Under the pieces are notes generated by a model that saw only the letters and a program-made list of their open reading frames with translations, ran no database searches and was not told the origin of the DNA. A stretch of DNA of 64,000 nucleotides from Cognatundibacterium squillarum (GTDB taxonomy: Bacteria > Pseudomonadota > Gammaproteobacteria > Burkholderiales > Burkholderiaceae_D): positions 1-64,000 of the forward strand of contig NZ_BMYU01000013.1 of assembly GCF_014652435.1 (NCBI RefSeq), written 5' to 3'. This document shows, piece by piece, positions 1-64,000 of the stretch. Every line of letters begins with the position of its first letter. The stretch's first letter is position 1. Made by a program: the position numbers and the translations under genes.

Positions 1-104
1 TGAAACTGATTTCCCCGATCGCTATGGAAGAAGGTCTGCGTTTCGCGATCCGTGAAGGCGGTCGTACCGTTGGTGCGGGCGTTGTAGCGAAAATTATCGA
101 GTAA
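1..104 (+). CDS. tuf: Elongation factor Tu, 3' end only
   Basis: Only the last 33 codons and the TAA stop (102-104) are present; the gene enters from the left edge. The readable tail has the EF-Tu C-terminal signature (residues [16 protein letters not shown], then AKIIE), part of domain 3 of the GTPase that delivers aminoacyl-tRNA to the ribosome. The position directly before tRNA-Trp and secE is the usual proteobacterial arrangement and supports the call. Confidence 0.95.
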
Positions 105-116
105 TATCGGTTATAA

Positions 117-142
117 TGTGGCGATCTGTTCTGATCGCCACA
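117..142 (+). terminator. Hairpin after tuf
   Basis: A perfect 10-bp stem (TGTGGCGATC / GATCGCCACA) with a 6-nt loop lies 12 nt after the tuf stop. No T-run follows, so it may be a weak terminator, a 3'-end stabiliser or a processing site separating the tuf mRNA from the downstream tRNA-secE-nusG transcript. Confidence 0.5.
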
Positions 143-167
143 TCAAGTCAAGTTGTTTCTCAGGTAC

Positions 168-243
168 AGGGGTGTAGCTCAATTGGCAGAGCGACGGTCT
201 CCAAAACCGTAGGCTGGGGGTTCGATTCCCTCCGCCCCTGCCA
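168..243 (+). tRNA. trpT: tRNA-Trp (CCA anticodon)
   Basis: A 76-nt cloverleaf is readable. Acceptor stem AGGGGTG pairs with CGCCCCT with one G-U, followed by discriminator G and an encoded CCA end. The anticodon stem ACGGT/ACCGT encloses loop CTCCAAA with anticodon CCA at 201-203. The T-loop TTCGATT is canonical. Location between tuf and secE is conserved in beta- and gammaproteobacteria. Confidence 0.97.
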
Positions 244-279
244 CCGTCTAGCCTGCGGCGCATCGAAAGTTTAAACAGT

Positions 280-663
280 ATGTCTAGTCAATCCGTTGAA
301 ACGGTGAGTACCTCCAATGACAAAGTAAAAGTCATTCTGGCGGTTGTTGCTGTTGTAGCTGGTATCGTTGGATTTTATCTGCTGGCAGGTCAGTCTGGCT
401 GGATTCGTGCAGCTGCGCTGGTTGCAGGTCTCATCGTCGGTGGTGGTCTGATCGCGATCTCTGATCTTGGTGCAGGCATCATTGAATTCGGTAAAGAATC
501 TGTACGCGAAACTAAAAAAGTAGTCTGGCCTTCTCGCAAAGAGGCGGGGCAAATTACTGCAGTAGTTTTTGGTTTTGTGTTGATTATGGCAATTTTCCTC
601 TGGGGAACTGATAAGATCCTGGAGATTTTGTTGTATGACGTAATCCTCGGATGGAAAAAATAA
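280..663 (+). CDS. secE: Preprotein translocase subunit SecE
   Basis: This 127-residue inner-membrane protein is the small essential subunit of the SecYEG channel. Three hydrophobic segments are visible (about residues 14-35, 45-64 and 90-118), as in the long proteobacterial SecE. The conserved cytoplasmic amphipathic stretch with [19 protein letters not shown] precedes the last segment. The stop codon TAA (661-663) shares its last A with the preferred nusG start, so the two are translationally coupled. Confidence 0.96.
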
Positions 664-1256
664 TGAGCGAAAACATTCAGGAAAACGAACAAGGTGCAGC
701 GCCAGAGGTGTCTGTGCCTAAAAGTGCTAAAAAATGGTATGCAGTGCATGCCTATTCCGGTATGGAAAAAAGTGTTCAGCGTGCCTTGGTAGAGCGCATC
801 GAACGCGCTGAAATGCAGGATAAATTTGGCCGCATTCTTGTTCCTACGGAAGAAGTGATTGAAGTGCGCAACGGGCGTAAGGCTGTGACTGAGCGCCGAC
901 TGTTCCCTAGTTATGTTTTCGTCGAAATGGAAATGACCGACGATACATGGCACTTGGTTAAAAACACAAGCAAAGTTACCGGTTTTATCGGTGGTAAAGC
1001 GAATAAGCCGTCACCGATTCCTCAGCACGAAGTAGATAAGATTTTGCAGCAAATGCAGGATGGTGTTGAGAAGCCAAGACCAAAAGTGCTGTACGAGGTT
1101 GGTGAGATCGTTCGTATCAAAGAAGGTCCATTCACTGATTTCAACGGCATGATTGAAGAAGTGAATTACGAAAAATCAAAAATCCGCGTTACTGTGACGA
1201 TTTTTGGCCGTGCAACTCCAGTTGAGCTGGAGTTTGCTCAGGTAGAGAAGGTCTGA
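663..1256 (+). CDS. nusG: Transcription termination/antitermination factor NusG
   Basis: NusG binds RNA polymerase and links it to Rho or to the ribosome. The N-terminal NGN domain starts at [14 protein letters not shown] and includes FPSYVFVEM; the C-terminal KOW domain is seen around [18 protein letters not shown] chose ATG 663, giving 197 residues and overlapping the secE stop by one base; an upstream in-frame ATG at 651 lies inside secE and would add four residues. The next gene is rplK after 106 bp. Confidence 0.95.
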
Positions 1257-1263
1257 TTCAGGC

Positions 1264-1296
1264 TTGTCAGTGCCTGGCGTAAGCTGAAACTGACAA
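1264..1296 (+). promoter_or_regulatory. Inverted repeat in the rplK leader
   Basis: TTGTCAGT (1264-1271) pairs with ACTGACAA (1289-1296) around a 17-nt loop in the nusG-rplK gap. In E. coli L1 represses rplKA by binding a structure in this leader; whether this hairpin is such a target is only inferred from position. Confidence 0.3.
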
Positions 1297-1362
1297 CAGC
1301 GAGGAGCCCGGTTTCAATTGCTGAGAAACAGGGCGTTAATACTCAATTTAACAGGAGCCAAC

Positions 1363-1794
1363 ATGGCAAAGAAAATTATTGGCTTTATCAAGCTGCAAGT
1401 GCCAGCAGGTAAAGCAAACCCATCCCCTCCAATCGGTCCAGCTCTGGGTCAACGTGGTCTGAACATCATGGAGTTCTGCAAAGCATTCAATGCACAGACT
1501 CAAGGTATGGAACCAGGCATGCCGATTCCGGTTGTGATCACCGCATTTGCAGACAAGTCTTTCACTTTCGTGATGAAGACTCCACCTGCAACATACATGA
1601 TCAAAAAAGCTGCTGGTATTACTAAAGGTTCTCCGAAGCCGCACACTGATAAAGTAGGTAAGATCACTCGTGCGCAAGCTGAAGAAATCGCAAAAGTAAA
1701 AGCAAAAGATCTGACTGCAGCTGATATGGAAGCGGCTATCCGTACTATCGCTGGTTCTGCCCGTTCTATGGGTATCACGGTGGAGGGACTGTAA
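1363..1794 (+). CDS. rplK: 50S ribosomal protein L11
   Basis: L11 is part of the GTPase-associated centre of the large subunit. The 143-residue protein has the family N-terminal block [20 protein letters not shown] and the C-terminal rRNA-binding domain ending [15 protein letters not shown] 1363 has an AGGAG motif (1353-1357) five bases upstream; the frame stays open to 1318 but the added residues do not fit the family. The stop overlaps the rplA start by one base. Confidence 0.97.
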
Positions 1795-2486
1795 TGGCTA
1801 AGTTGACTAAAAAAGCAAAAGCGCTGGCAGGTAAAATTGATCGTACAAAATCTTACGGTTTCGACGATGCAATCGCTCTGATCAAAGAATGCGCAACTGC
1901 GAAATTCAATGAGTCTATCGATGTTGCAGTTCAACTGGGTGTAGATCCTAAGAAATCTGACCAGGTTGTCCGTGGCGCGGTTGTTCTGCCTGCGGGTACA
2001 GGTAAATCTGTACGCGTTGCTGTATTTGCACAAGGTGCAAAAGCTGAAGAAGCGAAAGCAGCTGGTGCAGATATCGTAGGTATGGAAGATCTGGCTGAAC
2101 GCGTTAAAGCCGGCGACATGCCATTCGACGTTGTGATCGCTGCCCCTGATACAATGCGTATCGTTGGTACTCTGGGTCAGGTTCTGGGTCCACGTGGCCT
2201 GATGCCTAATCCAAAAGTTGGTACAGTAACTCCAGACGTTGCTACTGCAGTTAAAAATGCAAAAGCTGGTCAGGTTCAGTACCGTACTGACAAAGCAGGT
2301 ATCATTCACTCCACTATCGGCCGTAAATCGTTTAACGACGCGGACCTGAAGGCTAACCTGGTTGCTCTGATCGATGCTCTGAACAAAGCAAAACCTGCGT
2401 CTTCTAAAGGTGTGTACCTGCGTAAAGTCTCCCTGTCTTCCACGATGGGTGCAGGCGTACGTGTAGATCACGCAAACCTGGCGTAA
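1794..2486 (+). CDS. rplA: 50S ribosomal protein L1
   Basis: L1 binds 23S rRNA at the mobile stalk near the E site and in many bacteria is the translational repressor of the rplKA mRNA. The 230-residue length is normal. Family motifs include the central block around [16 protein letters not shown] and the C-terminal [11 protein letters not shown]. Its ATG overlaps the rplK TAA, consistent with coupling. It is followed by a long structured gap before rplJ. Confidence 0.97.
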
Positions 2487-2754
2487 AAAATTAAGCCCTG
2501 GCCGGAATCCGGTCAGGCGAATCTTTGGGCTGAGTGCGATAAGCACTCAGAGTGTCAAAGACCGTTGGGCTGAAAAATCAGTTAATTTTTTGGCGGTATG
2601 CAAAAACCCAGCGCAGATGGTGTACCCGAACAAGTTTTGTAGTGATTACTGGTTCGCCAGTGAAACTCCTAACTTCGGACGCCGTGTTCGAAACGATAGG
2701 CGAGCGATGCAGCATTCCGCTGCATGGTTCAAATATCATTAATGGAGGTTGACC
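2487..2754 (+). ncRNA. rplJ (L10) leader with two hairpins
   Basis: This 268-bp gap holds two stable hairpins: 2497-2517 (9-bp stem, one G-U, 3-nt loop) and 2530-2550 (perfect 8-bp stem CTGAGTGC/GCACTCAG). Further down is a stretch with GCGCAGATGGTGTACCCGAA, resembling the conserved part of proteobacterial L10 leaders, the target of the L10-L12 complex in E. coli. A last hairpin (ATGCAGC/GCTGCAT, around 2707-2725) lies before the ribosome binding site. The open frame inside it has no protein character. Confidence 0.65.
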
Positions 2755-3252
2755 GTGAGTCTCAATCTGAATGACAAAAAGGCTGTCGTCGCTGAAGTCT
2801 CTGCAAAAGTTGCAACTGCACAGACTATCGTCGTAGCTGAATACCGTGGCATCCAGGTCGGTCATTTGACGCAACTGCGTGCTAGCGCACGTGCTCAGGG
2901 CGTTTACATGCGCGTGTTGAAAAACACACTCGCACGTCGCGCTGTTGAGGGTACTGCATTCGAAAGCCTCGCTTCTGAAATGACCGGTCCGCTGATCTAT
3001 GCGATCTCGGATGATGCTGTTGCTGCTGCAAAAGTTGTAAACGACTTTGCAAAAAGCAATGACAAACTGGTTGTTAAAGCAGGTAACTATGCAGGCAAAT
3101 CGCTGGATAAAGCTGGTGTTGTTGCACTGGCAAGCATCCCAAGCCGCGAAGTACTGTTGGCGCAAGTTGTGGGCATGATGCAGGCACCTGTATCTGCATT
3201 CGCACGCGCTCTGGCAGCTGTGGCAGCGAAGAAAGAAGCAGAAGCTGCTTAA
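2755..3252 (+). CDS. rplJ: 50S ribosomal protein L10
   Basis: L10 anchors the L7/L12 dimers to the stalk base. The protein begins [17 protein letters not shown], typical of betaproteobacterial L10, and ends in an Ala/Lys/Glu-rich tail that binds L12. I chose GTG 2755 because GGAGG (2744-2748) lies six bases upstream; an in-frame TTG at 2749 would leave almost no spacing. Length 165 residues is normal. The upstream leader suggests autogenous control. Confidence 0.95.
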
Positions 3253-3311
3253 TTGCAGTTTTTGTTTTCGTCAAATACCGTATCAATGTAATTAATTAAT
3301 TGGAGTTTCAA

Positions 3312-3683
3312 ATGGCAATTAGCAAAGACGATATCCTGGAAGCCGTAGGCGCGATGTCCGTAATGGATCTGAACGACCTGGTAAAAGCTTTCGAAGAAAA
3401 ATTCGGCGTTTCCGCAGCAGCAGTTGCAGCTGGTCCTGCAGCAGCTGGTCCTGCAGCAGCAGCTGAAGAACAAACAGAATTCAACGTAATTCTGACCGAA
3501 GCTGGCTCCAACAAAGTTGGCGTAATTAAAGCAGTTCGCGAAATCACTGGTCTGGGCTTGAAAGAAGCTAAAGACCTGGTTGACGGCGCACCTAAAGCAG
3601 TTAAAGAAGGCATCGCTAAAGCTGACGCTGAAGCTGCTAAGAAAAAACTGGAAGATGCTGGCGCGAAAGCAGAGCTCAAGTAA
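3312..3683 (+). CDS. rplL: 50S ribosomal protein L7/L12
   Basis: This acidic stalk protein recruits translation factors. The 123-residue sequence has the N-terminal dimerisation domain ([19 protein letters not shown]), an Ala/Gly/Pro hinge at about residues 37-53, and the C-terminal factor-binding domain with [21 protein letters not shown] 3312 has GGAG upstream at 3302-3305; the frame extends to a TTG at 3300 which the family does not use. Confidence 0.97.
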
Positions 3684-3694
3684 TTCCGTTTTAC

Positions 3695-3753
3695 GGCAGA
3701 TCTCCGGATCTGCCTGTGTCGAAGCAGGAATCCTCTTGAAAGAGAGGGTTCCT
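3695..3753 (+). promoter_or_regulatory. Two hairpins between rplL and rpoB
   Basis: Hairpin 1 (3695-3714) is a perfect 8-bp stem GGCAGATC/GATCTGCC with loop TCCG. Hairpin 2 (3726-3753) is a 12-bp stem with two G-U pairs and a GAAA tetraloop. Neither has a clean T-run. In E. coli this gap holds a partial attenuator and an RNase III cleavage site that lower rpoBC expression relative to rplJL; the same role is inferred here. Confidence 0.5.
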
Positions 3754-3906
3754 CTTTGGCATCTTTGGCGTTTGTATTGTTTTGTTTGAACCATTAAAAT
3801 TTTGATAAGCCTGAAGGGCTGAGACTTGAGGTTTTTTGTCGCTGCAAGACACAAGGCGTCAGGAATCCTGAATTCTCCATCCTTCCTTGTCACTCACGGA
3901 GTGTCC

Positions 3907-6900
3907 ATGCACTACTCATTTACTGAGAAGAAGCGTATTCGTAAATCGTTTGCGAAACGCGCCAACGTTCACAACGTACCGTTCCTGCTGGCGACTCAAA
4001 TCGAGTCCTACAAAAACTTCCTGCAAGAAGACAGAGCTTTTGCAGAAAGAAAAAATGAAGGTTTGCAGTCTGCCTTCACATCGATTTTCCCTATCGTTTC
4101 TCACAACGGCTTTGCTCGCCTGGAGTTCTTGTCCTATGTTCTGGGTGATCCGGCATTTGACGTTAAAGAATGTCAGTTGCGTGGCCTGACTTTTGCAGCG
4201 CCTCTGCGTGCAAAAGTACGTCTGGTTATTCTGGATAAAGAATCGCCGACCAAGCCAGTGATTAAAGAAATGAAAGAGCAGGAAGTCTACATGGGCGAAT
4301 TGCCTTTGATGACGACCACCGGCTCGTTTGTGATTAACGGTACCGAACGCGTTATTGTTTCCCAGTTACACCGTTCTCCTGGCGTGTTCTTTGAACATGA
4401 CCGTGGTAAGACACATTCATCAGGAAAGCTGCTGTTCTCGGCACGTATTATTCCCTACCGTGGATCCTGGCTGGATTTCGAGTTTGATCCGAAGGATATT
4501 CTGTACTTCCGTATCGACCGTCGTCGTAAGATGCCGGTAACGATTCTGCTTCGTGCTATTGGCATGAATAATGAGCAGATTCTGGCTAACTTCTTTAACT
4601 TCGATAATTTCAGTCTGCACAGCGAAGGTGCGGAAATGGAATTCGTCGCTGAGCGTCTGCGCGGTGAAGTTGCCCGTTTCGATATTACTGATAAGTCCGG
4701 TAAGGTTATCGTTGCGAAAGACAAGCGTATCAACGCTAAACACGTACGTGAAATTGAGGCAGGTGGAGTTAAGCACATTTCCGTACCGGAAGAGTATCTG
4801 CTCGGCCGCGTACTGGCGAAGAACATCGTCGACCCTGATACAGGCGAAGTTGTAGCAAGTGCTAACGATGAGCTGACAGAAGAATTGCTGAGCAGTCTGC
4901 GTCGTGCAGGCATTCGCGATATTCAGACACTGTACACAAATGATCTGGATCAGGGTGCATATATCTCCCAGACACTGCGTATGGACGATACAGCCGACCA
5001 GATGGCTGCCCGTGTTGCGATTTACCGCATGATGCGCCCAGGCGAACCGCCGACAGAAGAATCTGTTGAAGCGCTGTTCAATGGCTTGTTCTACAGTGAA
5101 GACCGTTACGATTTGTCTGCAGTCGGTCGTATGAAGTTCAACCGCCGTATCGGTCGTGATGAACTGACCGGCGCAATGACATTGTCCAACGAAGATATTC
5201 TGGCAGTGATCAAGATCCTGGTGGAACTGCGTAATGGTCGCGGCGAAGTCGACGATATCGACCATCTGGGTAACCGTCGTGTGCGTTGCGTTGGTGAGCT
5301 GGCTGAGAACCAGTTCCGTGCAGGTCTGGTACGTGTTGAACGTGCAGTGAAAGAGCGTCTGGGTCAGGCTGAATCTGACAATCTGATGCCTCACGATCTG
5401 ATCAACTCCAAACCAATTTCTGCGGCAATCCGCGAATTCTTTGGTTCTTCGCAGTTGTCGCAGTTTATGGATCAGACTAACCCATTGTCTGAAATTACGC
5501 ATAAACGTCGTATTTCCGCGCTGGGTCCTGGTGGTCTGACACGTGAACGTGCCGGCTTCGAAGTACGTGACGTTCATCCGACACACTACGGTCGCGTATG
5601 TCCGATTGAAACACCAGAAGGTCCGAACATTGGTCTGATCAACTCGCTGGCGTTGTATTCCCGTCTGAATGAGTATGGTTTCCTGGAAACACCATACCGT
5701 AAAGTGATCGACAAGAAGATTACCAATCAGATCGAATACCTGTCTGCGATTGAAGAAGGTCGTTATGTGATCGCTCAGGCGAATGCGACGATCGATGCAG
5801 AAGGTACGCTGATCGACGAACTGGTTTCTTCCCGTCAGGCTGGTGAAACGATTCTGGTTTCTCCGGAACGTGTTCAGTACATGGACGTTGCGACCGGTCA
5901 GGTGGTTTCTGTAGCGGCATCGCTGATTCCGTTCCTTGAACACGATGATGCGAACCGTGCGTTGATGGGTGCCAACATGCAACGTCAGGCAGTTCCTTGT
6001 CTGCGTCCTGAAAAAGCATTTGTCGGTACAGGTATCGAACGTACTGTTGCAGTTGACTCCGGTACAACCGTACAGGCATTGCGTGGCGGTAAAGTAGATT
6101 ACGTTGATGCGGGCCGTATCGTGATTCGTGTTAATGATGAAGAAGCACAGGCTGGTGAAGTCGGTGTGGATATCTACAACCTGATCAAATACACACGTTC
6201 CAATCAGAACACCAACATCAACCAGCGTCCTATCGTAAAAGTCGGTGACGTGGTTGCGAAGGGTGACGTTCTGGCTGACGGCGCTTCGACCGATCTGGGC
6301 GAGCTGGCGCTGGGTCAGAATATGCTGGTCGCGTTTATGCCATGGAACGGCTACAACTTCGAGGATTCGATCCTGATTTCGGAAAAAGTGGTTTCGGATG
6401 ACCGTTACACTTCTATCCATATCGAAGAACTGTCCGTTGTTGCACGTGATACTAAGCTGGGCCCTGAAGAAATTACCCGTGATATTTCCAACCTGGCTGA
6501 AAATCAGCTGGCACGTCTGGATGAATCCGGTATCGTTTATATCGGTGCAGAAGTTTCCGCCGGCGATACACTGGTTGGTAAAGTAACACCAAAAGGTGAA
6601 ACTCAGCTGACACCGGAAGAAAAACTGCTGCGTGCAATTTTCGGTGAAAAGGCTTCTGACGTAAAAGATACATCTCTGCGCGTACCATCCGGTATGGTAG
6701 GTACTGTAATTGATGTTCAGGTATTCACCCGCGAAGGTATCCAGCGCGACAAACGTGCGCAGCAAATTATCGACGACGAACTGAAACGTTACCGTCTCGA
6801 TCTGAATGACCAGCTGCGTATTGTGGAAGGCGATGCGTTTGAGCGTCTGGAGCGTATGCTCGAGAGCAAAATTGCTGACGGTGGCCCGAATAAGCTGGCT

Positions 6901-8013
6901 AAAGGCAGCAAGATCACTCGCGAATACCTGGCAAGCATCGATAAATATCAGTGGTTCGACATCCGTCTGGCGTCAGACGAAGCTGCGAACGCACTGGTTG
7001 CAATGAAAGATTCGATTGCTGAGAAGCGTCACCAGTTCGATCTGGCGTTCGAAGAAAAACGTACCAAACTGACACAGGGCGACGAATTGCCGCCGGGCGT
7101 ACAGAAGATGGTGAAAGTTTACCTCGCGGTAAAACGCCGTCTGCAGCCAGGTGACAAGATGGCGGGTCGTCACGGTAATAAGGGTGTGGTTTCCCGCATC
7201 GTTCCGATCGAAGACATGCCATACATGGCTGATGGTACGCCGGCAGATATCGTTCTGAATCCGCTGGGTGTTCCATCCCGTATGAACGTGGGTCAGGTTC
7301 TGGAAGTGCATCTGGGCTGGGCGGCAAAAGGTCTGGGTCTGCGTATCGGCGAAATGCTGAAAGCAAAAGCACAGGCTGATGAGCTGCGTGGCTTCCTGGG
7401 CAAGATTTATAACGAGTCCGGCAAGAAAGAAGATCTGGAAGGCCTGACTGACGGTGAAGTGCTGGAACTGGCGAACAACCTGAAAAACGGTGTGCCGTTC
7501 GCAACACCGGTGTTCGACGGTGCGCATGAATCGGAAATCCGTCGTATGCTGAATCTGGCTTACCCTGATCACATTGCTGCCCATCTGGGTATGAATGAGA
7601 CCAAAAACCAGGTCACACTGTACGATGGACGTACCGGTGAAGCATTTGAACGTCGCGTAACCGTCGGTTACATGCATGTTCTCAAGCTGCATCACTTAGT
7701 TGATGATAAAATGCATGCCCGCTCGACCGGTCCTTACTCTCTGGTCACGCAGCAACCACTCGGCGGTAAAGCGCAGTTTGGTGGTCAGCGTTTCGGTGAG
7801 ATGGAGGTTTGGGCACTGGAAGCATACGGCGCATCTTATGTATTGCAAGAGATGCTGACCGTGAAGTCAGATGACGTGAACGGCCGTACTAAGGTTTATG
7901 AAAACCTGGTAAAAGGTGATCACGTGATCGATGCAGGTATGCCGGAATCGTTCAACGTTCTGGTCAAAGAGATTCGTTCTCTGGGTATCGATATCGATCT
8001 GGAACGTGACTGA
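3907..8013 (+). CDS. rpoB: RNA polymerase subunit beta
   Basis: The 1368-residue protein matches RpoB over its full length, starting [18 protein letters not shown]. The rifampicin pocket (about residues 508-540) carries the usual susceptible-type residues ([12 protein letters not shown] and [12 protein letters not shown]). The C-terminal [12 protein letters not shown] and [18 protein letters not shown] motifs are intact. ATG 3907 has GGAG at 3898-3901; the reading frame is open from 3826 but that extension is not family sequence. A 286-bp gap separates it from rpoC. Confidence 0.97.
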
Positions 8014-8027
8014 TCAGCGAATTCGCT

Positions 8028-8122
8028 GTGAGCGCTTGCTTACTGACAAGCGCTCACCAGTCGCTGAAGTAACAGAATTTGCAGTATCTCAGTAATTGAC
8101 TATGCCCGAACGTGTTTCGGGC
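8028..8122 (+). promoter_or_regulatory. Two hairpins in the rpoB-rpoC gap
   Basis: An 11-bp perfect stem (GTGAGCGCTTG / CAAGCGCTCAC, 8028-8057, 8-nt loop) lies just after the rpoB stop. A second stem (GCCCGAA / TTCGGGC, 8104-8122) is followed by a short T-rich run. They could be a partial attenuator or processing sites; no coding sequence is convincing in the 286-bp gap. Confidence 0.4.
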
Positions 8123-8299
8123 TTTAGTCGTTTAATTATCAGCAGTTTGGAAGTGGCTTTTCGTTCCCGGTATCCGCGGAACCCGCGTGCAGCATGCACC
8201 CCGGGCTCTCCCGCTGATGCGAACAGGGTCAGCGACGAATGCACACTTGCAGCATCTTCAGCCACCGGGCGCCACAGGCGCTTTAATGGAGTGACATCA

Positions 8300-11200
8300 A
8301 TGAAAGCTCTGCTCGATTTATTCAAGCAAGTCCAGCCTAACGAACAGTTCGACGCGATCAAAATTGGTCTGGCGTCACCGGACAAAATCCGTTCCTGGTC
8401 GTATGGTGAGGTCAAAAAACCGGAAACCATCAACTACCGTACATTCAAACCGGAGCGTGACGGTCTGTTCTGCGCCAAAATTTTTGGCCCGATCAAAGAC
8501 TACGAATGCCTGTGCGGTAAGTACAAGCGTCTGAAACACCGTGGTGTGATCTGTGAAAAATGCGGCGTTGAAGTAACGCTGGCAAAAGTACGTCGTGAGC
8601 GTATGGGCCATATTGAACTGGCTTCTCCGACTGCACACATCTGGTTCCTGAAATCCCTGCCATCCCGTCTGGGTATGGTTCTGGACATGACACTGCGCGA
8701 TATCGAGCGCGTTCTGTACTTTGAAGCATATGTTGTGACCGATCCGGGCATGACGCCGCTGAAAAAATGCCAGATCATGTCGGAAGACGATTTCGCTGCA
8801 AAATACGAAGAATACGGTGATGAATTCACTGCGTTTATGGGTGCAGAAGGTATCCGTGAACTGCTGCGTTCTATCGACATCGACCGCGAAGTCGAAGCAC
8901 TGCGTACTGAGCTGAAAGAGTCCAAGTCTGAAGCCAAGATCAAGAAATACGCAAAGCGTCTGAAAGTTCTGGAAGCATTCCAGCGTTCTGGCATCAAGCC
9001 TGACTGGATGATTATGGAAGTTCTGCCGGTACTGCCGCCGGAACTGCGTCCGCTGGTTCCGCTGGATGGTGGCCGTTTCGCGACTTCCGATCTGAACGAT
9101 CTGTACCGCCGCGTGATTAACCGTAATAATCGTCTGAAGCGCCTGATGGAACTGCGCGCTCCGGAAATCATTACCCGCAACGAAAAACGTATGCTGCAGG
9201 AAGCGGTTGACTCCCTGCTGGATAACGGCCGTCGTGGTAAGGCGATGACAGGTGCGAACAAGCGTCCGCTGAAATCGCTGGCTGAAATGATCAAAGGTAA
9301 AGGCGGTCGTTTCCGTCAGAACTTGCTGGGTAAACGTGTTGACTACTCCGGCCGTTCCGTTATCGTGGTTGGTCCTCAGCTGAAACTGCATCAGTGCGGT
9401 CTGCCAAAACTGATGGCGCTGGAACTGTTCAAACCATTCATCTTCAATAAACTGGAACTGATGGGTCTGGCAACGACCATCAAAGCAGCGAAGAAACTGG
9501 TTGAACAACAAGAGCCAGTGGTCTGGGATATTCTGGAAGAAGTGATCCGCGAACATCCGATCATGCTGAACCGTGCGCCTACGCTGCACCGTCTGGGTAT
9601 TCAGGCGTTTGAACCGGTTCTGATCGAAGGTAAAGCGATCCAGCTGCATCCGCTGGTCTGTGCTGCATTCAATGCGGACTTTGACGGTGACCAGATGGCG
9701 GTCCACGTTCCTCTGTCTGTCGAAGCACAGATGGAAGCACGTACACTGATGCTGGCATCGAACAACATTCTGTTCCCATCCAACGGCGAACCATCCATCG
9801 TTCCTTCTCAGGATATCGTTCTGGGTCTGTACTACGCGACCCGTGAACGTATCGCTGGTAAAGGCGAAGGCATGATGTTCCCTGACGTGTCCGAAGCGAT
9901 CCGTGCATGGGAAAACAAAGAAGTTGAGCTGACCACACGTATTACTGTGCGTATCACGGAATATCCGAAAGATGCCGCAACCGGTGAATTCGTTAAAACG
10001 ATCAAACGTTACGAAACCACCGTTGGCCGTGCCATCCTGTCGGAAATTCTGCCGAAAGGTCTGCCATTCAGCGTACTGAACCGTCCGCTGAAGAAAAAAG
10101 AAATCTCCCGTCTGATCGACACTTCCTTCCGTAAGTGCGGTCTGCGTGCAACAGTTGTGTTTGCTGACCAGCTGATGCAATCCGGTTTCCGCCTGGCGAC
10201 CCGTGCAGGTATTTCTATCTGTATCGACGACATGCTGATTCCGCCGCAAAAAGTGGATCTGGTAGCAAAAGCTGAACAGGAAGTGAAACAGATCGAGCAG
10301 CAATATGCTTCCGGTCTGGTAACTGCCGGCGAACGCTACAACAAAGTGGTTGATATCTGGGGTAAAACCGGTGACGAAGTCGGTAAAGCGATGATGGAAC
10401 AGCTGAAAGTTGAGCCAGTCGTGAAACGTGACGGCACCAACTCCACACAGGAATCCTTCAACTCGATTTACATGATGGCCGACTCCGGTGCGCGTGGTTC
10501 TGCAGCACAGATTCGTCAGCTGGCAGGTATGCGTGGTCTGATGGCAAAACCTGACGGCTCCATTATTGAAACACCGATTACCGCGAACTTCCGTGAAGGT
10601 CTGAACGTTCTGCAGTACTTTATTTCCACTCACGGTGCGCGTAAAGGTCTGGCAGATACGGCGCTGAAAACAGCGAACTCCGGTTACCTGACACGTCGTC
10701 TGGTTGACGTTACACAGGATCTGGTTGTTACCGAAGACGATTGCGGCACAAGCAATGGTTCCGCGATGAAAGCCATCGTTGAAGGCGGTGAAGTTAACGT
10801 TCCGCTGCGCGAACTGATTCTGGGTCGTGTGACTGCAAACGAAGTCGTGAATCCTGAAACACAGGAAACCCTGTTCCATCCTGGCACACTGCTGGATGAA
10901 GCTGCTGTCGAGAAGATCGAAGCACTGGGTATCGACGAAGTGAAAGTCCGCACACCACTGTCCTGCGAAACCCGTTATGGTCTGTGCGCGAAGTGCTACG
11001 GCCGTGATCTGGGCCGCGGTTCTCTGGTGAACTCCGGTGAAGCAGTCGGTGTTATCGCTGCGCAGTCGATCGGTGAACCGGGTACACAGCTGACCATGCG
11101 TACGTTCCACATTGGTGGTGCGGCGTCCCGTGCAGCGATTGCATCTTCCGTTGAAGCAAAATCCAACGGTACCGTGCGTTTCACAGCAACCATGCGTTAT

Positions 11201-12532
11201 GTGACGAACGGCAAAGGCGATCAGATCGTGATTTCCCGTTCCGGTGAAGTGCTGATCACTGACGATCTGGGCCGTGAGCGTGAACGTCATAAAGTGCCTT
11301 ACGGTGCGACACTGCTGGTGAAAGACGGTAACGTGATCAAAGCCGGTACACCACTGGCAACATGGGATCCGCTGACACGTCCGATCATCACTGAGTACAC
11401 CGGTACTGTGAAGTTCGAAAACGTCGAAGAAGGCGTAACCGTTGCGAAACAGGTTGACGAGGTAACAGGTCTGTCCACACTGGTCGTTATCGATCCGAAA
11501 CGCCGTGGCGCAGCAGGTAAATCTGTACGTCCGCAAGTGAAACTGCTGAACGAATTCGGTCAGGAAGTGAAAATTGCCGGTACAGAACACGCTGTAACGA
11601 TCGGCTTCCAGGTTGGCGCGCTGATTACCGTGAAAGACGGTCAGCACGTTTCCGTGGGTGAAGTTCTGGCGCGTATCCCGACTGAATCGCAAAAAACCCG
11701 TGATATTACCGGTGGTCTCCCACGTGTTGCGGAACTGTTCGAAGCCCGTTCTCCGAAAGATGCCGGTATGCTGGCAGAGGTGACAGGTACGGTTGCGTTT
11801 GGTAAAGAAACCAAAGGTAAACAACGTCTGGAAATCACCGACATGGACGGTCAGAAACATGAGTTCCTGATCACCAAAGATAAACAGGTTCTGGTGCATG
11901 ACGGCCAGGTGGTGAACAAGGGTGAAATGATTGTGGACGGCCCGGCTGATCCGCAAGACATCCTGCGCCTGCTGGGTATCGAAGCGCTGGCACGTTATAT
12001 CGTTGACGAAGTGCAGGACGTTTACCGCTTGCAGGGCGTTAAGATCAATGACAAACACATCGAAGTGATCGTGCGTCAGATGCTGCGCCGTGTTGTGGTT
12101 GTGAACCCTGGCGATACGAACTACATCGTTGGTGAACAGGTTGAACGTTCTGAATTGCTGGATGAAAACGATCGCGTTAACAAGATCGACGGTATTCCTG
12201 CAACTTATGAAAACATCCTGCTGGGTATTACCAAAGCGTCTCTGTCGACAGATTCCTTCATCTCCGCAGCGTCGTTCCAGGAAACTACCCGTGTTCTGAC
12301 CGAAGCAGCGATCATGGGCAAAAAAGACGGTCTGCGTGGTCTGAAAGAAAACGTCATTGTTGGTCGTCTGATCCCTGCAGGTACCGGTCTGGCATTCCAC
12401 CGCGCCCGCAAGCTGAAAGAAGGCTGGGAAGCGGATGAGCGTCAGGCATTGCTGGAAGCTGAACGCGCATCAGTGGCTGTTGAAACTGCAGAGTTCGCAG
12501 CACCTGATATCGCAGAAGGCGGCGAAGCCTGA
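8300..12532 (+). CDS. rpoC: RNA polymerase subunit beta'
   Basis: The 1410-residue catalytic subunit is full length. Visible are the N-terminal zinc-binding cysteines ([19 protein letters not shown]), the Mg-binding active site [12 protein letters not shown] at about residues 458-469, and the C-terminal region ending in an acidic tail. ATG 8300 has TGGAG at 8287-8291; the open frame reaches 8096 but the extra residues are not RpoC-like. A strong terminator follows 20 bp after the stop, ending the operon. Confidence 0.97.
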
Positions 12533-12552
12533 TCTGGCAGTATGCTGATCTG

Positions 12553-12589
12553 AAAACGGCACCGGAGAATTTTCCGGTGCCGTTTTTTT
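12553..12589 (+). terminator. Intrinsic terminator of the rpoBC operon
   Basis: A 14-bp stem (AAAACGGCACCGGA / TCCGGTGCCGTTTT) with a 6-nt loop is followed by a run of T residues to 12589. It is a textbook Rho-independent terminator 20 bp after rpoC. Confidence 0.95.
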
Positions 12590-12700
12590 ATGGATTTTTA
12601 CAAAAGTGAGAAACAGGAATAGCGCGTTTAGTGCGTGTATCGCGATTCACAGCATCTTTGCTGATGCAAACGCTGCGCGTAAGCTGCGGCATTCCTGAAT

Positions 12701-13510
12701 ATGATGATGAGCAATACAGGAAATTCGCAATTATTGAATGCACAGGCGATTGCCGGCTGGCGTGATGCCTTCGGCGTGCTGGCTGACGTGGAAGTGGTGC
12801 AGGAAACCGGTTCCACCAATACTGATCTGATGCAGCGACTCGCAACGCTGGAGCGCCCGCTGCTGCTGGTGGCAGAACGCCAGACCGCAGGTCGCGGTCG
12901 TGCCGGTCGCAGCTGGCTGTCGGTGCCGGGCGGAGTGCTGACTTTTTCGCTGGCGTGGAAACTGCCGCAGTCCGGTGCGCAACTAATGGGCTTGCCGCTG
13001 GTGATTGGTCTGGCAGTCGCCGAAACCCTGAAAGGGCTGGCGGTGCCGGTCGGGCTGAAATGGCCGAATGACATCTGGCGCGATGGCAAAAAAATGGGGG
13101 GTATCCTCGTCGAGTCCGCACCGGCAGCGGGTGGCGGCACATGGATAGTCGGGGGTATCGGTTTAAATCTGCTGGTGCCGGAAGCACTGGAAGCGACCCT
13201 CGGTGTGCAGGTGGCGGATGCGCCATGGCTGGCGCAAATGGACAGAAATCAGTTACTCGGCACCTTGCTGAATGCACTGGCGCGTTTGCTGGAACAGTTT
13301 GCGATCAGCGGTTTTGCCCCGTTTGCTGCACGCTGGAATGCCTTGCATGTGTTTGAAGGACAAATGGTGCAGATCCAGGATCAGGGCAAAGTCTTGATGG
13401 AAGGGCAGGCGCTGGGCGTCGATGAAGAAGGCTATCTGTTGCTGAACACGCCTGCCGGTGTGCGCAGGGTGGTCAGTGGCGATGTATCATTGCGCCCGGT
13501 TAAGGAATAG
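12701..13510 (+). CDS. birA: Biotin-[acetyl-CoA-carboxylase] ligase (no DNA-binding domain)
   Basis: The enzyme activates biotin with ATP and attaches it to the carboxyl carrier protein. The biotin/AMP-binding loop GRGRAGRSW is at residues 64-72 and KWPNDI at 120-125, followed by the small C-terminal domain. The N-terminal helix-turn-helix of E. coli BirA is absent, so this is a monofunctional ligase. Three ATGs in a row (12701, 12704, 12707) leave the exact start open. It is 9 bp ahead of coaX, a common pairing in Burkholderiales. Confidence 0.93.
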   Translation: MMMSNTGNSQLLNAQAIAGWRDAFGVLADVEVVQETGSTNTDLMQRLATLERPLLLVAERQTAGRGRAGRSWLSVPGGVLTFSLAWKLPQSGAQLMGLPLVIGLAVAETLKGLAVPVGLKWPNDIWRDGKKMGGILVESAPAAGGGTWIVGGIGLNLLVPEALEATLGVQVADAPWLAQMDRNQLLGTLLNALARLLEQFAISGFAPFAARWNALHVFEGQMVQIQDQGKVLMEGQALGVDEEGYLLLNTPAGVRRVVSGDVSLRPVKE

Positions 13511-13519
13511 GAAATCAAC

Positions 13520-14302
13520 ATGCTGCTTTTGATTGATGCCGGTAACACCCGCGTGAAATGGGCGCTGCCCGATGAGCAGGCTGCGCCGGAAACGCGCCTG
13601 TCGGCATGGCTGCGCATGGAATCGCTGGCGCATGATGCACTCGATAGCGCGCTTGCTGAATGGCAGCATTTGCCGGTCAGCCGCGTGCTGATCTCGAATG
13701 TTGCCGGTGACGCTTTGCAGCAAGCGATAGAGCAGCGTCTGGCGCAGGCATTTCCGGCGCTTAAGTCCGTGCGTTTCCGTTCCGCTGCCTGCGTCGCCGG
13801 TATGGAAAATCATTACCGGTTTCCAGAGCGGCTGGGATCAGACCGTTTTGCCACCGCAATCGGCGCGCGTGCACTGTTTCCGCAGCAAGAGTTACTGATC
13901 GCCACTTGTGGCACTGCCACCACGGTGGATATCGTCAGCAGCGCCGGTCATTTTGAAGGCGGCATGATTTTGCCCGGCCTGAAACTGATGGCGGAATCGC
14001 TGGCAAAACAAACCGCGCAATTGCCGCAAGTCGCAGAAAGCATACAAGTCAGCCAGCCATTCGCGGATAATACCGATCAGGCCATTGTCAGCGGCTGCAT
14101 TCATGCCCAGACCGGTGCGATTCTGCAAGCGCTACAGGCACGCGAACAGCAAACCGGCAAACCGGTGCGCTGCCTGATTTCCGGCGGGGCAGCGCCTTAC
14201 CTGTTGCCGCATTTGCAGGGTCGCGCCGAAGCGATCCCGTCGCTGGTCTTGACGGGCTTGCGGGTCGTGGCACAATCCCATCCGGAACTCTTTCAACAAT
14301 AA
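13520..14302 (+). CDS. coaX: Type III pantothenate kinase
   Basis: CoaX phosphorylates pantothenate, the first step of coenzyme A synthesis, and is not inhibited by CoA, unlike CoaA. The ASKHA-fold motifs are present: DAGNTRVKW at residues 6-14, GSDRFATAIGAR near 113, and CGTATTVDIV near 132 followed by GGMILPGL. Length 260 is normal. It sits between birA and the SPOR-domain gene with short gaps, likely one transcript. Confidence 0.94.
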   Translation: MLLLIDAGNTRVKWALPDEQAAPETRLSAWLRMESLAHDALDSALAEWQHLPVSRVLISNVAGDALQQAIEQRLAQAFPALKSVRFRSAACVAGMENHYRFPERLGSDRFATAIGARALFPQQELLIATCGTATTVDIVSSAGHFEGGMILPGLKLMAESLAKQTAQLPQVAESIQVSQPFADNTDQAIVSGCIHAQTGAILQALQAREQQTGKPVRCLISGGAAPYLLPHLQGRAEAIPSLVLTGLRVVAQSHPELFQQ

Positions 14303-14307
14303 TATTT

Positions 14308-15120
14308 ATGTTGCGATTTTTATTTTGGGTACTGGTAGCAGCAAACGCTGGTCTGGCCGCTTTTCAGATGGGCTGGCTGGGTCACTGGACGCTCGACACC
14401 CGCGAGCCTGAGCGCCTGAAACAACAACACCATGTGAACCTGCTGAAACAGGTTGCGGCCAGCGCCGCTACTGCACCGGCTGCCGACGGTGCAGACGCGG
14501 ATGCTGCTAAAACGGAAGGCGAAGGCGAGAAAAAAGCTGATGCCAAAGCTGATGCTAAATCGGACGCTAAACCGGACGCTAAACCGGACGCGAAGGCAGA
14601 TGCTAAGCCCGAAGCCAAAGCCGAGAAAAAGCCTGAACCGATCGCCTGTATGGAAATCGGCAATTTTCAGCAAACTGATCTGGCAAAGGTGGAAGAGAAA
14701 TTACGCACGCTTGGTCTCGGCGATCGCCAGAGCCGTGTGAACATTAATGAAACCGCGACCCACATGGTGTACATCCCGTCGCAGGGCAGCAAAGAAGGTG
14801 CGGATAAAAAAGTCGGCGAGCTGAAACGCATCGGCGTTGGCGATTACTTTGTGATTCAGGATCAGAGCGCGCTGAAATGGGGCATTTCGCTTGGCGTATT
14901 TAAAACCGAAGAAGCCGCCAAACAGCATTTAGCGCAGCTGAACAACAAAGGCGTGCGCACCGCCCGTATCATGCCGCGCGCCGTCAGCTCCACCCGTTTC
15001 GCCTTCCAGTTCCGTCAGGTCACCGCGGATGAACAGGCCAAATGGGAAAGCATCAAAGCCAGCCTGCCTGCCTTTGACACCCGCAGCTGTCAGGACAATA
15101 AAACCACCCGTCAGCAGTAA
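14308..15120 (+). CDS. Membrane-anchored SPOR-like envelope protein
   Basis: The 270-residue protein has one N-terminal membrane segment (about residues 3-22), a long low-complexity Ala/Lys/Asp/Glu linker (about 65-110) and a C-terminal domain of roughly 140 residues resembling SPOR domains, which bind denuded peptidoglycan at the septum (for example LKWGISLGVFKTEEAAKQHL). The linker is built from 12-bp repeats. The gene directly follows coaX and precedes a strong terminator. A cell-division role is inferred from the fold only. Confidence 0.75.
   Translation: MLRFLFWVLVAANAGLAAFQMGWLGHWTLDTREPERLKQQHHVNLLKQVAASAATAPAADGADADAAKTEGEGEKKADAKADAKSDAKPDAKPDAKADAKPEAKAEKKPEPIACMEIGNFQQTDLAKVEEKLRTLGLGDRQSRVNINETATHMVYIPSQGSKEGADKKVGELKRIGVGDYFVIQDQSALKWGISLGVFKTEEAAKQHLAQLNNKGVRTARIMPRAVSSTRFAFQFRQVTADEQAKWESIKASLPAFDTRSCQDNKTTRQQ
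14536..14619 (+). repeat. Seven 12-bp coding repeats in the SPOR gene
   Basis: Seven imperfect 12-bp units of the type GCTGATGCTAAA / CCGGACGCTAAA run in frame, each encoding a four-residue unit like ADAK or PDAK. The copy number could change by slippage, altering linker length without breaking the frame. Confidence 0.8.
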
Positions 15121-15141
15121 AATTTCAGCCTGATCTGCACG

Positions 15142-15173
15142 AAAGCCCGTTGCCAGCGCAACGGGCTTTTTTT
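15142..15173 (+). terminator. Intrinsic terminator after the SPOR gene
   Basis: A 12-bp perfect stem (AAAGCCCGTTGC / GCAACGGGCTTT) with loop CAGC is followed by seven T residues. It closes the birA-coaX-SPOR transcript. Confidence 0.95.
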
Positions 15174-15258
15174 ACGGGCGTTACCAGCCACAGTTTGTAT
15201 TGCCTGCCGCTGTGCCACCACGGTCTCGCCAGACCTCAGAAAGTGCCTCAAAACCCCT

Positions 15259-15344
15259 CAAATGCGGTGTTCAGCACAGCACCCCCGCTGTCGTCGGCAG
15301 AAAGTCCGGGCTTGCGGAAATGGGGAATGCGGATAACTGCACAG
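15259..15344 (+). repeat. 86-nt dispersed element, copy A
   Basis: Begins CAAATGCGGTGTTCAGCACA, carries the family core GTCGTCGGCAGAAAGTC in the middle and ends with a second ATGCGG-type direct repeat (ATGCGGATAACTGCACAG). The first 65 nt are identical to copy B. It is preceded by a short run of CCTCA-type units (15235-15258). Confidence 0.85.
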
Positions 15345-15378
15345 CGCCCGACTGCGGCACTGCCGCGATACCTGCAGT

Positions 15379-16047
15379 TTACGGACGGGCGGCGGCCGGT
15401 TCCTGTTCGTAGCGCCTGTCAAAGATCGCAAAATTTTGCAGCGGAAATACCGGATACGGATGCTGATGTATGTCTGTACGGAGGACTTTTGCGCGACGGA
15501 ATTCACGGGTGATATGTTTGCCGCTGAGGAAGTTGCGTGAAACTTCGGTTCCCGGTTCAATTTGCTGCTGCGGGCCACACGCCGGTTCACTGGTATCCAG
15601 TCCGGTTACCCGCCACTCACCGCGTATCAGCGCAAAGCGGTACACCGACACATACACGCCGCAGGCACTGCGCGCATTCACCTGCAGCGAAAATCGCTGA
15701 TTTCCGTGGCTTTCCACAATCTCAATATCGGTACGGGCGCTGGGATCAGAAAAATCGAAAGTGGCAGAGCGCAGAATTTCCTGCATACGCCCGTCATCGT
15801 GCAAATCCAGCACAAACAGCAGCGCCTGCCGCTCCGCCGGATTCTTACCATGCACAATCCCGGCGATGCGCTGGCGTTGCCTGCCCTCAGGCTGGCTGGC
15901 GTAGTGCAGCACGCTGTCCGGCAACAGTTGCGCAGCATAGTTTTGCAGCAGATGACCGGTATCCGCCGCCCCGCTGTGCGCAGCGCAACACCAGAGCAAT
16001 GCTGACAGGCTTGTGCGCAGCAATGCGCGTTGCAGGAAAGGGAACAC
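15379..16047 (-). CDS. Secreted protein of unknown function
   Basis: I do not recognise the family. The product is about 222 residues with a signal peptide (hydrophobic stretch ALLRTSLSALLWCCAAHSGA) and then a soluble, mixed domain with two cysteines in the second half. I prefer GTG 16047 because GAGG lies six bases upstream; the frame stays open to GTG 16059. The gene stands alone between two direct copies (A and B) of the 86-nt repeat. Confidence 0.7.
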   Translation of the reverse strand: MFPFLQRALLRTSLSALLWCCAAHSGAADTGHLLQNYAAQLLPDSVLHYASQPEGRQRQRIAGIVHGKNPAERQALLFVLDLHDDGRMQEILRSATFDFSDPSARTDIEIVESHGNQRFSLQVNARSACGVYVSVYRFALIRGEWRVTGLDTSEPACGPQQQIEPGTEVSRNFLSGKHITREFRRAKVLRTDIHQHPYPVFPLQNFAIFDRRYEQEPAAARP

Positions 16048-16227
16048 GGGCAACCTCACAAAAATCGTCAGAAAGTGAACAGATCAGGGCAGCACTTATC
16101 TTAACCGTTCCGCCAGCGCGGCAAGTGTTTCGATTGCTGAGGCAGGAAAAAATCCAACGGCAGCGCGTGCTCCGGATACCAGCTCCACAGATCTGAGGAT
16201 GGCTCTGAAATCCACCCAAAAACACCT

Positions 16228-16313
16228 CAAATGCGGTGTTCAGCACAGCACCCCCGCTGTCGTCGGCAGAAAGTCCGGGCTTGCGGAAATGGCGGATGCG
16301 GATAGCGGCATAG
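16228..16313 (+). repeat. 86-nt dispersed element, copy B
   Basis: Same orientation as copy A and identical to it over the first 65 nt; the last 20 nt diverge (ATGCGGATAGCGGCATAG). Copies A and B flank the secreted-protein gene. The 380-bp gap 16060-16439 otherwise holds only the terminator at 16379-16409. Confidence 0.85.
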
Positions 16314-16378
16314 TTGCGTGTGGGTTGCGCTGCTGCGGACGACAATGCCGGTGAAAACACAGTTGCAGTGCTGAACGA

Positions 16379-16409
16379 AAAAAAGCCCGGAACCAGTCCG
16401 GGCTTTTTT
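16379..16409. terminator. Bidirectional terminator by the S9 peptidase gene
   Basis: Stem GCCCGGA (16385-16391) / TCCGGGC (16397-16403) is flanked by six A and six T residues, so it works on either strand. On the minus strand it ends the S9 peptidase transcript. No plus-strand gene lies just upstream. Confidence 0.85.
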
Positions 16410-16439
16410 GTCAGGCACACAAAGAATGAAGGCAGGTGC

Positions 16440-18578
16440 TTATTCTTTGATGCCCCACTGATCCAGCATCCATGCGAAATTGAATGCGGTTTCTTTCAGC
16501 GCGTCGTAGCGGCCGGAAGCACCGCCGTGACCGGCGTCCATATTCATTTTCAGCAGCAGCGGATTGTTGTCCGTTTTCAGGGTACGCAGTTTGGCGACAT
16601 ATTTGGCCGGTTCCCAGTACATCACCTGACTATCGTTCAGACCGGTGGTGACCAGCATTGCCGGATAAGCTTTTTTCTCCAGATTGTCGTAAGGCGAATA
16701 GCTGCGCATGTAGTCGTACGCGGCTTTTTCGTTCGGATTACCCCATTCCAGATACTCACCTGTGGTCAGCGGCAGGCTGGCGTCCATCATGGTGTTCATC
16801 ACGTCCACAAACGGTACGGCGGCGTGGACGGCTTTGAACAGATCCGGACGCATATTGGTGACGGCACCCATCAGCAAACCACCGGCGCTGCCGCCTTCAA
16901 TGATCAGGCGGTCGCGGCTGGTCCAGCCGTTTTTGGTCAGATATTCGGCCACGTCGATGAAGTCATAGAACGTATTTTTCTTTTTCATCAGCATGCCGTC
17001 GTCATGCCAGTGTTCACCCATTTCAGTACCGCCACGGATGTGGGCCTGCACATAGATCACGCCGCGATCCAGCAGACTGAGTCTGGCCAGCGAGAACGAT
17101 GGTTCCATCGAAATGCCGTAGCTGCCATAGGCGTACAGCAGCAGCGGTGCTTTGCCGTTCAGTTCCACGCCTTTTTTCATGACAGCCCAGGCCGGTACAC
17201 GCACGCCATCGCGCGCTGTCACCCAGATGCGGCGGGCTTCGTAGCGGCTGGCGTCATAGCCACCCAGCACTTCCTGCTGCTTCAGGACTTTGCGCTGACC
17301 GCTTGCCAGATCAACTTCCATCACCGTGGATGGTGTGACCGGCGACTGGTAATTGATACGCATGGTGCCGGAGCGGTATTCCGGTGTGCCAGTGTTCATC
17401 GCCAGATAGACCTGATCGTCAAACGCGATGGTTTTCCAGCTCTTTTTCGCAAAATCGTAAATGCGGATGCGGTTCAGTGCCTGCGATTTTTCTGCCACAG
17501 CCAGATAGTGTTCAAACACTTCATAGCCGGTGATTAAGCCATCGTTCTGATGTTCTGCAATCGTGGTCCAGTGTGCTTCATCCGGTGTGGCAACCGGCGC
17601 AGACACCAAGCGGAAATTGCGTGCATTGCGGTTGGTGCGGATCAGGAACTGACCATTGTGCGAATCGGTATCGTAGCGGTGACCGGTTTGACGACCGAGA
17701 ACGGAGCGCATTGCTGTCGTTGGTTTATCGGCCGGAATCGCCCAGTCTTCGGTGGTATCGGTACTTTGTGCATGCACGATCACAAATGCGCGGTCTTTGG
17801 TAGTGCCGACTTCCAGTGCGAATTGTTCTACCGGTTCGTAATACACTTGCTCAGGCTGGCTGCCCAGTTTCAGGCGGAATAAGCGGTCAGAACGTTTGGT
17901 GACCGGATCTTCCTGTGTATAAAACAGGGTTTGATTGTCTGCCGCCCAGGCCACGCTGGTCACGCGCTCAACTGAGTCGCTGAGCACTTTGCCACTGCGC
18001 AAATCTTTCACCTGCAGACGGAACTGGCGGTAGCCGGTGTAATCCACCCAGTAAGCAATCAGATTCGCATCCGGACTTATCTTCGTACCGCCCATGCCCA
18101 TGAATTTCTGACCTTCTGCCAGCGCATTACCATCCAGCATAATTTCTTCTTTGGCATTTACATCATCCTGACCATTGGCAGCAGCAGGACGGCGGCAGAA
18201 AAACGGATACTGCTTACCGGCTTCAAACCGGTTGTAGTAATAGTAGTTGCCGCGACGTACCGGCACCGATAAGTCGGTTTCTTTCATGCGCGCACGGGTT
18301 TCCTGAAACAGCTTATCGGCCAGCGGTTTCACATGGGCAGTCATTGCATCGGTGTAAGCGTTTTCTGCTTTCAGATAGTCGATGACTTTCGGGTCTTCTT
18401 TTTTATGCAGCCAGCGGTAAGGATCGGTCACAGTTTCGCCGTGACGGACTTCCTGCCACTGACTGGTTGCAGCGACCGGCGGTTTAATGCTGTCGGTGTT
18501 GGAAGCGGCCATACTGACTCCTCCCTGCAGACTCATCAGGCTGACGAATCCTGCGATGGATAAATGTCGGATTTTCAT
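16440..18578 (-). CDS. S9 family peptidase (oligopeptidase B/prolyl oligopeptidase type)
   Basis: A 712-residue serine peptidase with an N-terminal seven-bladed propeller and a C-terminal alpha/beta hydrolase domain. The nucleophile motif GGSAGG is preceded by LIIE; the Asp is in TTGLNDSQVMYWEP and the His in DAGHGGASGR. The start of the mature part (DPYRWL) is typical of this family, which cleaves short peptides. An N-terminal signal peptide (MKIRHLSIAGFVSLMSL, then QGGVSMA) predicts export. ATG 18578 is chosen over an upstream extension to 18620. Confidence 0.92.
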   Translation of the reverse strand: MKIRHLSIAGFVSLMSLQGGVSMAASNTDSIKPPVAATSQWQEVRHGETVTDPYRWLHKKEDPKVIDYLKAENAYTDAMTAHVKPLADKLFQETRARMKETDLSVPVRRGNYYYYNRFEAGKQYPFFCRRPAAANGQDDVNAKEEIMLDGNALAEGQKFMGMGGTKISPDANLIAYWVDYTGYRQFRLQVKDLRSGKVLSDSVERVTSVAWAADNQTLFYTQEDPVTKRSDRLFRLKLGSQPEQVYYEPVEQFALEVGTTKDRAFVIVHAQSTDTTEDWAIPADKPTTAMRSVLGRQTGHRYDTDSHNGQFLIRTNRNARNFRLVSAPVATPDEAHWTTIAEHQNDGLITGYEVFEHYLAVAEKSQALNRIRIYDFAKKSWKTIAFDDQVYLAMNTGTPEYRSGTMRINYQSPVTPSTVMEVDLASGQRKVLKQQEVLGGYDASRYEARRIWVTARDGVRVPAWAVMKKGVELNGKAPLLLYAYGSYGISMEPSFSLARLSLLDRGVIYVQAHIRGGTEMGEHWHDDGMLMKKKNTFYDFIDVAEYLTKNGWTSRDRLIIEGGSAGGLLMGAVTNMRPDLFKAVHAAVPFVDVMNTMMDASLPLTTGEYLEWGNPNEKAAYDYMRSYSPYDNLEKKAYPAMLVTTGLNDSQVMYWEPAKYVAKLRTLKTDNNPLLLKMNMDAGHGGASGRYDALKETAFNFAWMLDQWGIKE

Positions 18579-18692
18579 ATTTTTCTCGTGGAAAGGATTG
18601 GATCGCCGCCAGCGCGGCACTACAATGGACTGCTATTTGTACAACTAGTTCCGGCAATCCTGTGCCCGGAATCATGATCAGGAGAAATAAAC

Positions 18693-19193
18693 ATGCAAAA
18701 AGCACTGATGCTGCTGGCAGGCTGGCTGTTATCCGCCACTATGGCGCACGCTGACGACAATAAAGCCCAGTGCGATCTCGGCAAAGGCAGTTATATGACC
18801 GCCACCGTGATAAAAGGCCCGAAATTCACATCCGGCAAATTTCTGAAAGGCGTTGAACTGTCGCACACCCATCTGAAAGTGAAGCCGGATGGCAGCAACG
18901 ATATTTACGATGTGGCGATTGATAATGTGTTCGCTCAGGGCTACGAAAAAAACAGTAAGCAAGTGCCGGAATCGCTGGCGCAAATCCGCACCGGCGACAA
19001 GCTCGCGCTGTGCGGTCAGCTGTACGACGATGGCAGCAAAGGCATCCACTGGGTACACACCAATTGCGGCGCAACCCCGACACCGCAAAAGCCGAACGGC
19101 TTTATCAAAATCATCGAAAGCGATGGCAGCAGCGATAATTTTGAAAACGTCACAACCTATTGCGATTTGTGGGGTAAGCAGCGCAAACGCTGA
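18693..19193 (+). CDS. Small secreted protein of unknown function
   Basis: A 166-residue product with a clear signal peptide (cleavage likely after MAHA, about residue 20). The mature part has four cysteines spread as possible disulfide pairs (C27, C102, C125, C157 approx.) and no family I recognise. AGGAGAAATAAAC gives a good ribosome binding site. It is monocistronic, divergent from the S9 peptidase, and followed by its own terminator. Confidence 0.75.
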   Translation: MQKALMLLAGWLLSATMAHADDNKAQCDLGKGSYMTATVIKGPKFTSGKFLKGVELSHTHLKVKPDGSNDIYDVAIDNVFAQGYEKNSKQVPESLAQIRTGDKLALCGQLYDDGSKGIHWVHTNCGATPTPQKPNGFIKIIESDGSSDNFENVTTYCDLWGKQRKR

Positions 19194-19219
19194 TTTTCTT
19201 TTTGCCGGTACGCACTCAG

Positions 19220-19245
19220 AAAAGCAGGCGCAGGCCTGCTTTTTT
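19220..19245 (+). terminator. Terminator after the small secreted protein
   Basis: Stem GCAGGC/GCCTGC with a GCAG loop, flanked by four A and about six T residues. Confidence 0.8.
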
Positions 19246-19289
19246 ATTGCCTTACTGCTGTATGTACATCGCCCGGCTGCGTTGAAAAA

Positions 19290-19329
19290 TTCGGGAAAAA
19301 TCCTTGTCAATTACCGAATTTCGGGAAAA
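19290..19329. promoter_or_regulatory. Direct repeats upstream of the IclR gene
   Basis: TTCGGGAAAA occurs at 19290-19299 and again at 19320-19329, exactly 30 bp apart (about three helical turns); the second overlaps a small palindrome CCGAATTTCGG. The location 65-105 bp ahead of the regulator start suggests an operator, possibly for its own product. Confidence 0.35.
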
Positions 19330-19394
19330 TAAGCTTGTTGCCTGACAGCGGCTTGACTAGCATGTGCTGACTTGTGGTCTTTATGTGATGTGTG

Positions 19395-20144
19395 ATGTCA
19401 GATTCTCCTACCGAACGAGCTTTGCAATTGCTGGCCTTACTGGCACGCGCTGCGGAGCCCATGTCTGCCAGGGCGATGGCGGAAGCGCTGGAATTGCCGC
19501 TGAGTACGGCTTACCGCCATTTGCAGGTGTTAAAAAAATGGGACTGGGTGCAGGAACATGCACGCACCGGCCTGTATGAACCGGGGCCGATGTCGGTGCA
19601 GCTGGCGCATGGCTTTGATCAGCATTCGTGGTTAATGCAGGCAGCGCGGCCGGAGCTGGAAGCCTTGTCTGCGCGTACCGGTGAAAGTGCCGGTCTGCTG
19701 TGTTATCTGCACGGGCATATTGTGTGTCTGGATCTGGTTGAAAGTCAGCATGCGCTGCGCTGCAGCTTTGTGAAGGGCGTGGCACGATCCACGGTGCGCG
19801 GCGCATCGGCCAAAGCCTTGCTGGCACATTTGCCGGAAGCGCTGGTGCAGCCTTTGCTGGCAGAGGCGCTGGCTGAAAGCGGCAGTCTTGCAGCAGATGA
19901 CAGCGTTGCGTCATTCATGAACGGTTTACAGCAAATCCGCGAACGCGGTTATGCCGTCAGCGAACATGAAGTGGATCAGGGTGTCTGGGGCGTCAGTGCG
20001 CCTGTGCTGCTGCCACGTGCGCAACTGATTGCGACGGTGTCGCTGATGGCGCCTTCGCAGCGCGCCGGTAAGCACATCACAGAATGGATACAACAGACTT
20101 GTCTCGCCGCTGACCGCATACGGCAGCGCTTACTTCACCGATAA
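19395..20144 (+). CDS. IclR-family transcriptional regulator, probably of the hut genes
   Basis: The protein has an N-terminal winged helix (about residues 5-60, with SARAMAEALELPLSTAYRHL as the HTH) and a C-terminal ligand-binding domain with GxxKALLAHLPE-type and VSAPVLL motifs. Its stop is 9 bp before hutG and it is on the same strand, so it likely senses an intermediate of formimidoylglutamate or formylglutamate breakdown. ATG 19395 is used; GTG 19392 is equally possible. Most hut systems use the GntR-type HutC instead. Confidence 0.88.
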   Translation: MSDSPTERALQLLALLARAAEPMSARAMAEALELPLSTAYRHLQVLKKWDWVQEHARTGLYEPGPMSVQLAHGFDQHSWLMQAARPELEALSARTGESAGLLCYLHGHIVCLDLVESQHALRCSFVKGVARSTVRGASAKALLAHLPEALVQPLLAEALAESGSLAADDSVASFMNGLQQIRERGYAVSEHEVDQGVWGVSAPVLLPRAQLIATVSLMAPSQRAGKHITEWIQQTCLAADRIRQRLLHR

Positions 20145-20153
20145 GGAAACATC

Positions 20154-20969
20154 ATGTCCGAAGTGTTTACTTTCCGCGCCGGAACGGTGCCTTTACTGAT
20201 TTCCATGCCGCATGTCGGTACACAGATTGCCGCTGAAGTGCAGCAGCAATTATTGCCGGAAGCGACGGTGCTGGCAGATACCGACTGGCATTTGCCGTCG
20301 CTGTACAACATGGCAGAAGCGCTGGGTGCATCGCTGCTGGTCGCGCAGCAATCGCGCTATGTGATTGATTTAAACCGCGCACCGGATAATGCGAATCTGT
20401 ATCCGGGACAAGATACAACAGGTTTGTGTCCGGTTGATACCTTTCATAAGCAAGCCCTGTATGCAGAAGGCAAACAGCCGGACGCGCAGGAAATTGATAG
20501 TCGTATCAACACTTACTGGCAACCGTATCATCAGCAACTGCAAAGCGAATTGCAACGTTTAAAACAGCAGTTCGGCACTGTGGTGCTATGGGACGCCCAT
20601 TCGATTGCCTCCGTTGTGCCACGCTTTTTTGAAGGCAAACTGCCGGATCTGAATTTTGGTACGGCAGACGGAAAATCCTGCGATGCCGGATTATCCGCAG
20701 CGCTGTCCGGCGTGCTGCAAACTTCGGTGCACGCACAGCCATATTCGCATGTGTTTAACGGCCGCTTCAAAGGTGGTTATATCACCCGTCAGTATGGTCT
20801 GCCGCAGCAGAATATTCATGCGATACAACTGGAAATGGCGCAATGCGTGTATATGAACGAAGCCGCGCCGTTTGCTTATCTGCCGGAAAAAGCTGCGCAG
20901 GTACAACCCTTATTGCAGGAGTTGTTGCAGGCTTGTGTGAACTGGGCGCAGGCGCAACAGAAAGGCTGA
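20154..20969 (+). CDS. hutG: N-formylglutamate deformylase
   Basis: HutG hydrolyses N-formyl-L-glutamate to glutamate and formate, the last step of the five-step histidine pathway. The 271-residue protein has the N-formylglutamate amidohydrolase signature: SMPHVG near the start, ADTDWHLPSLY, YVIDLNRAP and WDAHSI, with candidate metal ligands His and Asp. It is 3 bp ahead of hutF. No hutH or hutU is present in the window. Confidence 0.92.
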   Translation: MSEVFTFRAGTVPLLISMPHVGTQIAAEVQQQLLPEATVLADTDWHLPSLYNMAEALGASLLVAQQSRYVIDLNRAPDNANLYPGQDTTGLCPVDTFHKQALYAEGKQPDAQEIDSRINTYWQPYHQQLQSELQRLKQQFGTVVLWDAHSIASVVPRFFEGKLPDLNFGTADGKSCDAGLSAALSGVLQTSVHAQPYSHVFNGRFKGGYITRQYGLPQQNIHAIQLEMAQCVYMNEAAPFAYLPEKAAQVQPLLQELLQACVNWAQAQQKG

Positions 20970-20972
20970 GCT

Positions 20973-22343
20973 ATGTCTGAAAAAAATACTTTATACGCAA
21001 AGCAGGCTTATCTGCTGCAGGGCTGGACGGAGAGCGTACGTTTGCACTGGGATGCAAACGGCACGCTGACGCAGCTGGAAACCGGTGTGGTGCAACAAGC
21101 CGGTGAAGCCAGTGCCGAACTGGTGCTGCCGGGTATTACCAATCTGCATTCGCATGCATTTCAGCGCGCGATGGCAGGGCTGACCGAAGTAGCGGGCGAC
21201 AGCAAAGACAGTTTCTGGACCTGGCGGGAACTGATGTACCGCTATGCGCTGCAATTGCGTCCGGACCAGCTGGAAGCCATTGCTGCGCAACTGTATATGG
21301 AGTGCCTGCGTCACGGCTATACCGGTGTATGTGAATTCCACTATTTACATCGTGCACCTTCCGGTGACTGGTATAACAATCCGGCGGAAATGTCGGAACG
21401 CTTGCTGGCGGCGGCGGACAGCGCCGGTATCGCGATCACGATGCTGCCGGTGCTGTACAGTTATGCCGATTTTCTGGAGCAGCCTTTGCGCGAGGATCAG
21501 CGCCGCTTCCGTACCGACGAAGACAGCATTCTGGAGCTGATTACCCGGCTGGAGCGTTTCCGCTCCGCGCAAGTCGAAGTCGGCGTGGCACCGCATTCGT
21601 TGCGTGCCACCACCACTGCGCAGATAGGCCGTGTGCTGGCAGCCATGCCGGCGGATCGGCCGGTGCATATTCATATTGCGGAACAGATGCGCGAAGTGGA
21701 TGCCTGTATCGCCGCTCACGGCAAGCGTCCGGTGGCTTTGCTGACCGGTGATCTGGCGATTGATAGTCGCTGGTGTCTGGTCCATGCAACGCATCTGGAT
21801 GCATCAGAAGTGACGGCGATTGCGCAGTCCGGTGCGGTTGCCGGTATTTGCACCACCACGGAAGGTAATCTGGGCGATGGTTTCTTCCCGCTGCCGGAAT
21901 ATCTGGCACAGGGCGGACGCTTCGGTGTTGGTAGCGACAGTCATGTCTCGCAAAGTCCGGTGGAAGAGTTGCGCTGGCTGGAATACGGGCAGCGTCTGCG
22001 GTTGCAGGGCCGCAATATTGCGCACAGTGCCGAGCAGAAGCGGGTCGGCGATTTCCTGTGGCAACAGGCGCTGGCCGGTGGCGCACAAGCCAGTGGCCGC
22101 CGCACCGGCCAGTTACAGCCCGGTTATCAGGCGGATATCGTAGTGCTGGATACAGAACATCCGAATCTGGCCGATTTGCCGGTGCAGCAAGTGCTGAATA
22201 CCTGGTTGCTGGCAGGTAATGATAATCTGGTGCGCGATGTGTATGCCGGCGGACACAAAGTGGTATCAGAGGGTCGCCATGTCCGTCAGGAGTTGATTCA
22301 GCGCAATTACCGTGATTGTATGCGCGCCTTACGCACTGCCTGA
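20973..22343 (+). CDS. hutF: Formimidoylglutamate deiminase
   Basis: HutF converts N-formimidoyl-glutamate to N-formylglutamate and ammonia, feeding HutG. It is an amidohydrolase-superfamily protein of 456 residues. The metal motif LHSHAFQ, the FWTWRELMY block, HIAEQ near the middle and GSDSHVS near the C-terminus fit the family. It forms an operon with the IclR gene and hutG and is followed by a strong terminator. Confidence 0.93.
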   Translation: MSEKNTLYAKQAYLLQGWTESVRLHWDANGTLTQLETGVVQQAGEASAELVLPGITNLHSHAFQRAMAGLTEVAGDSKDSFWTWRELMYRYALQLRPDQLEAIAAQLYMECLRHGYTGVCEFHYLHRAPSGDWYNNPAEMSERLLAAADSAGIAITMLPVLYSYADFLEQPLREDQRRFRTDEDSILELITRLERFRSAQVEVGVAPHSLRATTTAQIGRVLAAMPADRPVHIHIAEQMREVDACIAAHGKRPVALLTGDLAIDSRWCLVHATHLDASEVTAIAQSGAVAGICTTTEGNLGDGFFPLPEYLAQGGRFGVGSDSHVSQSPVEELRWLEYGQRLRLQGRNIAHSAEQKRVGDFLWQQALAGGAQASGRRTGQLQPGYQADIVVLDTEHPNLADLPVQQVLNTWLLAGNDNLVRDVYAGGHKVVSEGRHVRQELIQRNYRDCMRALRTA

Positions 22344-22423
22344 AGCTACCGGAGGGCTTATGCGGTAATCTGCATTCCTGATTACCGGTGCGTGCTGAAA
22401 CTAAACGATTGTTTAATGGTCTC

Positions 22424-22458
22424 ACAGCCTGTGATGTTGCATCACAGGCTGTTTTTTT
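22424..22458 (+). terminator. Terminator of the hutGF operon
   Basis: A 12-bp perfect stem (ACAGCCTGTGAT / ATCACAGGCTGT) with a 5-nt loop and seven T residues. Confidence 0.95.
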
Positions 22459-22497
22459 GTGTCATAACAGCGAAAAAATGTATGAAGTTACTTTTTT

Positions 22498-22506
22498 TGC
22501 TATATT
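22498..22506 (+). promoter_or_regulatory. Extended -10 promoter candidate for the M16 peptidase
   Basis: TGCTATATT fits the extended -10 pattern TGnTATAAT with one mismatch and lies 82 bp before the ATG. No convincing -35 box is seen, as is usual for extended -10 promoters. Confidence 0.4.
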
Positions 22507-22587
22507 GCCTGACGCCGCAATCCCGGTGTGGTGTGCAGCAAACACGCTGCAGACTTCAAAATTTTTACAGAAAGAACTGGATACACC

Positions 22588-25356
22588 ATGAAATTGAAAC
22601 CCGTTTGCTTTGCACTTGCGCTGGCATTCAGCGCCGTTTCTGCAATGCCGGCTCTGGCTGCTGCGCCAAAAGCGTCTGCAGCTGCAGCGGCGACTGCCGC
22701 AACTTCCGTGGAAGGGATCACTGAATACCGTCTGGCGAATGGTTTGCGCGTGCTGCTGGCACCGGATGCATCCAAGCCGACTACCACAGTCAACATCACC
22801 TATCTCGTCGGTTCCCGCCACGAAAGCTACGGTGAAACCGGTATGGCTCACTTGCTGGAGCACATGGTGTTTAAAGGCACCAAAGCGCGCGGCAACATCA
22901 TGCAGGAACTGAGCAAACGCGGTATGCAGTTCAACGGTACTACTTTCTACGACCGTACCAACTATTACGAAACTTTCCCGGCTTCTGACGACAATCTGCA
23001 ATGGGCGCTGGAAATGGAAGCGGACCGTATGGTCAATTCCCGTATCGCCCGCAGCGATCTGGATACCGAGTTTTCCGTTGTGCGTAACGAAATGGAAATC
23101 GGTGAAAACAATGCTTTCCGCGTACTGTGGAAACAGCTGGCCGCCGTCACATTTGACTGGCATAACTACGGCCACAACACCATCGGCGCGAAAGCCGACG
23201 TGGAAGGTGTGAAGATCGAGAACCTGCAAGCGTTCTATCGCAAATACTATCAGCCGGATAATGCTGTGCTGATGGTGGCAGGTAAGTTCGATGTGAAGAA
23301 AACGCTGGAACTGATCGAAAAGAATTTCGGCAAACTGGCAAAACCGACTCGCCAGCTGGAAAAAACCTGGACCCGCGAAGCACCGCGTGACGGCGTACGT
23401 GAAGTGACTGTACGCCGCGTGACTGACCAGCAAATGGCAGCGGTGCTGTACCCGACTTCCGCAGGCAGCCATCCGGATGCAGCGGCGATTGCGGCGGTCA
23501 GCCATGTGATCGGTAATGCACCGAACGGCCGTCTGCATAAAAAACTGGTCGACAGCAAAATGGCAGTGGGCGTTGGCGAAATGCCGTTCAATCTGGCTGA
23601 GCCGGGCTATGCCATGTATCTGGCCGTGCTGAGCAAAGATCAGAGTATGGATCAGGCTAAAAAAGTGCTGATCGAAACGGTGGAAGGTTTTGCGAAACAA
23701 CCAGTGACTGAAGAAGAACTGAAACTGGCAAAAACCTCGCTGCTGAACGATATTGAAAAAACCATCAATGATCCGCAAAAACTGTGCGTTGCGATGTCTG
23801 AATCGATCGCGCTGGGCGACTGGCGTATGTTCTTCATCGAACGTGACCGTATCGAAGCCCTGAAACTGGACGACGTACAACGCGTTGCGCTGAATTACTT
23901 TAAAGAAGATAACCGCAGCTTTGGTCAGTACATTCCGGTGGCAAAACCTGAACGCGCTGAAATTCCGGATACACCGGACGTGGCTAAACTGGTGGAAGGC
24001 TACAAAGGCCGTGCGGCTGTTGCTGCCGGTGAAACCTTCGATACCAGCACTGCTAACATCGACAAGCGTACTGAAAACACCAAACTGGCAAACGGCGCAA
24101 AAGTCAGCCTGCTGAGTAAGAAAAACCGTGGCGAAACCGTCAGCGGCGCAGTGACTCTGCATCTGGGTACTGAGCAAAGTCTGATGAATCAGTCCGTGAA
24201 TATGGATGTCGCGATTGATATGCTGATGCGCGGTGCGGGCAAATACAGCCGTTCCGAGATCGCCAGCCGTCTGGAAGAACTGAAAGCCAAACTCAGTGTT
24301 TCCCACAGCGGTCAGAATGTGAATATTTCGTTTGAGACCGTGCGTGCAAATCTGCCGCAACTGATCGAACTGATGTCCGATGTGCTGCGTCGTCCGACTT
24401 TCCCGCAAGCTGAATTCGACACACTGCAAAAAGAAAATCTGGCAGCGATTGAAGCGCAGCGTAACGAGCCGCAAGCCGTTGCGATGAATGCACTGAAACG
24501 CCTGAGCAATACCGGTTATCAACCGGGCGATATCCGTTACGATTACTCGCTGGAAGAATCGCTGAAACTGTACAGCGTGGCTAAACTGGAAGATGCGAAA
24601 AACTTCTACCAGCAATTCCTCGGTGCAGATAATGCAGAATTCTCCATCGTTGGTGACTTCGATAACGCACAGGTGAAAGAAGCGCTGAACAAAGCCTTCG
24701 GCGACTGGAAAGCGAAACAAGCGTATCAGCGCGTTCCGCTGCTGAAAGCACAGGCAAAAGCCAGCAACGAAACTTTTGAAACACCGGATAAAGCGAATGC
24801 AATGTACCTGGCAGTGCTGCCACTGGCGATCAGCGACAATACTGCCGAAGTACCGGCACTGAAAGTAGCGAACCAGATCCTGGGTGAAGGCATTAAATCC
24901 CGTCTGTTTAACCGTCTGCGTCAGAAAGACGGTATCAGCTACGGCGCAGGCAGCCAGCTGGCAGTTAACTCGCAAGATCCGGCATCGCGCTTACTGGTGT
25001 ACGCAATGTTTGCACCGCAAAATCTGGACAAGCTGAAAACCGGCGTGAAAGAAGAGCTGGAGCGCTTTGTGAAAGACGGTATCACTGCGGAAGAACTGGA
25101 TGAAGCGAAAAAAGCGATCCAGCAGGAAACCAAAGTGATTCGTGCACAGGACAAAGTTCTGGCTAACTACCTGCGCAGCAATGCGAATCTGGGTCGTACC
25201 ATGAAATGGCACGAAGAGCGTGACGGTAAGCTGCAGGCAGTAACACTGGATCAGGTGAATGCTGTGATCCGCAGCATGATCAAGCCTGAACTGCTGTCCC
25301 ATGTGTACGCCGGTGATTTCGCCGGTGCTGCGAAAAAAGCGGCTGCACCGAAGTAA
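22588..25356 (+). CDS. Secreted M16 (insulinase/pitrilysin) zinc peptidase
   Basis: The 922-residue protein has a signal peptide (about residues 1-25) and two tandem M16 halves. The inverted zinc motif HLLEH is at residues 88-92, and the third ligand Glu lies in NEMEIGEN. The C-terminal half (from about residue 500) lacks this motif and is the usual inactive partner; it includes the LFNRLRQKDGISYG block. ATG 22588 precedes a clear signal peptide; the 20 codons upstream do not. It stands alone, with its own terminator. Confidence 0.92.
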   Translation: MKLKPVCFALALAFSAVSAMPALAAAPKASAAAAATAATSVEGITEYRLANGLRVLLAPDASKPTTTVNITYLVGSRHESYGETGMAHLLEHMVFKGTKARGNIMQELSKRGMQFNGTTFYDRTNYYETFPASDDNLQWALEMEADRMVNSRIARSDLDTEFSVVRNEMEIGENNAFRVLWKQLAAVTFDWHNYGHNTIGAKADVEGVKIENLQAFYRKYYQPDNAVLMVAGKFDVKKTLELIEKNFGKLAKPTRQLEKTWTREAPRDGVREVTVRRVTDQQMAAVLYPTSAGSHPDAAAIAAVSHVIGNAPNGRLHKKLVDSKMAVGVGEMPFNLAEPGYAMYLAVLSKDQSMDQAKKVLIETVEGFAKQPVTEEELKLAKTSLLNDIEKTINDPQKLCVAMSESIALGDWRMFFIERDRIEALKLDDVQRVALNYFKEDNRSFGQYIPVAKPERAEIPDTPDVAKLVEGYKGRAAVAAGETFDTSTANIDKRTENTKLANGAKVSLLSKKNRGETVSGAVTLHLGTEQSLMNQSVNMDVAIDMLMRGAGKYSRSEIASRLEELKAKLSVSHSGQNVNISFETVRANLPQLIELMSDVLRRPTFPQAEFDTLQKENLAAIEAQRNEPQAVAMNALKRLSNTGYQPGDIRYDYSLEESLKLYSVAKLEDAKNFYQQFLGADNAEFSIVGDFDNAQVKEALNKAFGDWKAKQAYQRVPLLKAQAKASNETFETPDKANAMYLAVLPLAISDNTAEVPALKVANQILGEGIKSRLFNRLRQKDGISYGAGSQLAVNSQDPASRLLVYAMFAPQNLDKLKTGVKEELERFVKDGITAEELDEAKKAIQQETKVIRAQDKVLANYLRSNANLGRTMKWHEERDGKLQAVTLDQVNAVIRSMIKPELLSHVYAGDFAGAAKKAAAPK

Positions 25357-25441
25357 TCTGCTGATGTTTTTGTTTTCAGGTGGCAGTCAGTCTGCCTGAA
25401 AACCTGAGGCACGCAGCAAAAGGTATCTTCTGATACCAGCC

Positions 25442-25482
25442 CAAACCGCCCGCCGGAGCCATCCGCCGGGCGGTTTGTTTTT
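25442..25482 (+). terminator. Terminator after the M16 peptidase
   Basis: An 11-bp stem (CAAACCGCCCG / CGGGCGGTTTG) around a 14-nt loop, followed by TTTTT. Confidence 0.85.
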
Positions 25483-25522
25483 GTCGTGTGAAACGGTAAA
25501 TAAGGGGCCTGAGCAGCGTTCG

Positions 25523-25608
25523 TTATGCAGAGGTCCGCATGTTGGGTTTGCGGAGCCCCGCACTTTCTGCCGACGACCGCCGCATTGCTGTGCTGGAATC
25601 CGCAAATA
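25523..25608 (-). repeat. 86-nt dispersed element, copy C
   Basis: Minus orientation and the most diverged copy, but the core (GTCGTCGGCAGAAAGT on the minus strand) and both ATGCGG/TTGCGG ends are kept. It is preceded, in its own orientation, by the clearest 10-nt array of the family (25611-25660). Confidence 0.75.
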
Positions 25609-25610
25609 AG

Positions 25611-25660
25611 CCAATTCAGGCGATATCAGGCCATTTCAGGCGGCATCAGACGATCTCTGG
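25611..25660. repeat. Five phased 10-nt units next to copy C
   Basis: Five consecutive 10-nt units read CCAATTCAGG, CGATATCAGG, CCATTTCAGG, CGGCATCAGA, CGATCTCTGG. The exact 10-nt period (one helical turn) places the same bases on one DNA face. Shorter or degenerate versions precede the other 86-nt copies. Confidence 0.8.
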
Positions 25661-25707
25661 CTTAATCGGGAGGAAGTGGTTTTCAGGGAAGGATGTGCTG
25701 ACGGAAG

Positions 25708-25763
25708 GTGTGAGATGCAAACTCACACGCTGTTACGACATCGCCGCCTGCGGCAGCGATGTC
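25708..25763. other. Two hairpins downstream of the DUF2167 gene
   Basis: GTGTGAG/CTCACAC (25708-25728) and GACATCGC/GCGATGTC (25737-25763) are perfect stems just past the DUF2167 stop. No T-run follows on the minus strand, so they are better seen as mRNA 3'-end structures than as classical terminators. Confidence 0.4.
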
Positions 25764-25773
25764 AGCGTCGGAA

Positions 25774-26724
25774 TCAGGTACCGGTTTTTGGCTGGTCGTT
25801 GTTGTGATCTTCCGGCACGGCGACCGGTGCATCTTCCTCTTTCTTGCTGAAGAATTTACGTACAGCCATGCCCAGACCAATCACACCGGCAATCGCCAGT
25901 TTGGCAAATTTGGCGAGGAAGGCGGCGATGATTGCGAAGAAGCCGAGTTTTTTCGCGGCGACACCGGCAATCAGCGCAGCCAGTCCGTATTCCGCCACTT
26001 TGTCTGTCGCCGGATTAAAGTCAGCGTAGCGCTTGCCTTCGTTAAACTCCAGATTATTCAGCAAAGTTTGCGCGTAGGCTTTATCTGCGCCGATCTGGCT
26101 GGCGGAAGTAATCATATTCACGCTGATATAGCCTTCGCGTCCCAGTGCATAGGTGTTGTAGTTGACGCCCGGATCAGGATCTTCCCCCTGTTTTAATTTC
26201 GCAAGAACAGACCAGACCAGACGATGGCTGGCTGCGTCGTAATGCGGTGCTTCGGCCCAGCGATCCACCATAATCGCCGGAATACCCATTTTTTCGCGTT
26301 CTTTATTTTGTTCTTCCGTGCCTTCTTTCAGGCTTTTCAGCAAATCGTCGGCATTCCAGTTTTTCGCATCATCGTCTTTGATGTAACCGGATTTTTCCCA
26401 TTTGGCGACCGCCATCCACTGGCCTTCGCGCGGGAAAATCAAACCCAGTGTGGTCGGGTCATTGTGATTACCCATGGCCTGCATAATGCGGCCGGCTTCC
26501 GGCATCGGAATATAAATCTGATTGGCGGGTAATTTCAGATCGGCCTGATCATTCATATGAATGACGGCAGGGCCTTCGGTTTTGACTTTCGACGCAGCAT
26601 CGTAAGCAGCTTGCAGCGCTGCTGCGCGCGGATCTGCCGGTGCGGAAGACTGTTGTGCTGTTGCCGGTGCAGAAAGGCTGGCGCTGAGCAGCGCGGAAAT
26701 GCTGAAAATACGCAGATAAGACAT
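25774..26724 (-). CDS. DUF2167 membrane-anchored protein
   Basis: The 316-residue product has a signal peptide (MSYLRIFSISALLSASLSA), a soluble domain of about 220 residues typical of DUF2167, and a C-terminal hydrophobic hairpin (about residues 245-290) ending in a charged tail. The function of the family is not established. GGGA six bases before ATG 26724 supports the start. Upstream lies the 267-nt inverted-repeat element. Confidence 0.8.
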   Translation of the reverse strand: MSYLRIFSISALLSASLSAPATAQQSSAPADPRAAALQAAYDAASKVKTEGPAVIHMNDQADLKLPANQIYIPMPEAGRIMQAMGNHNDPTTLGLIFPREGQWMAVAKWEKSGYIKDDDAKNWNADDLLKSLKEGTEEQNKEREKMGIPAIMVDRWAEAPHYDAASHRLVWSVLAKLKQGEDPDPGVNYNTYALGREGYISVNMITSASQIGADKAYAQTLLNNLEFNEGKRYADFNPATDKVAEYGLAALIAGVAAKKLGFFAIIAAFLAKFAKLAIAGVIGLGMAVRKFFSKKEEDAPVAVPEDHNNDQPKTGT

Positions 26725-26782
26725 GGTTTTCCCTGAAAAAAAGACGCCGGTACATTGCCGGCGTCATGTCAACAATTTATAG

Positions 26783-27049
26783 GAACTCATTTCATCAATA
26801 GCCACGAGTGCGAACGCGGGGTGCCGGGATGCAGTGCGCGGCGTCGTTGCGCAGCACAGGCTGGTGCCTGTGCAAGCGACGCAACAAAGCAATGCGCCCG
26901 GCACCTCCGTTCCCGGAGGGTTTGCCTCATAGCGCACGCTGGACAGCGTTGGACGCGTTGTGAATAGCACCGCTATTCACTGCCTTGTCCGCCTTGCCAG
27001 CCTGCGCTATGAGTCAAACGCATCTCGCGGGTATTGATGTAATGAGTTC
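26783..27049. other. 267-nt nested inverted-repeat element (MITE-like or structured RNA)
   Basis: The ends pair over about 27 nt with few mismatches: GAACTCAT with ATGAGTTC, CATCAATA with TATTGATG, CC with GG, CGAG with CTCG, GCG with CGC. Inside are two further arms. Arm 1: GTGCCGGG (26821-26828) with CCCGGCAC (26897-26904), enclosing hairpin GCACAGGC/GCCTGTGC. Arm 2: CTCATAGCGCA (26926-26936) with TGCGCTATGAG (27003-27013), enclosing GCTGG/CCAGC and GTGAATAGC/GCTATTCAC. A TA dinucleotide borders each end. It is GC-rich compared with its flanks and holds no convincing ORF. No other copy is seen in this window. Confidence 0.75.
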
Positions 27050-27141
27050 GTACACCATCTTTGTGCAGATTGCATAATATTTGCAATCTTTTTAAGATAA
27101 ATTGTTGTTTCTTTATCAGGTGAATGTTGCACTGAAAAAGT

Positions 27142-28203
27142 TCAGGCTTTTTTCGCACTGCGCAGACGTTCTGCGGCGTAGCGCAGCATGGTGACGGTCG
27201 TTTCCCAGTCCACGCAGGCATCCGTGACTGAGCAACCGTATTTCAGCTGGCTCAGATCCGCCGGAATCGACTGATTACCGGCTGCCAGATTGGATTCAAT
27301 CATGACGCCGACAATGTTCTGATTACCGTTCGCGATCTGATTGACCACATCCGCCATCACCAGCGGCTGCAGCTCCGGTTTTTTGTAGCTGTTCGCGTGC
27401 GAGCAATCGATCACGATATTCGGCGGCAGTTTGGCTTTCACCAGCGCCTGCTGCGCCATCGCCACGGAAACCGTGTCGTAATTCGGACGGTCACCACCGC
27501 CGCGCAACACCACGTGGCCATGCGGATTACCGCTGGTGCGGACGATGGACACACGGCCTTGCGCATTTAAACCGAGGAAAGAATGCGGATGTGATGCCGA
27601 CAGAATCGCATTGATCGCGATGCCGATGTCACCGTCAGTACCGTTTTTAAAGCCAACCGGCGTGGATAAACCGGACGACATTTCGCGGTGGGTCTGGGAT
27701 TCGGTAGTACGTGCGCCAATCGCTGTCCATGCAATCAGGTCGCCCAGGTATTGCGGGGAAATCGGGTCCAGCGCTTCCGTTGCCGTTGGCAGACCGAGTT
27801 CACAGACATCCAGCAGGAACTGACGTGCTTTTTCCATGCCTTCATCCACGCGGAAAGAATCATCCATATAAGGATCATTGATGAAGCCTTTCCAGCCGGT
27901 GGTGGTGCGTGGTTTTTCAAAATACACGCGCATGACCAGCACCATCACATCTTCCAGTTCTGCCTGCAGGGCTTTCAGACGGCGGGCGTAATCCAGACCG
28001 GCAACCGGATCATGAATCGAGCAAGGGCCGACCACGACAAACAGACGCGGATCTTTGCGTTCCAGAATGGCACGCAGTGTATTGCGGCTTTGTTCTACTA
28101 CGCTGCCGGCAGTTTCGCTGAGCGGCAGTTTGGCGTGCAGTTCTTCAGGCGTCGGCATATTGTCGAACGCACTGACGTTAATGTTTTCCAGAATTTGTGT
28201 CAT
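27142..28203 (-). CDS. aroG: 3-deoxy-7-phosphoheptulonate synthase (class I)
   Basis: The enzyme condenses phosphoenolpyruvate and erythrose 4-phosphate, the entry to the shikimate pathway. The 353-residue protein is an AroG/AroF/AroH-type synthase: VVGPCSIHDP, MRVYFEKPRTTTGWKG, GARTTESQ and FKNGTDG blocks are all present. Which aromatic amino acid inhibits it cannot be read safely. A terminator-like hairpin with a U-run lies directly upstream of the ATG, so attenuation is likely. Assignment to aroG rather than aroF or aroH is a convention. Confidence 0.9.
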   Translation of the reverse strand: MTQILENINVSAFDNMPTPEELHAKLPLSETAGSVVEQSRNTLRAILERKDPRLFVVVGPCSIHDPVAGLDYARRLKALQAELEDVMVLVMRVYFEKPRTTTGWKGFINDPYMDDSFRVDEGMEKARQFLLDVCELGLPTATEALDPISPQYLGDLIAWTAIGARTTESQTHREMSSGLSTPVGFKNGTDGDIGIAINAILSASHPHSFLGLNAQGRVSIVRTSGNPHGHVVLRGGGDRPNYDTVSVAMAQQALVKAKLPPNIVIDCSHANSYKKPELQPLVMADVVNQIANGNQNIVGVMIESNLAAGNQSIPADLSQLKYGCSVTDACVDWETTVTMLRYAAERLRSAKKA

Positions 28204-28218
28204 GTTAAATACAATCTT

Positions 28219-28275
28219 TAAAAATAAATGCAGTCAGTCCGGACTGCATATCAGCCGTGACCCGTGTTCGCAGTC
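28219..28275 (-). promoter_or_regulatory. Attenuator-like leader of aroG
   Basis: On the minus strand a stem ATGCAGTC/GACTGCAT (28249-28228) is followed by TTTATTTTTAAAG, an intrinsic terminator ending about 16 nt before the aroG start. A GACTGC segment upstream (28275-28270) can pair with the 5' arm GCAGTC and would compete with the terminator. A short frame upstream, MNRRSHRLHFIRIPR, stops inside that competitor; it has one Phe codon only, so a leader-peptide role is uncertain. Confidence 0.5.
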
Positions 28276-28674
28276 AGCGCGGGATACGGATGAAATGAAG
28301 TCTGTGACTTCTGCGGTTCATCAGAGCATGTTTGCCGTGTCAGCCATGGATAATGGCTTCTGTGCTGCCTGACCCGGGTTCCGGGCTGCGCAGGGTGGAG
28401 CGAGGGGCTGGCCCTTACTGGCAGAGTGGCCGTTCAGTCTGTGGCGGGTAGTCACAGCTTACGGTTCTAATCCACATTATTGCCCGAATTCCTGATGCGG
28501 CGCAAAAAGCTGTGTAATCCACAACCCGGCAGCAGAAAGCGGTCACAGCTTTGTTGTAAAACCGTTGTTTACGCGGCGGTTCAGAGGCAACTGCTGCGGC
28601 ACAAAATCCGCTGATCTGTTTTCCCTGTTTCGCTTTGCCTGTGGAACAATACCAGTTTTTTGCAGGAACTGCAG

Positions 28675-29436
28675 ATGTTGAACCCTACACAGATCGCATT
28701 CTTCCGTGAGCATGGCTATCTGGTGCTGCCGGGTCTGGCAGACCAGACATTTTGCCGGCAGCTTATTGCAGATGCACAAGCGGCGCTGGCGGCCCACAGC
28801 GGCGAGATCGAATATGAAGCCGATACCCGCTACCCGGGCGCACCGGCATCGCGTGATGCGGAAGGTGGCATGACAGCACGACGTTTGCTGCAAGCGTATG
28901 CGCGCAGTCCGCAACTGGCGCAGTGGGCGACAGGGCCGCAGCTGGCAGCACCGCTGATCAGTCTGCTCGGTGAAGGCGCGGCATTGTCGCAGGCGCATCA
29001 CAATTGCATGATGACCAAGCAGCCGCAGTATTCCACCGCCACCGGCTGGCACCGCGACAGCCGTTACTGGCAGTTTGCGCGCGCGGATCTGGTCTCTGCA
29101 TGGCTTGCTTTAGGCAACGAAACAGTGGAAAACGGTTGTCTCTGGGTGATACCGGGAACACACAAACTGACGCTGCATGAAGGTCAGCTCGATGATTTGC
29201 AGTTTCTGAAAAAAGATCATCCGGACAATCAGGATTTACTGAAACAGGCCGTGGCCGTGCCGTTGCAGCAGGGTGATGTGCTGTTGTTCCACAGCCAGTT
29301 ATTTCACGCCGCAGGAAATAACCAGACACAGCAAACGAAATTCTCGCTGGTGTTCACGTATCATGCCGCAGATAACCCGCCAGTGCCGGGCAGTCGTTCT
29401 GCCCGCCTGCCGGATATTCCGCTGACCCTGAACTGA
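28675..29436 (+). CDS. Phytanoyl-CoA dioxygenase (PhyH) family protein
   Basis: A 253-residue Fe(II)/2-oxoglutarate-dependent oxygenase. The metal-binding H-x-D is in GWHRDSRYWQF; the distal His lies in LFHSQLFHAAGNNQ, and the FSLVFTYH stretch follows. The N-terminus FFREHGYLVLPGL is characteristic. The substrate cannot be told. AGGA seven bases before ATG 28675 supports this start. It is 6 bp ahead of an esterase gene, so the pair is probably cotranscribed. Confidence 0.82.
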   Translation: MLNPTQIAFFREHGYLVLPGLADQTFCRQLIADAQAALAAHSGEIEYEADTRYPGAPASRDAEGGMTARRLLQAYARSPQLAQWATGPQLAAPLISLLGEGAALSQAHHNCMMTKQPQYSTATGWHRDSRYWQFARADLVSAWLALGNETVENGCLWVIPGTHKLTLHEGQLDDLQFLKKDHPDNQDLLKQAVAVPLQQGDVLLFHSQLFHAAGNNQTQQTKFSLVFTYHAADNPPVPGSRSARLPDIPLTLN

Positions 29437-29442
29437 ATCTGT

Positions 29443-30306
29443 ATGCTGCCTGCACGACTTATCTGCCTGCTGAGTTTCACCCTGCTGCATAAGGTGGCTG
29501 GCGCAGCATTGCAAACCGTGCCGTTGTGTCAGGGCTTATCGCTGGACATTCTGCCACCGGCGCAGCGTGCGCAGCAGCCGGCACCGGTTGTGCTGGTTGT
29601 GCACGGTGGTGGATGGATAGGCGGCAGCCGTCAGGATTATCCGGAATTGCTGCAATGGCTGAGTCAGCAAGGTTATGTTGCAGCGGCCGCCGAATACCGG
29701 CTGGCACCGGCTGCACGCTTTCCGGCGCAGATTGAAGATATGAAGTGCGTGCTGGGCTGGTTGCAGCAACATGCGGAGCAATACGGTGGCGATAGCAAAC
29801 GCATGGCCGGTATCGGAATTTCTGCGGGAGCGCACTTGCTGGCCTTGTCGCAAACCACGCCCGGTCAGTGGGAAGCGCAAAAGAACGCTCCCTTGCGTTG
29901 CGCAGCATTGCACGGCGCGCCGCTGGATTTGCCCGCCTGGTGGCAAAGCGCTGATCCGGACAGGCAGGACTTAATGTCACCGCGTGTGATGCTGAAAGCG
30001 CTGACAGGTGCAGCGTACCCGCAGGCTGCATCCTTGTACCGGCAAGCCAGTCCGCAATGGCAGCTGGAACAAAGACGCGCTGCAGCGTCGCAAAACGCGA
30101 GGCTGCCTGCGCTGTTACTGATACACGGCGAGCAAGATCAGACCGTACCACTTCTGCAATCACAACGCTACGCCGCACGCTATCAGCAAGCCGGCGGGCG
30201 CGCAGAGCTCTATGCTTTGCCCGATACCGGACACATAGGATTCGGTACGCACGGGCGCAGCGTCGCAGAAAAGCTACGACAATTCCTGCAAAGCTGCACG
30301 AAATAA
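29443..30306 (+). CDS. Secreted alpha/beta hydrolase (esterase/lipase)
   Basis: The 287-residue protein has a signal peptide (about residues 1-21) and the hormone-sensitive-lipase-like oxyanion motif HGGGW (about residue 50). The nucleophile is in GISAGAHL, the Asp in HGEQDQTVP and the His in DTGHIGFG. Such enzymes hydrolyse short acyl or aryl esters; the substrate is unknown. It closely follows the PhyH gene. Confidence 0.85.
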   Translation: MLPARLICLLSFTLLHKVAGAALQTVPLCQGLSLDILPPAQRAQQPAPVVLVVHGGGWIGGSRQDYPELLQWLSQQGYVAAAAEYRLAPAARFPAQIEDMKCVLGWLQQHAEQYGGDSKRMAGIGISAGAHLLALSQTTPGQWEAQKNAPLRCAALHGAPLDLPAWWQSADPDRQDLMSPRVMLKALTGAAYPQAASLYRQASPQWQLEQRRAAASQNARLPALLLIHGEQDQTVPLLQSQRYAARYQQAGGRAELYALPDTGHIGFGTHGRSVAEKLRQFLQSCTK

Positions 30307-30383
30307 GCGCAGATATCCGTCATTCAGCCGATTTACGCACACTCTGTGACAGAATCAGTGCATTCTTTTTGCATCTGATTCCT

Positions 30384-31181
30384 ATGCGTGCTGCGTTTTT
30401 GCGAAATTTGCAAGCTATACCCTTTGTGCGGTTTTTGGCCTTTATAAGCTTGCTTTGTATGGCATTTCCGACAGCAGCACTGGAATATCAGGTTTTCACG
30501 CAAGAAATGCCTAACGGTCGCTGTGCAGGTCCGATGCCCTCAGATAAGACCAGTAATTTGCTGGATTTCATCAGCTTAGCTGAACAAATTCAGTTGAAAC
30601 GGGTGTGCGTGCCCTGGCCACGTGCGTTAAAGATGCTTGAGCAGGGAGAGGGCTTGATTTTCGGCATCAGTAAAAACAAAGAGCGTGAGAAAACCCTGCA
30701 TTACTCACAACCCGTTGTGATGCGGTATATCTTTGTGGTGACCCGCGCAGATGCCCAGTTTCCGGCCAAGAATTTGCAGGACTTAAAAGGCAAGGTGATT
30801 GGTGTGCCACGCGGCGTCCAGTTCAGCGACGAATTCGAAATGATGCGTGATAAAGTATTTAAGCTGGAAAATGATCATCCCCAGCCTTTATCAAGAATTT
30901 ATAAGTTGTTATTTAAAAGGATGGATGCGGCACTGTTTGCTAGTCCGGTTGCAAATCCTGTGTGGATCGAGCGTCGTTTGCAGGCGATACGTGATCAGCA
31001 GCCCGTTGATGCCGGTGGACTGGATGATGTCAAACTGGTCGCGTCGCCGGAACCACTGATGGCCGATACCCTGCATTTTGCGATTCGCGCTGATAAAGAT
31101 CAGGGCATTATTGATCAGATTAATCACGGCTTAATGCGTGCCCGCAAAGCCGGCATTCTGGATGAGCCGCCGGGGAAATGA
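30384..31181 (+). CDS. Periplasmic solute-binding protein, family 3-like
   Basis: The 265-residue product has a signal peptide (hydrophobic FVRFLAFISLLCMAFPTAA) and a bacterial extracellular solute-binding fold: VCVPWPRALKMLEQGEG, the YSQPV segment and the interdomain GVPRGVQFSDEF region. No permease or ATPase is adjacent, so it may act alone or with a distant system. The frame is open upstream to 30057 inside the esterase gene; ATG 30384 directly precedes the signal peptide. Confidence 0.75.
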   Translation: MRAAFLRNLQAIPFVRFLAFISLLCMAFPTAALEYQVFTQEMPNGRCAGPMPSDKTSNLLDFISLAEQIQLKRVCVPWPRALKMLEQGEGLIFGISKNKEREKTLHYSQPVVMRYIFVVTRADAQFPAKNLQDLKGKVIGVPRGVQFSDEFEMMRDKVFKLENDHPQPLSRIYKLLFKRMDAALFASPVANPVWIERRLQAIRDQQPVDAGGLDDVKLVASPEPLMADTLHFAIRADKDQGIIDQINHGLMRARKAGILDEPPGK

Positions 31182-31196
31182 GTTATCGCCGGATAC

Positions 31197-31226
31197 AAAA
31201 AAGCACGCTTTTCAGCGTGCTTTTTT
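31197..31226. terminator. Bidirectional terminator between convergent genes
   Basis: Stem GCACGCT/AGCGTGC with loop TTTC is flanked by six A and six T residues. It serves the solute-binding protein gene on the plus strand and lysA on the minus strand. Confidence 0.92.
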
Positions 31227-31288
31227 AATTACGCATGGAATGCTGATCGGTATTTCAAAATATCAATAAAAATATTGATAATTAAAAA

Positions 31289-32536
31289 TCAGATGCCGGT
31301 TTCCAGGGCGATCAATTCCTGTATTGTCTGGCGACGGCGTATCAGTTTTACCTGATCCTGCTCTACCAGAATTTCCGGCAGCAGCGGCCGCGAATTGTAA
31401 TTTGAAGACATGCTGGCACCGTAAGCACCGGCATCGTGGAACACCAGTAGATCACCGATTTCTGCTGCCGGCAGATTTTGTGTCGTCACCACGCCGCCGT
31501 CTTCCTGCGTGAAGACGTCGCCGGATTCGCACAGCGGACCAGCCACCACGGTTGGTTGCAATGCGCCTGTGCGTTCCTGCCCGTCGCGGGTGCAGACGCT
31601 GATGCGATGATAACTGCCGTACATCGCCGGACGCGCCAGATCATTAAAGCCTGCATCCACCAGCGCGAAGAAATTATTGCCCGCCTGCTTTTGCGCACGC
31701 AATTCCGCCACCAGCAAACCGGATTCGGCCACCAGAAAACGGCCCGGTTCAATTTCCATACTGACCGCATGACCAAGATGCGCTTCGATTTCACGGCGGG
31801 CTGCCTGCCAGACCGTAAAATAGTGATCGGTATCGACTTCCGCTTCACCATCGCGGTAAGGAATCGACAAACCGCCACCGACGGAAATCGCTTTCAGATC
31901 TCGTCCCAGCGATTTAACTTGTGCCACCATCGCATCACCCACGGTTTGCAAATGGCTGTAATCCACGCCGGAACCTATGTGCATATGCAGGCCCTGCAGT
32001 TGCAAGCCATACTGATCAATAATTGCCAGTGCCTGATCCAGATGACTGTGCCAGATGCCGTGTTTGCTTTGCTCACCACCGGTATTGGTTTTACGGCTGT
32101 GGCCATGACCAAAACCGGGGTTAATACGCAGCCACACCGGATGGCCGGGTCTGGCTTTGCCGAGTTGTTCCAGCATTTGCGGGCTGCCGCAGTTAACCGG
32201 AATATTCAGTTCTGTCACGCGCTGTATCGCTGCCTGATCCAGCACGTCGGCGGTGAACACAATCGGTGCATGATCTGCTGATGCCAGCGGATCAAAACCC
32301 GCTGCCAGCGCACGCTCCACTTCGCCCAGCGACACGGAATCGACCAGTACGCCTTCTTCGCGCATTAATTGCAGAATGTGAATATTGCTGCAGGCTTTCT
32401 GCGCGAAGCGAATCACATCAAACGCACGCAGGCGTGCAATCTGTGCGCGGATCACGCTCGCGTCATATACCCAGTACGGTGTCTGATACTGATCGGCAAG
32501 GCTGGCCAGCTGGCTGGCGGAGAGGCGGGCTTTCAT
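31289..32536 (-). CDS. lysA: Diaminopimelate decarboxylase, enterobacterial type
   Basis: LysA decarboxylates meso-diaminopimelate to lysine using PLP. The 415-residue protein has the PLP lysine in RFAQKACSN, the His-Gly motifs GLHMHIGSG, ISVGGGLSIPY and EPGRFLVAESG, and the second-substrate motif GPLCESGDVF. The wording of these blocks is close to E. coli LysA as I remember it. ATG 32536 is used; the frame opens at 32560. It diverges from an Lrp-type gene, as E. coli lysA diverges from lysR. Confidence 0.93.
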   Translation of the reverse strand: MKARLSASQLASLADQYQTPYWVYDASVIRAQIARLRAFDVIRFAQKACSNIHILQLMREEGVLVDSVSLGEVERALAAGFDPLASADHAPIVFTADVLDQAAIQRVTELNIPVNCGSPQMLEQLGKARPGHPVWLRINPGFGHGHSRKTNTGGEQSKHGIWHSHLDQALAIIDQYGLQLQGLHMHIGSGVDYSHLQTVGDAMVAQVKSLGRDLKAISVGGGLSIPYRDGEAEVDTDHYFTVWQAARREIEAHLGHAVSMEIEPGRFLVAESGLLVAELRAQKQAGNNFFALVDAGFNDLARPAMYGSYHRISVCTRDGQERTGALQPTVVAGPLCESGDVFTQEDGGVVTTQNLPAAEIGDLLVFHDAGAYGASMSSNYNSRPLLPEILVEQDQVKLIRRRQTIQELIALETGI

Positions 32537-32665
32537 GGTTTTCCTTGAAATTCGAAGCAAGTGTTGTACGCTACTCTAACAATTTGCACCCGATGCTTGA
32601 ATAGGATTTCATAAGTGATCAGGCTCTGATAATGTGTACTCATCGGGAAAAACGGTGATTTGCTT

Positions 32666-33112
32666 ATGAATTCCAAAATCGATCAGTTTGATCAGAAAAT
32701 TTTGTCTTTATTGCAGCAAGATGCCCGTATGTCACATGCGGAAATCGGGCGGCAGGTGCATCTGAGTCAGCCCGCCGTGTCAGAGCGCATACGCAGGCTG
32801 GAATCCAGTGGCGTGATTCGCGGTTACCGTGCAGAAGTCGATCCGAAAGCCTTCGGCTATCAGATGACGGCGATGATCCGGATTTCGACGCAGCAGGGCA
32901 GACCGTACACGCAATACGTGACGCAAAGTCCGGAAATTATTGATTGCTACACCGTGACCGGCGAAGATGGTTGTGTGATGAAAGTGCTGGCAACGGATGT
33001 GGAACATTTGCAGCGCCTGATCAATCAGCTGAATGCGTTTGGCTCGACATCGACCGCGATTGTGCTGACCACGCATGTGAACGGCAAAGTGATTACACCG
33101 CCTTCCGTTTAG
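32666..33112 (+). CDS. Lrp/AsnC-family regulator
   Basis: A 148-residue regulator with an N-terminal HTH (DQKILSLLQQDARMSHAEIG, then LSQPAVSERIRRLE) and a C-terminal RAM/ACT-like domain that binds amino acids (YTVTGEDGCVMKV). It diverges from lysA over a 129-bp gap, so control of lysA by lysine or diaminopimelate is a reasonable guess. ATG 32666 is chosen over TTG 32660. The next gene starts 8 bp after its stop. Confidence 0.9.
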   Translation: MNSKIDQFDQKILSLLQQDARMSHAEIGRQVHLSQPAVSERIRRLESSGVIRGYRAEVDPKAFGYQMTAMIRISTQQGRPYTQYVTQSPEIIDCYTVTGEDGCVMKVLATDVEHLQRLINQLNAFGSTSTAIVLTTHVNGKVITPPSV

Positions 33113-33120
33113 GAGTTTTG

Positions 33121-33894
33121 ATGAAACCAACTGCCCATGTCTTAGCATTCTGTCTGCTGAGTTGTATCAGTCTGGTTTCTTATGCAGACGAAGAAAAAGA
33201 CGATGGTGTCACGCCTTACCGGCCTTCGGTATCGAATACCGCATTTTTACCGCAAACCGGACAGCTGGAACTGGAAACCGGTTTCACGCGCAGCCGCAGC
33301 GAAGGCTTGTACCGCGACAGTCTGCCGTATCTGCTGAAACTGGCATTCAACCCGCGCTGGGGCGTGCTGCTTGGTGGCGACGCGCATATTCGTCAGCAGA
33401 ATGATGATGGCAGTACGCAACGCGGCATCGGCGATACCAGCATTACACTGAAATATGCGTATGCGCTGGATGACAAACGCGCGCTGGGTCTGGAATTCGG
33501 CAATAAACTCCCTACCGCAAAATTCGGACTGGGCAGCGGCAAAACCGATGTTGTGCTGAACGGTATCTGGAGTTACGACGATGGCAGCCGCGCGCTGGAT
33601 ATCAATCTGAATACCAGCCGTCTCGGCTTCGCAGAACCGGGCAGTTCGGCATGGCAAACCGGCTTGTCCGCGGCGGCATCATGGACTGTGATGGAGAAAA
33701 CCGATCTGACCGCTGAACTCAGCACCGCCTACCGGCGCGGCACCGCCAGCCAGCATCAGTTGCTGATGGCGTTGTCGTACAGCCCGACTCCGAAAATGAC
33801 GCTGGATATCGGCTTCACCCGCGGTCTGGCGGCTGGCAGTCCGGACTGGAGCGTATTTACCGGTATCGTGATACCGCTGGGGAAATTGTTCTGA
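33121..33894 (+). CDS. Outer-membrane beta-barrel-like protein
   Basis: The 257-residue protein has a signal peptide (about residues 1-22) and then alternating polar/hydrophobic strands ending GIVIPLGKLF with a terminal Phe, as in barrel proteins. It resembles the family often labelled phenol-degradation MetA-like transporter (PF13557), which I cannot confirm. AGGAG six bases before the ATG. Likely cotranscribed with the Lrp gene. Confidence 0.65.
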   Translation: MKPTAHVLAFCLLSCISLVSYADEEKDDGVTPYRPSVSNTAFLPQTGQLELETGFTRSRSEGLYRDSLPYLLKLAFNPRWGVLLGGDAHIRQQNDDGSTQRGIGDTSITLKYAYALDDKRALGLEFGNKLPTAKFGLGSGKTDVVLNGIWSYDDGSRALDINLNTSRLGFAEPGSSAWQTGLSAAASWTVMEKTDLTAELSTAYRRGTASQHQLLMALSYSPTPKMTLDIGFTRGLAAGSPDWSVFTGIVIPLGKLF

Positions 33895-33980
33895 GCTGCA
33901 TCACGCCGGCCGGCGAAGCACAGCACAGTTTTCCGTAACACGGGTACAATGCGCTTGCCACATTGTCAGGATTATGGATC

Positions 33981-34502
33981 ATGCTGAAGTCTCTGAATGC
34001 CCGTCATTTTCGCTTGTTTATCGTGTTTATTGCGCTCGCAGCCGGTGCCTTGCTGTGGGCACTGAATGTTGCACGTAATGCGCAACCGGTGATGCCACCA
34101 GTCAGTTTCACCAATCTGCAGGGTCAGAAAATCAGCAGCGAACAATTGCGTGGCAAGGTTGTGATGGTGAATTTCTGGGCCACCTCCTGCTCCACCTGCG
34201 TCGCGGAAATGCCGGACATGGTGCGCACCTATCAGAAATACCATGATAAAGGTCTGGAATTTATTGCGGTGGCAATGCAGTACGATCCGCCGAACTATGT
34301 ACTGAATTTCACCGAAACCCGCCAGTTACCGTTTCAGGTCGCGCTGGATGTGGATGGCGGACTGGCCAAAGCCTTCGACGGTGTGCGCATGACACCCACC
34401 ACTTTCGTGATCGACAAAAAAGGCAAAATCCTCAAGCGCTATATGGGGCAGCCATCGATGGAAGAGTTGCATAAAATTCTGGAAACCGCGCTGAAAGCCT
34501 GA
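33981..34502 (+). CDS. TlpA/ResA-like thiol-disulfide oxidoreductase
   Basis: A 173-residue membrane-anchored thioredoxin-fold protein. One N-terminal membrane segment (about residues 13-31) is followed by FWATSCSTCVAEMP with the redox pair C-S-T-C. The cis-Pro region TPTTFVID is present. Such proteins reduce periplasmic disulfides, for example in cytochrome c maturation; no maturation genes are nearby. ATG 33981 is preferred to TTG 33963. A terminator follows. Confidence 0.87.
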   Translation: MLKSLNARHFRLFIVFIALAAGALLWALNVARNAQPVMPPVSFTNLQGQKISSEQLRGKVVMVNFWATSCSTCVAEMPDMVRTYQKYHDKGLEFIAVAMQYDPPNYVLNFTETRQLPFQVALDVDGGLAKAFDGVRMTPTTFVIDKKGKILKRYMGQPSMEELHKILETALKA

Positions 34503-34529
34503 TCGCAGAGCATCCTTACAAAATGAACG

Positions 34530-34560
34530 AACGGAGCTTGTACGGCTCCGTTTTGTTTTT
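34530..34560 (+). terminator. Terminator after the TlpA-like gene
   Basis: Stem AACGGAGC/GCTCCGTT with a 7-nt loop, then TTTTGTTTTT. Confidence 0.85.
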
Positions 34561-34719
34561 CAAACGTCGCTTCCTGCTTGCCTTGCTGAACTTGCCGGCC
34601 GTTGAACACATGGACGCGATCGCCGTTTTTCCTGCACTGGTGTCGGCTCAGAAAACCCAGCAAAAACGCGCCGGAAACATAGCTGCCGTCGCCGGATCGC
34701 CTGCACTTCGCAGAGCGGC

Positions 34720-34805
34720 TTATGCAGAACCCCGCATTAGCAATTTCCGGAAAGCCAGACTTTCTGCCGACGACCGCCACAGAGCTGTGCGAAAGTCCGC
34801 ATTTC
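34720..34805 (-). repeat. 86-nt dispersed element, copy D
   Basis: Minus orientation; nearly identical to copy E through the core and the AGTCTGGCTTTCCGGA hairpin. It is preceded in its own orientation by three or four 10-11-nt units (34806-34840, CGACTTCAGG type). It lies past the 3' end of collagenase 1. Confidence 0.85.
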
Positions 34806-34923
34806 GGGCATTTTCAGGCGACTTCAGGCGATTTCGGGCAGGACGGAGGCGACAGTGACGCAGCTGCTTGAGTGTGGGAAGTGCGATGGTGATTACGTGA
34901 CATCCGTGCTGAGCGAAGCTGGC

Positions 34924-34950
34924 AAATAAAAACCGCGCCGTAGCGCGGTT
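34924..34950 (-). terminator. Terminator of collagenase 1
   Basis: Stem AACCGCGC/GCGCGGTT with loop CGTA; on the minus strand it is followed by TTTATTT. The same 20-nt hairpin recurs at 42679-42698. Confidence 0.85.
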
Positions 34951-35039
34951 GAATCAGCCCTGCGTCATACAGCCGGGCTGCAGGATCTATCCTTGCAAGC
35001 GCCGCCATCAGCACTGGCCGACAGCAGCGCTGACGCCGA

Positions 35040-38000
35040 TCAGTATTGCGTTGTGACTTTCACGCCGGAGAATCCGCTGGTGGCGTACAGACTGACGAAT
35101 ACATAACCAGCTGGCGGATTGTTGATCACAACCGATTCAGCATTGCCGGTTTTGTAGGAACCGTAGTTGTAGTAATCACGGGTTGCCCAGGTGCCCAGTG
35201 TGCTGACATACAGATCTGCATTGCCAGTACCGCCGGATGTCGTGATGGTCAGCTTCGGTGTGCCTGCAGGTACGTTGATGTACATGTAGACATAGTTACC
35301 GGCTGTGGCACTCAGATTGCTGCGGGTGCAGTTCTTGCCCAGTGCTTCAGCGCTGCCGGAACACTCTGGCAGGCTGCCGCCACCGGAAGTGACAGCCACG
35401 GATTTAGACACAGTTGCAGATGCACCGGCATTGTCTTTCACTGTCAGTGTCACGGTGTAGGTTCCTGCTGCCGCGTAGGTTTTGCTCGGATTCACTTCGG
35501 CAGAGGTCGTACCGTCACCGAAATTCCACAGACGTGAAGCGATTGTGCCATCGGCATCTGTAGACGCATCGGTGAATTTGTATGTCAGCCCGTTCGACGT
35601 CATGCTGAATGCAGCAACCGGTGGCTTGTTGGCGGTATCGTTTTTCACCGTCACAGTTTTGCTGACCGTGGTGGCTGCACCTGCATTGTCTGTGACTGTC
35701 AGTGTCACCGTATACGTACCTGCTGCAGCGTAGGTTTTGCTCGGGTTTGCTGCGGCGGACGTTGTGCCATCGCCAAAGTTCCAGCTGCGGGATGCGATGC
35801 TGCCGTCTGCATCGGTGGACGCATCAGTGAAGTTCACTGTCAGGCCGCTGGCTGTGCTGTTGAATGCAGCAACCGGTGGTTTGTTGGTCTGATCAGTACT
35901 GACACTCAGCGATTTTGTGACGCTGGCAACTGCACCGGCGTTATCGGTTACTTTCAGTGTGACCGTGTACGTACCGGCTTTGGTATAGGTTTTGGACGGA
36001 TTAACAGCGGTAGACGTCGTGCCGTCACCAAAGTCCCACAGATACGAGGTAATCGAGCCATCACTGTCGGTAGATGCGTTGCTGAAGTTCGCTGTCAGTC
36101 CGCTGGCGCTGGCAGAGAAAGCAGTCACCGGTGGATTGTTGACTGGTGGCGTGCCACCGCATTGCGGCAGAGCCGGATTGTTCACGCATGGCAGCCAGTT
36201 AGCGAAGTCCGCATCTAAAGACGTACCGATGCTGTTCATATAACTGCTGTAGCTACTGAAATTTCCGGGACGGAAATAACCGAGCATAGACGAAACTTTG
36301 TCACGCTGTTTTTCAAACATATAGCGTGCTGCCAGATAACCCCAGTTGTAGATACGCGTCGAGTCGGGGCTATACACATTGGCGAAAATTTCACTCAGAC
36401 GGTAGGTTTTCAGATCTGCCTGTTTTTTCGCATCCGCATAATCCAGTTTGCGGTAAGAGTAAGACATATACTCTGCGAAACCTTCTATCCACCAGATCGT
36501 TTTCGGTACCGACGTGGCAGCGTTGAAATCGCCATACAGATTGAAGCGCCCATCCAGATAGTGGATGTATTCATGCGTCAGATTCCAGATTTCAAATTTC
36601 GGCAGCATCCAGGTTGCCTGATATGCAATAAAGCGTGGCTGATTATTCGGATCTGCCGGATCGCCTTCCAGATACATACCACCATTATTATCTGTTCTGA
36701 TACCGAACATCGAACCGGCATAACTCTGGTAGCTGTCGCGGTCTTTGTAAATCACCATTTCCAGCTGAGTGTTCTGGTCATTGGCTACCGGTGTATTGTT
36801 AGATTTAACGACCTTGTGGAAATAAGACTCTTCACCAGCAACAATATTACATGCTTCCTGTAACTGCGTCTGCGTCAGCGCCTGTGCCCGCAGTCGCAGG
36901 GTTGGTGAGCAGTTGTATTTGATCGGCAGAATCGCGGCATCCATTTTGCTCTGGAAATCGCAGAGGTTGTAGTAACTGCAATTCGCTTTATCGTAGTAAT
37001 CGATCATTTCACCCAGACCGAGCCAGACCGGTGTTGTGATACCGCTGTTGGTGGTGCGGTCTAACATGGTTTTGACGCGGGTTTTGGTCAGATTTTTCAG
37101 TGCAGAGCCATCCGGATACTGGAGGAAACGTGCCATTTCCCGTCCGGTATTCGATACCAGATAACTGTTATCAGTGCCCAGTACGCTCCAGTTGGTATTC
37201 ATGAAGTTGTACAGGGTGTCAATGATGGAGGTGTCAGACTGAACTAAAGTCTTGAAGTCATTGTTGTAGTGGCCACGGAACAGGACAGTGAGGGAATTAT
37301 TGACTGCGGTACGCATCCAGCGATAGTTCAGGAAACTGCTGTTCAGTGTCAGCATGCGTTTTACCACACTGTTTAAATAACGCGCATTCAGACCGGCGCT
37401 GTCGACCAGCGTGACAAATTCACTCAGCACTTCGCCGTGGACATCGTTAATCAGTCCGAAATTTGCATTGGCGATATAAGCGTCCATTGCTGACTGAACA
37501 GCAGAGCGCAGATTGGCACCATACGTGCCAACGGCGGTTTCCGAGTATTGCACGTAGTAACCGGCACGCAGAAACAGAACCAGTTGCAGAATGCTGGAAG
37601 TATTGGTGCCATCGTAAGATGCAGCTGCATTGCGGAAGGCATTCGCGACCGTCACCATCTGACTCTCATTGAAAATCGATGCAGCCTGCGCACCCTTCAC
37701 ATTAAATAAACTATTAATACAAGTGGTCGCTGATGAGGTGATCTGGCTGACCAGTGCACTGCCACTGGCGGCCGCAAATGCGGCAGCGTCACATCCGGCC
37801 GCAGCAGCTGTATTCAATCCTTTGGCTGCAGCAGCTTTTTCTGCCTTCGACTGATTTGCTTTCAGCGCAGACGGACGGAAAAGACTGGCAGCCTGTTTAT
37901 TGTTGTAGTCGAATTTCTCATTTGTTGATGGGCTGGACTGAACCGGTAGACGCTCAGCCGGACTGAGTTTTTTGTGCTGAATATGCGACCCGAAAGTCAT

Positions 38001-38150
38001 GTTTTCTGCAGAGTCAGATTTGTAGATTTTCAGCATATCTTTGCTGTGTGTTTCATGCGCGAAGGCATCGGTACCACACAAGCTGAATACAGAAAATACC
38101 GCGGCTGACATGGTGAGCAGACGGGCTTCAGAAAAATTTTTGATGTTCAA
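35040..38150 (-). CDS. Secreted M9 collagenase with three PKD domains
   Basis: A 1036-residue Vibrio-type microbial collagenase. Order: signal peptide (about residues 1-31), M9 N-terminal region, catalytic domain with zinc motif HEYIH at about residues 526-530 and the downstream Glu in WWIEGFAEYMSYSYR, three PKD domains (about 672-925, each with a WxFGDGTTS core) and a C-terminal PPC domain ending KVTTQY. Start: TTG 38150 with GGGAG six bases upstream; the downstream paralogue uses the same arrangement. A minus-strand terminator follows. Confidence 0.93.
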   Translation of the reverse strand: MNIKNFSEARLLTMSAAVFSVFSLCGTDAFAHETHSKDMLKIYKSDSAENMTFGSHIQHKKLSPAERLPVQSSPSTNEKFDYNNKQAASLFRPSALKANQSKAEKAAAAKGLNTAAAAGCDAAAFAAASGSALVSQITSSATTCINSLFNVKGAQAASIFNESQMVTVANAFRNAAASYDGTNTSSILQLVLFLRAGYYVQYSETAVGTYGANLRSAVQSAMDAYIANANFGLINDVHGEVLSEFVTLVDSAGLNARYLNSVVKRMLTLNSSFLNYRWMRTAVNNSLTVLFRGHYNNDFKTLVQSDTSIIDTLYNFMNTNWSVLGTDNSYLVSNTGREMARFLQYPDGSALKNLTKTRVKTMLDRTTNSGITTPVWLGLGEMIDYYDKANCSYYNLCDFQSKMDAAILPIKYNCSPTLRLRAQALTQTQLQEACNIVAGEESYFHKVVKSNNTPVANDQNTQLEMVIYKDRDSYQSYAGSMFGIRTDNNGGMYLEGDPADPNNQPRFIAYQATWMLPKFEIWNLTHEYIHYLDGRFNLYGDFNAATSVPKTIWWIEGFAEYMSYSYRKLDYADAKKQADLKTYRLSEIFANVYSPDSTRIYNWGYLAARYMFEKQRDKVSSMLGYFRPGNFSSYSSYMNSIGTSLDADFANWLPCVNNPALPQCGGTPPVNNPPVTAFSASASGLTANFSNASTDSDGSITSYLWDFGDGTTSTAVNPSKTYTKAGTYTVTLKVTDNAGAVASVTKSLSVSTDQTNKPPVAAFNSTASGLTVNFTDASTDADGSIASRSWNFGDGTTSAAANPSKTYAAAGTYTVTLTVTDNAGAATTVSKTVTVKNDTANKPPVAAFSMTSNGLTYKFTDASTDADGTIASRLWNFGDGTTSAEVNPSKTYAAAGTYTVTLTVKDNAGASATVSKSVAVTSGGGSLPECSGSAEALGKNCTRSNLSATAGNYVYMYINVPAGTPKLTITTSGGTGNADLYVSTLGTWATRDYYNYGSYKTGNAESVVINNPPAGYVFVSLYATSGFSGVKVTTQY

Positions 38151-38344
38151 AATTGTCTCCCTGAAATTGAACAGGCTTCAGTTGATTATGTTTATTGATA
38201 AGTAAATGTGTCAGGCAGTACATCTGTCCGGATGTCTTGCTTGCACATTTGTATATTAAAAATATTTTTTTAGTATATTTTCATTGCTTGTTACGGAATG
38301 TAACTAAGCGCTATGGGATTCATAGTGAATAAATTGAAACAATC

Positions 38345-38370
38345 TGAAACAACGTTTCTGAGTGGAAATC
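38345..38370. promoter_or_regulatory. Conserved site upstream of collagenase 1
   Basis: The block contains GAAACAACGTTTC (a perfect GAAAC/GTTTC inverted repeat) and GTGGAAATC. A nearly identical block lies the same distance (about 195 bp) ahead of collagenase 2, while the sequence between site and gene has diverged. It is a candidate activator site or upstream promoter part. Confidence 0.5.
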
Positions 38371-38496
38371 ATTTGATGTGATCTTTGCAATAGTTCGTCA
38401 TGGCAGCGTATTGGCCGAAAAATCGGGACATTGATTGCCGTCGTTTTCAGGTAAACGAATTTTTTATCTGGCCGGATGAAGTAAAGACTGTTGTCA

Positions 38497-38582
38497 TTGT
38501 GCAGAACTCCGCATTAGCAATTTCCGGAAAGCCAGACTTTCTGCCGACGACCGCCACAGAGCTGTGCGAAAGTCCGCATTTG
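38497..38582 (-). repeat. 86-nt dispersed element, copy E
   Basis: Minus orientation, sitting between the two collagenase genes. It differs from copy D at only a few positions. The remaining part of the 659-bp gap 38151-38809 is AT-rich upstream sequence of collagenase 1 plus the terminator of collagenase 2. Confidence 0.87.
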
Positions 38583-38703
38583 AGGGGTTTTCGGGCAGGT
38601 TTTTATGCTTCAGCAGCGATCACGCGACGTGCTTGTCAGGATCGGGGCGGGCGGGATGACGTGGCTGGTTGCGGCTGTGCCGCGCAGTGTGGAGTAGATA
38701 TGA

Positions 38704-38746
38704 AGAAAAAACAGGCAGCCGCTGTGTTTTGTACAAGGGCTGCCTG
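38704..38746 (-). terminator. Terminator of collagenase 2
   Basis: Stem CAGGCAGCC (38712-38720) with GGCTGCCTG (38738-38746) around a 17-nt loop; a run of seven A residues on the plus strand is the minus-strand U-run. Confidence 0.8.
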
Positions 38747-38809
38747 CTTATATTGTCCGCCGCTGATTGCGACGGACAAACTGTGCGTGATGATCAGTGC
38801 TGCATCAGA

Positions 38810-41800
38810 TCAGTATTGCGTCGATACTTTCACGCCGGAGAATTTACTGCTGCCATACAGGCTGACAAACACATAGCCTTCAGGCGGGTTGTTGATGGTG
38901 ACAGAAGACGATGCTGCCAGATTTTTCTGCGGCAGATTGTCGGATGTCGGCCATGTACCATTGGTACTGATCAGCAGGTCGGCCGTTCCTTTGCCGCCGG
39001 ACTTGGTGATCACCAGTTTCGGTGTGCCAGCCGGGACATACAGATACATGTACACAAACTCACCTTTTTTCGCGCTGAGGTTGCTGCGTGCACAGTTCTT
39101 GCCCAGCTGTTCTGCCGCGCCTGCACATTCCGGCAAGTCGGTCGTGCCGCCCTGATCGGTTACCGTGACGGATTTTGTAATGACGGAAGTTGCACCGCCA
39201 TCGTCAGTCACGGTCAGCTTCACGGTGTACACGCCGGCTTTCGCATATTTCTTGGCCGGATTGACTGCTGTCGAGCTGGTGTTGTCACCGAAGTCCCAGA
39301 CGCGTGAAACAATCTTGCCGTCCGCATCGCTGGAAGTGTCGGTAAATACTGCAATCAAACCATTCGCACTGCTGCTGAAACCGGCAACCGGTGCCTGATT
39401 ACCGCCGTTATCCTTGCTGACTTTAAACGATTGTGCGGCACTGGTGGTGCTTGCACCTTTGTCGTCAGTCACTGTCAGGGTCACTTTATAAGTGCCTGCT
39501 GCGCTGTATGTTTTGCTCGGATTGATTTCGGCAGAACTGGTGTTGTCACCGAAGTCCCATTTACGCGTAACCACTTTACCGTCAGCGTCGCTGGATTTAT
39601 CCGTGAATTTGACGGTCAGCCCGCTGACTGCGCCGCCAAAGTCGGCGACCGGTGCTTTGTTGGCTGCCTGCGTTACTGTGACGGTTTTGCTGATGCTGGT
39701 GGTCGCGTCTGCGTTGTCAGTCACTTTCACGGTCACGGTGTAAGTGCCTTCTTTCGCAAAGGTTTTGACCGGATTGGCATCGGTGGAATTGCTTCCGTCG
39801 CCAAAGCTCCAGCTGCGGGATTTAATACTGCCGTCCGGATCGCTGGATTTATCGGTGAATGTTACTTTCAGGCCGTCTGCAGCAAAGCTGAAGTCAGCAA
39901 CCGGCGGTTTATTCGCGGTGGTCGATTTGACCGTGACATCCTGACTGATATTGCTGGTCGCATTCTTATCATCTGTCACTGTCAGTACCACTTTGTACGT
40001 ACCGTCTTTTGTGTACGATTTCAGCGGACTGGTTTCCGTGGATACCGGTGTGTTGTCACCGAAATTCCACTGACGCGATTTTACGGTGCCATCAGCATCG
40101 GTGGATTTATCGGCGAACTGAACACTCAGGCCATTCACTTTGGCATCGAAAGCGGCTTTCGGCGGCAGGTTGCTATTATCGACAACCGGGCATTGCGGCA
40201 ATGAAGGGTTATTGACACATGGCAGCCAGTTCGAGAAATCGCTGTCCAGCGAAGTGCCGATGCTGTTCATGTAGCTGTTGAAGCCTTTGTAATCGCCGGA
40301 GCGCAGCTGACCAAGAATACTGCTGACCCGGCCGCGCTGTTTCTCAAACATATAGCGTGCAGCCAGATAGCCCCAGTTGTAGACGCGGGTCTGACCGGAG
40401 TTATAGTCATTGGCGAAAACTTCACTCAGACGGAAAGATTTTAATCCGGCTTCTTTTTTCGCATCAGCGTAGTCGAGTTTGCGGTAAGAGTAGGACATGT
40501 ACTCAGCGAAACCTTCAATCCACCAGATGGTTTTCGGCACGGAGATCGCATCATTGAAATCACCGAACATATTGAAGCGCCCGTCCAGATAGTGGATGTA
40601 TTCGTGCGTCAGATTCCAGATTTCAAATTTCGGCAACATCCACTCTGCCTGATAGGCGATAAAGCGCGCCTGATTATTCACATCCGACGGATCACCTTCC
40701 AGATACATACCGCCGTTGTTGGTATCAATGCCGAACAGCGATCCTGCATAGGTGCCGTAATCTTTGCTGCTCTTGAAGATCACCATTTCCAGCTGTTTAT
40801 TATTGTCTTTTGCCACCGGTACGTTGCCCGATTGCACTTGCTGGTGGAAATAACCTTCTTCACCACCGACGATACGGCAGGCTTCTTCCAGTTGTGCTTG
40901 TGTCAGTGCCTGTGCGCGCAGACGCAGGGTCGGTGAGCAACTGTGTTTGATCGGCAGAACCACGGTGTCCAGCTTGGTCTGGTAATCGCACATGTTGTAG
41001 TAGCTGCAGTTTTTCTTGTCGTAGAACTCGATCATCTCGCCCAGACCGACCCAGACGGACGCGGTTTTATCGCCGACATTACTGCGGTCCACCATCGCCT
41101 TGACGCGGCCTTTTGCCAGATTTTTGATCGCGCTGCCATCGGTGTATTGCAGGAAACGTCCGAGTTCCCGCGCGGCATTGGAGACCAGGAAATCATTGTC
41201 GGTACCGAGGACACTCCAGTTGGTATTCATGAAGTTATACAAGGTGTCGATGATCGATGTATCCGATTGCACCAGTTGTTTAAAGTCGTCATTCTGGTGG
41301 CCGCGGAATAACACGGTGAATGCATTGTTAACCGCGCTGCGCATCCACCATGAATTCATGAAGCTGTTGTTCAGTGTCAGCATACGTTTCACGACACTGT
41401 TCAGATAACGGGCATTCTGATTGGAGCTGTCTACCAGTGTAACCACTTCGGACAGAATCTCGCCGTGCGCATCGTTAATCGTGCCGAAATTCGCATTGTT
41501 AACAAAGGCATCCAGTGCACCCTGAATGGCGCTGACCAGATTCGCGCCGTAATTGCCAACGGCTTTATCGTAGAACTGCACATAGTAACCAGCACGCAGG
41601 AACAGCACCATTTGCGCAATATTGCTGCTGTTGGTGCCGTTGTATGAGGATGCTGCATTACGGAAAGCATTCGCGACCGTTACCATCTGGCTTTCTTTGA
41701 AGATCGCATTCGCCTGACTGCCGGAAACGCTGAATAAATCATTGATACAGTTAATATCCGAGCTTTTGATCAGGCTGACCAGTGCAGATCCCGATGCTGC

Positions 41801-42163
41801 TGCAAATTCACTGACATTACAGGCAGCGGCCATCGCTTTTTTATCTGTGGTTGCAGACGTGGCTTTCGCGATAGCGGAAGGACGCATCAGTGTGCGCGCC
41901 TGACTTTTGCTGTAATCGAATTTAGCAGTCACGGAAGAAGGTGCCTGCTTAGGAAGACGCTCCGCCGGACTCAGTTTGTGATGCTGGTGGTGCTGACCGA
42001 AAATCATTGATTCCGCTGAAGACGATTTGCGGATACTGTTTTTTTCAACTGCGTGATGTTCACCGGCAAAAGCGGAAGTGCTGCAGGCGGCGAATGCGGA
42101 TGCCACAGCAAGAGAAATGCTGAGCATGCGCGTTTCAGGGAAGAAGCTTTTCGTAGGATTCAA
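38810..42163 (-). CDS. Secreted M9 collagenase with four PKD domains
   Basis: A 1117-residue paralogue of the neighbouring collagenase. Signal peptide (about residues 13-33), M9 catalytic domain with HEYIH (about residue 520) and WWIEGFAEYMSYSYR, four PKD domains (WxFGD cores) and a C-terminal PPC domain ending KVSTQY. One PKD domain more than its sister. I place the start at TTG 42163 because the context GAGACAATTTTG matches the sister gene; the frame opens six codons earlier at TTG 42181. Confidence 0.92.
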   Translation of the reverse strand: MNPTKSFFPETRMLSISLAVASAFAACSTSAFAGEHHAVEKNSIRKSSSAESMIFGQHHQHHKLSPAERLPKQAPSSVTAKFDYSKSQARTLMRPSAIAKATSATTDKKAMAAACNVSEFAAASGSALVSLIKSSDINCINDLFSVSGSQANAIFKESQMVTVANAFRNAASSYNGTNSSNIAQMVLFLRAGYYVQFYDKAVGNYGANLVSAIQGALDAFVNNANFGTINDAHGEILSEVVTLVDSSNQNARYLNSVVKRMLTLNNSFMNSWWMRSAVNNAFTVLFRGHQNDDFKQLVQSDTSIIDTLYNFMNTNWSVLGTDNDFLVSNAARELGRFLQYTDGSAIKNLAKGRVKAMVDRSNVGDKTASVWVGLGEMIEFYDKKNCSYYNMCDYQTKLDTVVLPIKHSCSPTLRLRAQALTQAQLEEACRIVGGEEGYFHQQVQSGNVPVAKDNNKQLEMVIFKSSKDYGTYAGSLFGIDTNNGGMYLEGDPSDVNNQARFIAYQAEWMLPKFEIWNLTHEYIHYLDGRFNMFGDFNDAISVPKTIWWIEGFAEYMSYSYRKLDYADAKKEAGLKSFRLSEVFANDYNSGQTRVYNWGYLAARYMFEKQRGRVSSILGQLRSGDYKGFNSYMNSIGTSLDSDFSNWLPCVNNPSLPQCPVVDNSNLPPKAAFDAKVNGLSVQFADKSTDADGTVKSRQWNFGDNTPVSTETSPLKSYTKDGTYKVVLTVTDDKNATSNISQDVTVKSTTANKPPVADFSFAADGLKVTFTDKSSDPDGSIKSRSWSFGDGSNSTDANPVKTFAKEGTYTVTVKVTDNADATTSISKTVTVTQAANKAPVADFGGAVSGLTVKFTDKSSDADGKVVTRKWDFGDNTSSAEINPSKTYSAAGTYKVTLTVTDDKGASTTSAAQSFKVSKDNGGNQAPVAGFSSSANGLIAVFTDTSSDADGKIVSRVWDFGDNTSSTAVNPAKKYAKAGVYTVKLTVTDDGGATSVITKSVTVTDQGGTTDLPECAGAAEQLGKNCARSNLSAKKGEFVYMYLYVPAGTPKLVITKSGGKGTADLLISTNGTWPTSDNLPQKNLAASSSVTINNPPEGYVFVSLYGSSKFSGVKVSTQY

Positions 42164-42354
42164 AATTGTCTCACTAATCAATATTTAGTTATGAAAAAAT
42201 GCAAATCGCTGTCGACCCTGAAAACAAGAGCCGGGTATTTCGCGAATGGCCTAAATATATTAGTGATGTTTTTGGTATGAATTTTTTGTGTTTGTAATGA
42301 GTTGTAATTTATTTAATGATCACTGTGAGTGAAAATTCCGAAAAAATGAGAATT

Positions 42355-42379
42355 TGAAACAACTTTCCGCGTGGAAATC
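42355..42379. promoter_or_regulatory. Conserved site upstream of collagenase 2
   Basis: Contains GAAACAAC and the inverted repeat TTTCC-GCGT-GGAAA, then TC. It matches the block at 38345-38370 with one indel and two or three substitutions, at the same distance from the start codon. Confidence 0.5.
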
Positions 42380-42478
42380 TTGCCGAAAAGAATCGAATTT
42401 GTGCACGTTTTTGCCCGACCGGATTGATGGTCGCATCAACAATACGCGCCCGGTTGTGCCGCGTATTGCGTGCTGTTG

Positions 42479-42564
42479 TTATGCGGTTTTCGGCAATTCA
42501 GTTTTCCTGATCGCCAGACTTTCTGCCGACGACCGCCAGGGTGCTGTGCAAAAGTCCGCATTTG
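42479..42564 (-). repeat. 86-nt dispersed element, copy F
   Basis: Minus orientation. The core (GGTCGTCGGCAGAAAGTC) and the CAAATGCGG end are intact, while the distal third has drifted. It lies upstream of collagenase 2. The 607-bp gap 42164-42770 otherwise holds AT-rich leader sequence and a terminator. Confidence 0.75.
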
Positions 42565-42678
42565 AGGGATTTTCGGGCTGTTTTAACCGTTCAGATGTCG
42601 TGTGCCGGATCCGCCGCAGGAGGGACTTTGCCGTCCAGAGCCGGCGTGCAGAAAACGTCTTTTGCAGACAAAAAACAA

Positions 42679-42703
42679 AACCGCGCCGTAGCGCGGTTTT
42701 TTT
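42679..42703. terminator. Bidirectional terminator next to the FabH-like gene
   Basis: Stem AACCGCGC/GCGCGGTT with loop CGTA, T-run to 42703 and an A-rich 5' flank. It ends the minus-strand ketosynthase gene. The 20-nt hairpin is identical to that at 34931-34950. Confidence 0.85.
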
Positions 42704-42770
42704 CTGGCCGGTGCAATATCAGCCGGCGATGTGGTTTGCGTGATTCAGCGGCGTGAAGCCGCGTTGTGAA

Positions 42771-43892
42771 TCAGCGCTTGCGCACCACAACGCAGCCGAT
42801 CGAGTAACCGGCACCGAACGAGCAGATCACGCCTTGCTGGCCGCTTTGCAGATCGTCCTGATATCTGTGGAAAGCGATAATCGAACCGGCGGAAGATGTG
42901 TTCGCGTATTCGTTCAGAATGGTCGGCGATTCTTCCGGTGTCGCGTCGCGACCCAGAATCAGGCGGGCGATCAGCAGGTTCATGTTCAGGTTCGCCTGAT
43001 GCAGCCAGAAACGGCTGATATCGTTCACCGCCAGACCGGCTTGCTGCACGGTAGAGGTGATCACCTCCGCCGCCATCGGGCACACATCTTTAAACACTTT
43101 GCGGCCTTGCTGACGGAACAGTTTGTCCGGCTGACCAACACCGCTTTCATCGGCGCGGTTTAAGAAGCCGAAGTTATTGCGGATATTGTTGGAGAACTGG
43201 GTTTTCAGTTTCAGACCAACGATTTCGAATTGGTGCGCAGACGTTGCCAGATCAGCGCGTTCAATCAGGATGGCGGTACAGGCATCACCGAAAATGAAGT
43301 GGCTGTCGCGGTCGCGCCAGTTCAGGTGGCCGCTGGTGATTTCCGGATTCACGACCAGTACGGCGCGCGCCTGACCGGACTGAATCGCACCGACTGCGGC
43401 CTGAATACCGAAGGTGGCGGAAGAGCAGGCGACGTTCATATCGAAGCCGTAACCATCAATGCCGAGCGCATTCTGGATTTCAACGGCCATTGCAGGATAA
43501 GCGCGCTGCATATTCGACGCGGCGCACAGCACGGCATCCACGTCGGCTGCAGTTTTACCGGCGCGTTCCAGCGCCTGACGGGCAGCGACCACGGCCATTT
43601 CGCACATGATGGATTGTTCGTCGTCCGCACGTTCCGGAATGCGCGGCACCATGCGCTTCACATCCAGTACGCCTTCTTTGTTCATCACATAACGCGACTG
43701 AATGCCGGAAGCTTTTTCGATAAAAGCAGTGCTGGAACCTTCCAGCGCAGTCAGTTCACCGGCGGCAATCGCGGCGGCATTGTCGTGGTTGTACTGTTCC
43801 ACATAGGCATTGAAACAGGCAACCAGTTCTTCATTGGAAACAGATTCAGCAGGCGTGTACAGACCGGTACCACTGATAACGACTTGATTCAT
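42771..43892 (-). CDS. Beta-ketoacyl-ACP synthase III (FabH-like)
   Basis: A 373-residue thiolase-fold condensing enzyme. The catalytic Cys is in [10 protein letters not shown], the His in [10 protein letters not shown] and the Asn in [11 protein letters not shown], the KAS III triad. It is longer than the housekeeping FabH (about 320 residues) and has an insertion near residues 30-75, so a secondary or specialised role is likely. No other fatty-acid genes are adjacent. ATG 43892 is used; the frame opens at 43940. Confidence 0.85.
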
Positions 43893-44132
43893 TGCAGGCT
43901 TTCTGTAAAGAGCGGCTGGCAGTTTGCGCTGGCAAAACACCGTCAGTCGCCATAGTGTTGGCGGGGCGTAAAAACGCGACTTCGTCGCTTCATTTTACAC
44001 AGAAGCGATGACAATTCCGGCGACGGATTACCGAAATAGAGTGCTTGTTCCAAAATGGTGCGCTTGTTGTGCTGAGGGATGGTGCTGCGGAAATCCTTTC
44101 TCCCGCAGCACGAGGCTGAACCGCTGGCCGGA

Positions 44133-44792
44133 TCAGACCGCCATATAGCGGCCGGGGCGGTGGTTCAGGCTGATCGCCAGATTCAGGGCAAATGCACCGA
44201 CCACAGAAGCCGCCAGCGCCTGCCAGCCGACCACGCGGATCGACGCGAGGACGATCAGGATATCCAGTCCCATTTGCAGCTTACCGGCGCGGATGCCACG
44301 GGTTTGCTGCAGATACAGCGCCAGAATATTGATGCCGCCGAGGCTGGCCTGATGGCGGAACAGTACGATAAAGCCGACACCCATCAGCAAGCCGCCGGTC
44401 AGCGCTACATAAAACATCGCCAGCGTGTTGTCCTGACTCAGGTGAATAATTTTCGGGTGCAGGCCGGACATCAGCGAGACCAGCCCGACAGAACAAAAGG
44501 TTTTGATCGTGAATGGCCAGCCCATGCGTTTGAAGGCCAGATAGTAGAACGGTAGATTGATGATGAAGAACACCGTGCCGAAGCTGTAGCCGCTCAGATA
44601 ATGCGTCAGAAATGCCAGTCCGGCGGTGCCGCCGGTCAGCAGCCCGGCCTGATTGAATAAGGCCACGCCCAGTGAAACCAGCAGCGTTCCGGTCAGAATC
44701 GCCAGCACATCTTCAAACCAGCTGTGCGGGACGAATCGGCGTGTCAGTGCTTTGGATGCAGGAGCGGCAGAGCCGGAAGTAGTGTCGGACAT
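44133..44792 (-). CDS. YitT-family membrane protein
   Basis: A 219-residue inner-membrane protein with about six hydrophobic segments and the family motif GLLTGGTAGLAFL near residue 50, and a matching FRHQASLGGINILALYL segment later. The C-terminal DUF2179 domain of many YitT proteins is missing. Function is unknown; transport is suspected. A 9-bp inverted repeat (GTGCTGCGG/CCGCAGCAC) lies downstream without a T-run. Confidence 0.82.
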   Translation of the reverse strand: MSDTTSGSAAPASKALTRRFVPHSWFEDVLAILTGTLLVSLGVALFNQAGLLTGGTAGLAFLTHYLSGYSFGTVFFIINLPFYYLAFKRMGWPFTIKTFCSVGLVSLMSGLHPKIIHLSQDNTLAMFYVALTGGLLMGVGFIVLFRHQASLGGINILALYLQQTRGIRAGKLQMGLDILIVLASIRVVGWQALAASVVGAFALNLAISLNHRPGRYMAV

Positions 44793-44936
44793 GGCAGCGC
44801 ATTCAGTAGGAAATCACCGGATTGTACGCAGAGCGCGGGTGCTTCCCGCGTCTGTTCGCTTCACAATATGCGCTGTCTTGCGTTGCATCAAGCCTTGCGG
44901 CACAGCCAGTGACTGTGCGCAAAGCAGGAATGGCAT

Positions 44937-47129
44937 TTACAGCAATTTCTGCTGCCGGCTGGCGGCGGCTGTATCGGTGTCACCGGGCTTCGTATCCTGC
45001 GCTGCAGTTTCTGTATTCAGTGCGGAAACACTGGCTACGATTACAGGTGCGGAGACGGTTTCCTGTTCCGGTAAAGGATCATTCGCCGCTTCCTGTAACA
45101 ATACCGGTTCCTGCACTACCCAGCCCTCGGGTGCGGCACTGACGGTAACGGGTTTTTCCGGCAGGAAGAAATCACGCGCACCATGACGGAAACGCTTCCA
45201 CAGCAAGCCGAGCAAAGGGCCGCCCAGACCAAAGCTGGCACGGCGTGAACGCAGTGCCACCATCAGTGCCAGACTGAAACTGACGCCCAGATTGACCAGA
45301 CCAATCAGCAGCACGCCGATAAAGCTGTACAGCATGGCTTGCCACGACACCGCGTATTCCAGTCCGGTCAGCGCGAATACAAAATTCGCACTGGAGAAAG
45401 TGATATGGCGGATATCCACCGGCAGGCCGAAGAATTGCCCGAACTGGCCGATCGAACCCAGCATAATCCCGAAAAAGAAATTACCGGCCAGTGCGCCCAG
45501 ATGCTGGCCGATGTAATCCGTCATGCGCTGCAGGCGCTGCTCACCAAGCAAGCTGCGTAACCAGCCCAGCTGACGCAGGCGCGCCGGAATTTGCGCGTAA
45601 CTGGCTTTGTTATCGTAATAGCCGGAAATCAGACCGGACAAAAACAGACACACACCGGCAATTGCCGCATGTGGTAAGGCCATGCTGTGCAGCGGATCAA
45701 GATCATGCAGTAAGTGTTCTGCTTTTTGCGGACTGACTAAATGGTCGCCGGTAAAGCCATACCACAGCCACGCAATGATCAGCGCAGTCGGCATCGCCAG
45801 CACAATATTCCCGGCAATCGCAATCAGTTGCGAGCGGATCACGCGCACGATCAGTTCGGTCAGTTCATCCAGCTTTTGCTTACCCTGATCTATGGTGCGG
45901 GCGATGACCGCTGCCGTCATCGCAGGCTGTTTGGTTGCAATCGTGAAATGCAGAATATGCACCAGCACAAAACCGGCAGAGTAATTCAGACTGAACAGCA
46001 GCGCATAACCGAAAGGTGCCAGTGCCATCGCACCGAACAGGATTTTGATCAGCGCCATGAAGCCGACGATAAAGCCTGCGCCCATTGCGGATTTCATCAT
46101 CGCCAGCCATTCTTCGCGGGTGCTGGTGACATAGTGCTCACCGCTGCGACCAGCGCGTTCGGTCACCTGCAGCGATAATAATTCCGTATTGCTCTGTACC
46201 AGCTCGCGCACACTGTGCTGACGGTTATCCGCTCTGACCAGTTCTTTGAATAAAGGCACGGCCAGTGTGATGGTGTCGCGCAGTTCACGGCTGTCGAGCA
46301 ATGCCAGCAGGGTGCGCAGGCGCTGCATACTTTGCGTCAGACGTAACAGCAAGCGGGTCAGACTGACAGAAACCCCGTTCTGCGCAGCTGTTTTGCGTAT
46401 GCGCTGCACGATTTCATCGCACTGGGTCAGCAAAATCACAATGTGCTGACAGTCTTCACGCTGCAACTGCGGGTTGTGAAACCAGGCGCGGTAGGTTTCA
46501 GCGTAATTATTGATTTCATCGTTCTGGCGCAGGAACGGCGACTCGAATTTTTCAATGGCCGGATAATTGCGCACCAGTTCTGCTTCCAGACCAATGGTGG
46601 TAATACGGTATGACAACACTTGTACCGCATTCAGCACTTCATCGGTCATCAGCTTGTGGGTATGGCGCACTTTCGGTAAGCGCCCGCCCAGACTGCGGAT
46701 CAGGTCGGCCCAGACATCATCGGCGACACCCTGCACCCACACATAATCATCATCGCGATTAAAAATCTGTCCGAATACATCTTTCAGATATTCATCATTG
46801 ATCAGTGGCGGCAGTAAGCGGTTAAATACACGCGTTGCAGCGGCGCCCCAGAAACCATCGTTCAGTGTGATGCCGGTGTCGGTCAGCAAATGCACCAGTT
46901 TGCGGCGGCACACGATCTGGGTCAGGTAGCAGCGCAGCGCATGCCGCCATGCCGGACGCTGGCGCAGTAAAAAGCACAGCGCGCGCAGATTGTCGGTGGC
47001 GCGCTGAATGTCTCTGGCTTTCGCCGGACGGATGGTGTTGACCAGTGCCTGTAAATGCGTGATGTCACTGGTTTGTGGATTTTCATGCACAGCCTGTGCG
47101 ATGCAGGACAAAATATGGTCAAAGGACAT
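44937..47129 (-). CDS. SpecificRecomb-family (PF10136) membrane protein
   Basis: A 730-residue protein of the family named site-specific recombinase. The N-terminal half (to about 340) is helical and soluble; the second half has about six to eight membrane segments (for example residues 350-395, 440-475, 500-520, 590-650). No tyrosine- or serine-recombinase active-site motif is visible, so the name is probably misleading. AAGGAG supports ATG 47129. Upstream, 47130-47539 holds only this ribosome site and nothing else I can support. Confidence 0.8.
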   Translation of the reverse strand: MSFDHILSCIAQAVHENPQTSDITHLQALVNTIRPAKARDIQRATDNLRALCFLLRQRPAWRHALRCYLTQIVCRRKLVHLLTDTGITLNDGFWGAAATRVFNRLLPPLINDEYLKDVFGQIFNRDDDYVWVQGVADDVWADLIRSLGGRLPKVRHTHKLMTDEVLNAVQVLSYRITTIGLEAELVRNYPAIEKFESPFLRQNDEINNYAETYRAWFHNPQLQREDCQHIVILLTQCDEIVQRIRKTAAQNGVSVSLTRLLLRLTQSMQRLRTLLALLDSRELRDTITLAVPLFKELVRADNRQHSVRELVQSNTELLSLQVTERAGRSGEHYVTSTREEWLAMMKSAMGAGFIVGFMALIKILFGAMALAPFGYALLFSLNYSAGFVLVHILHFTIATKQPAMTAAVIARTIDQGKQKLDELTELIVRVIRSQLIAIAGNIVLAMPTALIIAWLWYGFTGDHLVSPQKAEHLLHDLDPLHSMALPHAAIAGVCLFLSGLISGYYDNKASYAQIPARLRQLGWLRSLLGEQRLQRMTDYIGQHLGALAGNFFFGIMLGSIGQFGQFFGLPVDIRHITFSSANFVFALTGLEYAVSWQAMLYSFIGVLLIGLVNLGVSFSLALMVALRSRRASFGLGGPLLGLLWKRFRHGARDFFLPEKPVTVSAAPEGWVVQEPVLLQEAANDPLPEQETVSAPVIVASVSALNTETAAQDTKPGDTDTAAASRQQKLL

Positions 47130-47539
47130 GAAAACTCCTTTCTGAAGAACGGATACCGTGCATACTTGTCACGGAGGAAATGACAGGTTTCCGTGTTGTA
47201 ACTGATTTTGTCAGCCTTGTCATCTAATGCTGCACAAGGCTGCCGGTTTGTTGCGGACAACAGGCGCGTTTGCTGCGCATGTCTGGTTGAAAAAATGGAT
47301 AGCGGACGTCCCGACTGGCGGGGCAAAAAGGCTGCTGGTCTCAGCGCCTGAGTATGTCTGATGCATTATAGCGATGCCGCCGTGCGGGCGAATCGCCAGC
47401 CATAGTCTGATGAATTTAGCCGGAATTAGTTCCTTTTTTTGGCAAAGTATTGAAAATTAAGACTGTTTACATGCAGAAACCATGCACGTCACAGAAATTT
47501 CGTCTACAGTATCGGCGTGTTTATTCTTAAGGGAAAGCG

Positions 47540-48856
47540 TTGAATAATTTGTTACTGGTCGTTGCGGCATTTGCTCTGGTGCTGCTGAACGGCTTTTTCG
47601 TGGCAGCGGAATTTGGTCTGGTGAAGCTGCGCCAGACACGGGTACGCAGTCTGGCGCGCAAAACAGGTCTGCGCGGCAAACTCTTACTGACCGTACACCG
47701 CCATCTCGACACTTACTTATCTGCCTGTCAGCTTGGTATCACGCTGGCATCGCTGGGGCTGGGCTGGATCGGTGAACCGGCGTTTGCACGTTTGCTGGAA
47801 CCGCTGTTTGCACTGGCCGGTGTCACCTCACAGGAACTGATACACGCGGTTTCCTTCTTCTTCGCTTTCTTTGTCATTTCGTTTTTGCACATCGTGGTCG
47901 GTGAACTTGCGCCGAAATCGATGGCGATCCGCATGCCTGAACGGGTGTCTTTGTGGACCGCGCCACCGCTGTATGCGTTTTACTGGATCATGTTCCCGGC
48001 AATCTGGGTGCTGAATGCCAGCTCCAACAAAGTGTTGCACTGGCTGGGACTGGATGCAGTACACGGCAGCGATGCACATTATTCTCAGGAAGAGCTGCGC
48101 CTGATTCTGCGCGGTGGCCATGAAACCAATGCCGGCAGTGACGAGTGGAGCCTGATGGCGCAGGCGCTGGATTTCGGCGGACTGGAAGTCTCGGATCTGA
48201 TGCGCCCTATCAATGAAGTGGTGGCGATGTATAAAGGCCAGTCACTGCAGGAAAACATGGAAACTGCTGCGCGTCACCGCTTCAGCCGCTATCCGTATTT
48301 TGATGAAGATGAAAAAACCGTACTCGGTATGCTGCATCTGAAAGATTTGTTTCTGGCACAACAGGCCGGTAAGCCACTGGACGATCTGAGTCGCCATTTA
48401 CGTCAGGTCGAATATGTGCCGCCAACCATGCCGGCGCTGGAATTATTCCGCCGCTTCCGTAAAGGTGCGCCGCACTTTGCGATTGTCGGCCATAAAGGCA
48501 GCAATCCGGTGGGCTTTCTGACACTGGACAACCTGCTCAGTGCACTGGTTGGGCAGATCCGTGATGAATTCCGTCAGAATGAAAACGACTGGACGCTGCT
48601 GGACGATGGCACCTTGCTGGGCAAAGGCAGTCTGCCGCTGCATACGCTGGGGATGGCGCTGGGTTTTGAACTGGATGATGACGAAGTCGAATCCATCGGT
48701 GGCCTGATCATGGAAAAGCTCGGTGAAATTCCGTCGGAAGGTCAGAAGATTTCTTTTGACCGCTTCGATGCAGTGGTGAAAAAAATGAATGGTCCGCGCA
48801 TCGTGCTGGTTCGGATTCATCCTAAAGAACCGTTAGCAGACCGGCATGAGCACTGA
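47540..48856 (+). CDS. CNNM/CorC-type transporter-associated protein (hemolysin family)
   Basis: A 438-residue protein. The N-terminal DUF21 transmembrane domain covers about residues 1-190 (with VLLNGFFVAAEFGLVKLRQTR), two CBS domains about 205-330 (LMRPINEVVAM start) and a C-terminal CorC_HlyC domain about 345-430. These proteins are linked to Mg/Co efflux; the hemolysin label is historical. TTG start with AAGGGA about six bases upstream. A terminator follows. Confidence 0.87.
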   Translation: MNNLLLVVAAFALVLLNGFFVAAEFGLVKLRQTRVRSLARKTGLRGKLLLTVHRHLDTYLSACQLGITLASLGLGWIGEPAFARLLEPLFALAGVTSQELIHAVSFFFAFFVISFLHIVVGELAPKSMAIRMPERVSLWTAPPLYAFYWIMFPAIWVLNASSNKVLHWLGLDAVHGSDAHYSQEELRLILRGGHETNAGSDEWSLMAQALDFGGLEVSDLMRPINEVVAMYKGQSLQENMETAARHRFSRYPYFDEDEKTVLGMLHLKDLFLAQQAGKPLDDLSRHLRQVEYVPPTMPALELFRRFRKGAPHFAIVGHKGSNPVGFLTLDNLLSALVGQIRDEFRQNENDWTLLDDGTLLGKGSLPLHTLGMALGFELDDDEVESIGGLIMEKLGEIPSEGQKISFDRFDAVVKKMNGPRIVLVRIHPKEPLADRHEH

Positions 48857-48914
48857 AAGACTGGTGGAACATCTGATCAAATGAACGATTAGTGCCGGTC
48901 AAAAAACTTGTCAG

Positions 48915-48952
48915 AAACGCAGCCAGCGGAAACGCTGTGCTGCGTTTTTTTA
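48915..48952 (+). terminator. Terminator after the CNNM/CorC gene
   Basis: Stem AAACGCAGC/GCTGCGTTT extended by CAGCG/CGCTG and capped by a GAAA tetraloop, then a T-run. The rest of the 316-bp gap to 49172 holds nothing else I can support. Confidence 0.9.
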
Positions 48953-49172
48953 TTGCCCTGCGGTAAAAAATTGCGCTGCCGACAGCATGAAAGCAGTCTG
49001 ACAAACCACTCAGAAACCAGAAAACGGTGCTTTAAACAACGCCGGATACAACGCCGGAATGTGAAACATCATAAGCTGCGCCGATCACCGTGTTTCCTGT
49101 CACCAATTCAGCTATATTGATAGAAGGAAAATTCTGTGCAGCACTGAACTCACTTTTGGCGGGTAAAAGCAT

Positions 49173-52100
49173 ATGGCTGGAAAAGCAGCATCAGGACAAT
49201 TCAAACTCAGTTTCTGGCTGACGCTGGTGTCATTTTGCGCATTTGCGATTGCATTCGGTTTGTATGTCAGGGCTGAGAAAGAGGTGGATGACGTCAACGA
49301 TAACCGCTTCGTGTCGCATGAACTGACCGATGAACTGATCCGTACATCGGAAGACCTGACCCGCTTTGCCCGCGCCTATGTCATTACCGGTGACACAGTG
49401 TACCGCCAGTATTTCAATGAAGTGATGGAGGTACGGGAAGGCAAGCGTCCGCGTCTGCCGTTTGGCGAATATGCTTTTCATGATCTGACACCGACGCTGG
49501 AATCCGGCAGTCCGGCTGCCGTGACTACGCCAAGCAGACCCCTTTTGCAATTGCTGCGTGAAGCCGGTTTGTCAGATAAAGAATACGAATTATTACTGGT
49601 CGCCAAAACCAATTCCGACATTCTGGCAAAGCTGGAAAAACAAGCAATGAATATGGCGGAAAACCCGGGGCGGAATGTCGATCTGGGACGTGAACGTGCC
49701 ATACGATTGCTATTCGATCAGGAGTACCGTGTCGCCAAACTGAATATTCTGGCACCGATTGCCGAAGCGCACCGGCTGATGTCTTTTCGACTTGATCTGA
49801 AACTCGAAGAAAGTAAAAAAACCGCAAATCACATTCTGATTGCTTTTCTTTTACTTGGCATGGTGACGCTGGGCTTGTTCTGGCGCGCCTATCGCCAGTT
49901 GCAGATTATCCTTGGCGGAAATGTGGTCGATCTTCAGCAATGTCTGGCGGCGCTTGGTCGTGGTCAGTTTGATACGCCGTCACATCAACCGGACGCATCG
50001 CCTCACAGCATCATGGCGGGTATACAGGCAACCCGTCAGCAACTGGCACGGATTGATCATGAATTACGTGCTGAACTGGAAAAAAGTCATCGCATCAATC
50101 AAATGTATCTGGCGCTGGCGCAGTGCAATCAGTCTATTCTGCGCATCGAAGAAAAAGACGACCTTTTCCCGCGTATTTGTCAGGACGCTGTCATTCTGGC
50201 CGGACTGAAAGTTGCGTGGGTAGCCTTATGTGATCCGGTCAAACAGGAAATGCAGATTGTCAGCGAAAGTATCAGCGGCGTTCTGACCGGAATTAACAAG
50301 ATTCCCGAAGCGGTCGTTCAGCGCCAGTTTGATTTTTATTTTCCCCATTGCTGCCGTGGCGAGACAGTCTGGTATCCGGATATTCAAGATCCGGTACAGG
50401 CTGAAGGCTGGCGTTCCCTGGCACAACAATATCACTGTGGTGCGATTGCTGCCTTGCCTTTGCAGGTAAATCATCAGGCGATTGGCAGTTTTATTGTGTG
50501 TGCTGAAAATCCGGCGGCATTTGATGAAGTGGTACGTACCTTACTGACTGAATTTGTAGTCGATGTCGGCCATGTACTGAATCGTTTTGAACTGGAAAAC
50601 GAACGTCAGCATTCACTGCAGATCGAAGAACTACGCGGCTTCCTGCTTGAAAAAGTGACCGCCAGCCTGACGCTGCATCACTTCCTTGAAGAAGCTGTCA
50701 ACAAAATGGAAGCGATTTTGCCGCATTGCTACTGCACCGTGATGTTGCTGGATAAAGATGGTGAGACTTTACGCGCCGGCGCTATACCGAGTCTGCCAGT
50801 GTTTTATTCAGAAGCAATTGATGGTGTCAAAGTTGGTCCCGGGGTAGGCTCTTGTGGCAATGCGATTGCCACCGGTGAGCGCACGATTGCGGAAGACCTT
50901 GCAGTGCATCCGTTCTGGCGCGACTACTGGCCGCTGGCGCAGCGTGCCGGTTTGCGCTCCTGCTGGTCTGAGCCGATTGTCTCCACTTCCGGCAAAATCT
51001 ACGGCGCGTTTGCTATTTATCACGCAGATCCGCGTGCGCCTTCCGCTTTCGATTTGCAATTGCTGGAAATGGCTGCCGGGCTGGCAGCACTCGCCATCGA
51101 ACACCGTCAGTCACTTGATGCGCAACACAAGCTATCGCAGGCAGTGGAACAAAGTTCGAATGCGATTCTGATTACTGACAGTGACATACAGATTGAATAC
51201 GCGAATGCCAGTTACCTGCAGAATACCGGTCGTCGCTTGCAGGACATTATCGGATCGCGTCCTAGCATACTGAGTTCCGGTAAAACACCGCCTGCAACCT
51301 ATCAGGAAATGTGGGATCAGTTGCGTAAAGGCGAGAGCTGGAAAGGAGAACTGATTAACCGTTACACCGATGGCACGGAACATGTGGATCTGACCCATAT
51401 TTCACCGATCCGCGATGCCAAAGGTCAAGTCACGCATTTCCTTGCGATTCAGGAAGATATCACAGATAAAAAACGTAACGATGAGCGCATTCGTTATCTC
51501 GCGCATTTTGATTTACTGACGGGATTACCAAACCGCAGCCTGCTGGAAGAACGCGCCCGTGCCGCAATTAATCACGCTGAGCGTAATCAGCGCCGTCTGG
51601 CGCTGCTTTTCCTCGATCTTGATCATTTTAAAGATGTGAACGATACCCTTGGTCACAGTATCGGCGACAGTCTGCTGGTGGAAGTGGCTAACCGCCTGCG
51701 TCAGAATCTGCGCGAAGAAGATGTGCTGTCGCGTCTGGGTGGCGATGAATTTATCGTGATGCTGACCGATGTTGATGAAAAATCTACGGAGCGCATTGCG
51801 CAGAAACTGATTTCGCTGGTCAGTACATCATTTGCTATTGGCGGATATGAATTGAATGTAACGCCATCAATCGGGATTGCAGTGTACCCGGAAGATGGTG
51901 CCGATCTGGAAACCTTGTTGCGCAATGCGGATGCGGCAATGTACCGCTCCAAAACTCAGGGCAGAAATACCTTCAGTTTCTTTACCCGCGAAATGCAGGA
52001 ACGTTCAGCGCGCCACCTCGAACTGGTGAACGCGCTGCGGCACGCGCTGGCAGGGCAGCAGTTCGCCCTGCATTATCAGCCGCAAATCAGCCTGACCGGT

Positions 52101-52796
52101 CGCAAACTGGCTGGCGCAGAAGCCTTGTTGCGCTGGACGCATCCGGTGCTGGGTGTGGTGTCTCCTGCGGAATTTATTCCGGTGGCCGAGGAAAGCGGAC
52201 TGATTCTGGAAATCGGTGAATGGGTATTACGTACCGCGTTGCAACAGCTGAAAGTCTGGCGTGATCATGGCTTATCGGATTTTTGTATGGCTGTGAATTT
52301 GTCTGCAGTACAGTTCAGAAATAAGGAATTGCCTTCACTGGTGCAGCGTTTATTGGAAGAGACCGGTGTGCCGCCGGATTGTCTGGAACTGGAACTGACC
52401 GAGAGTATGGCAATGCATGATCCGGCAGCGGCGATTGCGATGATGAATCAATTGCATGCGCAGGGTGTGCGATTGTCGATTGATGATTTCGGAACCGGCT
52501 ATTCGTCACTCAGTTATCTGAAGAAGTTTAAAGTATACAAATTAAAAATCGATAAATCATTTGTGCATGATGTCAGCGAAGATCCGGAAGATGAAGCCAT
52601 CATCAGCGCGGTGATCAGCATGGCGCATAAACTGGAAATGATTACGATTGCGGAAGGCGTGGAAACGCCCGATCAGCTCAGTTTTCTGCAAGGGCAGGGA
52701 TGTGATGAAATTCAGGGATACTTTTTCTCGCGGCCTTTACCACCGGATGCCTTCATGCGCTGGGTGGAGCATGATCTGAAAACTTATCTGCAATAA
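49173..52796 (+). CDS. Membrane sensor diguanylate cyclase/phosphodiesterase (GAF-GAF-PAS-GGDEF-EAL)
   Basis: A 1207-residue cyclic-di-GMP enzyme. Two membrane segments (about 12-33 and 218-238) bound a periplasmic sensor of about 180 residues. Then follow two GAF domains (about 315-470 and 498-645), a PAS domain (about 652-770), GGDEF (signature at residues 856-860, with an RxxD inhibitory site, REED, five residues before it) and EAL (EALLRW about 982, then DDFGTGYSS, KIDKSF and EGVE). All catalytic motifs look intact, so both activities are possible. A single gene with its own terminator. Confidence 0.95.
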   Translation: MAGKAASGQFKLSFWLTLVSFCAFAIAFGLYVRAEKEVDDVNDNRFVSHELTDELIRTSEDLTRFARAYVITGDTVYRQYFNEVMEVREGKRPRLPFGEYAFHDLTPTLESGSPAAVTTPSRPLLQLLREAGLSDKEYELLLVAKTNSDILAKLEKQAMNMAENPGRNVDLGRERAIRLLFDQEYRVAKLNILAPIAEAHRLMSFRLDLKLEESKKTANHILIAFLLLGMVTLGLFWRAYRQLQIILGGNVVDLQQCLAALGRGQFDTPSHQPDASPHSIMAGIQATRQQLARIDHELRAELEKSHRINQMYLALAQCNQSILRIEEKDDLFPRICQDAVILAGLKVAWVALCDPVKQEMQIVSESISGVLTGINKIPEAVVQRQFDFYFPHCCRGETVWYPDIQDPVQAEGWRSLAQQYHCGAIAALPLQVNHQAIGSFIVCAENPAAFDEVVRTLLTEFVVDVGHVLNRFELENERQHSLQIEELRGFLLEKVTASLTLHHFLEEAVNKMEAILPHCYCTVMLLDKDGETLRAGAIPSLPVFYSEAIDGVKVGPGVGSCGNAIATGERTIAEDLAVHPFWRDYWPLAQRAGLRSCWSEPIVSTSGKIYGAFAIYHADPRAPSAFDLQLLEMAAGLAALAIEHRQSLDAQHKLSQAVEQSSNAILITDSDIQIEYANASYLQNTGRRLQDIIGSRPSILSSGKTPPATYQEMWDQLRKGESWKGELINRYTDGTEHVDLTHISPIRDAKGQVTHFLAIQEDITDKKRNDERIRYLAHFDLLTGLPNRSLLEERARAAINHAERNQRRLALLFLDLDHFKDVNDTLGHSIGDSLLVEVANRLRQNLREEDVLSRLGGDEFIVMLTDVDEKSTERIAQKLISLVSTSFAIGGYELNVTPSIGIAVYPEDGADLETLLRNADAAMYRSKTQGRNTFSFFTREMQERSARHLELVNALRHALAGQQFALHYQPQISLTGRKLAGAEALLRWTHPVLGVVSPAEFIPVAEESGLILEIGEWVLRTALQQLKVWRDHGLSDFCMAVNLSAVQFRNKELPSLVQRLLEETGVPPDCLELELTESMAMHDPAAAIAMMNQLHAQGVRLSIDDFGTGYSSLSYLKKFKVYKLKIDKSFVHDVSEDPEDEAIISAVISMAHKLEMITIAEGVETPDQLSFLQGQGCDEIQGYFFSRPLPPDAFMRWVEHDLKTYLQ

Positions 52797-52824
52797 TCTT
52801 CGCTGTTTATACGGAAAATAAAAA

Positions 52825-52855
52825 AGCGCAGACCGGCAATGGTCTGCGCTATTTT
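52825..52855. terminator. Bidirectional terminator between convergent genes
   Basis: A 10-bp stem AGCGCAGACC/GGTCTGCGCT with a 6-nt loop, flanked by A- and T-runs. It serves the GGDEF-EAL gene and, on the minus strand, phosphofructokinase. Confidence 0.92.
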
Positions 52856-52880
52856 TACGTAATACCTGATCAGGAAAAGC

Positions 52881-54005
52881 TTATGGCTGGCCAGTAAAAA
52901 TGCCGGTTTCTTTTGCCGTCATCAGCGTATCGCTGTCGGCCGGTACCGCTTTCATACGGCCTGCAACTTCTTCCAGCGGTACGTAATTCACATTCGGAAA
53001 TGCCAGTGCCACCATCATGCCGGACTGGCCTTCCGCCAGCGCACGTACCGCAGCAGCGCCGAAGCGCAGCGCGGAAACGCGGTCAAATGCACTCGGGCTG
53101 CCGCCGCGCAGTAAATGGCCCAGCACCACGGCGCGCGCTTCTTTACCGGTCAGCGTTTCCAGTTCAGCCGCCAGATGTGCCGCCACCCCGCCCAGCCTTT
53201 CCACATAACCCTGACCAGCAGCAGCCTGCACATGCAGCGCTTGTCCGGCAGCATGTGCGCCTTCTGCCACCATCACAATCGAATAATGGTGGCCTTGCTG
53301 GTCGCGTTCACGCAGAAAGGCAGCCAGTGCTGCCGTATCGTAAGGAATTTCCGGAATCAGAATTGCATGAGCACCGCTGGCTAAGCCGCTGTGCAGCGCA
53401 ATCCAGCCTGCATAACGTCCCATCACTTCCACCACCATAATGCGCTGATGGCTGGCTGCGGTGCTGTGTAAGCGGTCCACGCATTCCGTCGCAAACGAAA
53501 CCGCCGTATCAAAGCCAAATGTAGTAAAGGTTTTATCCAGATCGTTGTCGATGGTTTTCGGCACGCCGATCACGTTTAATCCCTGCTGATGCAGGGCATG
53601 GGCAATCGTCAGTGTTCCGTCGCCACCGATACAGATCAGCGCATCAATGCCGCGTGCGCGCAATGCCGCATGAATATCGGCGCTGCGGTCGGTTTCCTGC
53701 ACGCTGCCGTCCGGCATGGTGGTCGGATAATGCAAAGGATTACCGTGATTGGTGGTGCCGAGGATGGTGCCGCCGGTGGCGCTGATGTGTTCAGTCATCG
53801 CCGGTGTCAGCGTGATAATGCCATCGGTGGGATAACGGTCAGGACGCAGTATGCCGTTAAAGCCCTCGCGTATGCCGTAGCATTCCCAGCCGAGACGGGT
53901 GGCAGACATCACCACTGCATGAATCACTGCATTCAGGCCGGGCGCGTCACCGCCGCCGGTACTGATTGCAATTTTACGGCGTGCTGTGGATTGAGCTGCT
54001 GACAT
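52881..54005 (-). CDS. pfkA: 6-phosphofructokinase (group III signature)
   Basis: The 374-residue enzyme phosphorylates fructose 6-phosphate. Visible are GGGDAPGLNAVI (N-terminal), GGDGTL, PKTIDNDLDKTF, and MGRYAGWIALHSG. The Gly in GGDGT points to ATP rather than pyrophosphate as donor, while the Lys in PKTIDND is typical of group III and of PPi enzymes, so the donor is not certain. It ends at a bidirectional terminator; the MBL hydrolase gene lies 12 bp upstream on the same strand. Confidence 0.88.
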   Translation of the reverse strand: MSAAQSTARRKIAISTGGGDAPGLNAVIHAVVMSATRLGWECYGIREGFNGILRPDRYPTDGIITLTPAMTEHISATGGTILGTTNHGNPLHYPTTMPDGSVQETDRSADIHAALRARGIDALICIGGDGTLTIAHALHQQGLNVIGVPKTIDNDLDKTFTTFGFDTAVSFATECVDRLHSTAASHQRIMVVEVMGRYAGWIALHSGLASGAHAILIPEIPYDTAALAAFLRERDQQGHHYSIVMVAEGAHAAGQALHVQAAAGQGYVERLGGVAAHLAAELETLTGKEARAVVLGHLLRGGSPSAFDRVSALRFGAAAVRALAEGQSGMMVALAFPNVNYVPLEEVAGRMKAVPADSDTLMTAKETGIFTGQP

Positions 54006-54017
54006 AAATATTCTTCT

Positions 54018-54884
54018 TCAGAAAAAATTGAGCGGGATTTTCAGGTAGTGTACGCCATTCTCCGCGGCCGGTGGAAAATGTCCGGCGCGGATATTCACCT
54101 GCACCGATGGCAGTATCAGTTGCGGCATGTCCAGCGTTGCATCGCGCTGGCTGCGCATCACCACAAAGTCTTCTTCGCTGATACCGTCATGCACATGAAT
54201 ATTGCCGGCGCGCTGATCTGCCACCGTCGTGACGAGGCAAGGGCTGCGGCCGGAACCAGCCGGCGGGTAATCGTGGCACAGGAATAAGCGTGTCGCGGCA
54301 GGCAGTGCCAGCAGCTTGTGTACCGACTGATACAAAGCGCGTGCATCGCCGCCGGGGAAATCGCAGCGCGCTGTTCCCACATCCGGCATAAACATAGTGT
54401 CACCGACAAACACCGCATCACCGATCTGATACGCCATATCTGCAGGTGTGTGGCCGGGAACGGCAATTGCGGTGAAATGCAGCGCGCCCAGCGGCAGCGT
54501 TTCGCCATCGTGCAGCAAATGATCAAACTGTGAACCGTCGCACACAAAATCCGCTTCCAGATCAAAAGCTTTGCGGAAAACCTGTTGCACACCGGCGATA
54601 CCGGCACCAATCACTGTCTTGCCGCCCGCCTGCTGTTGCAGGTAGACTGCCGCCGATAAATGATCGGCATGGGCATGGGTTTCCATAATCCAGTCCAGTG
54701 TCAGCTGATGTTCACGCAGCGCCGCCAGTACCTTGTCGGCATTCTGATGGCGGGTGCGGCCGGATTTCGGATCGTAATCCAGCACCGGATCAATCACCGC
54801 CGCACGGCCACCCGGCTGGTCAAACACCAGATGCGTGCCGGTGCCGGTGGCAGGATCAAAAAAGCTGAGGATCTGTGCATTCAT
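54018..54884 (-). CDS. MBL-fold hydrolase, ETHE1/persulfide-dioxygenase-like
   Basis: A 288-residue metallo-beta-lactamase-fold protein with metal motif THAHADHL, then VPGHTPADMAY, FVGDTMFMPDVGTARCDFPGGDA and LFLCHDYPP. This pattern fits ETHE1/Blh-type persulfide dioxygenases and related glyoxalase-II-like enzymes. Divergence from a TauE/SafE permease suggests a sulfide/sulfite role. Start ATG 54884 or 54887 (both follow GGGAA); the frame opens at 54938. Twelve bases before pfkA. Confidence 0.8.
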   Translation of the reverse strand: MNAQILSFFDPATGTGTHLVFDQPGGRAAVIDPVLDYDPKSGRTRHQNADKVLAALREHQLTLDWIMETHAHADHLSAAVYLQQQAGGKTVIGAGIAGVQQVFRKAFDLEADFVCDGSQFDHLLHDGETLPLGALHFTAIAVPGHTPADMAYQIGDAVFVGDTMFMPDVGTARCDFPGGDARALYQSVHKLLALPAATRLFLCHDYPPAGSGRSPCLVTTVADQRAGNIHVHDGISEEDFVVMRSQRDATLDMPQLILPSVQVNIRAGHFPPAAENGVHYLKIPLNFF

Positions 54885-54941
54885 CATTGCTTCCCGGTAA
54901 GTTGAATGACTATCATCATAGCAAGAAAGCGGCGGCAAACA

Positions 54942-54959
54942 CTGTGACCGCCGTCACAG
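54942..54959. promoter_or_regulatory. Perfect CRP/FNR-like palindrome
   Basis: CTGTGAC-CGCC-GTCACAG is a perfect inverted repeat and contains TGTGA-N6-TCACA, the CRP consensus. It sits in the 127-bp gap between the divergent MBL hydrolase (start 54884) and permease (start 55012), 52-70 bp from either start, placed to control both. Confidence 0.6.
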
Positions 54960-55011
54960 ACCGCGCACAAAACCGGCATTAGGATGGCGGCTGCAAACGC
55001 AAGGAGACAAC

Positions 55012-55812
55012 ATGGCAATACTGATGGCGGCACTGACCGGCTTACTGATCGGCAGCGTGATGGGGCTGACCGGTGCCGGTGGCGGCATACTGGCCGTACC
55101 CGCGCTGGTGTACGGGCAGGGCTGGAGCATGCAACAGGCGATGCCGGTGGCTTTGCTGGCGGTAACTGCCGGTGCCGTGGCCGGTGCAGCTGAAGGCTTT
55201 TCCAAAGGATTAGTGCGTTACCGCGCCGCGATGCTGATGGCTGCGGCCGCGATGATTCCGACCTGGACCGGCGTCTGGCTGGCCGGACAATTGCCGCAAT
55301 CCACGCTGATGCTGCTGTTTGCTGCGATCCTGATTGGCGTAGCGCTGCGCCTGTGGCGACAACTCAGTCAGCCTGCCTGCGACGAAGAGCAGCGTGCACT
55401 CGCCACCATCAACAGCGCAACCGGCCGCTTTGTCTGGAACTGGAAAACCGGCGGCCTGATGGCAGGCATCGGCAGTCTGGCCGGTCTGATGACGGGCTTA
55501 CTCGGTGTTGGCGGCGGCTTCATCATCGTCCCTATGCTGCGCCACTTCACCAATCTGACCATCCACGGCGCGATTGCCACATCCTTATTTTTTATTGCGA
55601 TGGTCGGCACACTCGGCGTCGGTTCCGCGCTGGCACACGGCGCCAGCCTGCCGCTGGCATTTTCCGGCGGCTTCGTCATCGCCACCATCGCCGGCATGCT
55701 GGCCGGCCGCCGCCTAGTCCACCACCTGCCCGCCCGCCGCGTACAACAAGGCTTCGCACTGATGTTAAGCCTCGTCGCCCTCAGCCTGTGCTGGCGTGCC
55801 TTTGGCTCCTGA
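55012..55812 (+). CDS. TauE/SafE (TSUP) family permease
   Basis: A 266-residue inner-membrane protein with about eight hydrophobic segments and the two family repeats GLTGAGGGILAVPAL (residue about 20) and LLGVGGGFIIVPML (about 163). TSUP members export sulfite or organosulfur anions. AAGGAGACAAC gives a strong ribosome site. Pairing with the divergent ETHE1-like hydrolase suggests sulfur detoxification: the enzyme would make sulfite and this protein export it. Confidence 0.87.
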   Translation: MAILMAALTGLLIGSVMGLTGAGGGILAVPALVYGQGWSMQQAMPVALLAVTAGAVAGAAEGFSKGLVRYRAAMLMAAAAMIPTWTGVWLAGQLPQSTLMLLFAAILIGVALRLWRQLSQPACDEEQRALATINSATGRFVWNWKTGGLMAGIGSLAGLMTGLLGVGGGFIIVPMLRHFTNLTIHGAIATSLFFIAMVGTLGVGSALAHGASLPLAFSGGFVIATIAGMLAGRRLVHHLPARRVQQGFALMLSLVALSLCWRAFGS

Positions 55813-55859
55813 ACCTTCACCGTCATTGCGCAGACACTGAAAAAACGCTGAAAACACCT

Positions 55860-55945
55860 CAAATGCGGAGTTCAGCACAGCGATCCGGCGGTTGTCGGCA
55901 GAAAGTCTGGTTCTCCGGAAATGACGGATGCGGAGAGTTGCATAG
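55860..55945 (+). repeat. 86-nt dispersed element, copy G
   Basis: Plus orientation, 47 bp past the permease stop. Begins CAAATGCGGAGTTCAGCACA and ends ATGCGGAGAGTTGCATAG. Two A-rich 11-nt units (CACTGAAAAAA, CGCTGAAAACA) precede it. Confidence 0.87.
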
Positions 55946-56002
55946 TCGGTGAGCCTATTTCTGGTGATGGATGCCGATTCACTGTACAAGGGACAGCCGA
56001 CT

Positions 56003-56341
56003 TTATTTTGCGTGAGCCAGATCCTGAGCAATCAGTAATTCTATTTGCTTCATTTTTTTCAGTTGATGCTTGTAATCTGCGATTTCAATGCGCTCGCAAA
56101 CTGGTACAGAGTCTGATTGCACTCTGTCGAGTTCGATTTTGACGAGATAGGCGCCATCAACCAGAACTAAATAGATATCCTCGTCTTGCTCAGGAGTCCA
56201 GTTCAAGGTAAATGCGTGAGCGGTTGAGTGCCCTTGTTCTTCCAGTGCACTTTTCAGTCGTGAAGGTGATTGGAAGAATGTATTTGATTTCAGAAGTTGC
56301 TCGCGAATATCGAGTTCTGTTTTGCTTTTAATGAGCTTCAT
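56003..56341 (-). CDS. Hypothetical protein
   Basis: I do not recognise it. The product from ATG 56341 is 112 residues, charged, without signal peptide or membrane segment; the C-terminal part has regular Lys/Leu/Ile heptad-like spacing (DYKHQLKKMKQIELLIAQDL). The frame is open to ATG 56467 (154 residues), and neither start has a strong ribosome site. The region is AT-richer than its surroundings. Confidence 0.5.
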   Translation of the reverse strand: MKLIKSKTELDIREQLLKSNTFFQSPSRLKSALEEQGHSTAHAFTLNWTPEQDEDIYLVLVDGAYLVKIELDRVQSDSVPVCERIEIADYKHQLKKMKQIELLIAQDLAHAK

Positions 56342-56548
56342 AAATGAATCCGGATGACTATCTGATAGTGCGAACGTGGAAAGTTTATTGTTGCGCCGAC
56401 ATATTTTTTCTTGCGATGAAGGATGCAAATCAAAAAGCGCGCTTTTTGAGCCGAGGCGATGCTTCATCCTGCCTGATATAGCAAAGATGAGAAATCAATT
56501 CCTCATGAATGGTAGGATGCATAACAGTCAGAATTGAAAGAGCATTCG

Positions 56549-57205
56549 ATGAAATACTTGGTACAAATTTTCGCGATATTAGCATTGTCCGCTTGTGGCA
56601 CGATGATCGCCAAAGTCGCTGATTTTGATCTTGAGGGAACACTCACTATACGAAATCAGTCTTCTGAACCGGTTGAAAAAATCGTACTGTCGAAAACCTT
56701 CAAAGATCCGAGGAAAATATCTCCGTACGCAGATCTGTTCTGTGACGGGCAGTTGATGAGTGCGAATTTCAGTATTAATTCTGACTTCATTCGCATGAAT
56801 TTTTACAACAAATCAAATGGTCAAATAAAGCTCCGCTTCGATGAGGCGGAACTCAGGAGTAATTTCCAGCCAAAAGGGGTTAAGTTGAAAGTTTATAGCT
56901 CAGTCATTGCTGCTGACACACGTTACTCGGATACCGTGACTAAGGGCGTCGTAAAAAATGCGCCTGCGCTGATATTAGATTCTCATCAGAAAAGCACTAT
57001 TTCAATGTCGCCCGATTTCTCCGGTGTTTTTCCAAATAAGAAAATATTCAATATCAGGCTTGATGAAAACGAACGTTACTATCTCGATAATTTAACACCA
57101 TCAAATCTTGAGTTGAGCATTCCGATCGAGTATGAAGGGCGAAGTGAAATATTGATTTTAAATTTTTCACCGACTTCAATAAACTCGCGCCAGTCATACC
57201 GTTAA
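56549..57205 (+). CDS. Putative lipoprotein of unknown function
   Basis: A 218-residue product whose N-terminus (MKYLVQIFAILALSACG) is a lipoprotein signal with lipobox LSAC, cysteine at about residue 16. The mature part is rich in beta-prone stretches and matches no family I know. Base and codon use is clearly AT-richer than the neighbours, suggesting transfer. Divergent from the hypothetical gene at 56003. The gap 57206-57383 shows nothing else. Confidence 0.65.
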   Translation: MKYLVQIFAILALSACGTMIAKVADFDLEGTLTIRNQSSEPVEKIVLSKTFKDPRKISPYADLFCDGQLMSANFSINSDFIRMNFYNKSNGQIKLRFDEAELRSNFQPKGVKLKVYSSVIAADTRYSDTVTKGVVKNAPALILDSHQKSTISMSPDFSGVFPNKKIFNIRLDENERYYLDNLTPSNLELSIPIEYEGRSEILILNFSPTSINSRQSYR

Positions 57206-57383
57206 TTCAGTATTCTTCCATTGCACTGCGAAATCGTATCAATCTATCGGACCTGATCCTGAACTATCGACAGCATAGTGGATGTCTGTAAGCTGAAGCT
57301 TCCGGAAGTTATCGCAAGCTTCCCGCCCTCATAGTCTGATCGGATGAGGGTGAACGCTGAGATGTACTTTTTGAAATTGAAAA

Positions 57384-57938
57384 TCACGGATCGCCATCGT
57401 CAGTTTGAATAGCGCTTTGACATTGCACCTCTAAATCGCTGACATCAATACACCTTACCAGCACATACCGCTTGCTCAGCAAAAACCGGTTAGGCCGGCG
57501 CATCAGCGCTGACCAGTGCCAGTTCCGGCTGCCTTGCGGGTTGACCGTCACTTCCCACGCCTGATTTTTTTCGTAGTACAGCCGCCAGTTACGCGCCTGC
57601 GGGGTTTCATCGTCCCGCGGTTTGCAGATCACATGGAAGCTAAATTGCAAAGTATTTGCGCTGATTCGCTGTACTTTATCGACAAAGCCAAAGCTGTCCG
57701 GCAGCGTCAGCTGATCGAGCAGGGTGTTGCTTCTGAACAGATACAGCCAGTGGTTGCAGCCGTCGAAGTAATCATAGTGGGTGGCGATCAGGGTCAGTTC
57801 GCCGAAGTCCTGCTGAAAACTGATGGCCTCGCCATTGACCACAGCAATTGGCTGGCCTTGTGCATTCAGCAGTTTGCTTTGGTATTCGCTGTGGCTGCGC
57901 AAGCTGTAGCGCGGCGGCCGGTTTTCGTCGGTGATCAT
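57384..57938 (-). CDS. Hypothetical protein
   Basis: A 184-residue soluble protein starting MITDENRPPRYSLRSHSEYQ, rich in aromatic and charged residues, with no signal peptide and no recognised domain. ATG 57938 is chosen; the open frame extends into the 86-nt repeat copy H up to 58010, which only reflects the repeat sequence. It follows the LytTR pseudogene on the same strand. Confidence 0.6.
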   Translation of the reverse strand: MITDENRPPRYSLRSHSEYQSKLLNAQGQPIAVVNGEAISFQQDFGELTLIATHYDYFDGCNHWLYLFRSNTLLDQLTLPDSFGFVDKVQRISANTLQFSFHVICKPRDDETPQARNWRLYYEKNQAWEVTVNPQGSRNWHWSALMRRPNRFLLSKRYVLVRCIDVSDLEVQCQSAIQTDDGDP

Positions 57939-58007
57939 CGCTGGCAGGGTTGATGTGTTGCTGCGATTGTAAGTCGCCGGACGGTAAAAAACAGCCTGAA
58001 AACACCT

Positions 58008-58093
58008 CAAATGCGGAGTTCAGCACAACGATCCGGCGGTCGTCGGCAGAAAGTCTGGTTGTTGGGAAATGACAGATGCGGAGTCTGGCATAG
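58008..58093 (+). repeat. 86-nt dispersed element, copy H
   Basis: Plus orientation. Begins CAAATGCGGAGTTCAGCACA, ends ATGCGGAGTCTGGCATAG. The small inner hairpin (TCTGG/CCGGA in other copies) is weakened here. It lies between the LytTR gene end and the hypothetical gene start, both on the minus strand. Confidence 0.87.
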
Positions 58094-58158
58094 TGGTAAC
58101 TGATACCGACGGAGAATCCTGGTACGGTTCCGATGACGCTGATTCTTTTCGCTATGAC

Positions 58159-58911
58159 TCAGAGGCTCAGCAGGTTTTTGAGTTCTGTTGCCTGTCTGCG
58201 CGATACTTCGATGCGCTTTCCGTCACTCATGGTGATCATATAACCGTCACGGATGGATTCCTCTATGCAACTGATTTCCCGCAAATTAATCAGGTGCTGG
58301 CGGCTGGCGCGAAAGAACAGGCTGACGGGTAATCGTTCTTGTATGCTTTGCATACTCTTTTTGACATAGGCATGCTGATCACCAAAAAAGAGTTGCACAT
58401 AGTTTTTGCAGCTTTCGATATAACGTATTGCGATCAGATCGATCAGATGACAACGGTCACCGTCTTTAACAAAAATTTTGCTGCCGGTTTCTAAGGGCGG
58501 TAGTGCAGGCTGTTTCGCATCGTCGCAGGAGGGCAGCTCGTCGTGCAGCGAAACATCACTTTGTGTACCTTGCACCAGTTTCGCAATAGCGGCATCCAGG
58601 CGTATCTGCGCGATTGGCTTCAGCAGATAATCGACAGTATTAAAATCAAAGGAGCGTATGGCGTACTCCGAATAAGCCGTGGTGAAAATGATTTTGGGTA
58701 AGTAGTCGAGTTACTCCAGCAATGAAAAGCAGGTACCGCCGGGCATGTGAATATCCAGAAATAACAGTTCGGGTCTTTCAGCATCGATGATTTCTCTGGC
58801 ACGCTGAATATTTTCTGCCTGACCAATCAGTGTAATATCTGAATACTGACTTAACATTCGTATCAAGCCTTCACGCGCCAGTCGCGAATCTTCCACAACA
58901 ATCGCTCTCAT
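58159..58911 (-). pseudogene. LytTR response regulator interrupted by an in-frame stop
   Basis: Read through, this is a normal 250-residue LytR/AlgR-type regulator. The receiver domain (MRAIVVEDSRLAREGLIRML, phospho-Asp in LLFLDIHMPGG) runs into TAA at 58711-58713 after FSLLE. The same frame continues without shift (LDYLPKIIFTTAYSEYAIRSF) into an intact LytTR DNA-binding domain. A single C-to-T change of CAA (Gln, the usual residue in LLEQL) would explain it. Its ATG overlaps the kinase stop (ATGA). Split translation or readthrough cannot be excluded. Confidence 0.8.
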
Positions 58912-60011
58912 TGTCTGATCTCCTTCGGTATCTGCAACAGCACTGCAAATGCGGGTTTTTCCGGCGGGGTTTCCTGTACGTGTACGCTCAGCACTGCTTT
59001 GCTGCCGTACAGCAGCGTGATACGTTTGCGTATATTTTCCAGACCGATACCCAGTGTGGCCGCTGGTTTGTCGTTACTATAGCCGGCGGGCAGATCATTG
59101 CTGATGGTAAATATCAGGGAGTCCGCCTGTTCATTTGCGTGCAGCGACAATAAACCGCCTTCCGGTATCTGTTCAATACCGTGTTTGATCGCATTTTCAA
59201 TCAGCATCTGCAAGATCATGGGAGGCAGTAAGCATGGGTACAGGCTGGTGCTGACGCTGATCCGTAGCTGCAGACGTTCTTCCATCTGAATTTTCATAAG
59301 CGCTAAATAGCGTTCAATGATATTCAGTTCTTCCTGCAGGCCGACTTTGTCGCGATGACTGCTGGCAAGTGAGTAACGCAGAATCTCCGACAGGGCGAGC
59401 ACCATTTCATCGGCATTCCGCGTATTTTCATGCATCATGAAGCGGATATTATTGAGCGCATTGAACAGGAAATGCGGGTTCAGCTGATTCGATAAACTAC
59501 TCAGCTGCGCTTCTTTCAGCGTGTTTTGCAGACGCAGATTCCGCAGTTCTGTGTCTTTAATCCGGCGTGCACTGGTCACACTGATGTAGATGAAAATCCA
59601 GATACAGATGAATAACTGGGCTTGCAGTGCGCCGCCAGTCAGCATGCGTAAGGATAAGCCGGCGCTGGCGGCTGACGGATCGTGCCCGGCGGGGCCAATC
59701 CAAAGCATCAGGCTGGAAAACAGTGCCACACTCACAACCACCAGCACAGCTGTCAGGCTGCCATAGGCAATCGACAAAGAAACCAGTTTCGCCATGGCCA
59801 GTTGTTGCCAGTCCCGGGTCAGGAACAGGTAGCGGAAGCCAAGTACTGCGGCGCTGTAGGGCAGACACCAGATCAGGCTGGAGATTACATTGGTCAGTGA
59901 CAATTCGCCCCAGAACTGAAATGTCAGTAGCGTGATGATGACAATGGCAATTACTGCGACGGCATGAAAACGCCAGAACCACTGGTCGCGCGGAAAAAAA
60001 GAGTGAGTCAT
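58908..60011 (-). CDS. LytS/YehU-type sensor histidine kinase
   Basis: A 367-residue membrane kinase. Four hydrophobic segments lie in the first 180 residues; then a His_kinase domain (PF06580) with phosphoacceptor QLNPHFLFNALNNIRFMM and an HATPase domain with LIENAIKHG and GIGLENIRKRL-like (GIGLENIRKRITLLYG) motifs. The start is uncertain: ATG 60011 begins just ahead of the first membrane segment, and the frame opens at GTG 60140. Its only cognate partner here is the interrupted LytTR regulator, with a 4-bp overlap. Confidence 0.87.
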   Translation of the reverse strand: MTHSFFPRDQWFWRFHAVAVIAIVIITLLTFQFWGELSLTNVISSLIWCLPYSAAVLGFRYLFLTRDWQQLAMAKLVSLSIAYGSLTAVLVVVSVALFSSLMLWIGPAGHDPSAASAGLSLRMLTGGALQAQLFICIWIFIYISVTSARRIKDTELRNLRLQNTLKEAQLSSLSNQLNPHFLFNALNNIRFMMHENTRNADEMVLALSEILRYSLASSHRDKVGLQEELNIIERYLALMKIQMEERLQLRISVSTSLYPCLLPPMILQMLIENAIKHGIEQIPEGGLLSLHANEQADSLIFTISNDLPAGYSNDKPAATLGIGLENIRKRITLLYGSKAVLSVHVQETPPEKPAFAVLLQIPKEIRQ

Positions 60012-60158
60012 AGAAAGCCGGGGGAAGTGCTGACGGACGCGGCTTAACATACCGGTGCCGGCACCGTATGGCAAGCAGCCGTTGAGAGAAATGCAGTGCA
60101 GACGTAATCCTGTGTTTGCCATCCTGACCTGCGCAGACACAGGATCTTCGCTGCGGCA

Positions 60159-62171
60159 TTACCAGATGCGTATGCGCTCCGTTGGCGGTTTGTACATGGC
60201 ATCACCTGCGCCGGTGCCAAATGCCTGATGAAAGCCATCCAGGTGAATAATGCTGCCATTAATGCGGAAAATATCCGGTGCATGCGGATCGGTTTTTAAC
60301 CATTGCGTCGCGACTTCCGGCCTGAATTTACTGCGTCGGCTTTGTGCATAACTGAGAAAAAACCGTTGCTCGCCGGTCAAACCGCCGGTCAGTCCGGATG
60401 GTTTGCCCTGCAAGGTTTTTTGATACGCCTGAAATGCAATATGCAAGCCGGACAAATCCGCCATGTTCTCCGCCAGTGTCAGTGCGCCATCGACTTTGTG
60501 TCCCGGCAGTAATTCGTAGGCATTAAATTGCTTGACCAGTTCATTGGCCATTCGTTCGAAAGTCTCCCGGTCACTGTCTGTCCACCAGTTACGTAAGCGG
60601 CCGTCTCCGTCAAACTGACTTCCCATCGTGTCAAAACCATGACTGATTTCATGTGCAATGGTGGCACCGATGGCGCCATAGTTGACTGCATCGTCGGCCT
60701 GCGCAGAGAAATACGGTTCCTGTAAATGCGCTGCCGGAAATTCCAGATCATTGCGTAAGGGATTGTATTGCGCATTCACCGTTTGCGGCAGCATATCCCA
60801 GTCGCGGTTATCCGCTTTTTTTCCTGCTCTCGCGGCATTATGTAACCAGTTAAACTGTGCAGCGCGATGGCGATTTCCGAGCGCATCTCCCGCAATAATC
60901 CGGAGTGCTGTGTAATCCCGCCAGCTATCGGGATAACCCACTTTACTGACGTACTTATCCAGTTTATCCAGCGCCTGTTGTTTGGTGGGCGCAGACATCC
61001 AGCTGACATTCAGTATCGCTTCGCGGTAAGTCGCTAACAGGTTATTCACCATAGCCTGTACGCGCTGCTTTTGTTCAGCAGGGAAATACCGTTCCGCGTA
61101 CAAACGTCCTACCGCTTCACCCAGCATCAGATTCAATTCTGCAATCGCTTTCTGTTCACGAGGGGTTTCTGTCTGCAGGCCTTTCAGCGTTTTTCCATAG
61201 AAAGTAAAGCGGGCAGCGCGAAATGCGTATGGCAATACCGGAACTGCCTCGTGCACACTCTGCAGTTTGAAGTAGGCTTTCCAATCGGATAAGGGCAGCT
61301 CTGCATACAATCCCGCAATAGCACTGATGGCACCCGGCTGCAAATTACTGAATACTTCCTGATGCGCTAACTGCGCGCCCGCAAAAAATGCCTGCCAGTC
61401 AAAATCCGGTGCGGTTTGTTGTAACTGGCGGATACTCATACTCGCCATCCGGCCCGGATCGCGGCTCATCGCCGGCGACCAGTGTGCTTGTGCAATCCGG
61501 GTTTCTACGCGTAAGGCTGCATCGGCCAGTTGCTGTGGTGACGGTTCACCTGCAAGACTGGCCAGTTGCCGTAAATAGTCACGGTATGCGCTGATGATTG
61601 CAGTGTTCTTTGGATTTTCAGCGGACAAATAGAAACTGCGGTCGGGTAAACCCAGCCCACCCTGGGACAGCATGGCGCGATTGGTTCCGGGATCTTGTAA
61701 GCCGGGCATCACAAAAGGTATAAACACCGGTGTTTCTATGCGGCCTTGCATCTCGCCCTGCAATTTTGCCAGTGCTTGCATATTTTGCACAGCATCAATT
61801 TTTTCTAATACCGGTTGCAATGGTGCGATACCACGTTTCTCTATCTCTGCAGTATCCATGTAACTCTGGAAATAACCCAGCACTCTGGCGCTGACGATAC
61901 GCTGCTGCCCGCTACCGGCAGATGGCGCTTTGCTGAGTTCATCGAGAATGCGGAGTATTCTCTGATTGGTGATTGCGGGCAGATCGGCACCGAATACATA
62001 GGATTTATCCGGAGGAATTTCCGTGCCGGACAACCACGCACCGTTGGCCGCCTGATAGAAATTGTCCTGATAGCGGACCGGTATCTGAGGATTGTGACCC
62101 GCGTCGTTTGCCAGTGCATTGTGGGAGTTGAGTGCCATTGTAAGCACGGTCAGAAGTATAAGAGATCGCAT
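60159..62171 (-). CDS. Secreted M13 (neprilysin/PepO) metallopeptidase
   Basis: A 670-residue zinc endopeptidase with a signal peptide (about residues 1-22), the M13_N helical domain and the catalytic domain with HEISH, the third ligand in ENMADLSG and the conserved C-terminal end with W. Substrates are small peptides. ATG 62171 has AAGGA six bases upstream; the frame stays open to 62408 in the repeat. It precedes the kinase and regulator genes on the same strand, so they may form an operon. Confidence 0.92.
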   Translation of the reverse strand: MRSLILLTVLTMALNSHNALANDAGHNPQIPVRYQDNFYQAANGAWLSGTEIPPDKSYVFGADLPAITNQRILRILDELSKAPSAGSGQQRIVSARVLGYFQSYMDTAEIEKRGIAPLQPVLEKIDAVQNMQALAKLQGEMQGRIETPVFIPFVMPGLQDPGTNRAMLSQGGLGLPDRSFYLSAENPKNTAIISAYRDYLRQLASLAGEPSPQQLADAALRVETRIAQAHWSPAMSRDPGRMASMSIRQLQQTAPDFDWQAFFAGAQLAHQEVFSNLQPGAISAIAGLYAELPLSDWKAYFKLQSVHEAVPVLPYAFRAARFTFYGKTLKGLQTETPREQKAIAELNLMLGEAVGRLYAERYFPAEQKQRVQAMVNNLLATYREAILNVSWMSAPTKQQALDKLDKYVSKVGYPDSWRDYTALRIIAGDALGNRHRAAQFNWLHNAARAGKKADNRDWDMLPQTVNAQYNPLRNDLEFPAAHLQEPYFSAQADDAVNYGAIGATIAHEISHGFDTMGSQFDGDGRLRNWWTDSDRETFERMANELVKQFNAYELLPGHKVDGALTLAENMADLSGLHIAFQAYQKTLQGKPSGLTGGLTGEQRFFLSYAQSRRSKFRPEVATQWLKTDPHAPDIFRINGSIIHLDGFHQAFGTGAGDAMYKPPTERIRIW

Positions 62172-62389
62172 GATTTTCCTTTTCGTCGCCGGCCGCTGAA
62201 TGCGCCGGCGTACGTGCATTATTTTGTGCCGCAGCCGGTGTAAGGAAAAAAGGTGCCGAATGGCGTAAGGCGGGGATAAGCGGATAAAAACCGCCATTCG
62301 CGGCAGGCTGCCCGCGCATCGCACCAACACAATTGCGCCTGATTTTCCGTTTTTCTGCTGCAGGTACTGAAAACATACCGAAAACACAT

Positions 62390-62475
62390 CAAATGCGGAT
62401 TTCAGCACAACGATCCGGCGGTCGTCGGCAGAAAGTCTGGCTGTCCGGAAATGACAGATGCGGAGTTCTGCACAG
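62390..62475 (+). repeat. 86-nt dispersed element, copy I
   Basis: Plus orientation, upstream of the M13 gene. Begins CAAATGCGGATTTCAGCACA; its last 18 nt ATGCGGAGTTCTGCACAG are the best match between the two terminal direct repeats. Preceded by ACTGAAAACAT and ACCGAAAACAC units. Confidence 0.88.
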
Positions 62476-62563
62476 CGGGCGTGCGGTGGCGGGCTGGTCT
62501 GACTGGCGGAAAGCCTGCCTGTAACGTGGCGGAGCAGTGCAGCGAAGCAGCGGCGCAGTGTGG

Positions 62564-62590
62564 AACCGCCAGCAGCAGGCGGTTTTTTTT
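62564..62590 (+). terminator. Orphan plus-strand terminator
   Basis: Stem AACCGCC/GGCGGTT with a 7-nt loop and eight T residues. Both neighbouring genes (M13, ArsR) are on the minus strand, where it has no U-run, so it would end a plus-strand transcript with no visible gene. The 452-bp gap 62172-62623 holds only this, copy I and a 10-bp inverted repeat at 62606-62629. Confidence 0.7.
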
Positions 62591-62623
62591 GCGGGTGAGG
62601 ATTTTGAATAAGCGCGGCGGCGC

Positions 62624-62989
62624 TTATTCCTGACGGAAGCTTTGTGCGAGGGCGGCCTGGGCTTCGAGCTGGCGCATCACGTTGCCGCAGACTAAATCAC
62701 AGAGCGCATAAATCGACGGGTCGGCGATGCGGTAAATCGCAGTGGTGCCGCGGCTTTCGCGTGCCACAAAGCCGTGTTTGGCCAGCGTGGATAAATGGCG
62801 CGAGACATTCGCCTGCGAGCACTGGCAGCGTTCTGCCAGTTCACCGACATTCAGTTCGCCGTCACGCAGACAATTCAGTATGCGTAAGCGGTTGGGTTCC
62901 GACAGAGCGGAAAAATACTGCGCGACCTGAGTCAGCGCTTGTTCGGATAAACCTTGCATCACAAAACACGCGGGGGCTGGAAAGTTCAC
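62624..62989 (-). CDS. ArsR/SmtB-family regulator
   Basis: A 121-residue winged-helix repressor: SEPNRLRILNCLRDGELNV, recognition region CQCSQANVSRHLSTLAKHG and wing RGTTAIYRIADPS. Cysteines in CQC and in CDLVC could bind metal or sense thiols. GTG 62989 is chosen because AAGG lies six bases upstream; ATG 62959 lacks a ribosome site. It diverges from an RND adaptor gene across a perfect palindrome, so it probably represses that efflux system and itself. Confidence 0.88.
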   Translation of the reverse strand: MNFPAPACFVMQGLSEQALTQVAQYFSALSEPNRLRILNCLRDGELNVGELAERCQCSQANVSRHLSTLAKHGFVARESRGTTAIYRIADPSIYALCDLVCGNVMRQLEAQAALAQSFRQE

Positions 62990-63031
62990 ATCATACCTTT
63001 TTACGGCGCTGCGCTGCCAATTGAAAATTAC

Positions 63032-63053
63032 TATTTGCGTACATACGCAAATA
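63032..63053. promoter_or_regulatory. ArsR-type operator palindrome
   Basis: TATTTGCGTA-CA-TACGCAAATA is a perfect 10-bp inverted repeat with a 2-nt spacer, 43 bp from the ArsR start and 53 bp from the RND adaptor ATG. Shape and position match operators of the ArsR family. Confidence 0.75.
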
Positions 63054-63105
63054 AGGATACTATGTCTCCATCAAAAATCAATTGGTTTTCGTCCGGAGAG
63101 TGATG

Positions 63106-64000
63106 ATGCAATTCGCAAAGATGTTCAGAGTGGTGTTACCCGGTTTGCTGGCAGCGGCGTGCAGCGTGTCTGTGATGGCGGCAGAAGCAGCCGCTCCGGC
63201 GCTGAAAACCGTGCAGGCGCGCAGCACCGGCGCTGCCGGTCAGGCGCAGGCGGATGCGGTGGTGGAAGCGGTGCGCCAGACCCAGATTTCGGCGCAGGTA
63301 GCCGGGGCGATTACGGAGATTCTGGTGCGTCCGGGTGACAGCGTGAAAGCAGGGCAGGTGCTGGTGCGGCTGGACGCGCGCGCGGCGCAGCAGCAGGCGA
63401 ATGCAAGTCAGGCGCAGGCAGAGGCGGCAAATGCCAGTCTGGCGGTAGCAGAAAAAGACTGGCAGCGCAGTCAGCAATTAGCAGCGCAGCATTTTATTTC
63501 GGCAGCGCAATTGGATAAGGCGCGTGCGCAGTATCTGGCGGCAGCGGCGGAAACCCGCGCACAGATCGCCGCCGCCGGTGCGGTGCGTACCCAGTCCGGC
63601 TTTTATACGCTGACCGCGCCGTACAGCGGCGTGGTGTCTGACGTACCTGCCATGCCCGGCGATATGGCGATGCCCGGCAAACCTTTGCTGACCATGTATG
63701 AACCCGGCGCCTTGCGCGTGACAGCGATGATTCCTGAACAGCAGGCGGCACGTCTGCGCAAAGACGGTGCTTTGCAGGTCAGCTGGCAGCAAAGCGGTGT
63801 GCAGCCTGCCACCCTGAATCTGACGCAGTTCACCGTGTTACCGGCTGCCGATCCGGCCAGCCACAGCATACAAATCCGCGCTGCTTTGCCGAACACCGTA
63901 CAGGGTTTGCGTCCCGGCATGTTTGCCCGTTTATCGCTGGCTCTGGACAACGGGAATGCGCAGAATGCGCAGAGTACGCCGGCACGGATACTGGTGCCGC
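63106..64000 (+). CDS. RND efflux periplasmic adaptor subunit (3' truncated by window)
   Basis: The reading frame is open to the window edge, giving 298 residues so far. After a signal peptide (VVLPGLLAAACSVSVMA) come a biotinyl-lipoyl-like half with AGAITEILVRPGDSVKAGQ, a helical hairpin rich in Ala/Gln (about 85-150), the second lipoyl half YSGVVSDVPAMPGD and a beta-barrel segment. Such adaptors link an RND pump to an outer-membrane channel. ATG 63106 has GGAG seven bases upstream (ATG 63103 also possible). The cargo is unknown; the ArsR-type regulator hints at metal or sulfur stress. Confidence 0.9.
   Translation, partial: MQFAKMFRVVLPGLLAAACSVSVMAAEAAAPALKTVQARSTGAAGQAQADAVVEAVRQTQISAQVAGAITEILVRPGDSVKAGQVLVRLDARAAQQQANASQAQAEAANASLAVAEKDWQRSQQLAAQHFISAAQLDKARAQYLAAAAETRAQIAAAGAVRTQSGFYTLTAPYSGVVSDVPAMPGDMAMPGKPLLTMYEPGALRVTAMIPEQQAARLRKDGALQVSWQQSGVQPATLNLTQFTVLPAADPASHSIQIRAALPNTVQGLRPGMFARLSLALDNGNAQNAQSTPARILVP

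Follow-up and report, generated by a model that had tools for sequence, protein, structure and literature searches.

The present genome carries a lineage-amplified family of 85-nt intergenic elements, which is numerous here and nearly missing from relatives, and close direct copies of the element enclose accessory genes. The reading that we favour, tentatively and without calling it probable, is that the element is a DNA-wrapping repeat and that recombination between direct copies brings accessory genes in or takes them out. The window, which is the whole 64-kb stretch of DNA analysed, contains nine copies. All of them lie at the positions and on the strands given by a sequence-only reading and align without gaps over 85-86 nt (Table 1). 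As that reading claimed, none of the nine overlaps a called gene; genes were called by a simple hexamer model, not by a standard caller. The blocks it described as shared by all copies hold across most of them. The start of the copy at 25523 reads TTATTTGCGG, the middle block is TGTCGTC in the copies it placed at 15259 and 16228 and GGTTGTC in the one at 55860, and the second ATGCGG near the end is replaced by TTGCCG in the copy at 42479.

Table 1. Element copies and associated features in the window.
Feature	Position	Strand	Remark
Helically phased region (core -93 to +138), first copy	15197..15428		A/T and G/C tracts at ~10.5-bp spacing; coordinates projected from the average over 106 copies
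Element copy, 85-nt core unit	15260..15344	+	Convergent gap
Accessory gene between two direct copies	15379..16047	-	No match in syntenic stretches of 7 relatives
Element copy	16229..16313	+	94% identical to neighbour 15260; the pair brackets gene 15379-16047(-)
Element copy, single	25523..25607	-	Adjoins gene 25774-26724
Gene, DUF2167	25774-26724		Not found in relatives' stretches compared
Element copy, first of three direct	34720..34804	-	Series around collagenase gene and paralogue
Accessory gene, M9 collagenase with PKD domains	35040..38150	-	Pfam; not found in relatives' stretches compared
Element copy between the two paralogues	38497..38581	-	98% identical to 34720 copy
Accessory gene, putatively collagenase-like	38810..42007	-	DNA similarity to 35040-38150 (repeat families D5, D7, D9)
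Element copy, third of direct series around collagenases	42479..42563	-	
Element copy, first of three-copy direct series	55861..55945	+	
Six called genes including M13 peptidase, between three direct copies	56003..62138	-	None found in relatives' stretches compared; synteny ends nearby
Element copy, second of series begun at 55861	58009..58093	+	
Element copy, third of series begun at 55861	62391..62475	+	

The search of the whole genome and of related genomes, which had been proposed, gave hundreds of copies here and near-absence in the genus. An iterated profile search of 1.26 Mb identified 135 copies, and scaling from these gives an estimate of about 360-450 copies genome-wide, as the expectation of hundreds per genome implied. 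The density is about one per 10 kb. In the 4.19 Mb assembly, the core GTCGTCGGCAGAAAGT matched at 286 places with at most two mismatches (reversed pattern: 12) and at 254 places with at most one (reversed pattern: 0). At one mismatch it was absent from all 35 other genomes of the genus searched. The three nearest relatives have 2-3 diverged copies each. A genus-wide model search was performed with strict filters and at most 82 candidates scored per genome, so that its count for the own genome is a minimum and weak copies in other genomes may have escaped it. Among 24 genomes from other families of the order (one each), there were three single core matches at one mismatch or fewer. A BLAST search with copy 62391 plus 11 nt of flank showed no match in E. 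coli genomes, plasmids and phages at E 1e-5, and viral contigs had no exact match to a 21-nt core. An exact 18-mer had at least six single matches in unrelated phyla across broad genome contigs. No published account of the family was found in a literature search that covered a minority of subscription journals.

The core is asymmetric, carries about 114 bits and holds two TG-N10-CA half-palindromes in direct orientation. Profile and phasing counts were obtained from 106 copies, the 29 of 135 with three or more core mismatches being left out. The 3' edge of the element is sharp in the profile. Over about 230 bp around the core, A/T tracts and G/C tracts succeed each other in step with the turn of the helix. 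AAA and TTT are interchangeable at the same positions (at -39/-38, AA in 76 and TT in 24 of 106), and neither is present half a turn away (-40, -50, -60). The phasing amplitude is at least 0.05, with a slowly drifting phase, from -93 to +138. It dips over core positions +12 to +54, with stronger phasing on either side, and is down to 0.01 between -135 and -93. Against 64 control windows, weak periodicity extends out to about -245 and +195; a circular-shift null also flagged a far-left window. The right flank (+56 to +141) has no conserved letters, and its G+C periodicity power is 0.119 against a maximum of 0.017 in the 64 control windows. The phasing thus continues into an unconserved flank, and therefore the ~230-bp phased DNA is probably wrapped on a protein, with gyrase as one candidate. 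The helical phasing through and beyond the element, like the tie to accessory genes, was not visible to the earlier reading.

A compact, conserved, intergenic element could also be a structured RNA or a regulatory leader. The covariation check that had been suggested was carried out with RNAalifold on 81 of the 106 best copies. The energy was -4.35 kcal/mol, and none of the 8 predicted pairs had a compensatory change; therefore an RNA is unlikely. Covariation is strongest between neighbouring bases, copies occur in both orientations relative to genes, and one tRNA was the sole Rfam match at gathering scores in the whole window, with none over element copies. Altogether we give this explanation next to no weight. 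Perfect stems of at least 7 pairs occur in 3/106 copies against 2/106 shuffled ones. Stems are about as long as in shuffled copies and none is supported, which agrees with the previous statement that the element is not REP/BIME-like by palindromy. The GT(A/G)G head was found, anywhere and on either strand, in only 15 of the 106 copies. REPs prefer gene ends. The element resembles REP/BIME in its hundreds of short intergenic copies per genome (PMC2817692, PMC6379681) and differs in its asymmetric 85-nt unit without a REP palindrome or a regular GT(A/G)G head. REPs sit in inverted orientation on either side of RAYT genes (PMC2817692), whereas close copies of the element are mainly direct.

The convergent gaps between genes are favoured: a copy is present in 68/159 of them, compared with 54/677 tandem and 7/157 divergent gaps. 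This preference, the G+C phasing at a period of about 10-11 bp and the spacing of roughly one copy per 10 kb fit a BIME-2-like topology site. In this explanation, which we consider somewhat unlikely, gyrase or a nucleoid protein would be strongly wrapped by the element at convergent gene ends, and direct pairs would be local duplications with no role in gene exchange. BIME-2 binds gyrase (PMC2817692, PMC6379681). E. coli gyrase cleavage sites, which are over-represented in BIME-2, show a motif of 130 bp with G/C variation phased at 10.75 bp, made up of a 36-bp centre and two 47-bp phased arms (PMC6379681). An unphased 36-bp gyrase centre could explain the amplitude dip over +12 to +54. The likeness to strong gyrase sites also covers the long helically phased G+C and the flanks without letter conservation. 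On the other hand, the phased stretch is about 230 bp against the published 130 bp, and the published motif (PMC6379681) is degenerate and without a counterpart of the highly conserved 85-nt core. Moreover, the topology explanation leaves the newness of genes between direct pairs and the locus A described below unexplained.

The TGCGG of the element presumably resembles the uptake core of H. influenzae. The element could also be a DNA uptake sequence kept by competence, with incoming DNA recognised by the core or by the TGCGG motifs together with A/T tracts. The H. influenzae sequence likewise joins a core to A/T tracts, for which bending is predicted (PMC7811141). The same source gives a 9-bp core and 1,465 copies in H. 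influenzae against 85 nt and about 114 bits here. In addition, any overlap with called genes stays below 20 nt for 130 of the 135 copies, and uptake alone gives no account of direct pairs. We therefore judge an uptake sequence to be very unlikely.

Neighbouring copies less than 5 kb apart are direct in 38 cases and inverted in 9. The numbers are 12 and 7 at 5-8 kb, and 38 and 28 at 8 kb or more. Adjacent copies are mutually closest in sequence in 12 of 31 pairs (118 copies with at most four core mismatches). The genes between direct close pairs were compared with relatives. A gene was taken as new or missing when tblastn gave no match over 40% of its length at a distance of up to 12 kb from the expected place, so that the term concerns the syntenic place only. 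Of the genes enclosed by direct close pairs, all 14 are missing from the syntenic place in relative G001, compared with 54/313 genes overall (null mean 2.4, maximum 10 in 20,000). In G011 the result was 11/11, and the three others lack coverage. Ten gaps between conserved neighbours have two or more elements, where the null mean is 2.5 and 0/20,000 reach 10. The presence of new genes in intervals with at least two elements is built into the interval definition, and the two comparisons with a null given above are the valid tests.

A single present/absent locus was seen. At this locus A, the present genome has one copy, and in G001, G011 and G061 two reading frames lie between two direct copies. 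The own left flank resembles the left of copy 1 and the own right flank the right of copy 2. The left and right scores are 165 and 165.5 for G001 (shuffle maxima 55 and 72), 167.5 and 163 for G011 (60 and 66.5), and 145.5 and 180 for G061 (59 and 73). None of the six crossed flank comparisons exceeded the shuffle maxima. The locus in the three relatives probably reflects one event. A transposase-bearing source element between the relatives' paired copies was also considered and rejected, the two genes of G001 being an unmatched protein and a PT-HINT protein.

Some copy pairs are 93-99% identical within the 85 nt with unrelated flanks. Together with the sharp 3' edge and the hundreds of lineage-specific copies, this would suit a mobile element that is non-autonomous, ends precisely at -30 and +54 and was moved by a putative or lost transposase, the phased arms being a preferred target and accessory regions tolerating insertions. 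The short, non-coding, high-copy, lineage-specific character is also that of MITEs and IS200/IS605 relatives. In contrast to these, the copies have neither inverted ends nor a target duplication of 3-11 bp, so a DDE-type MITE was rejected. PF01797 matches the genome once, at its single Y1 transposase gene, and a search of the 3.3-kb locus around that gene gave no element copy at E<=10; RAYT-type mobilisation was rejected because this single gene is not flanked by copies. In other pairs the similarity extends into the left arm for 80 bp or into the right flank for about 110 bp, and a mobile element predicts no bias towards direct orientation. Since the T-tracts of the own arm are missing from the relative's arm at an orthologous copy, this comparison suggests that arms change in place, which also speaks against insertion as a mobile unit. 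We consider this explanation unlikely.

For recombination between direct copies, the following mechanism is proposed. The element would be a DNA-level protein-docking site, and a protein would wrap the ~230-bp phased DNA. Recombination between direct copies, RecA-dependent or by another recombinase, would insert and excise accessory genes as circles. An empty locus would keep one copy, a filled locus would have two, and repeated exchange would keep both copies of a locus alike. The ancestor shared with the closest relatives would have had a few copies, which were then amplified in the present lineage. Several results stand against this exchange. New-gene intervals with at least one element number 16, against 15.1 expected from gap length and type, and 12 of 28 new-gene blocks are without any element. 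Between three inverted close pairs, 7/9 genes are new, and genes have no constant orientation with respect to the element (same in 24/58). A self-comparison of 1.26 Mb, limited to matches with an end no more than 150 bp from an element and excluding those wholly inside cassette genes (such as that of the two collagenase-like paralogues), showed no whole cassette duplicated at another place. The six self-matches touching elements are two local copy pairs, one tandem duplication ending next to a copy and three matches among dispersed copies with about 76 bp in common past the 3' edge. At C1:648842, a native terminator copied into a cassette was looked for; the relative carries another hairpin, so that the comparison speaks neither for nor against exchange. 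The genome has seven tyrosine recombinases (PF00589), one of which, of 337 aa (C1:247661-248674), adjoins the copy at C1:247581. In three near relatives, all with few copies, the number is likewise 6-7 per genome, which counts against exchange by a dedicated recombinase. Among the recombinase genes of the present genome, none was picked out as dedicated to the element, and no serine resolvase was found.

Integron attC sites, e.g. the Vibrio VCR, are direct repeats of about 100 nt bracketing cassettes in arrays, and their end motifs are RYYYAAC and GTTRRRY. The element resembles them in that direct copies bracket accessory genes and one site is left when the cassette is absent. On the other hand, it is dispersed over the chromosome without a single array, has no supported fold (RNA parameters) and shows no fixed gene orientation. 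The attC end motifs were present at the element ends in 0/106 copies on either strand. The view that the family is no element one could name is upheld, with no Rfam family, no REP palindrome, no attC motifs and no inverted ends. We also entertain, as a doubtful joint claim, a dispersed genome-wide counterpart of the integron, with several hundred DNA-wrapping recombination sites that are served by a putative recombination machinery and were amplified in a single species of the genus. Its sites would be of a type unlike attC, att or dif, and each would be an empty or filled accessory-gene slot.

Short intergenic repeats are usually seen as passive or as topology sites. Here, one repeat family joins helix-phased, probably wrapped DNA with a link to accessory genes that can be measured, and with a present/absent locus that has matching outer flanks. 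If only the wrapping holds true, chromosome topology could be studied on several hundred phased wrapping sites that form a natural and sharply defined set. If gene exchange holds true, the chromosome would have many slots at which to gain genes, with no need for an array. The element may thus mark the sites at which genes come and go.

All nine copies that the sequence-only reading had placed in the window were confirmed, and its prediction of hundreds of copies per genome was borne out. The assembly containing the window comprises 4.19 Mb in 20 contigs. The 16-nt conserved core of the 85-nt unit was found in it at 286 places with up to two mismatches and at 254 with up to one, against 12 and none for the reversed pattern. 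A profile iterated on 1.26 Mb (all 995 kb of contig C1, 200 kb from the start of contig C2, and the window) gave 135 copies, and scaling led to an estimate of 364-449 per genome. At up to one mismatch, none of the 35 further genomes searched within the genus had the core, and it occurred once in each of three of the 24 genomes from other families. A sequence-only model with strict filters was run on 42 other genomes of the genus. Diverged copies were detected in the nearest relatives among the genomes compared (three in G001, two in G011 and three in G061; 88% identity over 1.5 kb of rpoB), together with two weak single matches beyond them. Two of the relatives' copies are orthologous to copies of the own genome, and others make up a place called locus A. 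The family therefore predates the split of these species and was amplified in the lineage of Cognatundibacterium squillarum.

The anatomy was computed on 106 copies with up to two mismatches in the core. The conserved unit spans -30 to +54 relative to the core, has a sharp 3' edge and holds about 114 bits of information. Within it lie two half-palindromes of like orientation, TGC-N8-GCA and TG-N10-CA, each in 104 of the 106 copies. The second is of two types owing to a two-letter switch at +40/+41 (AC in 54 and CG in 42 copies). Perfect stems had about the same length as those of shuffled copies, none of the eight pairs predicted by RNAalifold from 81 of these copies had a compensatory change, and the strongest covariation was between adjacent bases, such as AA to TT. 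These results point to recognition of the element as DNA.

With respect to genes, any overlap with called genes stayed below 20 nt in 130 of the 135 copies. By gap type, a copy was present in 68 of the 159 convergent, 54 of the 677 tandem and 7 of the 157 divergent ones. In seven cases conserved genes converge on a gap with a single element; for five of these, the gap measured 205-473 bp here against 73-137 bp in G001, and in the remaining two the relative's gap was 1 bp or contained other genes. Element-free gaps were slightly shorter in the own genome than in G001. Inverted ends, target duplications and attC end motifs were all absent from the 106 copies, and no copy lay in the locus of the genome's sole Y1 transposase. 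A plain non-autonomous mobile element is an unlikely reading. The GGGTCAGAGT repeats near that transposase may be a separate small family tied to it. The element resembles REP/BIME in copy number and location and integron sites in logic; it was placed in neither class because defining features tested for each were lacking.

Neighbouring copies less than 5 kb apart were direct (same orientation) in 38 cases and inverted in nine; the counts were 12 and seven at 5-8 kb, and 38 and 28 at 8 kb or more. The nine called genes in the three direct series of the window had no match in the syntenic stretches of seven relatives, G010 and G027 being partly covered; synteny with the relatives breaks off close to the six at 56-62 kb. 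Where the own genome has a collagenase gene with its paralogue and three copies, G001, G011 and G061 have a gap of roughly 100 bp. The copy between the two collagenase-like paralogues shares 98% identity with one of the copies beside it and 78% with the other. A 384-kb part of C1 is colinear with G001 and, for the most part, with G011; of its 313 genes, 54 were missing from the syntenic position in G001. Between direct pairs closer than 5 kb, 14 of 14 genes were missing in G001 and 11 of 11 in G011 (three genes without coverage), against a null mean of 2.4 and a maximum of 10 in 20,000; between three inverted pairs, 7 of 9 were missing. Ten intervals between conserved neighbours had at least two elements (null mean 2.5; 0 of 20,000 reached ten). 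Against a tie between element and accessory genes, no element lay in 12 of the 28 new-gene blocks, and intervals with new genes and at least one element numbered 16 with 15.1 expected. The association belongs to close pairs, not to single copies.

At locus A, each of the three relatives carries a direct pair of copies with a spacing of about 1.7-2 kb and two reading frames in between; a PT-HINT domain is present in one of the two encoded proteins of G001. The own genome has one copy there, the top-scoring one among those scored with the sequence-only model. Its left flank resembles the left flank of copy 1 in all three relatives, and on the right the match is with the flank of copy 2, again in all three (local scores 145.5-180; shuffle maxima 55-73), and none of the six crossed comparisons (34-46.5) exceeded its own shuffle maximum. 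This is the pattern that would be expected from cassette gain or loss through recombination between direct copies, in either direction. The state in the three relatives may reflect one common event.

Likeness of neighbours was measured in 31 direct pairs closer than 5 kb, from 118 copies with up to four core mismatches. The two outer portions of the unit had identities of 0.84 and 0.72, against 0.72 and 0.61 for random pairs, and in 12 of the 31 pairs the neighbour ranked first in similarity among the 117 other copies. In some pairs, 93-99% identity is confined to the unit; in others, the shared sequence includes 80 bp of the left arm or about 110 bp of the right flank. Repeated recombination or conversion within a pair would explain this likeness, and local duplication would explain it too. 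PF00589 had seven matches in the own genome and 6-7 in each of G001, G011 and G061; PF00239 had none in the own genome. As a possible actor on the element, a 337-aa tyrosine recombinase beside copy C1:247581, next to an HD-CE/ATPase gene flanked by two direct copies, is no more than a lead.

Coordinates of features in the window and on contigs C1, C2 and C11 of the own genome
Place	Feature	Remark
Window 35040-38150	Tandem paralogue	M9 peptidase and PKD domains
Window 38810-42007	Tandem paralogue	Repeat families of 35040-38150 at 61-84%
C1:111093, 144927, 218390	Three dispersed copies	About 76 bp in common past 3' edge; possible longer subfamily
C1:244063-248674	1008-aa HD-CE/HATPase gene flanked by two direct copies, then 337-aa tyrosine recombinase	1008-aa protein presumably defence-like from its domains
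C1:247581	Copy	Adjoined by the 337-aa recombinase
C1:473582-475617	936-bp near-tandem duplication	95% identity; ends just before copy 475759
C1:728482	Copy	Orthologous to a relatives' copy
C2:20417-24574	parA-like and parB-like genes (by eye), copy, adjacent 728-aa tyrosine recombinase	May be an integrated replicon
C2:124328	Copy	Orthologous to a relatives' copy
C11:113908-114231	Sole Y1_Tnp match of the genome	Near two copies of GGGTCAGAGT

Averaged over copies, G+C oscillates in step with the turn of the helix. A/T-rich positions fall near -98, -89, -79, -68, -59, -49, -39 and -29 on the left and near +67, +77, +88, +111, +122 and +133 in the right flank, where the profile of copies has no conserved letters. 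The periodicity power of the right flank was 0.119, against a maximum of 0.017 in 64 control windows at 300-3000 bp. In-phase positions take both AAA and TTT; half a turn off, neither occurs at -40, -50 or -60, and counts are lower at other positions around the element (5 vs 30 at +77, for example). The 10.5-bp period has an amplitude of at least 0.05 and a slow phase shift across -93 to +138, and its amplitude dips over +12 to +54. One orthologous copy has, in the own genome, an arm with tandem T-tracts that are missing in G001, suggesting that arms can be shaped in situ. E. coli gyrase cleavage sites are described in PMC6379681 as a 130-bp motif with a 36-bp centre, flanked on either side by G/C variation phased at 10.75 bp. 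Compared with these sites, the element has a longer phased stretch and a conserved core. Given this phasing at gyrase sites, a wrapped complex is the natural reading, and the element DNA is probably wrapped by a protein. That the element is a pure topology site is somewhat unlikely.

Recombination at the element is the best reading, held tentatively. The overall result is that this family is real, large and amplified in its lineage, and consists of intergenic DNA elements whose direct pairs flank accessory genes.
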